From a virus, in IMG/VR virus record IMGVR_UViG_3300021479_000054, positions 1 through 27,712 of that record: DNA of 27,712 nt; one strand, written 5' to 3'. A model generated the notes under the pieces. It was not told the origin of the DNA. It worked only from the letters and a program-made list of their open reading frames with translations, and searched no databases. Of the stretch, positions 1 through 27,712 are shown one piece after another. Position 1 is the stretch's first letter. Each line of letters starts with the position of its first letter. The translations under genes and the position numbers were made by a program.

Positions 1-404
1 AGCTGTCCTGTCTGATAGTAAATCAAGAAGACGGAACTTGGAAAAATCTCGTAATGTTCCATGACACCCGCAGAACTGCAATCACTCGCATGGATGCAGC
101 CGGAATACCGCAAGCTGACCGGATGAAAAACTCGGGGCATACACATGAGCCGATGGACGCTCGATACAACCAAAACGAGCAACGGGCAAAGGAACGGGTT
201 AGAAAGAGTATGAACGATTTCAACGCTGGCAAGACACCCAAGACGGCGCTATCCGTTCCGGTCGCTCCTGTGGTCGCTAATGAGGTTGTAGCGGGTAATG
301 GTTGGGTTGCAGAGCTAAAGGAACTGAAGAGCTTGATGGACGATGGAATTTTAACCGCTGAAGAATTCGCAAGCGAGAAGGCTAGAGTGATGGCAGCGAG
401 ATAA
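1..404 (+). CDS. int: Tyrosine recombinase (phage integrase), C-terminal part, with SHOCT-like tail
   Basis: The reading frame is already open at base 3, so the gene begins before the window; the ATG at 54 is internal. The visible part is the end of a tyrosine recombinase catalytic domain. It has FHDTRR (His and Arg of the HxxR box), SGHTHEPMDARYN (the GH box, then the nucleophile Tyr eight residues after its His) and a short basic helix. Such enzymes cut and rejoin DNA at attP/attB to integrate or excise the prophage. After a linker rich in Ala, Val and Pro, the last ~32 residues (VAELKELKSLMDDGILTAEE onward) match the SHOCT pattern, a short C-terminal helical module thought to mediate oligomerisation; this tail is unusual for an integrase. 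A terminator follows directly. The N-terminal arm-binding domain and att site are outside the window. Identity is secure; the SHOCT assignment is by eye. Confidence 0.93.
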   Translation, partial: LSCLIVNQEDGTWKNLVMFHDTRRTAITRMDAAGIPQADRMKNSGHTHEPMDARYNQNEQRAKERVRKSMNDFNAGKTPKTALSVPVAPVVANEVVAGNGWVAELKELKSLMDDGILTAEEFASEKARVMAAR

Positions 405-446
405 GCACGACAAGCCGCCTAACAGGGCCTAGGACGAATTGAAAAG

Positions 447-480
447 GACCGCTTGAGGGTTTGCCCTTAGCGGTCTTTTT
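447..480 (+). terminator. Rho-independent terminator after the integrase
   Basis: GACCGCTTGAGGG pairs with CCCTTAGCGGTC around a 4-nt TTTG loop (arms 447-459 and 464-475, one small mismatch), followed at once by TTTTTG. It lies 43 bases after the integrase stop and should separate integrase transcription from the downstream block. Confidence 0.88.
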
Positions 481-585
481 GTTTGGTGGGTGAGCTTTGT
501 TAGGAAGTAGGGCGGGTGATGGCGGCTTGTAATTCTTCTTTGTTCATCTATATTGAATCTCCCACGCAGCCGCCCAAATGTCAAC

Positions 586-610
586 GTAGCCGGTGTTTCC
601 AGTAGCCGGT
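586..610 (+). repeat. Two GTAGCCGGT direct repeats
   Basis: GTAGCCGGT occurs at 586-594 and 602-610, separated by seven bases. The same 9-mer recurs at 880-888, twice inside the inverted repeat at 4956-4979, and twice in reverse complement inside 2607-2630. I noticed no copies in the structural half of the window. This looks like an iteron or operator family. Confidence 0.6.
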
Positions 611-638
611 TAAACTGAACCCGTCCAACCGTCCTATA

Positions 639-787
639 AAAATAAAGTTGGTCTTACTCTTGACTTTTGCCTACATGGGTTGATATCAAATCACAAAAAG
701 GCGCTCTATCAATCTTCACTCTAAGCCATTGATTCTATTCGTTCAAATGGGATAGGGCAAAGTCAAGAGTAAGACCAACTTTATTTT
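639..787. repeat. 29-bp perfect inverted repeat with an 83-nt centre
   Basis: Arm 639-667 (contains TTGGTCTTACTCTTGACTTT) is the exact reverse complement of arm 759-787 (contains AAAGTCAAGAGTAAGACCAA). Pairing continues for another GCC/GGC after one bulged T. The enclosed 83 bases contain no ORF of note. As RNA this would be a very stable long hairpin; as DNA it could be extruded as a cruciform. It lies upstream of the DUF927 gene and between GTAGCCGGT repeats. Confidence 0.85.
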
Positions 788-867
788 GCATGTCGTCAAG
801 ACCCTATAAACATTGATCGGAATTCACTATTGATTTTTCTTCTTGCAGGGCAATCAATCAATACCCC

Positions 868-2598
868 ATGATTGAACAAGTAGCCGGTGTAGTCAGTGAC
901 CGGAAAGGGGCATTAAACAACATGGACGCAGACGAATTCATACCAAAGCAGATTGATGTAGGGTTAGATTATCACGTTACGTCGGACGGTGTTTACTACG
1001 ATCATCCGAAACTAGGCTTACAGCGGTTGTGCTCTCCGGTCAAGATCCTTTATCAGACCAAAGACGAACACGGGCGCAACTATGGCAAGCTGATTGCATT
1101 TCTCACGCCACAAGGGGAAGTCAAAGAGCATTACTTCCGCACGGCTGATATTCCTTCGGTCAAAAAAAAGCTGATTGATGAGGGTCTAACAGTCGAGTCT
1201 TTTGGTAGCACCACGCTGAATGGTTTTCTGAACGCCCTGCACTCTCCACATTGGCGGCTGACATCCACATCAACCGGGTGGCTAAACAAGAATACTAATT
1301 TTGTGTTGCCGGGTTATTCCTTCGGTCCTGACAATGCCTTGTTTACCGGAGAGAAACAGTATAACGATTTCAAACAATCCGGCACGCTTGAACAGTGGAG
1401 GTATAACGTCGCTCGTCTCGCTCGTGGTAACTCTCGCTTGCTGTTCTCAATGTCCATAGGTTTCTCCGCTCCATTGCTGCGCCCGCTGAGTATCGAGGGT
1501 GGCGGGTTCCATCTTGAAGGGGAATCCGGCAAGGGCAAGACGACGGCGGCTAGGATGTGTGCGAGTATCTACGGACACCCGAAACATTACATGCTCTCGT
1601 GGAAAGACACCGCTAACGCAATGGAGCAAAAAGCAGCCGCCCATAACGATTGTTGTCTGATACCGGATGAGCTTGGTTTAGCCGATCCAAAGACGCTTGG
1701 GCCTACTCTCTATACTCTCGCAAACGGAAAAGGTAAAGCACGCTACAACCAAAAACTAACACCAGAGTGGCATTGTCCATTCTTGAGCACGGGCGAAGTG
1801 GGCATCGAACTAATGGACAAAGAGCCGCAGCTAGGGCAGTACGTGCGGTTCTTGACGGTCGCAGCGGTAACCGGAGATATGGGACTATTCGACGATATTC
1901 ATTCTTTCAAAACTCCGAAACTTTTTGCAGACACTATCAATGATAACTGTGCGAAATTTCACGGTACCGCCATTTTAGAATTCGTTAAGCAATTCATCGA
2001 AGGTCGTAAAAACGCAGAGAAAGGGGCGGCTCAGATTATCAGCGAATTTCAAAAGCGTGTTGTCTCAGGATCTACCAACACGTTGCACGGAAGAGCCGCT
2101 TCACGTTTCGGTAGTGTCGCAGCCGGTGGGGAACTCGCTACACGCATGGGCATTACGGGATGGAAAGAAGGCGAAGCTTTTGAAGCGTGCGTTACTTGCT
2201 TTGAATCGTGGAAAGAGTATTCAAAGACTTTTGATCCTGAGACGAAACACATTATCAGGGTCAAAGACTGGCTTGTCAATTACGAGACACAGTTTTACGA
2301 TATGAGAAAGTCAACCGTCAAGCGATTAGGGCACGCCGATAACTATGAGCCTGAATTAAACGCTATCGGATACCGCAAGGACAACCGCTTCTTGATCGTT
2401 CGCAGTGTGTTTGTGAATGACATTTGCAACGGAGTAAATTATCGAATAGTGGCGGAATCTCTCAAGAAGTTCGGATACTTGGATTATCAAGAAGGTCGTC
2501 TTGAGAAAATGGAAAGAACACCTGATTTCATCGAGGGTGGTAAAGAGAAAAGTTCTACTTGGTTCTTTGTTGTGTCTGACAAGATACTTGATTACTGA
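868..2598 (+). CDS. DUF927-family ATPase (phage/plasmid replication, helicase-like)
   Basis: A 576-residue protein whose middle matches the DUF927 family, P-loop ATPases found in phages and integrative elements, often near primases. Visible are GWLNKNTNFVLP at ~137, a Walker A box GESGKGKTT at ~218-226, an acidic Walker B-like LIPDELG at ~264-270, TLANGKGKARYNQ at ~283-295 and LSTGE at ~306-310. The order and spacing suit an AAA-like helicase or loader acting on phage DNA in the cytoplasm. The C-terminal ~200 residues are less conserved and may be a winged-helix region. The first ATG is at 868; an alternative at 922 has AAAGGGG upstream and would leave the GTAGCCGGT copy at 880 outside the coding region. 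Exact enzymatic activity is not known from the sequence. Confidence 0.85.
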   Translation: MIEQVAGVVSDRKGALNNMDADEFIPKQIDVGLDYHVTSDGVYYDHPKLGLQRLCSPVKILYQTKDEHGRNYGKLIAFLTPQGEVKEHYFRTADIPSVKKKLIDEGLTVESFGSTTLNGFLNALHSPHWRLTSTSTGWLNKNTNFVLPGYSFGPDNALFTGEKQYNDFKQSGTLEQWRYNVARLARGNSRLLFSMSIGFSAPLLRPLSIEGGGFHLEGESGKGKTTAARMCASIYGHPKHYMLSWKDTANAMEQKAAAHNDCCLIPDELGLADPKTLGPTLYTLANGKGKARYNQKLTPEWHCPFLSTGEVGIELMDKEPQLGQYVRFLTVAAVTGDMGLFDDIHSFKTPKLFADTINDNCAKFHGTAILEFVKQFIEGRKNAEKGAAQIISEFQKRVVSGSTNTLHGRAASRFGSVAAGGELATRMGITGWKEGEAFEACVTCFESWKEYSKTFDPETKHIIRVKDWLVNYETQFYDMRKSTVKRLGHADNYEPELNAIGYRKDNRFLIVRSVFVNDICNGVNYRIVAESLKKFGYLDYQEGRLEKMERTPDFIEGGKEKSSTWFFVVSDKILDY

Positions 2599-2606
2599 GT
2601 AGGAGT

Positions 2607-2630
2607 GGATACCGGCTACACCGGCTACAA
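2607..2630 (+). repeat. 24-bp inverted repeat, left copy
   Basis: Built from a tandem of ACCGGCTAC preceded by GGAT. It is the exact reverse complement of 4956-4979, 2.3 kb away. It sits 8 bases after the DUF927 stop and 17 bases before the next start codon, entirely intergenic. Confidence 0.9.
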
Positions 2631-2647
2631 AAAGAAATGAGGACAAT

Positions 2648-2818
2648 ATGAAAACATCAGAACAAATCAAATCTCGCAAGCGTGCCAAACGTCAAAAGCT
2701 CGCAGCGCAGAAGCCGAAAGAGTCAACCGATTACAAGATAAAAGAACGGTCACACGAAGCGCCCGTTCCAGCTACATTCAATTATTCAAAGGGAAAGAGA
2801 ATCCTAGAAAAGTTTTAG
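2648..2818 (+). CDS. Small basic protein, unknown function
   Basis: A 56-residue ORF starting MKTSEQIKSRKRAKRQKLAA and ending GKRILEKF. It is very rich in Lys and Arg in its first half, with no membrane segment. A good ribosome site (GAGGA, 5 bases before ATG) supports it. It follows the DUF927 gene and the left 24-bp repeat. Its stop overlaps the stop of the convergent minus-strand gene: TTTTAG at 2813-2818 supplies TAG on + and TAA on -. The charge suggests nucleic-acid binding, but no family is recognised. Confidence 0.7.
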   Translation: MKTSEQIKSRKRAKRQKLAAQKPKESTDYKIKERSHEAPVPATFNYSKGKRILEKF

Positions 2819-3300
2819 ATTCCCAGGTACTTTCGCAAATCGTCAATCCTCAGAAAAACCCGTGAGCATGGCCCGTATGAGAACATCACACGTCGGTAGC
2901 CCTTGAGCTTTCCGTCTACCTGATCCTTTGAAAGTTTTGAATACGAAATTCCCAAGTGACGAGCGACCACGAGCATAGTGTACATCGGCTCACCATCGAC
3001 TTGTACCGCTTGCGTGATTGGCGGTAATGTTGGTTTCGGTCGCATCTGTTCTTTGAGCGTTTCGAGTTCGGCTCTCAATACTTTCTCGATTTCTGTTTCT
3101 GTGGTTGGGGCGGTTGCTGTTTGTGTTGCGGTGTTCATTTTGCTCTTCTTTGTTATTTTATGTTCTGTTTCTTGAGCCATTCTTTCGACTACACATTGTC
3201 GGCAAATGCACAATTCAGAAACCCGGTCGCCGAAGCCTTGTTGTTGTGAATCGGCGGCGAAGGTGTGATGCTCGGAAAGGATCTGTTTTGCGCCACTCAT
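2815..3300 (-). CDS. Unknown protein with a possible helix-turn-helix C-terminal domain
   Basis: A 161-residue protein, last gene of a three-gene minus-strand operon. The N-terminus has a cysteine cluster (LCICRQC at ~31-37), a polar Thr-rich linker follows, then a predicted helical stretch (EIEKVLRAELETLKEQ). The final ~65 residues (MYTMLVVARHLGISYSKLSK, then a basic RRVMF and IDDLRKYLGI) resemble the excisionase/MerR-like DNA-binding fold used by small phage regulators and Xis proteins. A weaker alternative start is the internal ATG before NTATQ, preceded by AAGAAGAG. It converges on 2648-2818 with a 4-base shared stop. The DNA-binding role is inference from the LGISYSKL pattern. Confidence 0.72.
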   Translation of the reverse strand: MSGAKQILSEHHTFAADSQQQGFGDRVSELCICRQCVVERMAQETEHKITKKSKMNTATQTATAPTTETEIEKVLRAELETLKEQMRPKPTLPPITQAVQVDGEPMYTMLVVARHLGISYSKLSKDQVDGKLKGYRRVMFSYGPCSRVFLRIDDLRKYLGI

Positions 3301-3339
3301 GTATATCTCGATTGTATGTATGAAGTGGGAAACGGCAAG

Positions 3340-3738
3340 CTACCAGGGCGGGTTAGGATCGGCTGCATTTGATATTGGTAGGGTGGAAACTTCGTTTCTT
3401 TCCAAGAGCCGAACATCCACTTCAAGACACCCGATTCCATATTGTCGGTATCTCGCTGCAAAGTCGTCTTTACTCATTCCGGTCTCTGTGTGTAATTGAT
3501 CGTAAAGGGCCTTTAGCCGGTCACCAAGCGATTGTTGGATAGGTTCCGGTAGAACACGGGCGGCTAGAGGATTGATCTGTGTTGTAGGGCAGCTAGTGGC
3601 TTTACAAACGTACCAATACGACAAGAAGACTTTACCGGGTTTTGGTGTCCATCCGGGTTTATGTTCCATCTTGTCGGTTAGCTGCCCACACTTGTTACAT
3701 TGAATCCCGACATCAACACGAACGCCTGATGATTTCAT
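3340..3738 (-). CDS. Unknown protein with a zinc-ribbon-like Cys4 motif
   Basis: A 132-residue protein. The first half contains CNKCGQL (~14-20) and, about 25 residues on, YVCKATSC (~43-50), a four-cysteine arrangement suggesting a zinc ribbon. The second half is helical (IQQSLGDRLKALYDQLHTET), followed by DDFAARYRQYGIG. Its ATG overlaps the stop of the upstream gene as ATGA (3735-3738), so the two are translationally coupled. No named family is recognised; a role in nucleic-acid binding or as a regulator partner is only a guess. Confidence 0.75.
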   Translation of the reverse strand: MKSSGVRVDVGIQCNKCGQLTDKMEHKPGWTPKPGKVFLSYWYVCKATSCPTTQINPLAARVLPEPIQQSLGDRLKALYDQLHTETGMSKDDFAARYRQYGIGCLEVDVRLLERNEVSTLPISNAADPNPPW

Positions 3739-4049
3739 CTTCTAGTCAAATCATCTAATTGGCGTTCTATCGCTTCGAGACGTTCTTCAAGTGAAGGCTG
3801 TTCAAGACTACCACGTGATAGAAAATCTTTCATGGGTTGATGTTCTCGAAATTCACGCTGACTAGAGGAACGTCGAACCGGTTTTTTAATTTCGGTGGTG
3901 ATGAGGGTAATGAGTTCCGTTAGCTTTCTGTCCGTCTCATGGACTTGCTTTTGTATTTCCAAGACCTTGTTGTCAGTCTCATGGAGTTGCTGTTGCATTT
4001 CTAAAAGCAACGGATCGTGTTTGATTGGTTTTGATTTTGCTGTTGCCAT
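3735..4049 (-). CDS. Small coiled-coil protein, first gene of the minus-strand operon
   Basis: 104 residues from ATG at 4049 (MATAKSKPIKHDPLL); a TTG three codons upstream is a less likely start. The N-terminal half has a repeated QQ(L/V)HETD(N/R)K(V/L) unit, typical of a coiled coil (~residues 18-55). A basic Ser/Arg linker follows, then a second short helix ending LEAIERQLDDLTRR. A strong sigma-70-like promoter lies immediately upstream, placed so that transcription would begin at or within a base or two of the ATG, which explains the missing Shine-Dalgarno sequence. It is coupled by ATGA to the next gene. Function unknown. Confidence 0.78.
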   Translation of the reverse strand: MATAKSKPIKHDPLLLEMQQQLHETDNKVLEIQKQVHETDRKLTELITLITTEIKKPVRRSSSQREFREHQPMKDFLSRGSLEQPSLEERLEAIERQLDDLTRR

Positions 4050-4085
4050 ATAAACCAATTATTACACAACCCAAACAAAAGTCAA
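4050..4085 (-). promoter_or_regulatory. Sigma-70-like promoter giving a leaderless mRNA
   Basis: Read on the minus strand: -35 TTGACT (4085-4080), 16-base spacer, -10 AATAAT (4063-4058), each matching five of six consensus bases. The ATG at 4049 begins nine bases after the -10 box, so the transcript would start at or next to the start codon. No ribosome site is present, which agrees. Confidence 0.75.
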
Positions 4086-4092
4086 ACTAGTC

Positions 4093-4135
4093 CGAATGAT
4101 GGTTGTGCAACGGAGTGGAACAACCCAATCATTCG
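4093..4135. repeat. Imperfect inverted repeat upstream of the minus-strand promoter
   Basis: CGAATGATGGTTGT (4093-4106) faces ACAACCCAATCATTCG (4120-4135); the arms match apart from two extra bases in the right arm. It starts eight bases upstream of the -35 box and may be an operator. Confidence 0.6.
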
Positions 4136-4152
4136 TTATCCAACATTTTCTG

Positions 4153-4194
4153 GATTCATCATCTTGTGTCCGTTTCACTCCCACAAGATGAATC
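4153..4194. repeat. Second imperfect inverted repeat upstream of the minus-strand promoter
   Basis: GATTCATCATCTTGTG (4153-4168) faces CACAAGATGAATC (4182-4194). The left arm carries three extra bases. No T-run follows, so an operator or activator site fits better than a terminator. Confidence 0.55.
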
Positions 4195-4730
4195 AAGAGT
4201 AGACTTGAATAGTTAATCCAAAAGGCTTGAGAAATGAAATGGAGTACAGGACCATTTCAAATCAATTCCAAAGAGGAATCGTCGGTACTTGATCTTAGCG
4301 ACCGCTGCGTAGACTCGTTTTAGGAATTGCCGCTCTTAGGCTACCCGGCTTTTCATCACCGCCCTAATCATCCTCTCCAGGTTTTCGGGTACCTCTTGCG
4401 AGGGTTAGGCTAATTGGGGTTCAATGGTTCCCAACCGCTGTAAGCATTTACTACGACGTATCTTCCTCACCATTCGTCTAAGTGGAGCACTACGCCGAAA
4501 GATTTCTCTTTCATGTTACCAACCGGCTCTTGAGCGCCCTGTTGGATTTTTGTCTACGTCTGTACCCGATCCAAAGTTAAAATTACCAATGAGCCGGATA
4601 ATACATTCCTCGACAGAATCATTTAGCGCCCGCTGTTGTTCACGACCGGCACTAAACTTGACCGACCACTACATCTTGTGTATAGCCGTCATGATATACA
4701 CAAGTTCAATTGTAATAGTTGTGTAATAAC
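4195..4730. other. About 530 bases with no convincing gene; possible degenerate minus-strand gene
   Basis: In an otherwise tightly packed genome this stretch lacks a supported ORF. One minus-strand frame, entered by a GTG at 4734 that overlaps the stop of the 4731-4910 ORF, reads coding-like for ~174 codons but has a TAG at 4671 and TAAs at 4518 and further on before ending at 4213. Segments such as NDSVEECIIRLIG and ERQFLKRVYAAVAKIKYRR lie in this same frame. Four internal stops against about eight expected by chance is not significant, so this may be a decayed gene, a structured RNA, or simply non-coding. The + strand ORF at 4424-4726 is not convincing. Confidence 0.35.
4675..4704. repeat. 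Perfect 10-bp inverted repeat
   Basis: CTTGTGTATA (4675-4684) and TATACACAAG (4695-4704) flank a 10-base centre. The arm-to-arm distance of two helical turns is typical of an operator for a dimeric repressor. No T-run follows. Confidence 0.7.
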
Positions 4731-4910
4731 TCACTCGGCAGGCTCAAACGGATTCATTGAAATTTTAATTTGTGGCGTTTCCGGGATGTCGATGTCAAAT
4801 AAAGCATCATCGGCGGGTGTCTTAACTTTCGGACGCTTTGCCGTTGGTGTCCACTTGCCAGCATTCCGGTTTATCCAGTTCTTGTCCGCTCGTGTCGCTT
4901 TGTGATTCAC
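4731..4910 (-). CDS. Small hydrophilic protein, unknown function, GTG start
   Basis: A 59-residue ORF with GTG start at 4910; a stop lies two codons upstream, so no longer version exists. It begins NHKATRADKNWINRNAGKW, continues with a Lys/Pro-rich stretch, then an acidic tail (DDALFDIDIPETPQ). The clear shift from basic to acidic and the sensible composition suggest a real protein, but there is no strong ribosome site and no recognised family. A consensus TTGACA lies upstream on the same strand without a matching -10 box, inside the AACTTGTCAAGTT palindrome at 4935-4947. It is the minus-strand gene nearest the right 24-bp repeat, mirroring the small basic ORF beside the left repeat. Confidence 0.5.
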   Translation of the reverse strand: MNHKATRADKNWINRNAGKWTPTAKRPKVKTPADDALFDIDIPETPQIKISMNPFEPAE

Positions 4911-4934
4911 TAATCAATGGTCCCACAGTTTTCT

Positions 4935-4947
4935 AACTTGTCAAGTT
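4935..4947. repeat. 13-bp palindrome, possible operator
   Basis: AACTTG-T-CAAGTT is a perfect palindrome between the start of the 4731-4910 ORF and the right 24-bp repeat. Confidence 0.45.
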
Positions 4948-4955
4948 GCCCCACC

Positions 4956-4979
4956 TTGTAGCCGGTGTAGCCGGTATCC
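4956..4979 (-). repeat. 24-bp inverted repeat, right copy
   Basis: Exact reverse complement of 2607-2630 and carries two GTAGCCGGT units. Together the copies bound a 2.3-kb segment whose main genes run opposite to the surrounding ones. Confidence 0.9.
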
Positions 4980-5013
4980 GGTCGCTAACAGTAAAGGCCG
5001 TCTAAATTCTCTG

Positions 5014-5196
5014 GTGGCGTTCCCCAACTTCTTTGATTGTGATCTTGATGAACCGGCGATCTTCGACTTAGCATCTTGGGACTTGCCCGGACACATTAGA
5101 ATGGCTCCACGGCGCTCTAGGAATCTCAAGGCGCAATCGAGAGACATCTACCACAGGAACACCCGGCATTGTACCGACGCTGATAAATGCCTTTGA
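5014..5196 (+). CDS. Unknown small protein, possibly truncated at its N-terminus
   Basis: From GTG 5014 it encodes 60 residues, beginning AFPNFFDCDLDEPAIFDLAS and ending RHCTDADKCL. The frame is open back to 4906 with no ATG; that upstream part includes CSRCSRYP and runs through the right 24-bp repeat. The stop overlaps the ATG of the next gene as TGATG (5194-5198), the coupling used throughout this phage, which favours this ORF over the competing minus-strand ORF at 4941-5147. The lack of a good start may mean the 5' part was lost when the repeat-bounded segment arrived or moved. Function unknown. Confidence 0.45.
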   Translation: MAFPNFFDCDLDEPAIFDLASWDLPGHIRMAPRRSRNLKAQSRDIYHRNTRHCTDADKCL

Positions 5197-5537
5197 TGAT
5201 GTCAGTTTGGACCAACACAATTTTGGATGTCGCTTTTTCCGTGTTAAGCGCCGACCAACTCACCCTCTATAAAGTCAATCTCGATTACGTATCTGAACAC
5301 CCGGATAAAACCATTCCCGTTAGGATTTGGAATGAACACTTCGACCGGCTGCAAGATTACGAAGATGCGGTTCAAGTATGCCGACGTGCCGTGATTGAGA
5401 AGCTGGCCGATATGGGATTGCATTCATTGTCGGCGCTCGATTTCCCGGAGATTCAGAGTTCATCATGTGGAAAGCGTATTCCTAAGAAACGGAAGCGAGC
5501 GACCACGGCAGAAGGTAGGAAGGCAAAAACAGCTTAG
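5196..5537 (+). CDS. Unknown protein with a basic C-terminal tail
   Basis: 113 residues from ATG 5196 (MMSVWTNTILDVAFSVLSAD); an in-frame ATG at 5187 is possible, but 5196 gives the TGATG overlap with the upstream stop. The body is helical and acidic (YEDAVQVCRRAVIEKLADMG), and the last ~20 residues are strongly basic (KRIPKKRKRATTAEGRKAK), as in nucleic-acid-binding tails. No family recognised. It precedes the methyltransferase remnant by six bases, so the two were probably co-transcribed. Confidence 0.65.
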   Translation: MMSVWTNTILDVAFSVLSADQLTLYKVNLDYVSEHPDKTIPVRIWNEHFDRLQDYEDAVQVCRRAVIEKLADMGLHSLSALDFPEIQSSSCGKRIPKKRKRATTAEGRKAKTA

Positions 5538-5543
5538 CTACTC

Positions 5544-6251
5544 ATGCATTCCTTTTCCATTCTCAAGCTCTACAGCGTGCCTTCCGTCCAAGAGTGCCAC
5601 TTACTATTGTCTCGTCTCTCTCCGGGCGCTCACGTGGCTGCAATTGCTATGCAGGGCACTCCATATCATCGAATAGCAGTGAACATGGAAGACGCTGGTT
5701 TTGAAATCCGAGATCAAATCATCTGGGTAGCTGAAATACACGTCTCGATTGCCCTGGCTAGAAAACCTCTTGCAGAAAAGACAGTTGCTCAAAATATTCT
5801 GAAGTATGGAACGGGCGGCTTGAATGTCGATGCGTGTCGGATTGGAACCACGGATAAGCTTGGTGGTGGTTCACGGAGCGGTCCCACAACTTGTGCTGAT
5901 GGTTGGGGCCGTCCGTGGAGACATGACATTAACAAACGAGACTTATATGCTACTCACGCCGAAAGCAAGATAGCCCAAGCGGAAACAATGGGCCGATTCC
6001 CTGCGAATGTGATTTTGACGAAAGAAGCCGGTGGTCGTGTTGATGAACAAAGCGGACATTCGGCGGGTCATCAACGGGTCGCCAAAAGAAGCGCAAAGAA
6101 GACAACACAAGTATACGGCGGGTTCCTGTCGGGTCAACGAAGCGTATTGCAAGGTTACAGCGACTCTGGCGGCGCTTCTCGATTCTTCAAATGGTGTGAC
6201 AATGAAACGGAACTAATCGAGTACTTGACAACACTTCTTCAGCCGGTCTAA
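5544..6251 (+). pseudogene. DNA methyltransferase remnant lacking catalytic and SAM-binding motifs
   Basis: The 235-residue frame clearly belongs to phage site-specific DNA methyltransferases of the N4-cytosine/N6-adenine class. It has LSPGAHVAAIAMQGTPYHRI (~25-44), EDAGFEIRDQIIW (~49-61), ALARKPL (~70-76), KYGTGGLNVDACRI (~87-100), GRFPANVI (~150-157) and SGGASRFF (~208-215). Intact relatives begin with the SAM-region and DPPY catalytic motif, have a GFPKS-type segment after the IIW motif, and finish with HPTVKP and DPFxGSG. Here the DPPY part is absent at the N-terminus, the stretch between IIW and ALARKPL is shortened, and the protein stops at EYLTTLLQPV just before the DPF motif. All losses keep the frame. 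It should not methylate DNA, though a DNA-binding role is possible. Confidence 0.8.
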
Positions 6252-6255
6252 ATAC
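6249..6255 (+). promoter_or_regulatory. CTAAATAC element overlapping the methyltransferase-remnant stop
   Basis: TAAATAC preceded by C, formed partly by the TAA stop. Unlike most other copies it has no start codon 11-13 bases downstream, so it may be inactive or serve a short RNA. Confidence 0.3.
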
Positions 6256-6297
6256 AAGCGTTCAACATCGCAAGTCGTCCAACTTGTGATTCTCTCA

Positions 6298-6345
6298 AGC
6301 CGTCCTAGAAAACCTCCAAAGTGCTTCTAGGGCGGCTCTCTTTTT
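6298..6345 (+). terminator. Strong Rho-independent terminator
   Basis: AGCCGTCCTAGAA (6298-6310) pairs with TTCTAGGGCGGCT (6325-6337), 13 bp with one G-U, followed by CTCTTTTTG. It closes the accessory block just before the packaging block. Confidence 0.9.
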
Positions 6346-6350
6346 GTCTC

Positions 6351-6357
6351 TAAATAC
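6351..6357 (+). promoter_or_regulatory. CTAAATAC element before an HNH-like gene
   Basis: TAAATAC starts 12 bases before the ATG at 6363, directly after a terminator, with no Shine-Dalgarno sequence and no -35 box. A new transcript is needed here, which supports a promoter role. Confidence 0.5.
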
Positions 6358-6362
6358 AGGCG

Positions 6363-6881
6363 ATGCGAGACAATCTAAACCCATTCCTTAAATCGGAAAC
6401 ATCGAATAATCCGTTTGATCCGCTGCCAGTAAGCGAAACATACCGTAAACGTGCAAACCACCAGAGCATCTACTGGAAAGCCAGAGCGCAGACAATCGAG
6501 GGCAGAGCGTTACGACTGCTCAACTCGGCAAAGGTAAGGTCGAAAAAGGACTTGTTGGCATATGATCTCACGCCAGAATGGTTGATTGAAAAACTAACGT
6601 CGGGTCACTGTGAAGTATCCGGCATCAAGTTTGATCTGTTGCTGAGTCAGACAACATCCAAGAACAAATATGCGCCGTCCCTTGATCGTATAGACCCAAG
6701 CAAAGGTTACACAAAAGCAAATACTCGTTGTGTCGTGTGGATGTACAACAGTTGTAAGTCAGAATATTCCGATGGTGAAGTGTTAGAGTTCGCCCGTGCT
6801 CTTCTCAAAACTGACTTGTTGCGCCGTACCGACCGGATGCATGAACTTTATCACGAACTTTATCACGAATCACAACAATAA
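6363..6881 (+). CDS. HNH-like nuclease, free-standing
   Basis: 172 residues. The C-terminal half has HCEVSGIKFDLLL (~92-104), then APSLDRIDPSKGYTKANTRC (~115-134), VVWMYNSCK and a helix (GEVLEFARALL). This matches a divergent HNH/beta-beta-alpha-metal pattern in which DRID takes the place of DH-I and the later N and N-x-x-K residues follow. Such nucleases nick or cut DNA and are often free-standing homing-type genes in phages. The N-terminal ~80 residues are basic and helical, possibly for DNA binding. The 3' end carries a 12-bp tandem repeat encoding ELYH twice. A related gene lies antisense at 15154-15558. No ribosome site; a CTAAATAC element precedes it. Confidence 0.7.
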   Translation: MRDNLNPFLKSETSNNPFDPLPVSETYRKRANHQSIYWKARAQTIEGRALRLLNSAKVRSKKDLLAYDLTPEWLIEKLTSGHCEVSGIKFDLLLSQTTSKNKYAPSLDRIDPSKGYTKANTRCVVWMYNSCKSEYSDGEVLEFARALLKTDLLRRTDRMHELYHELYHESQQ

Positions 6882-6886
6882 ACAAA

Positions 6887-7210
6887 ATGCCGAGTAAGCC
6901 ACAACACGCTTGTAGTTTCCCTCATTGTGTCGCTCGTGTTGCAGACGGTTATTATTGCCCGGAGCACAAGACAACCAGCGACCAATACCGGGGCAGTTCG
7001 GCAGAGCGTGGTTATGACGGAGATTGGAGAAAGTTTCGTCTGTGGTTCATTGAAAGACATCCATTCTGCTTTGATTGTAAGATCGTGGCAACCAAAGATG
7101 TCCATCACGTTTTGAAGTTGGTCGAATACCCGGCGCTGCGATTAGTCGAGAGTAACTGTCTGGGCCTCTGTCATGATTGCCACGCAGTACGAACGGGTAG
7201 AGGCGAATAA
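6887..7210 (+). CDS. HNH endonuclease beside the terminase block
   Basis: 107 residues with a zinc-binding HNH layout: CSFPHC...YYCPEH (~9-26), RGSSAERGYDGDWRKFRLWF (~35-54), HPFCFDC (~57-63), the catalytic VHH (~71-73) and LCHDCHAVRTGRGE at the C-terminus. This subtype sits next to terminase genes in many HK97-type phages, where HNH proteins assist the terminase in cutting concatemeric DNA at packaging. The gene begins six bases after the previous stop with only A-rich sequence before the ATG. Here three secreted-protein genes separate it from the small terminase. Identity is secure; the packaging role rests on family precedent. Confidence 0.9.
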   Translation: MPSKPQHACSFPHCVARVADGYYCPEHKTTSDQYRGSSAERGYDGDWRKFRLWFIERHPFCFDCKIVATKDVHHVLKLVEYPALRLVESNCLGLCHDCHAVRTGRGE

Positions 7211-7217
7211 CATTCTC

Positions 7218-7224
7218 TAAATAC
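7218..7224 (+). promoter_or_regulatory. CTAAATAC element before the first signal-peptide gene
   Basis: TAAATAC starts 11 bases before the ATG at 7229, preceded by TCTC exactly as at 6351. It is not part of the preceding stop codon. No Shine-Dalgarno sequence. Confidence 0.5.
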
Positions 7225-7228
7225 CATC

Positions 7229-7609
7229 ATGCGAAATCTTTATCTGTTTTGTACACTGGCGATCTTGTGTTTATATGTTCAATTCGCCAATCAAGTTCCA
7301 GTATCCGCCCAAGCAAATGTTCCTATAACGATCACTACCAAAGCTGATCTGACAGGCAACAGTGGCACTCAGCAAGTCACGGCAACACCGACCACCTGTC
7401 GTGAAATTCAGTTTGTTGCTTTGGCGGCAAACACAGCGGCTATAAGAATGGGTGATGCTTCGACCGCTGTAAGTCAAGGATTACCGATTGCTGCGGGTGG
7501 TGTTTGGAACCGGGCTCAAAATCCCAACATCAATTTTGTTCATCGTCTTGACTCATATTATTTCTATGGGGTCACTGGCGACAAACTATCAGTGACGTGT
7601 GAGAACTAA
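7229..7609 (+). CDS. Secreted phage protein, unknown, with Sec signal peptide
   Basis: 126 residues. An N-terminal signal peptide is plain: MRNLYLFCTLAILCLYVQFA, then NQVPVSAQA, with likely cleavage near residue 29. The mature part (~95 residues) is beta-rich with Thr, Ala and Gly. It contains VALAANTAAIRMGDASTAVSQ (NTAAIRMGD) and HRLDSYYFYGVTGDKLSV, a pattern seen in small phage decoration or fibre-associated domains. Two cysteines (~57 and 124) could pair after export. It is the first of three consecutive genes with signal peptides, placed between an HNH gene and the terminase. What an exported protein does here is not known; display on the host cell or release with the virion are both possible. 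Confidence 0.75.
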   Translation: MRNLYLFCTLAILCLYVQFANQVPVSAQANVPITITTKADLTGNSGTQQVTATPTTCREIQFVALAANTAAIRMGDASTAVSQGLPIAAGGVWNRAQNPNINFVHRLDSYYFYGVTGDKLSVTCEN

Positions 7610-7610
7610 A

Positions 7611-8084
7611 ATGTTCAAAGGTATCTGCTTACTCATTTTCTTTTGCTCGATTCTTTCATTCGCACAATACAACCCTCCGGGCGGCGGGAGTGGGAGTGGT
7701 GGTGGTCCCACACGGCTTACGTTCCTCAACTGTGCCGCCCCATGTGTGATAGGCGATCAATCGAATTGGAAGCAAACTATCACGTCGTCAATGGCGGTGA
7801 CAAGTTGCAGGATAGATGCGGCTGTTTATCCGACCGGCGCTAACTTGGTGGTCGATATAAAAAAGAATCCAACGCCAGTGAGTATCGGTGTGTGGACGGG
7901 CGGAACAACAATTTTTACTTCGACGACATTAGTGTTGCCCGCTGCCGGGACGAATTCAGTTAGTCAAAGCGGCATAGCGGCTGCGGGAACTTTGGCATCT
8001 GGTGATTATCTTGTGTCATTCGTAACGGCGGTAGGCTCGACAATCGCCGGTCAAGGAGTGAATATTGTATGCTCCGCACAATAG
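7611..8084 (+). CDS. Secreted phage protein with Gly-rich linker, unknown
   Basis: 157 residues from ATG 7611, one base after the previous stop; a GTG at 7599 is less likely. Signal peptide MFKGICLLIFFCSILSFAQ, then a PPGGGSGSGGGP linker, then a beta-rich domain (TRLTFLNCAAPCVIGD to the end) with regularly placed Thr/Val strands and a last-strand cysteine (VNIVC). It resembles small jelly-roll or Ig-like phage surface domains by composition only. Four cysteines in the mature protein fit disulfides outside the cytoplasm. It overlaps the following gene by 16 bases, so the two are co-translated. No family recognised. Confidence 0.75.
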   Translation: MFKGICLLIFFCSILSFAQYNPPGGGSGSGGGPTRLTFLNCAAPCVIGDQSNWKQTITSSMAVTSCRIDAAVYPTGANLVVDIKKNPTPVSIGVWTGGTTIFTSTTLVLPAAGTNSVSQSGIAAAGTLASGDYLVSFVTAVGSTIAGQGVNIVCSAQ

Positions 8085-10366
8085 TCTTTTTGTTGCTTTG
8101 TTCATTCGCTCAAGCGTCAACCTACACAGCAACACAGAGCGGCAATTGGGCAGCAACGTCAACTTGGGGCGGCTCTGGCCCTCCAGGAACGGGCGACCGT
8201 GCCATCATCAACTGTGCTTGTACCGTTACGATTCCAGTGTCAACAACCGTCGTAATCGGTGATTCACCAGTTGCAGGCACAGCGGTAGTTAGTGTTGGTC
8301 AAGCTACAAACCTTGTATCGCCGAAGCTCGTAAATGCCGGTACTCTCACTCTGCAAGGTGACTTGTCGGTAGGTCCCGGAGCTTGGAACGCTGTAACGAC
8401 ACCCGGTACATATGAAATGCAAGGCGGAAGTATCACCCAGTTTAGTTCACCATCCACGGTTGCTTACAGACTGACATGGCCCGCCGAAAACAATAACCCA
8501 AGATTCCCATTGATAAAGAGCACTGCAACATCATGGGCAAGTCCTGCCATCGTTCAGAACATATCAGGAAATGTCGGAAATAACGGCATGATTTCAACCG
8601 TTTGTTGTGATTCTTCGTTGAACCTGTCATATACGAAGTTGATAAATTTGGGCACGTCATCTGTACCTGGATTAAAAGTCGGTGGAGATTTGATTTTGAA
8701 CCATGTCCTTATGGTGGGATCGGGTAATATAACTCATCTCGGCACAGGTGCATATCAGGCTTGTATTGATAATTTGGACGTGAGAAGTCCTACCGCTTCA
8801 CAACTCATAACCGTCCCTGGTCCACCCGCTGTAACGGGATGTAACCATATCAACAATTCCACGTTTTATTCAAATGCGTCTGGAACTACCGCTGACTTGG
8901 AATGGCCGGGTATGACTGTTACTAATACCATTTTTGGTATCGGTTCAACGTGGCCGAATGCGAATAATGTAACTTGGACAAATGTCGTTCTCGCCGATCC
9001 ATTCGGCACGCCAAATAATAGTCCCGCATCATCAATTCAAACAGGCTTTTTATGGGACGGTGGGGGAGCCTGGATAAGCACTGCTGCGTACAATGCACAC
9101 ACATTAAACGGCGTGTCGGGAACAAACGCTGTCCAAAATATTGTGATTGATGGGAGTGGTTCCACCAATGGCATCGGCGACTTATGGGTCACTCCTGGTG
9201 TTCATTACGTGAATCGAGTGATGATGGTAAATGGTGCAGGCAATCTCGAAGATGGCACAGGCACAAACAGTACGTCTTTTGGTTTCATAAATCACAGCAC
9301 GTCAGAAGATTCAGATGGTGGCGGTGGCGCAAGTACCATTTCTCTTAATGAATTTCAAGCAAATCAAAATCAACTCAAACAAGCAACTAACATTTTAGCG
9401 GATCGAAATTTCAATGGTCTTTGTCCAGCTTCCAGTGCTGCACCATATATTCAACAAACTGGACTAACCTACGATTACAATTGGTTCAGCAATCGAAAGG
9501 ACCCCGATCCAGTCAATGTTGTTTCGGTTCGTCCGTGGAACTCTGCAACGAATCATCAAGGTTCGCTTTGTGATAACTGGATTAGTGGCAGCGGTTCGGG
9601 TGGTGCTGATATATCTAAGGCTACTATTTCGGTAACTACGGTTACCGATGCTGCACATTTGATTGTTAGCAGCACGACATCGGTCAGTGTCGGTGATTAT
9701 CTTTATCACGCTTCCAGTGGCCGTGGTGCGTTTGTTACCGCTGTTCCGTCATCAGGCCATGTGACGATTGGTTTCGATGAAGACGGCGTTTCGGGCATAC
9801 CGTCTGCAATCGCTGGTCAATCATTAGTTGTGCTACCGAATATTTGGTCTTCTGGTGTCTTTGGCGATTCCGGCAAGGGACAACATGAAGGTTACACCGA
9901 TCCAAGACTTATCAATCCTAACGTCACAGTAGCGACATGGGATAAAGCGAACGGTGGTCCTGGAACTCTCGCTAACGCACGTCTCGAAGCGTTCAAGATG
10001 AATGGTTGGGATGTGGACGGTAATGCTGTCACGTTCAATCCTGCCTATTCAATCGCAAATTGGTTAGCTTATATTCGTCAGGGTTTGATGCCGACTAACT
10101 TAGCGATGAAAGGGTTTTCAAGTGATGCGGCATGGGCACCTACGACGGCTTATGTAGTAGGTCAATCAATCCAAGATTCGGCTCTGCATCTACAAATCTG
10201 CACACACTTAGGCACAAGTGGTTCGTCGGTATCTTTCAATGATCTCGGCGGGACTACGACAGACGGCACAGTAACGTGGACCGATCAAGGCATTATCAAT
10301 AATCCCGGCGCTGTGGCGATTCAAATCTACAACTCACCAGGGATTTCGGGCGGAAGCGTGAATTAG
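8069..10366 (+). CDS. Large secreted beta-helix-like protein with a C-terminal carbohydrate-binding-like module
   Basis: 765 residues. Signal peptide MLRTIVFLLLCSFAQAS, then STYTATQSGNWAATSTWGG, a motif common at the start of G8/beta-helix-type extracellular proteins. The body is rich in Asn, Gly, Thr and Ser with short repeated strands (GTLTLQGDLSVGPG, GLKVGGDLILNHVLMVG), suggesting a right-handed beta-helix over ~60-450. Near ~690-745, AWAPTTAYVVGQ and TTTDGTVTWTDQG match the small Trp-containing module typical of phage tail fibres and CBM5/12-like domains. No polysaccharide-lyase catalytic site could be assigned. A tail spike or host-surface polysaccharide binder would fit the domains, but a Sec signal is not expected on a virion protein assembled in the cytoplasm. 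A weak terminator follows. Confidence 0.75.
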   Translation: MLRTIVFLLLCSFAQASTYTATQSGNWAATSTWGGSGPPGTGDRAIINCACTVTIPVSTTVVIGDSPVAGTAVVSVGQATNLVSPKLVNAGTLTLQGDLSVGPGAWNAVTTPGTYEMQGGSITQFSSPSTVAYRLTWPAENNNPRFPLIKSTATSWASPAIVQNISGNVGNNGMISTVCCDSSLNLSYTKLINLGTSSVPGLKVGGDLILNHVLMVGSGNITHLGTGAYQACIDNLDVRSPTASQLITVPGPPAVTGCNHINNSTFYSNASGTTADLEWPGMTVTNTIFGIGSTWPNANNVTWTNVVLADPFGTPNNSPASSIQTGFLWDGGGAWISTAAYNAHTLNGVSGTNAVQNIVIDGSGSTNGIGDLWVTPGVHYVNRVMMVNGAGNLEDGTGTNSTSFGFINHSTSEDSDGGGGASTISLNEFQANQNQLKQATNILADRNFNGLCPASSAAPYIQQTGLTYDYNWFSNRKDPDPVNVVSVRPWNSATNHQGSLCDNWISGSGSGGADISKATISVTTVTDAAHLIVSSTTSVSVGDYLYHASSGRGAFVTAVPSSGHVTIGFDEDGVSGIPSAIAGQSLVVLPNIWSSGVFGDSGKGQHEGYTDPRLINPNVTVATWDKANGGPGTLANARLEAFKMNGWDVDGNAVTFNPAYSIANWLAYIRQGLMPTNLAMKGFSSDAAWAPTTAYVVGQSIQDSALHLQICTHLGTSGSSVSFNDLGGTTTDGTVTWTDQGIINNPGAVAIQIYNSPGISGGSVN

Positions 10367-10429
10367 TCCGAAGGCCGGAAGTGGTTGAAAGGATGGGAGT
10401 TAGGAGGGGTGTGTAAGATCCTTAGAATC

Positions 10430-10459
10430 AAAGGGTTGCCGTGACCCCAACGCCCTTTT
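10430..10459 (+). terminator. Possible terminator after the secreted-protein cluster
   Basis: AAAGGGTTG (10430-10438) pairs with CAACGCCCTTT (10448-10458) with a two-base bulge; only TTC follows the stem. It lies in the 126-base gap before the terminase small subunit gene. Confidence 0.5.
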
Positions 10460-10492
10460 CCACGTGTTCGGACAGAATTTTCAAAGGTAAAT

Positions 10493-10939
10493 ATGGCAAA
10501 TCGAGGACAAAACCGTCAACCGGGCTCAGTACGAGACATCAAGGAAGGCTCACTAGCGGGCAAATTAGACCCGCCACAAGATGTACAAGCACCAAAGTGG
10601 CTCTCGGGTCCAGCCAAGAAAGAATTCAAGCTCCTGGTGTCTTATTTGAAAGATGCTAATGTCCCGATCAAACAGTTAGATGCTTATGCAATAGCGATGA
10701 CTGCCCAATGTGTAACTAGTGTCGCCGATTGGTCCGTTAAAGAACAGGCGGCTACTTCGCTTGACGATCAATTAGCATGTTCGCAGCAGGTCGCACGATT
10801 TCAAAGAGACTCGCAACAATGGCTTGCCTCAATTTGCGCTTCACCAAAGTCGAGAGTTCAAATCGGTCTCCGGTCAACAGACAAGAAACAAGGACCGCTG
10901 GCAAAGCTCCTAGAGCAGAAGCAACAGAATGGAAGTTGA
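10493..10939 (+). CDS. terS: Terminase small subunit, P27 family
   Basis: 148 residues. The N-terminus GSVRDIKEGSLAGKLDPPQD followed by APKWLSGPAKKEFKLLVSYL is the characteristic start of P27-type small terminase subunits, and the helical middle (LDAYAIAMTAQCVTSVADW) and Lys/Gln-rich tail fit the family. The protein recognises the packaging site on phage DNA and recruits the large subunit. The ribosome site AAAGG lies six bases before the ATG. It overlaps the large-subunit gene by 11 bases, so both are made together. Size is normal for the family. Confidence 0.9.
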   Translation: MANRGQNRQPGSVRDIKEGSLAGKLDPPQDVQAPKWLSGPAKKEFKLLVSYLKDANVPIKQLDAYAIAMTAQCVTSVADWSVKEQAATSLDDQLACSQQVARFQRDSQQWLASICASPKSRVQIGLRSTDKKQGPLAKLLEQKQQNGS

Positions 10940-11879
10940 AACAAATCAAAAAGGAATCTATTTCGATCATAAGTCAGTTGCCCTGGACATTGCGTTTATC
11001 GAAAGTTTGACCCTCACCAAATCGACATTGAGCGGTAAACCGGAACCTTTCGTTCTTCTGAAACCTCATCGAAAACTCATCACTAATTTGCTTGGTTGGA
11101 AACGGCAAGACGGAACCCGCTTGTATACCCGCTGCTTTTTCTCAGTGGCTCGAAAGAACGCAAAATCGACTAGTTGCGCTGCCCTGGCCCTGGCATTACT
11201 CGTGATGGACGACGAGCAAAGCCCGGAAATTTACTTGGCTGCGAAAACAAGAGAACAGGCTTCCATTGTATTTGATGCCGCTGTCCAGTTCATCTATGCA
11301 CACCCGGAATTAAGATCACTACTCAAAGTAACACCGTATTCAAAAACCATTATCAACCCAATGAACAACGGCGTATTGAAGGCTCTCTCGTCGGAAGGCA
11401 AGACGGCGCACGGTAAGAATCCGAGTGCAGTTATCTTTGATGAGTTATGGGCATGGGACACGCCAGAGCAAGAACTATACGACGCTCTGACATCGGGCAG
11501 CGCTGCTAGAAGATCGCCGATTTTTTGTTTCATTACAACTGCTGGTGTCAATGAACATACTCTCTGTGGCCGTGAGTACGATTATGCGGTCAAGGTACGA
11601 GATGGCGTGATAGTTGATCCTCATTACTTGCCGTTGATTTATGAAGTTCCAAAAGATGCAGATTGGACCGATGAAAAGTTGTGGCATCTTGCGAATCCGT
11701 GTCTAGGCTCGATTGTCAAACTCGAATCACTCAGAGAAGACCGGGACAAGGCTCTCAATGTGCCGAGCGAACAGACAGCGTTTAAGCGGCTTCATTGCAA
11801 TATGTGGGTGAACAGTCGAGATACCTGGATTCCGGTCGGTAAGTTTGATCTGTGTAAGTGGGACGGTAAATCATTCTAA
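10929..11879 (+). CDS. terL: Terminase large subunit, ATPase half (split gene)
   Basis: 316 residues covering the packaging-motor ATPase domain of an HK97-type large terminase. Motifs: SVARKNAKST (~72-81) as Walker A, with Ala where ARKNGK usually has Gly; VIFDELWAW (~168-176) as Walker B with catalytic Glu172; and FITTAG (~201-206) as the coupling motif. It pumps DNA into the prohead. The ORF stops after CKWDGKSF, which in intact homologues is the linker into the nuclease domain. Its TAA overlaps the ATG of the nuclease ORF as TAATG. No slippery heptamer is visible at the junction, so re-initiation is likelier than frameshifting. Confidence 0.93.
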   Translation: MEVETNQKGIYFDHKSVALDIAFIESLTLTKSTLSGKPEPFVLLKPHRKLITNLLGWKRQDGTRLYTRCFFSVARKNAKSTSCAALALALLVMDDEQSPEIYLAAKTREQASIVFDAAVQFIYAHPELRSLLKVTPYSKTIINPMNNGVLKALSSEGKTAHGKNPSAVIFDELWAWDTPEQELYDALTSGSAARRSPIFCFITTAGVNEHTLCGREYDYAVKVRDGVIVDPHYLPLIYEVPKDADWTDEKLWHLANPCLGSIVKLESLREDRDKALNVPSEQTAFKRLHCNMWVNSRDTWIPVGKFDLCKWDGKSF

Positions 11880-12568
11880 TGGATTCAATTTTCCTCACCA
11901 AAGATCCAACAGGACAGAAGTTTCTTGAATACCTAAAGCCACACCCTTGTTATGCGGGTTTGGATCTTGCAAGCGTTTCAGACTTGACCGCATTCGTCTT
12001 AGCATGGCCGATTAAGGATGTTGTCTACACATTTCCTTGGTTCTTCATACCGGGCGAAGAGTTGCCAGCGAGATGTAGACAGGATTCAGTACCTTACGAC
12101 CAATGGTTGAAAGCTGGTCACATAGAGGTTACGCAAGGAAATGTGACCGACTGGAGGTATGTTTGTAGGCGCATTAAAGAGCTTTCGACAGTCTTCAAGA
12201 TTCATGATATAGGCTTCGACAGAGCGGGCGCAAGGGACATTGTATCCGATTTGACTGATGAAGGAATTGTTTGTACCGATGTTTCTCAAGCAATGATGTC
12301 GCTCACAGCACCAGCGAAACGACTTCAAGAACTCATTTTATCGACGAAGTTAGTACACACAGGCAACCCCATTCTCCGGTGGAATCTCGATTGTGCTTCG
12401 ATCTATGGCGACTCTAACGGCAACATCAAAGTATTAAAGCCTGATATCGGCAAGTCATCTAAAAGAATTGACGGAATCATTGCTCTAATTATCGCTATGG
12501 AGCGTCTACAGAAAGCACCAACTCAACAGAAGTCAATCTACAGTCAACGTGGCTTGTTGAAGCTTTAG
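11879..12568 (+). CDS. Terminase large subunit, nuclease half (split gene)
   Basis: 229 residues matching the C-terminal RNase H-like nuclease domain of large terminases. YAGLDLASVSDLTAFVLAWP (~25-44) carries the first metal-binding Asp (D29), IGFDRAGARD (~115-124) the second, and KRIDGIIALIIAMERL near ~205-220 the third. The domain cuts concatemeric DNA at the start and end of packaging. The ORF is in the -1 frame relative to the ATPase ORF and begins in the stop codon of that gene (TAATG). That frame is closed by a TAA just upstream (11867-11869), so a frameshift product could only arise in the last few codons. All three acidic sites are present, so this half looks functional. Confidence 0.92.
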   Translation: MDSIFLTKDPTGQKFLEYLKPHPCYAGLDLASVSDLTAFVLAWPIKDVVYTFPWFFIPGEELPARCRQDSVPYDQWLKAGHIEVTQGNVTDWRYVCRRIKELSTVFKIHDIGFDRAGARDIVSDLTDEGIVCTDVSQAMMSLTAPAKRLQELILSTKLVHTGNPILRWNLDCASIYGDSNGNIKVLKPDIGKSSKRIDGIIALIIAMERLQKAPTQQKSIYSQRGLLKL

Positions 12569-12589
12569 TCATTAGAGTTAGCGGCACTC

Positions 12590-12596
12590 TAAATAC
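12590..12596 (+). promoter_or_regulatory. CTAAATAC element before the small membrane protein gene
   Basis: TAAATAC starts 13 bases before the ATG at 12603, preceded by CTC, 21 bases after the terminase stop and independent of it. No Shine-Dalgarno sequence is present. Confidence 0.5.
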
Positions 12597-12602
12597 CTAC
12601 AC

Positions 12603-12773
12603 ATGACTATTTCAAAGTATATCGACACACAGGACGTTCTGTTGGTCACTGGTTTTGGCTGTCTCGAAAGTGGTGTCGGAATGATCTACGTACCCGCTGC
12701 ATTCATTCTGGCCGGTCTACTCTTCTTCATTTTTGCTGCGCTGATAGAAAAGGCGAAGCGGGCGGTTAAGTAA
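12603..12773 (+). CDS. Small single-pass membrane protein
   Basis: 56 residues: MTISKYIDTQDVLLVTGFGC, a hydrophobic segment (IYVPAAFILAGLLFFIFAAL, ~28-47) and a basic end IEKAKRAVK, giving the cytoplasm a positive tail. Small membrane proteins between the terminase and portal genes are common in HK97-type phages, and their roles are mostly unknown. Its TAA overlaps the portal ATG as TAATG (12771-12775), so translation of the portal may depend on it. It has no ribosome site; a CTAAATAC element lies 13 bases upstream of its ATG. Confidence 0.75.
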   Translation: MTISKYIDTQDVLLVTGFGCLESGVGMIYVPAAFILAGLLFFIFAALIEKAKRAVK

Positions 12774-14368
12774 TGGGTTTCATCTCACGGTCGTTAGGTA
12801 TTCAAGCACTGTCAATGGAAGATCCCAGTCAGCCCTTGATGCCCTACGATGCGCTTTATGAATCGTTGGGTCTCGGGCGGTCTGACTCCGGGATTCTGAT
12901 AAACGAAAAGATGGCAATGCGTTTAGCAACTGCCTACTCGTGCGTGAAGATTGTGTCCGAAGATTTGGGGCGCTTGTCATTGGAAATCTATCAACAGATG
13001 CCAGATGCTTCGATGCGCCTAGCAACAGAACATCGCCTTTACGACGTACTTCATACAAGACCCAATCCCAATATGTCGAGTATGACTTGGCGTGGTGCAA
13101 TGATCGCCAATGTTTTAATCAACGGCAATGCTTATTCATGGATTAAAAGGGACAAGGCATCAAGAGTAATTGCACTCGTACCACTTGACGCAGCAAAGAC
13201 ATCGCCAGTTATGCGAAATGGTGAGTTGATGTATGCGACCACTCAAACAGATACCGGGCACGTTACTTACATTGAGTCGATGAACGTTTTGCATTTCATG
13301 GGGCTCTCTATAGATGGCATTACGGGTATCTCGCCGATCTCAAATTGCAAAAATACATTCGGTCTCGGTCTTGCCGCTGAGAAGTACGGTAACCAATTCT
13401 TCGGTAATGGCGCTCGTGCAACTGGAGTGTTCAGTCACCCACAACATCTCGATACCGAAGCTTACGAAAACATCAAGAAGAGTCTACGTGAAGTTGCGAC
13501 CGGCGATAACGCTCTTCGTCCAATCGTGCTCGAAGAAGGAATGTCGTTTACTCCCCTGAGTTTGAAGAACGACGAATGTCAGTTCATGGAAACTTACCGC
13601 TGGTCGAAAGAACAGGTAGCTTCATTATACCGTGTGCCGATGCATCTTCTTCAAGATCTCACTCGGAGCACGAATGCAAATATCGAACATCAATCACGAG
13701 ATTACGCACAGTATTGCTTGTCTCCGATTGCAGTGAAGTTTGAACAGGAGATTAACTTCAAATTACTCGGCGGCGCTTACTTCTGCGAACATAACTTTCG
13801 TGAAATGGAGCGAAGCGATTTTGCAAGCCAAACGACCGGGTTACTTGCTCTTCGTAACGGCGGCATCTACTCAGCGAATGACGTACTGAAAGCTCTCAGA
13901 GAAAATCCGATTCCCGAAGATCAGGGCGGCGACATCAGAATTGTTCAGGGCGCTTTCATACCGCTGGATTCGTTGTTGCTCGAAGACGGCAAGCCCGCAG
14001 TTCCCGAAACCGCTGGTACGAATACCGATGAGAGTCCATCCAATTTTCGCAAGACACAAATTCTCGCATCGTATCGCCCACTGTTCCGAGACGCTGTAGG
14101 TCGCTCTATTAATCGGAACAACGACCAGGACTTCATCAAGAAAGCATTTCAACCCGCCGTCGCTTCGATGTGTCAGGCGTTGTTAGCGATGAACTTTGGA
14201 CAATCCGAATTATCAAAGGACGATCTTATCAGGGTCGCAACTATCGTAAATACTGTTTCGACGGGTTCAGATACATGGAACAAATCCGACGCATCTGAAA
14301 TTGCAACAAGAGTAACGGCGGTGGTGTTTGACACACTCGCTCAGGAGCTATTACATGAAACACCATAA
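12773..14368 (+). CDS. Portal protein, HK97 family
   Basis: 531 residues. Recognisable portal features are AYSCVKIVSEDLGRLSLEIY (~54-73), the HRLYDVLHTRPNPNMSSMTW block (~86-105), NGNAYSWIKRD (~116-126), ISPISNCKNTFGLGLAAEKY (~184-203) and the YRVPMHLLQDLTRSTNANIE stretch (~286-305). The portal forms the dodecameric ring at one capsid vertex through which DNA enters and to which the tail joins. The length is slightly above the usual 400-500 residues because of a helical C-terminal extension after ~410. It begins inside the stop of the small membrane protein gene and ends 14 bases inside the protease gene. Confidence 0.95.
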   Translation: MGFISRSLGIQALSMEDPSQPLMPYDALYESLGLGRSDSGILINEKMAMRLATAYSCVKIVSEDLGRLSLEIYQQMPDASMRLATEHRLYDVLHTRPNPNMSSMTWRGAMIANVLINGNAYSWIKRDKASRVIALVPLDAAKTSPVMRNGELMYATTQTDTGHVTYIESMNVLHFMGLSIDGITGISPISNCKNTFGLGLAAEKYGNQFFGNGARATGVFSHPQHLDTEAYENIKKSLREVATGDNALRPIVLEEGMSFTPLSLKNDECQFMETYRWSKEQVASLYRVPMHLLQDLTRSTNANIEHQSRDYAQYCLSPIAVKFEQEINFKLLGGAYFCEHNFREMERSDFASQTTGLLALRNGGIYSANDVLKALRENPIPEDQGGDIRIVQGAFIPLDSLLLEDGKPAVPETAGTNTDESPSNFRKTQILASYRPLFRDAVGRSINRNNDQDFIKKAFQPAVASMCQALLAMNFGQSELSKDDLIRVATIVNTVSTGSDTWNKSDASEIATRVTAVVFDTLAQELLHETP

Positions 14369-15182
14369 GCCATATTTCAAAGCATCAATGCAGAACGATG
14401 ACACACTGGAGATGCTTGTCTACAGTCCGATTGGTGAAACATACGACGGCACGGGTGTAACGGCGCTGGATTTCAAAGACCAGATCGACCGGGCAAAGAG
14501 CTTCAATAAGATTGTCGTTCGTATCAACTCTCCGGGCGGCGATGCATTTGAAGGTATCACGATTTACAATCTTCTTCGTGCTCAAAAAGTGCCGATCCAA
14601 GTTTGGGTGGATGGAATTGGAGCTTCGGCGGCTTCGATTATTGCGATGGCTGGTGATGAGATTGTCATGTCCAGTGGTAACAGTATGCTTATGATCCATA
14701 ACGCAATGGGCTTTGGTGCTGGCAATGCGACCGACCTACGGAAGCTGGCCGATGTACTCGACAAGGTTTCGGTTTCAATTGGTCAAACTTACGTCGGAAT
14801 AACGGGCAAGACAGCAGAAGAGATCACGAACATGATGAATGCTGAAACGTGGATGACAGCGGACGAATGTGTTACCAATGGTTTCGCTACCAGGATCGAA
14901 CAAGATGATAGGTCAGTTCAGGCTATGGCAATGGCTCGTACTTTCAAGATGACAAACTTCAAATCAATTCCCGACAAACTTAAGAACGAAATGATCGACC
15001 CGGAATGTATCTGTCAATGTGAAAACTGCATGGCCGGTGATTGCAAAGACTGTTCGATGGAAAACTGTGTGGACGCAAACTGTACCGATTGCCCGATGCA
15101 GAAAGAAGAGACACAAGAACTGACGGACGAATCCAACTTGAGTTTGTACGAAGCTAGACTTTCACTATTGAATCTCCGTTAA
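14355..15182 (+). CDS. ClpP-like head maturation protease with Cys-rich tail
   Basis: 275 residues from ATG 14355, chosen because AGGAG lies seven bases before it; the ORF is open further upstream. It is a ClpP/SppA-type serine protease: RINSPGGDAFEGITIYNLL (~56-74), nucleophile Ser in GIGASAAS (S91) and catalytic His in MIHNAMG (H115). It cleaves the scaffold and capsid N-termini during prohead maturation. After ~200 residues there is a cysteine-rich segment (CICQCENC, GDCKDCSMENC, DANCTDC) with about ten Cys, probably metal-binding, then a helix that may act as the internal scaffold. The last ~29 bases overlap an antisense HNH-like gene. Confidence 0.92.
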   Translation: MKHHKPYFKASMQNDDTLEMLVYSPIGETYDGTGVTALDFKDQIDRAKSFNKIVVRINSPGGDAFEGITIYNLLRAQKVPIQVWVDGIGASAASIIAMAGDEIVMSSGNSMLMIHNAMGFGAGNATDLRKLADVLDKVSVSIGQTYVGITGKTAEEITNMMNAETWMTADECVTNGFATRIEQDDRSVQAMAMARTFKMTNFKSIPDKLKNEMIDPECICQCENCMAGDCKDCSMENCVDANCTDCPMQKEETQELTDESNLSLYEARLSLLNLR

Positions 15183-15558
15183 ACTGGTGTGGAATATTGG
15201 CATTCTGAAGAATAGTGAGTGCTTCTTCATCGGTTGAACTTCCTTTTACTCTGTTGTACCAGAACACGACAATCTGAAAATTCTCCGGTGTGTACCCTTG
15301 ACCAGGAATCTTTTGATCTATCGAAGGCGCATAAGGATTCTGCCGACCGTCACCAAGGGCTGTGAAATCAAATGAATCAGGTATTACTTCCGCTATGCCG
15401 TTGAGAGCTACCAAGCGATCATAGACCATCTGTTTTGTAATAGTGAATGGCAGACGGTTCTTTTTTGCTCTTTGCTTGGCACTGTGAAATAGTTGGACAC
15501 TTCGACCCATCACAGTCGAAGTGTACACAAGTCTTCTGATACGAAGGTTATGTATCAA
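15154..15558 (-). CDS. Antisense HNH-like nuclease inserted between protease and capsid genes
   Basis: 134 residues from the TTG at 15558, or 118 from the ATG at 15510, which gives MGRSVQLFHSAKQRAKKNRL and looks the better start. The C-terminal part YAPSIDQKIPGQGYTPENFQ then VVFWYNRVKG and a helix matches the 6363-6881 protein (YAPSLDRIDPSKGYTKANTR, VVWMYNSCK). It is therefore a second member of the same divergent HNH family, with D-Q-K-I in the metal-site position. It is the only minus-strand gene inside the head block, as expected for a mobile homing-type nuclease. A perfect 10-bp hairpin surrounds the ATG at 15510. Its 3' end overlaps that of the protease gene. Activity cannot be judged from sequence. 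Confidence 0.72.
   Translation of the reverse strand: MIHNLRIRRLVYTSTVMGRSVQLFHSAKQRAKKNRLPFTITKQMVYDRLVALNGIAEVIPDSFDFTALGDGRQNPYAPSIDQKIPGQGYTPENFQIVVFWYNRVKGSSTDEEALTILQNANIPHQFNGDSIVKV
15497..15524 (-). promoter_or_regulatory. Hairpin enclosing the start codon of the antisense HNH-like gene
   Basis: ACACTTCGAC and GTCGAAGTGT (10 bp, perfect) flank an 8-base loop that contains the ATG at 15510-15508 on the minus strand. The 5' arm occupies the position of a ribosome site, so the structure could limit translation. Confidence 0.6.
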
Positions 15559-15572
15559 GCAATGAATCGTTA

Positions 15573-15579
15573 TAAATAA
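15573..15579 (+). promoter_or_regulatory. TATAAATAA, possible variant of the phage promoter element
   Basis: TAAATAA in the 108-base gap before the capsid gene, 94 bases upstream of its ATG. This is the only such element between the antisense gene and the capsid. The rest of the gap shows no ORF and no clear sigma-70 promoter. Confidence 0.3.
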
Positions 15580-15666
15580 TCCTAGATCGTTCTACACAAT
15601 CTTATGGAGCCGGTCTAAGCTGATGCAGGGTACTCGGGTATCTTTGGACATCGCAACACAAAACAC

Positions 15667-16959
15667 ATGTATGCCAAGAATTTAAGAGAACAGTTGCCGA
15701 GACTGGCGGATCAGATGAACGCCATCGTCAATAAGGCAAAGACCGAAAACAACCGTGGCTTGTCCAGTGAAGAGCGGGAATCTTTCCACAAGTTGGAAAG
15801 TGACTATTCCAATCTTGAGGATTCCATTAAGATTGCTGAGAAGACACAGAACATCGTGGACGAACTCAGCAAGTCAGATGGGAAAATTACAGAACTCCAG
15901 ACAGAACAGCTTCGTGATGAATTCCGCACGAATCCGAAAGCAAAAGCTGAGTCGGCACGAGACAAGGCGTTTAAAAATTATGTCCGCAAGGGCATTAACG
16001 ATATTTCCGCCGAAGACCGTAACCTTTTGTCGCTTCATCCTATAACTAATGCCCAGACCGTTACAACCACGGGCGGCGGATATTTGATCCCTTCCGGCTT
16101 CGCTGACACCCTCGAAAGTGCCATGAAGTGGTTTGGTGGTATCGAAGGAACTGTCAAGATTATCACGACCGAAACCGGACAGCCGATTCCTTTCCCATCG
16201 GAGAACGACACAACTAACAAAGGTCGTATCTTGGGCATCAATACTCAGGCCACGGAAACAGACCTTGTGTTTGGTCAGCCTATCACTTTGAATGCTTACA
16301 ATGCGTCGAGTGATGCCATTTTAGTGCCTGAAGCTTTGATTCAAGATTCCTATTTCGATCTTGACACGTACATTGCGACGGCGCTTGGTATTCGTCTTGG
16401 CAGAAACCTGAACTACTACGCCACGGTGGGAACTGGATCAAGTCAGCCAACCGGAATCGTAGTTGCGGCAACCGCAGCCGGAAATGTTACCACGTTTTCA
16501 ACTGGCGGAACAACTGCCATCACCTACGCCAACCTTGTAGACATCGAACACAGCGTTGACCCGGCATACAGAAACAACAGCACACGGATGTTCTCTGATG
16601 CTGTGTTGAAGACTCTGAAGAAACTGGTTGACGGAAACAATCGTCCGTTATGGCAACCGGGCCTTACTTCTAGCTTCCGTGAAGGGGCTGGAGTGGACAC
16701 AATTAAGCCTTTGGTCCTCGACCACAGCTACGCAATAAACCAAGATGTCAGCGTGCCAGCGGCAAACGCTTACAGCATTGTGTTCGGTGATCTGAGTAAG
16801 TTCATCGTTCGCAAAGTCGGCGGAATCAGAATGTACAGGCTCATGGAAAGATATCGTGACTATGACCAGACGGGCTACCTCGCTTTTATGCGTTACGACA
16901 GTAATTTACTGGATGCGGGAACTCTGCCGGTAGCAGTAGCAAGACAGTCAGCAACCTAA
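15667..16959 (+). CDS. Major capsid protein, HK97 fold
   Basis: 430 residues. The N-terminal ~110 residues form the helical scaffold (delta) domain (MYAKNLREQLPRLADQMNAI to QTEQLRDEF), removed by the phage protease. The shell domain starts near ~120 (AQTVTTTGGGYLIPSGFADT). HK97 hallmarks are present: ATALGIRLGRNLNYYATVGT (~238-257), PTGIV, then SVDPAYRNNSTRMFSDAVLK (~297-316), RPLWQPGL and the final PVAVARQS. It builds the icosahedral head. No ribosome site is obvious before the ATG. A strong terminator follows the stop. Confidence 0.96.
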   Translation: MYAKNLREQLPRLADQMNAIVNKAKTENNRGLSSEERESFHKLESDYSNLEDSIKIAEKTQNIVDELSKSDGKITELQTEQLRDEFRTNPKAKAESARDKAFKNYVRKGINDISAEDRNLLSLHPITNAQTVTTTGGGYLIPSGFADTLESAMKWFGGIEGTVKIITTETGQPIPFPSENDTTNKGRILGINTQATETDLVFGQPITLNAYNASSDAILVPEALIQDSYFDLDTYIATALGIRLGRNLNYYATVGTGSSQPTGIVVAATAAGNVTTFSTGGTTAITYANLVDIEHSVDPAYRNNSTRMFSDAVLKTLKKLVDGNNRPLWQPGLTSSFREGAGVDTIKPLVLDHSYAINQDVSVPAANAYSIVFGDLSKFIVRKVGGIRMYRLMERYRDYDQTGYLAFMRYDSNLLDAGTLPVAVARQSAT

Positions 16960-16981
16960 ACCGTAGCTGAGTGAAAAACAG

Positions 16982-17017
16982 AAAGGGCTCATTCCTTACC
17001 GGGAGTGGGCCTTTTTT
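16982..17017 (+). terminator. Rho-independent terminator after the capsid gene
   Basis: AAAGGGCTCATTCC pairs with GGGAGTGGGCCTTT (13 bp with one bulged G and two G-U pairs) and is followed by TTTATT. It should cut most transcription after the capsid gene and favour high capsid dose. Confidence 0.85.
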
Positions 17018-17037
17018 ATTGGTCCTGACTGTAACCA

Positions 17038-17044
17038 TAAATAA
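17038..17044 (+). promoter_or_regulatory. TAAATAA element before the first connector-region gene
   Basis: TAAATAA starts 13 bases before the ATG at 17051 and 21 bases after the terminator T-run, so it could restart transcription. No Shine-Dalgarno sequence is present. Confidence 0.45.
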
Positions 17045-17050
17045 CACTAT

Positions 17051-17233
17051 ATGACCGTAAAATTCATTTGCAGTATTGCCGGGTCCGATTTCTCGTATCG
17101 TCCAGGCGAAGTAGCCATCATCACTGACGCTCTTGCAGAAGCGTGGACCGCATCAGGTGTTTGTGAAATTGTCGCACGCAAGGAAGTAATCGAACCGCCA
17201 AAACCAAAGGCATCAAAGAAGGACAAGGATTAA
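17051..17233 (+). CDS. Small protein downstream of the capsid gene, unknown
   Basis: 60 residues, starting MTVKFICSIAGSDFSYRPGE and ending with a Lys/Pro-rich tail (PPKPKASKKDKD). Short proteins with a beta-strand core and YRPGEV(A)-type motif are regularly found between the capsid and head-tail connector genes of HK97-type phages; most are unassigned. It sits four bases ahead of the connector gene. The position and composition support a real gene; function is not known. Confidence 0.7.
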   Translation: MTVKFICSIAGSDFSYRPGEVAIITDALAEAWTASGVCEIVARKEVIEPPKPKASKKDKD

Positions 17234-17237
17234 ATTC

Positions 17238-18107
17238 ATGGCGTTGATCTGTACAGCAGGGCCACTTATCGAACCAGTCAGCTTGTCTGAACTAAAGGAT
17301 ATGCTGCGGATTGATGCCAGCGATTCAACACAAGACGACGTACTCTATTCGCTCGGCGTGGCGGCTCGTTCGTGGTGTGAAACTATCACGCAACGCAGAT
17401 TTGTTCAGCAGTCATGGTCGTTGTACATGGATTGGTTTCCTGGCTACATAGACCAAAAATTGGCAGGGCAACGAGTAAGCTCACCTTTCGTATCCGGTTC
17501 CAATGCGGTTCTCGTCGGCATCCGTTACGCTTTAGCGCTGCCATATCCGCCAGTTCAAGCCGTCAACAACTTTCAATTTCTTGATGCCAATGGAAATACA
17601 ACGGTCATGACAAACAACACCGATTATGTTCAAGACTTGCTTTCGCAGCCTGCACGACTTACTCCACCTTTCGGCAAAATGTGGCCGGTCGCTCGTGTCA
17701 TTCCAAATGCTGTGGAAGTAGATTATCAGGTCGGGTATGCAACGCCGATTCAAGTAACGACCGTATCTGGCAACGCTGTATTAGGTACCGCTGTTTTCAC
17801 TTCGGTGAATGTCGGTCAGCCTGTTTCAATTCCGGGCGCTGGTACAAATGGCGGCACGTTGAACACAATTATCAAGTCTGTTTCTTCAGGTGTTGGAACA
17901 GTTCGTGACAAACCACAGACAACATTGTCAAGTGCAGTAACCGGCTTACTTGTCAATCACGGAATCCCGGCGCATTGGGAGCTTATCCGCTCGGCAATAA
18001 AGTTCTTAGTCAACTCTTGGTTTGTACGCAGAATGCCTAGCTTTGACAAAGATCAGCGAGACGTTATTTCCGCTTTGCTTGGACCGGCTACTGACAAGAG
18101 GTTCTAA
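17238..18107 (+). CDS. Head-tail connector (gp6-like) with an inserted beta domain
   Basis: 289 residues. SLSELKDMLRIDASDSTQDD (~16-35), LGVAARSWCETITQRRF (~39-55) and LPYPPVQAV (~94-102) mark the gp6-like adaptor that forms a ring under the portal. The usual end of the fold (VDYQVGYATP then HWELIRSAIKFLVNSWF) is split by ~65 extra residues at ~172-238 (VTTVSGNAVLGTAVFTSVNV, PGAGTNGGTLNTIIKSVS, then ALTGLL-like strands), a beta-rich insertion probably exposed on the connector surface. The family is normally 100-200 residues, so the excess is explained by this insert. The stop overlaps the next ATG as TAATG. Confidence 0.85.
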   Translation: MALICTAGPLIEPVSLSELKDMLRIDASDSTQDDVLYSLGVAARSWCETITQRRFVQQSWSLYMDWFPGYIDQKLAGQRVSSPFVSGSNAVLVGIRYALALPYPPVQAVNNFQFLDANGNTTVMTNNTDYVQDLLSQPARLTPPFGKMWPVARVIPNAVEVDYQVGYATPIQVTTVSGNAVLGTAVFTSVNVGQPVSIPGAGTNGGTLNTIIKSVSSGVGTVRDKPQTTLSSAVTGLLVNHGIPAHWELIRSAIKFLVNSWFVRRMPSFDKDQRDVISALLGPATDKRF

Positions 18108-18478
18108 TGTACAAAGATAGCTTTTACGCTGATTACCCGACCATAGATCCGGGCAGTTTTCGGCATCAGATCATTTTGCTTTCCCAGACGCTTGGTTCTG
18201 ATGCAGGCGGGTCCACTTTTACATATCAAGTCGGCGTTCCACCAGTGACGACATGGGCGAAGATTGATTACCTTCGGGGCGATGAGCTTCTAAAATCGGG
18301 ACAAGATGTTTCGCAAAGTTTCTTGAAAGTGACAGCTTGGTATCGAGCAGAATTTGCAGCCGGTTCCCGGATTCAAGCGCCGAGTGGATCACAGTTTATT
18401 ATTCAGAATGTCGAGAACGTGAAAGAAATGAATATGTACATGGTCCTGATGTGCTTGGGTATTGGGAGCAACAACTAA
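18107..18478 (+). CDS. Head-tail joining (closure) protein
   Basis: 123 residues matching the phage head-tail joining family: PGSFRHQIILLSQTLGSDAG (~16-35), TWAKIDYLRGDELLKSGQDV (~48-67), KVTAWYRAEFAAGSRI and FIIQNVENVKEMNMYMVLMC. It closes the connector after packaging and gives the tail a docking face. It is coupled on both sides by TAATG overlaps. Length and motif order are typical. Confidence 0.88.
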   Translation: MYKDSFYADYPTIDPGSFRHQIILLSQTLGSDAGGSTFTYQVGVPPVTTWAKIDYLRGDELLKSGQDVSQSFLKVTAWYRAEFAAGSRIQAPSGSQFIIQNVENVKEMNMYMVLMCLGIGSNN

Positions 18479-19176
18479 TGGTCGAAGAAGGACTTTGCAA
18501 CTTAATAAAGACCGGCATCGCTTCCGCCTATCCAAGTCTGACGGGTGGCTTTCCGTCTCAGTTGCCGCCGAACTTCATTTCTAGCGCTAATCCGTGGTCG
18601 TGGACGTGGCGGTCAATCATCAGTGAACCGCTTTATCTGTTAGCAGGGCAAGATTCTCTCACGTCATGGGAAGTGCAGCTTGACTGCCACGGCTTCACTA
18701 TGAACCACGCACAGGGGCTCGCAAGGGCCATAGATGGAGTTTTACGGGGTTCGTGGGCAGGCGTTTTGACTGATGCAGATTCGACCAGGGTAACCGGCAT
18801 CTTTCGGTTGCCTTCGTTTGTGGACGGATTCAGCGATGCTAACCGTTCTTATGTTCGGTCGCTGGAATACAAGGTTATCTATTACGATGGGCCGATCAAG
18901 CCGGTGATTACGTTGATTTCTCCCAATGAAGGTTCTTCTGATGGAGGGGATCTTATAACAATAACTGGGGCAGGATTTACAGGCGCTACTGCTATTCATT
19001 TTGGATCATTTGTGCCGCCTATATTATCTGGCGGTACCGACACACACATTCAATTTACATCGCCTAGTGTGCCGTTCGGAATTTATGAAGTGACGGTTAT
19101 AGCTCCTGGTGGAACATCAAACATAAGACATTTTGGCGTGGGCATAGACATTAGTGGATTCGGTCCCAATTATTAG
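18478..19176 (+). CDS. Tail-completion-like protein fused to an IPT/TIG domain
   Basis: 232 residues from ATG 18478, which overlaps the upstream stop as TAATG; the longer open frame from 18337 is not needed. The N-terminal ~140 residues (MVEEGLCNLIKTGIASAYPS, then SWEVQLDCHGFTMNHAQGLA, RAIDGVLRGSW) sit where tail terminator or completion proteins are encoded and resemble DUF3168-type proteins. Residues ~142-225 form an IPT/TIG Ig-like domain: PVITLISPNEGSSDGGDLIT, ITGAGFTGATAIHFG and YEVTVIAPGGTS. A TIG domain on this class of protein would decorate the neck or upper tail. The stop converges on a minus-strand gene with shared bases (TTAG). Confidence 0.75.
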   Translation: MVEEGLCNLIKTGIASAYPSLTGGFPSQLPPNFISSANPWSWTWRSIISEPLYLLAGQDSLTSWEVQLDCHGFTMNHAQGLARAIDGVLRGSWAGVLTDADSTRVTGIFRLPSFVDGFSDANRSYVRSLEYKVIYYDGPIKPVITLISPNEGSSDGGDLITITGAGFTGATAIHFGSFVPPILSGGTDTHIQFTSPSVPFGIYEVTVIAPGGTSNIRHFGVGIDISGFGPNY

Positions 19177-19733
19177 GGTCTTAGGCTCCAGAAAGAATCA
19201 CTAAAATCAATTTGTGTTTGGTCGAGTCCGTTGGTATTCACAGGTAACGGCACACCCACCAGAGTACCAATCACCGCAGTTATTAGATTGCCGTTTAGAT
19301 CATAATCCCAAAACTTGACAAGTCCCTTCGCCGTGAAAGACGTTGTACCTATACCTTGCCCATTACAGCAGAGCGTGTATGTTTCGCTGACGAACACGTT
19401 GTACTGAGTGACACGATTTCCGTAAGGCGTCCCGTTTTGTTCAAGGAGAGAATATGTCTGTATTTGTACCGAACAACCACCACCAACACCCGAATAACCA
19501 ACACTTGATACATGCTCCGTCAAACCAGGGTAGATTGCACCTGAGACTTGTAATCCCGATCCGGTGAGGATCACATCCAGATTGCGATTCAAGAATTGAA
19601 GGTTTATTGAAAATCGCCAATTACTAGGAATGCTGTTAGCAGCTTGCAGCGATTCCTTACCAGAATTACAGGTAATTGTATTTTGACCAAACAGGCTCAC
19701 TGAGAACAGCACGGCAGCTATAACGGTTTTCAT
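19173..19733 (-). CDS. Secreted protein on the opposite strand (moron), unknown
   Basis: 186 residues with a clear signal peptide (MKTVIAAVLFSVSLFGQ) and a beta-rich mature part with five cysteines (CNSGKES, GGGCSVQ, TLCCNGQ), polar and Asn/Gly/Thr rich. It has its own ribosome site (GAGGG, ten bases before the ATG). Being the only minus-strand gene in the tail region, with its own start signals and a secretion signal, it fits a moron: a host-benefit gene carried by the prophage. It converges on the TIG-fusion gene with stops sharing TTAG at 19173-19176. No enzyme motif was recognised. Confidence 0.75.
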   Translation of the reverse strand: MKTVIAAVLFSVSLFGQNTITCNSGKESLQAANSIPSNWRFSINLQFLNRNLDVILTGSGLQVSGAIYPGLTEHVSSVGYSGVGGGCSVQIQTYSLLEQNGTPYGNRVTQYNVFVSETYTLCCNGQGIGTTSFTAKGLVKFWDYDLNGNLITAVIGTLVGVPLPVNTNGLDQTQIDFSDSFWSLRP

Positions 19734-19814
19734 CTTTGATTCCCTCTAGGTCATCATCCTACCTCGTCCACGCCACGAATGTAAATGGTACTAGTTCCAC
19801 TTAGTTTTCTAATC

Positions 19815-20480
19815 ATGCAACTTCCTTTAGTTTCAGCAATCATGCCGACCAAATCTCGCCCGGAAATGGCAAGGGCGGCTCTCGAATCATGGCGGGCGCA
19901 AAGCTGGCCGAACACCGAACTGGTGATTGTTGACGACAGCGAGGACCCTAGTTTTTCGAGTTCACCGGAAGGCGTTGTTTACCATTCCATCGCTGGCGTG
20001 TCCATCGGGGCAAAGCGAAACATTGCCTGTGGGTTGGCAACCGGCGCTTACATTGTTCATTTCGACTCGGATGATATTTCCAGTCCTGAAAGAATCGCCG
20101 ATCAGATTCACACTCTCCAAGATTCACAAAAGCAAGTGACCGGCTACCACTCGATTCTCTTTCATGAATTACGTTCTGTAAGTATTGTGACATCTGACGG
20201 GCTTCGAGCGACATCCGGTTACTGGCGCTGGACATCACAAACCGCCGAAGCCTGCGGTACTTCATTTTGTTACCGCAAAGAATGGTGGTCTAAACACAAT
20301 TTTGCTGACGAACACTTAGGCGAAGATTTCCTTTTCTGGAGAGAAGCTGTCGAACTCGGTGAAGCTATCACAGTGGACGGCGGCAATATGATTTGTGCGA
20401 CCAATCATCCAGGGAATGCTTCAAAACGAATTGTCGCCGGTGATGATTGGGTCGCATTACCTAGTGATCCTCGCTGCTAA
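19815..20480 (+). CDS. Family 2 (GT-A) glycosyltransferase
   Basis: 221 residues from ATG 19815 (MQLPLVSAIMPTKSRPEMAR); an upstream ATG at 19785 is possible. Motifs: PLVSAIMPTKSRP at the start, ELVIVDD (~35-41), SIGAKRNIACGLATGAYIVH (~63-82), the metal/nucleotide-binding HFDSDD (DSD ~84-86) and GEDFLFW near the C-terminus. It transfers a sugar from a nucleotide-sugar donor. In a prophage tail region it may glycosylate virion proteins or alter host surface sugars to block superinfection. No membrane segment is seen. It lies between divergent start signals and the tail-tube gene, with no ribosome site. Confidence 0.88.
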   Translation: MQLPLVSAIMPTKSRPEMARAALESWRAQSWPNTELVIVDDSEDPSFSSSPEGVVYHSIAGVSIGAKRNIACGLATGAYIVHFDSDDISSPERIADQIHTLQDSQKQVTGYHSILFHELRSVSIVTSDGLRATSGYWRWTSQTAEACGTSFCYRKEWWSKHNFADEHLGEDFLFWREAVELGEAITVDGGNMICATNHPGNASKRIVAGDDWVALPSDPRC

Positions 20481-20484
20481 ATAC
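20478..20484 (+). promoter_or_regulatory. CTAAATAC element upstream of the tail-tube gene
   Basis: TAAATAC partly overlaps the glycosyltransferase TAA stop and lies 50 bases before the tail-tube ATG. In contrast to other copies this gene has a true Shine-Dalgarno sequence. Confidence 0.4.
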
Positions 20485-20530
20485 CTCTGCTTTATCACGC
20501 TTCACTTAGCAACGCAGAGGAAAACACATG
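20484..20530 (+). promoter_or_regulatory. Hairpin overlapping the tail-tube ribosome site
   Basis: CCTCTGC (20484-20490) pairs perfectly with GCAGAGG (20514-20520). The 3' arm contains the GAGG ribosome site, seven bases before the ATG at 20528. Folding would reduce ribosome access; it might also stabilise the 5' end of a highly expressed message. Confidence 0.6.
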
Positions 20531-20989
20531 TCCTACACAGGTTCATTAGCGCAGTCGGGTTCACTTTCATCGTTAGGAATCAACACAGGTTCGGTCTCCA
20601 CACCAGCTTATACGATTGTCGGAGAAATCCTAAATCTTACACAGTCCGGTAAGGTCAACAAGACCGTATCGACAACAAACTTGGAGAGCTTGGCCGAAGA
20701 ATTTCTAGCCGTTCTCAAAAGCCCTGGATCATTCGATTTTTCTATGAACAGAGTACCGGGCGATGCAGGCCAAGCGGCATTAACAACGTCCTTCAATGCG
20801 AAGACACGTTTGCTCTATGTGATTACACTTCCAAAGACACCATCACAATCTGTGGTCGGCGATACTTACGGATTCCAGGCATTAGTGGAAGAGCAAGACG
20901 ACATTTCCGATTTGTCTCCTGAGAAACAGATCATGGCGAAGGTCAAATTGAAAGTAACCGGCGACATCACTTTCACGGTAGGCAGCTAA
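20528..20989 (+). CDS. Major tail (tube) protein
   Basis: 153 residues, MSYTGSLAQSGSLSSLGINT, then VGEILNLTQSGKVNKTVSTT (~37-56), LESLAEEFLAVLKSPGSFDF (~58-77), AKTRLLYVITLPK and a terminal VKLKVTGDITFTVGS. This pattern is that of siphovirus tail-tube proteins, which polymerise as hexamer rings around the tape measure. It has a good ribosome site, sits at the head of the tail block, and its TAA overlaps the next ATG (TAATG). Length fits a single tube domain. Confidence 0.88.
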   Translation: MSYTGSLAQSGSLSSLGINTGSVSTPAYTIVGEILNLTQSGKVNKTVSTTNLESLAEEFLAVLKSPGSFDFSMNRVPGDAGQAALTTSFNAKTRLLYVITLPKTPSQSVVGDTYGFQALVEEQDDISDLSPEKQIMAKVKLKVTGDITFTVGS

Positions 20990-21378
20990 TGAACATCGTT
21001 AAAGCTGGAGTTCCCGAATCAGGCAACGACGCCACACTAGCCGCATTTGATGCCGTTTATTCGGTACAGGCGGCATTGGTCAGCGGAGCCATTTCACCGA
21101 CTCAAGGGTTAGTGGCTCTCACAAAAGCAGGCATAGCAGTAATGACGCTTGCGACTCCCGTAGCTGGCTTACCTTCAGCGGGCGGCAATGATGGTCAAGA
21201 GCTTGTCATCATCGACACAACCGGAAACGCACACACTGTAACCACGGCGGCAAGCAAAATAAATGGTAGTTTGCACATCATCACTTTTGCGGGCTCCATC
21301 GGCGATCTCGTAATGCTTCGTGCCTATGGCGGTGTTTGGTACACGAATCCTTCCAACTCTGGCGTGGTAATTAGCTAA
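20989..21378 (+). CDS. Unknown phage protein with a C-terminal surface-type beta domain
   Basis: 129 residues, coupled to the tail-tube gene by TAATG. The N-terminal ~50 residues are helical (DATLAAFDAVYSVQAALVSG). The C-terminal half (GNDGQELVIIDTTGNAHTVT, then LRAYGGVWYTNPSNSGVVIS) matches the small beta domain found in phage fibres and decoration proteins. Placed directly after the tube gene it may decorate the tail tube. The role is inference; the gene itself is well supported by position and coupling. Confidence 0.75.
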   Translation: MNIVKAGVPESGNDATLAAFDAVYSVQAALVSGAISPTQGLVALTKAGIAVMTLATPVAGLPSAGGNDGQELVIIDTTGNAHTVTTAASKINGSLHIITFAGSIGDLVMLRAYGGVWYTNPSNSGVVIS

Positions 21379-21389
21379 TTCCTCGAAGC

Positions 21390-21396
21390 TAAATCA
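21390..21396 (+). promoter_or_regulatory. CTAAATCA, variant of the CTAAATAC element
   Basis: TAAATCA starts 11 bases before the ATG at 21401, preceded by C, with no Shine-Dalgarno sequence. Confidence 0.35.
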
Positions 21397-21400
21397 TCGT

Positions 21401-21766
21401 ATGCCCAAAAAGTCTGTCGCCGGTAGCCATGCGGACCCGACGATTCAATTCTCAACACTCACGATTGATGACCAAAAGTTCTCGCTCTGTTTTAGCTTTA
21501 ATGCTATTGCTCTGGGCGAACACGCAGCCGGTTGTAACCTTCTCAACGGTCTACTGAATCTCCAATCTGGGATGTCTGCGCTAGAACTGCGTGGCCTTCT
21601 TTATGCAGCTATGACGGTCGCAAAACCAGATACCACGATTGAAGACGCTGGAAAGCTGATCCGACTCGACACTATTGGGCCGGTGACGATGGCGTTAGCT
21701 GAAGCCTATTCGCTGTCTTTACCAAAAAAAAGCGTGGAGTCGGAAGTAGCAAGCGAAGCACACTAA
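21401..21766 (+). CDS. Tail assembly chaperone (gpG-like), frameshift donor
   Basis: 121 residues. IQFSTLTIDDQKFSLCFSFN (~16-35), AIALGEHAAGCNLLNGLLNL and LEDAGKLIRLD-like helices match short tail chaperones that bind the tape measure in the cytoplasm before tube assembly. Near its end the run of eight A (21724-21731) forms the slippery heptamer A_AAA_AAA in the correct phase. A -1 slip after codon 110 enters the next ORF, giving the longer gpGT-type protein. The product without slipping ends KKSVESEVASEAH. Chaperone pairs of this kind are required in most siphoviruses. Confidence 0.85.
   Translation: MPKKSVAGSHADPTIQFSTLTIDDQKFSLCFSFNAIALGEHAAGCNLLNGLLNLQSGMSALELRGLLYAAMTVAKPDTTIEDAGKLIRLDTIGPVTMALAEAYSLSLPKKSVESEVASEAH
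21724..21731 (+). promoter_or_regulatory. -1 programmed ribosomal frameshift site (A_AAA_AAA_G)
   Basis: Eight consecutive A follow CC. In the gene frame they read CC-A AAA AAA AG-C, the classical X_XXY_YYZ arrangement. The -1 frame is open from here to 22113 without a stop, and its product has the C-terminal chaperone domain. Confidence 0.85.
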
Positions 21767-22113
21767 CCAATCTTGAACTGTGGGAAAGATGCTGGTCTGT
21801 CGGTCGGGTAGTGTTGGGGCTGACGGACGATGAGTTCTATTCACTCACGCCTTTTCAATTCCACCTACTGTTAGATCAACACGAAGTAAAAACTAAACAC
21901 CAAGAATTGTTGTTTGGCATTGTGTCTTCGACTGTAGCGAACTACTCAATGGTTCGTGGAAAAGCGCCCGTTAGTGCTAAAGAGTTCATGCCTTCTTCTT
22001 GGGGAAAGGACAAGCCAGCGCCCGTAAAGAAACTGACCAAAAAGGATCGCCAGAAGATTGCGGATAATCTGCGGATGACTCTAGCGCCGTTCGTATCCGT
22101 ATCCAAACCATAA
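21730..22113 (+). CDS. Tail assembly chaperone extension (T part of gpGT-like fusion)
   Basis: Read in the -1 frame after the slip, 127 residues: KRGVGSSKRSTLTNLELWER, GLTDDEFYSLTPFQFHLLLD (~33-52), an alanine/valine-poor helix and a basic tail (KDKPAPVKKLTKKDRQKIAD). The LTDDEFYxLTPxxF motif is the usual start of the T domain in tail chaperones. A GTG at 21811 could give an independent 100-residue product, but no ribosome site is present, whereas the slippery site and open frame are. The fusion would be ~237 residues. Confidence 0.82.
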   Translation, partial: KRGVGSSKRSTLTNLELWERCWSVGRVVLGLTDDEFYSLTPFQFHLLLDQHEVKTKHQELLFGIVSSTVANYSMVRGKAPVSAKEFMPSSWGKDKPAPVKKLTKKDRQKIADNLRMTLAPFVSVSKP

Positions 22114-22117
22114 ATAC
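22111..22117 (+). promoter_or_regulatory. TAAATAC element before the gp10-like gene
   Basis: TAAATAC begins with the chaperone stop codon and starts 12 bases before the ATG at 22123. No Shine-Dalgarno sequence. Confidence 0.45.
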
Positions 22118-22122
22118 ATTTC

Positions 22123-22554
22123 ATGCCGACAGAATTCTCAATCAACATCAAAGGTATCGAGGAAGTCACGGCGGCATTAACCAAGATGCCAGACCGACTT
22201 GTGAAGAACGCATTTGCAAGAGCATTGGCGGCAAGTGCTGTACCAATCGTGGAAGCTCTGAAACCTAGAACGCCGGTTGATACTGGTCTGTTGCAGTCGT
22301 CCATTATGGCTGACATTCAAATCGACACAACTGGCAAGGGTGGAGAGTTGGCTGTTGGTTTCGGCAAACAAGGTTACGTTGCACGAATGATTGAGTACGG
22401 ACATCGAATCGTAGGACACGAACCAAAAAAGAAAGACACGGGAAAAGTAGTCGCCGGTAAGCCATTCATGCGTGGATCGGCGGCAACATCGGCAGATGCA
22501 AGTGTGGACGCATTTGAAGAATCAATAAGAACGTCAGTAGAGAGTGGAATCTAA
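22123..22554 (+). CDS. HK97 gp10-like tail/neck protein
   Basis: 143 residues of the HK97 gp10 family: INIKGIEEVTAALTKMPDRL (~8-27), helical AFARALAASAVPIVEALKPR, the hallmark TPVDTGLLQSSI (~51-62), VGFGKQGYVARMIEYGHRI and GKPFMRGSA (~107-115). It acts at the head-tail junction in siphovirus assembly. Normally encoded near the connector genes, here it lies between the chaperone and tape-measure genes. Three bases before the next ATG its stop forms TAAATG. Confidence 0.88.
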   Translation: MPTEFSINIKGIEEVTAALTKMPDRLVKNAFARALAASAVPIVEALKPRTPVDTGLLQSSIMADIQIDTTGKGGELAVGFGKQGYVARMIEYGHRIVGHEPKKKDTGKVVAGKPFMRGSAATSADASVDAFEESIRTSVESGI

Positions 22555-24741
22555 ATGCCAACAAAAGCGGGCCAAATTATTATTGACGTACAAGCCGGGA
22601 CCAGTAAGTTTGTCGTTGACATGGAGAAGGCGAATGCCAAAATTCGTGAACTTGGCACGTCTAGCGCTGGTGCTGTCGGTGAACTAAAGGCCACAACCGC
22701 CACGATGAAGACCCTCGAAGGCGGCTTGACCAACAACAATCGTGCAGCGACAGCATTTCTTGTAAACATCCTGAAACTTGGTCCCGCCATGCAAGTAGCT
22801 TTCCCCGTCATCGGCGCTATTGCGTTTGCCGGTGTGATTGGTGAAGTCGGAAAGAAGGTGTACGATTTCTTTAAGCAACTGAGTGAGGCTCCCGCTAAAA
22901 CCAAAAGTGCTTGGAGTGAACTTACATCATCAATTCAATTATCCAACGCTCAACTTGAACTATCGAACGCACAGTTAGAACAAGAGATTGCAAAGCTCGA
23001 AGGCAAACACCAGAACAATCTGGCAATCAATCTTTTAGAGGCCAAGGTTGCTGCCGAACAACTTGGTGAAACATTAGAGAAAGATATTCAGAGCATGTAC
23101 AAGCTGTTCAAAGAGGAAGACGCTGGCTTGATCGGTCGCATGTTCGGCGGCGCTTCGACTGCGGCTCTTCAAAAAGTTTCACAGCAGGCGGCACGGGATG
23201 TTCAAAAAGCCAACTTAGTGCAAGATGAACGTCTTTCTAGTATTGATCCAAAAGACAAGAACGCCAAACGAGACAGACAGCAAATTATCGAGGATACACA
23301 GTCTGACTACAATGACGCATTCAAAAAGATCACGGATCAACTTCGTAAAGACTTGTCCGATGCTGAACTAGCTGCTAAACCGGCAGCAGACTTGGGTGGA
23401 CATTTCGGTGATGTAGGATACCGTATTCCGGGCTCTGTTGATGAAGATGCCGTAAAGCAGGTTGAAAATCTCAAAATACAGTTGATGCAGGTTGATGGAT
23501 TATACAGAAAGATATCCGATACCAACAAACACATGGGTCTTTCTGAAACGGTAAGGGATAAGAAGACCGACAAAGAGAATGCAAAGCCAGATGACGACCC
23601 GGCTGGCGATGCACTCAAGAAGCTCCACGCACAGGTAAAAGCTGTCAACACAGAATTAGCGTCAGTCGGTAAAGGACACGAAGCGCAGTTGATCGCCAAA
23701 GCTTTTGCTACAGCCGGTGAAAAGGTAGAGGAACTGAATAATCAAATCGTCAAGCTGAATGAAAAACTACCGAAGGGGAAACAAATAAAGCCTGTTTCTG
23801 ACGTGCAAAAAGCAGACTTTCAGCAATCAGAAAAGGATCTCGCACAAGGCAAAGACCAAGTTGAATTTGGAAACAGGATCGCTGAAACAATCGCAAAACT
23901 GAAGGAAGAAACAGCGGCACAAAATACTTTAAGTGCCACAATCGGCGAGGGCTACGAAGCCGTCAAGAAAGCTGCCATTGAAGTGATGACCATAAAGGAA
24001 TTTGGTTCTCGCATCAATGAAAATGAGGATGAAACAGAGCGGTATCGTGCGGCTCAAGAAGCCAAGTATGACTCCGAACATGCGGCACAAATCAAAACCA
24101 CTATTGCTGGACTCGAAAGACAAACCGCATTTGAAAAAGAGTTAGCAAACGCCGAAGCATTAGGAGCCGGTGCCGTTCGTAAGGTGACTCTTGAATACGC
24201 TATCCAGGAAGCACAGTTACACGCCAATGTGTCGCAATGGGAAGCGATCAGAAAGGCAATGACCGATGCGTCTGATTCAAAGCTTGCGACCGATCTTTCC
24301 AAGGAAACGGCACAGCTTAAGTTGAAGACAGAAGCGATGGAACGTCTTGCAAAAGCTGTGGGCATACTTGCGAAGGAAGAATCCGAATTAGAGAACGTCC
24401 GTAGAGAAGCTATAGCACAAAACAAGAATCCTGATGAAGCCGTGGACGCAGCGCAAAGACGGATACGAGCAGACGTAAGCAACAAAGCAGGAACATTGGC
24501 TAGTCAGTATTCAGACAAGAGTATTGAAATCGCTAGAGAGAAAGTAGCCCTTAATGACAAGCTGGCGAATGGCGAGATAACACAGGAGCAATACGCAGCG
24601 GCACGCTTGTCATTGGACAAACAGCAACTTGAAGTCATGATCCAACAAGAGGAAGCGTCTGGAACTATCAAGGGTAGCATTGACGCAACCTTCGACAAGA
24701 TGAAATTGGATTCCAAGGAAATTGGAAAAGGTGCTTGGTGA
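22555..24741 (+). CDS. Tape measure protein, N-terminal and central part
   Basis: 728 residues. It starts MPTKAGQIIIDVQAGTSKFV with the KANAKIRELG pattern typical of tape measures, then a hydrophobic segment (~78-104, PAMQVAFPVIGAIAFAGVIG) and long Ala/Glu/Lys/Gln helices with coiled-coil character. An example is the repeated LSNAQLELSNAQLEQE at ~129-144. The protein sets tail length inside the tube. The frame ends KLDSKEIGKGAW, while homologous-looking sequence continues in the +1 frame from 24722. A single extra G in AAAAGGTG would explain the break, so this is either a frameshift mutation, a sequencing error or a natural two-part tape measure. Confidence 0.85.
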   Translation: MPTKAGQIIIDVQAGTSKFVVDMEKANAKIRELGTSSAGAVGELKATTATMKTLEGGLTNNNRAATAFLVNILKLGPAMQVAFPVIGAIAFAGVIGEVGKKVYDFFKQLSEAPAKTKSAWSELTSSIQLSNAQLELSNAQLEQEIAKLEGKHQNNLAINLLEAKVAAEQLGETLEKDIQSMYKLFKEEDAGLIGRMFGGASTAALQKVSQQAARDVQKANLVQDERLSSIDPKDKNAKRDRQQIIEDTQSDYNDAFKKITDQLRKDLSDAELAAKPAADLGGHFGDVGYRIPGSVDEDAVKQVENLKIQLMQVDGLYRKISDTNKHMGLSETVRDKKTDKENAKPDDDPAGDALKKLHAQVKAVNTELASVGKGHEAQLIAKAFATAGEKVEELNNQIVKLNEKLPKGKQIKPVSDVQKADFQQSEKDLAQGKDQVEFGNRIAETIAKLKEETAAQNTLSATIGEGYEAVKKAAIEVMTIKEFGSRINENEDETERYRAAQEAKYDSEHAAQIKTTIAGLERQTAFEKELANAEALGAGAVRKVTLEYAIQEAQLHANVSQWEAIRKAMTDASDSKLATDLSKETAQLKLKTEAMERLAKAVGILAKEESELENVRREAIAQNKNPDEAVDAAQRRIRADVSNKAGTLASQYSDKSIEIAREKVALNDKLANGEITQEQYAAARLSLDKQQLEVMIQQEEASGTIKGSIDATFDKMKLDSKEIGKGAW

Positions 24742-25417
24742 CGAAATGACACACGCACTTGATTCTGTGTCGGGTGAATTCGCCAAGTTTGCCACGGGAC
24801 AAAAGACCAACTTCAAAAAGATGTTTCAGGGCCTCGGCGAAGAGCTTGTCAAACAATCCACAAAGAAAGCGATAGAACTAGGTTTAGGAAAATTGGGCCT
24901 TGGTAGCAAACAAAAACCAATTGATGTTTGGGCGGCACATCCACACCTTGACGGACAAACGCACGTTATTGTGGATAATCCATGTCCTACTCAGGGACAA
25001 AACGGTCAACAAATTCCTGGTGGTGGTGCATCTGGTTTCGCTGGTTTGAGTGCATTGATTGGCCTAGGCGGTGTGTTTGGCGCTGGTGGGTCGGCTGGCG
25101 GTGAGGGTCTTACCGAAGCTGTCTCTAGTTCAATCTCGTTCATGGCGGCTGGTGGTGATGTTGATCCGGGCAAGGGATATGTGGTCGGCGACGGTGGAGA
25201 ACCCGAATGGTTTTCACCGAAGACAGCGGGCACGATTACACCAATGAGCAAGATGGGTGGTGGAGATCACTACTATCAGATTGACGCAAGGGGCGCACAA
25301 CTCGGAACGGAAAATAGAATCGCCCGGTCAATTGAAGCTTCTCACAATGCTGCTGTTTCCAATTCTATTAGAGCTAGTAAAGAGCACACTGCAAGAACGC
25401 CTCAGAGGACGAAATAA
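24722..25417 (+). CDS. Tape measure protein, C-terminal part in the +1 frame
   Basis: 231 residues from the TTG at 24722, or 223 from ATG 24746 (MTHALDSVSGEFAKFATGQK). FKKMFQGLGEELVKQSTKKA and the Gly-rich stretch (GASGFAGLSALIGLGGVFGA) followed by DPGKGYVVGDGGEPEWFSPK and GTITPMSKM are the usual C-terminal signature of siphovirus tape measures. It overlaps the first part by 20 bases. Joined at ...KEIGK/VLGDEMTHAL it would restore one protein of ~950 residues. The end is coupled to the next gene by TAATG. No strong ribosome site favours independent initiation. Confidence 0.82.
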   Translation: MEKVLGDEMTHALDSVSGEFAKFATGQKTNFKKMFQGLGEELVKQSTKKAIELGLGKLGLGSKQKPIDVWAAHPHLDGQTHVIVDNPCPTQGQNGQQIPGGGASGFAGLSALIGLGGVFGAGGSAGGEGLTEAVSSSISFMAAGGDVDPGKGYVVGDGGEPEWFSPKTAGTITPMSKMGGGDHYYQIDARGAQLGTENRIARSIEASHNAAVSNSIRASKEHTARTPQRTK

Positions 25418-25830
25418 TGCCAACAATCACCATATCGGGGCAAACCTGGACGACTCAGACCATGCCCACCGACCCGATTGCACCAGCGTCTTTTGAGTTC
25501 CAACATAATGCGATTGTGGCGAGTTCAACCAATCCATTCAATGCAAAACAACAAATGTTCAACTGGAATGCAGCGTACAAAGAATGTTCTGTTTCCTATG
25601 CTTCGATGACGATATCACAAGGTCAAACATGGGCGGTATTTCTGGAGAGTTTAAATGGTCAGTTGGATGTCTTTAGATTTTCGGATGCCCTGATTGCCGT
25701 GTACGTAAATGAACTGACGACCGATGGCAGCACACCTAGATACTGGCGGTTGAAAACCAATCAAGTGAAATGGAGTGTCAAAGAAGGCTCTGTTTATGGC
25801 GTGAGCTTTGAGCTTCGGGAAGTGGTCTAA
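25417..25830 (+). CDS. Minor tail protein (distal-tail-like)
   Basis: 137 residues, beta-rich, starting MPTITISGQTWTTQTMPTDP. It contains NPFNAKQQMFNWNAAYKECS (~39-58), MTISQGQTWAVFLESLNGQL (~64-83) and a final YGVSFELREVV. Proteins of this size and make-up directly after the tape measure form the ring at the tail tip in many siphoviruses and gene transfer agents. Coupled on both sides by TAATG. The assignment rests on position and on the WxxFL/SFELREV pattern. Confidence 0.72.
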   Translation: MPTITISGQTWTTQTMPTDPIAPASFEFQHNAIVASSTNPFNAKQQMFNWNAAYKECSVSYASMTISQGQTWAVFLESLNGQLDVFRFSDALIAVYVNELTTDGSTPRYWRLKTNQVKWSVKEGSVYGVSFELREVV

Positions 25831-26441
25831 TGCCACGTGTTCTTTCTGGCGCAATGATAACCGCTTTGTCGGCTCCCGTGCTGAATCCCGCTATCTTTGT
25901 CCAAGTCGAGTTTTTGGATCACGTTGACGGGACCACGCACTTAGACGTTTTTGATAATGTTTATGTGTGGACTGGTATTGGTTCTGTTTCTTGGAATAGT
26001 CAAACGTGGATCGGTCTCGGCGCATTTCTTGGATTGACCACACCCGAAGATTCCAGCGTTGTTGAGGCAAAGGGCATCACCCTAACGTTTTCCGGCATTG
26101 ATCCGACTGTACTGCCGGATGCCCTTAATAAAGTTGTCCTAGGGGCTCCCGTGACAATCTACCTTGCGCTATATGACGGCTCACACACGCTGATTGCCGA
26201 TCCTGTTATCGCTTGGGCAGGAAGATTGGATCAACCGACCTTCGATGTCGATCCACAAGAAGTGAGCCTTAGTATCAATTGTGAATCTCGTTTGCTCGAC
26301 ATGAACGTCGCTGTTGACAGGCGGTTGACGAACGAAGATCAACAAATGAATTGGCCCGGTGATCTCGGTTTTCAATTCGTTGATGGACTTCAGCAACAAA
26401 CAATCTTTTGGGGTCAATTTCCTACAGGCTCGAACCTTTAA
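25830..26441 (+). CDS. Tail tip/baseplate protein, DUF2163-like
   Basis: 203 residues. Features include a WTGIGSVSWNSQTWIGLGAF block (~48-67), LTFSGIDPTVLPDAL (~85-99), WAGRLDQPTFDVDPQEVSLS (~129-148), INCESRLLDMN and the closing RRLTNEDQQMNWPGDLGFQF with FVDGLQQQTIFWG. This is the pattern of the DUF2163/hub-associated proteins encoded after the tape measure in siphoviruses and gene transfer agents, where they connect the tail tube to the central fibre. Starts by TAATG overlap; the next gene follows after 44 bases. Confidence 0.8.
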   Translation: MPRVLSGAMITALSAPVLNPAIFVQVEFLDHVDGTTHLDVFDNVYVWTGIGSVSWNSQTWIGLGAFLGLTTPEDSSVVEAKGITLTFSGIDPTVLPDALNKVVLGAPVTIYLALYDGSHTLIADPVIAWAGRLDQPTFDVDPQEVSLSINCESRLLDMNVAVDRRLTNEDQQMNWPGDLGFQFVDGLQQQTIFWGQFPTGSNL

Positions 26442-26473
26442 TACACCCACATAAGCAACGCCATTCAATCACC

Positions 26474-26480
26474 TAAATAC
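26474..26480 (+). promoter_or_regulatory. CTAAATAC element before the tail-hub gene
   Basis: TAAATAC starts 12 bases before the ATG at 26486, within a small palindrome CACCT-AAATAC-AGGTG (26471-26485). AGG is too close to the ATG for a normal ribosome site. It is not part of the upstream stop. Confidence 0.5.
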
Positions 26481-26485
26481 AGGTG

Positions 26486-27712
26486 ATGTCTTTTCTCTCC
26501 GGTCTTGTATCAACAATCGTAGGTGGTTTAGAAATAGCCGCTGGTGTCCTTATTGAAGTAGGCACACTAGGCGGCGGTACAGCTTTAGCCGTGATGCTGA
26601 TTGCCTCTGGTGCCGGTATGGTAATCAGCGGTATCGGTTCGATGATTGCCGGTAACGGACCCACCACAGGTTACGTTTCAGCCACACGAAATTCCATTGC
26701 TCCATGGAAAATTCAGTATGGCGAAGGTCGGGTAGGTGGCACTGTAGTTTACATGAACGAGTGGGGCCTAGACAACCAAATGCTCGATATGGTTGTCGTC
26801 CTCGCTGCCCATCCGTGCCAAAGTGTCGATGCTGTGTTTTTCGATCAACAAAGATTACACATTGATCCAACCGCCATTCCGACAAGCGCTAAAGCGGGTC
26901 ATAGCATCCCAACACCCGCCACAGGTTCAGGAACAAGCTTCAACCCACCAGCCACACACACGAACATTGTAGAGATTTCTCGTTCCGTTCATGGTGTAGT
27001 GACTGTTCATTTGCTTGCAGACATTCCGTACCTCGAAGCAGGCGATCAAGCAGTCATAGTGAATGTACCGAAAACTTCTGGGCTTAATATTGGCGACGAA
27101 ACCTTGAATGGAACATTTCAAGTGTCGCAAATTATCAGTAGAATCTCGGGATCTTTAACATTCACTTATTTAAATGGTGGTGTACCGATCACTATCAACA
27201 GTTCCACCTATTCGGGTTTTCCATTTGCCGGTTCCAGCCATGCCGCCGAAGGTCAAAGCAAGTGGCCGACCTATGGACGATCAGTTTATATCGAGCCAAT
27301 GTTAGGCAATCAATCTTTAGGTGACACTTTTGTAGGGATGACGGCAGGAACCCCATACGACGGCACAGGCGTTCTAGTTACTCCTGAGAGTCCGCATAAC
27401 GCCCGTCCTAGCGATCTCGAAGTACAAAACCCATGGACGGCTTATTGCTCGCTACAAGGCAAGACCGCTGTGTTCATTCGGATTCGTTATCTTCCGCCTG
27501 ATGGAGTAAAAACAACTTTCTATCCGTCTGGGATGCCGCAAATTTCATTTCATGTAACGGGCAAGAATAACATTTGGGACCCGAGAACAAGCACCTACGG
27601 ATACACAACTAATTCCGCTTTGTGCATTGCCGACTATCTTTCCAACGGTTCTTTGACGGCTGACGCAAACAAAGCATACGGTTTCAAAGCGGCATACGGA
27701 ACAGAAATTCCG
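26486..27712 (+). CDS. Tail hub/host-specificity (gpJ-like) protein, truncated by the window end
   Basis: 409 codons are visible with no stop before base 27712. The protein begins MSFLSGLVSTIVGGLEIAAG followed by two hydrophobic helices (TALAVMLIASGAGMVISGIG), then RNSIAPWKIQYGEGRVGGTV (~68-87) and LDMVVVLAAHPCQSVDAVFF (~99-118), where IxYGExRVGG and VVLAAHPCxSVDxVFFD are typical of the N-terminal region of gpJ/tail-hub proteins of siphoviruses. It would form the tail tip that carries fibres and opens on host contact. Its beta-rich middle (VVTVHLLADIPYLEAGDQAV) fits the hub fold. A CTAAATAC element precedes the ATG and no good ribosome site is present. Confidence 0.82.
   Translation, partial: MSFLSGLVSTIVGGLEIAAGVLIEVGTLGGGTALAVMLIASGAGMVISGIGSMIAGNGPTTGYVSATRNSIAPWKIQYGEGRVGGTVVYMNEWGLDNQMLDMVVVLAAHPCQSVDAVFFDQQRLHIDPTAIPTSAKAGHSIPTPATGSGTSFNPPATHTNIVEISRSVHGVVTVHLLADIPYLEAGDQAVIVNVPKTSGLNIGDETLNGTFQVSQIISRISGSLTFTYLNGGVPITINSSTYSGFPFAGSSHAAEGQSKWPTYGRSVYIEPMLGNQSLGDTFVGMTAGTPYDGTGVLVTPESPHNARPSDLEVQNPWTAYCSLQGKTAVFIRIRYLPPDGVKTTFYPSGMPQISFHVTGKNNIWDPRTSTYGYTTNSALCIADYLSNGSLTADANKAYGFKAAYGTEIP

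Follow-up and report, generated by a model that had tools for sequence, protein, structure and literature searches.

The sequence TAAATA(C/T) is probably the core of a phage-specific late promoter that has no -35 element, and from which three related phages, putatively of soil Acidobacteria, would produce mostly leaderless mRNAs, with a leader present at the capsid and major tail genes. What was observed directly is the motif itself, with its spacing, strand, position and conservation, as well as its absence from sampled host genomes. We refer to the whole analysed stretch of DNA (27,712 nucleotides) as the window. It corresponds to positions 926-28637, reversed, of IMGVR_UViG_3300050821_023961 (G001), a viral contig of 36,213 bases. 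The late block of the window is of the ordinary siphovirus type, with terminase, portal, protease, HK97-like capsid and tail genes.

Distribution of the motif in the window and its relatives

An earlier note on this DNA had drawn attention to TAAATAC, and its positions and distances are confirmed by recounting. Eight copies are present in the window, all of them on the + strand and none on the - strand; the shuffle mean is 2.03, and eight copies are reached in none of 100 shuffles. The copy at 6351..6357 lies 12 nt before ATG 6363 of an endonuclease VII-like gene and is a predicted leaderless late promoter. Further exact copies are found at 7218..7224 (11 nt before ATG 7229 of a small gene with a signal-peptide-like start), 12590..12596 (13 nt before ATG 12603 of a small membrane protein gene upstream of portal, with TAAATA also at the starts of the G002 and L095 orthologs), 22111..22117 (12 nt before ATG 22123 of a tail completion protein, also present at the G002 ortholog) and 26474..26480 (12 nt before ATG 26486 of a tail fibre or tip protein, also present at the L095 ortholog). 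The two variants, both on the + strand, are correctly spaced as well: TAAATAA at 17038..17044 stands 13 nt before ATG 17051 of the gene that follows capsid, where the relatives have TAAATAT and TAAATAC, and TAAATCA at 21390..21396 stands 11 nt before ATG 21401 of a tail assembly protein. No Shine-Dalgarno match occupies the usual place at any of these starts, as had been claimed. To the list we add an uncertain, weak variant (TAAATCA, 11867..11873, +), 12 nt before ATG 11879 of the C-terminal ORF of terminase. The odd copies also lie where they had been placed: the one at 6249..6255 overlaps a stop codon with no start within range and is possibly there by chance, and the one at 14247..14253, inside the portal gene, is probably a chance occurrence.

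The association with gene starts is not reproduced by shuffles. TAAATAC-N4-6-ATG occurs five times in the window and at most twice in any of 400 dinucleotide shuffles. Further, when the best 7-mer is sought in any 3-nt offset window before 39 gene starts, TAAATAC comes out, with five genes; 1000 draws of internal ATGs give a maximum of three. The reading of the motif as a late promoter thus survives the comparison with shuffled sequence.

It survives the comparison with relatives too, since the same signal recurs in two phages retrieved via portal, terminase, capsid, tail fibre and HNH queries. One is G002 (3300050821_002214, 35 kb), whose capsid is 61% identical to that of the window. The other is L095, also labelled G018 (3300037248_000040, 26 kb, an incomplete record), with a capsid 49% identical; either this phage or a near-identical one is also represented by the fragments L094 and L147. 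Together, G001, G002 and G018 contain 38 copies of TAAATA on the + strand and three on the - strand. We call a copy start-proximal if, on the + strand, the ATG or GTG that opens a reading frame of 50 aa or more lies 11-13 nt downstream of the first T of TAAATA; the start codons of all three phages are predictions. Of the 41 copies, 24 qualify, compared with 1.2 expected by position alone (P about 6e-23). The offset is 11 nt in eleven cases, 12 nt in seven and 13 nt in six, and never 10 nt; two GTGs at 9 nt belong to copies already counted at 12. G002 and G018, neither of which was used in finding the motif, alone contribute 18 start-proximal copies versus 0.83 expected. Among all 4096 hexamers ranked at this position, TAAATA is first with 23 occurrences, and the runner-up has 11.

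Alignment of 23 copies gives YYM-TAAATA-[C/T], i.e. pyrimidines and then C or A ahead of a core that is invariant by construction of the search. There is no conserved column farther upstream and therefore no -35 box, which agrees with the earlier note. Nearly all copies in the three phages sit in the late region, from HNH/terminase through the tail genes; one G002 copy stands ahead of a methyltransferase gene that is not part of the structural block. AUG is usually the start codon best known from leaderless translation, and the six start-proximal copies (of 24) that precede GTG therefore count against the leaderless reading.

The three motif phages group together in the portal tree (87/91), and the terminase tree has no such group. 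The phages in this comparison are mosaic. An annotated phage collection yielded no DNA-level match to the window, and the best portal relatives there are less than 40% identical.

Promoters with a leader and the proposed mechanism

Two conserved sets of copies lie at a distance from their genes. The window carries TATAAATA at 15571..15578 (+), with TAAATA 94 nt upstream of capsid ATG 15667; this predicted capsid promoter with a leader had been missed previously. Ahead of the capsid gene, TATAAATAA is found in the window, TATAAATAA in G002 and CTAAATAC in L095, at 94, 107 and 121 nt upstream, respectively. The full TATAAATA is present at two copies only, both of them putative capsid promoters. 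TAAATAC also precedes the major tail gene, by 50, 60 and 56 nt in the window, G002 and L095, where AGAGGA, CAGGAG and AGAGGAA, respectively, stand ahead of the start codon. In the window this copy (20478..20484, before ATG 20528) is predicted to be a promoter that is followed by a short leader with AGAGGA. Because the motif is kept far upstream of both genes in all three phages, it would act there as a promoter with a leader and not as a translation signal of the start codon.

Several copies closely follow strong hairpins with T-rich tails. The earlier note had placed two copies after terminators, and terminator-like hairpins do precede the motifs at 6351 and 17038. The first hairpin (6299..6336, +), with a T-rich tail, folds at -22.1 kcal/mol just upstream of the 6351 promoter. 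For the second (16982..17015, +), which follows the capsid gene, the folding energy is -20.8 kcal/mol, and for its counterparts in G002 and L095 it is -21.5 and -17.1 kcal/mol, respectively. About 20 nt separate this hairpin from the motif of the next gene, both in the window and in L095. A consensus hairpin scanner gave no report near 6299 or 16982, and both were folded directly.

From this anatomy and from comparison we infer promoter function and leaderless mRNAs. A promoter is preferred over a translation signal because of the far-upstream copies, the copies after hairpins, the strict orientation and the spacing known from T4 and Aeh1. In the proposed mechanism, TAAATA(C/T), in most cases with pyrimidines and then C or A ahead of it, would serve as a -10-like core with no -35 element, to which RNA polymerase would be redirected by a phage or host factor. 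Transcription would start about 11 nt past the first T, either on the start codon itself or up to 2 nt ahead of it. If the T4/Aeh1 spacing applies, the mRNA begins at one of these places, i.e. it is leaderless, and most late genes that lack translational coupling would be made in this form. The capsid and major tail genes would be transcribed from this promoter too, and their mRNAs would in addition carry a leader and a Shine-Dalgarno-like sequence.

Recognition, specificity and competing explanations

In T4 the late promoter is TATAAATA, at -13 to -6, and in Aeh1 it is CTAAATA, from -12 (PMC1524935); the T4-family late promoters include NATAAATA in S-PM2 (PMC1524935; PMC2988020; PMC2984593). 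The motif described here resembles them in its TAAATA core, in the lack of a -35 element, in its location before late genes and in the same, here predicted, distance to the transcription start; the Aeh1 sequence and its position are almost identical. Our phages depart from the T4 family in being temperate and of siphovirus type. In addition, searches of them for a gp55-like sigma region 2 and for the T4 clamp found neither, and the predicted transcription start appears to fall on the start codon itself.

Sigma region 2 confers -10 recognition on sigma factors and on T4 gp55 (PMC2988020). The phage sigma factor suggested in the earlier note did not turn up: PF04542, with E values allowed up to 5, hit nothing in any of the three phages, in a search that works in control genomes and that could miss a diverged form, as T4 gp55 may escape the profile and G018 is incomplete. 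PF02916, for the T4 clamp gp45, matched nothing in the three phages, nor did any control genome pass the cut-off, so that the sensitivity of this search is unproven. The T4 system also has a region-4-like component, the gp33-type flap-binding co-activator. Among our phages, a 129-aa protein of G002 has a sigma-70 region-4-like domain (PF04545, E 8e-9; L032 2134-2523 (+)), and no such match was found in G001 and G018. Single-sequence structure predictions for this protein and for window 5187-5537 are too poor for use (pLDDT 56 and 54, respectively). A strongly diverged gp55-like protein is a possible reader of the motif, as is a host alternative sigma factor. Since its defining components were sought and not found, the motif is classed as working like a T4-type late promoter and not filed as a member of the T4 system. 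The earlier idea of a phage-specific late promoter, T4-like in principle and starting at or near the ATG, is supported by these comparisons of sequence.

Acidobacteria are reported to have leaderless genes whose promoter element stands about 12 nt ahead of the start (PMC3160421), and a TANNNT -10 next to the start codon marks leaderless genes in Deinococcus-Thermus, Actinobacteria and also Acidobacteria (PMC3160421; PMC12340547). Our phages resemble these genes in having their element some 12 nt upstream of the start codon and in lacking a Shine-Dalgarno sequence. They differ in that TAAATA[C/T] is nearly invariant, phage-specific and absent before starts in the sampled host relatives. TANNNT itself shows no clear excess about 12 nt before the starts of the three phages, where TAAATA is found instead; at 11-13 nt we count 0 TAnnnT in G001 (1.2 expected), 2 in G002 (0.85) and 1 in L095 (0.63).

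A host could be approached for G002 only. This phage is flanked by two parts of a host tRNA-Thr(CGT) gene, the core sequence being GATTACGAATC. The joined tRNA-Thr is 100% identical to one in G307, 97% to that of Bryobacteraceae genome G016 and 96% to that of G205. These identities point to a Bryobacteraceae-like (Acidobacteriota) host. Samples of G307 and G205 have no TAAATA ahead of their gene starts; in them, TAnnnT 11-13 nt before starts is in excess (5 vs 1.6 and 6 vs 1.0, respectively) and Shine-Dalgarno sequences are common; leaderless starts thus probably exist in such hosts, but without the TAAATA motif. An origin of the motif in host genomes was rejected: in 396 Acidobacteriota genomes CTAAATAC-N4-6-ATG has no general excess over a reversed control, and the sole outlier, G390, has its sites mostly inside genes.

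These data bear on an explanation in which the promoter is the same, but a sigma factor of the host, housekeeping or alternative, recognises it, the phages having copied a host promoter class. The failure to find a phage sigma region 2 speaks for it, and so does the TAnnnT excess, which indicates leaderless -10 promoters in host relatives. It remains doubtful, because TAAATA does not fit TAnnnT and is neither present before starts in the two host samples nor generally in excess in the 396 genomes. Base composition deserves consideration, as the motif-bearing phages have a GC content of 0.47-0.50 and most relatives 0.55-0.65. The latter have no or only single start-proximal copies, even those as close to the window in terminase as G002, and, taken together, they have Shine-Dalgarno sequences much more often than expected. 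However, the motif was not found in the relatives with GC 0.43-0.50 (L029, L052, L119, L239), so composition alone is no explanation, and an AT-rich word falling before ATGs by chance is hardly credible given that neither shuffles, internal ATGs nor permuted hexamers reproduce the pattern and that the P value for position over three phages is so low.

The earlier note had offered, as an alternative, an RNA-level initiation signal. In this reading the ribosome or a protein would bind UAAAUAC, located 4-6 nt ahead of the start codon, instead of a Shine-Dalgarno sequence. Tight spacing to the start codon, scarcity of Shine-Dalgarno sequences at these genes and strict orientation would all fit. 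A precedent may be proposed in cluster K mycobacteriophages, whose start-associated sequences consist of a 13-bp GGGATAGGAGCCC with a Shine-Dalgarno part and occur in the non-structural half of the genome (PMC3203893). Like them, our motif is a phage-specific repeat just upstream of many starts, mostly in one orientation; unlike GGGATAGGAGCCC, it has a different sequence and no AGGAG. We consider such a signal distinctly unlikely: it is disfavoured by the far-upstream motifs of the capsid and major tail genes, whose starts have Shine-Dalgarno-like sequences in all three phages, by the copies directly after terminator-like hairpins, and by a spacing and core equal to those of a known promoter class. 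Very improbable is an operator or other binding site, on which a phage regulator would repress or activate. The repetition of a short site upstream of many genes of one region would fit, but TAAATAC is not palindromic, has a single orientation and a fixed spacing to start codons, and no separate promoter motif stands alongside it.

Returning to the late promoter, we suggest tentatively, as a possibility that falls somewhat short of probable, that a late regulon of T4/Aeh1 type has arisen in temperate Acidobacteriota siphophages without gp55. A phage protein would redirect host RNA polymerase, and with the coupling to leaderless mRNAs each uncoupled late gene would require no more than a 7-nt signal. 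If our assumptions are true, then T4-type late promoters exist outside the T4 family, and there are phages that express most of their uncoupled late genes from leaderless mRNAs. The motif gives a testable route to the factor redirecting RNA polymerase in Acidobacteriota phages, and would improve the annotation of start sites and promoters in them.

Further features of the three phages

Besides structural genes, only HNH and glycosyltransferase genes are common to G001, G002 and L095, with integrase and methyltransferase present in two; a dedicated regulator common to the three was rejected on this ground. The family 2 glycosyltransferase gene lies amid tail genes in the window (19785-20480), and its homologues in G002 and L095 occupy different places in the genome. 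Endonuclease-like genes stand among the structural genes of all three phages (window 6363-6881 and 15154-15558 (-); G002 24481-25179; L095 19700-20254), and some have a TAAATAC of their own. They are of endonuclease VII type by PHROG or Pfam, and the G002 one reads GIY-YIG-like. The gene at 6363-6881, under the first of the predicted leaderless promoters, has its best match in an endonuclease family (E 6e-28); weaker PHROG matches (E about 1e-7) are to families of T4 Srd, the 'decoy of host sigma70'.

G002 has its own tRNA-Thr(CGT) (L032 206-281), which perhaps replaces the split host gene. Near its region-4-like gene there is a response-regulator receiver protein (L032 538-942).

The capsid mRNA leader (15584..15666, +) contains a conserved hairpin, shared by dozens of acidobacterial phage contigs, among them G002, L095, L009, G003, L015, L073, L080, L082 and L103. 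It consists of a 6-bp stem with a CAGG, CCGG, TCGG or CTGG loop, followed by GCGGGC. Over 29 distinct arm pairs, a set preselected for pairing, 94% of positions pair, versus 63% with partners shuffled. An Rfam search of the leader gave no match, and the hairpin is possibly a new structured RNA.

Finally, the large terminase is encoded by two ORFs, at 10929-11879 and 11879-12568 of the window, joined by TAATG. Two separate ORFs are found in G002 and L095 as well, so the split is conserved and no sequencing error.
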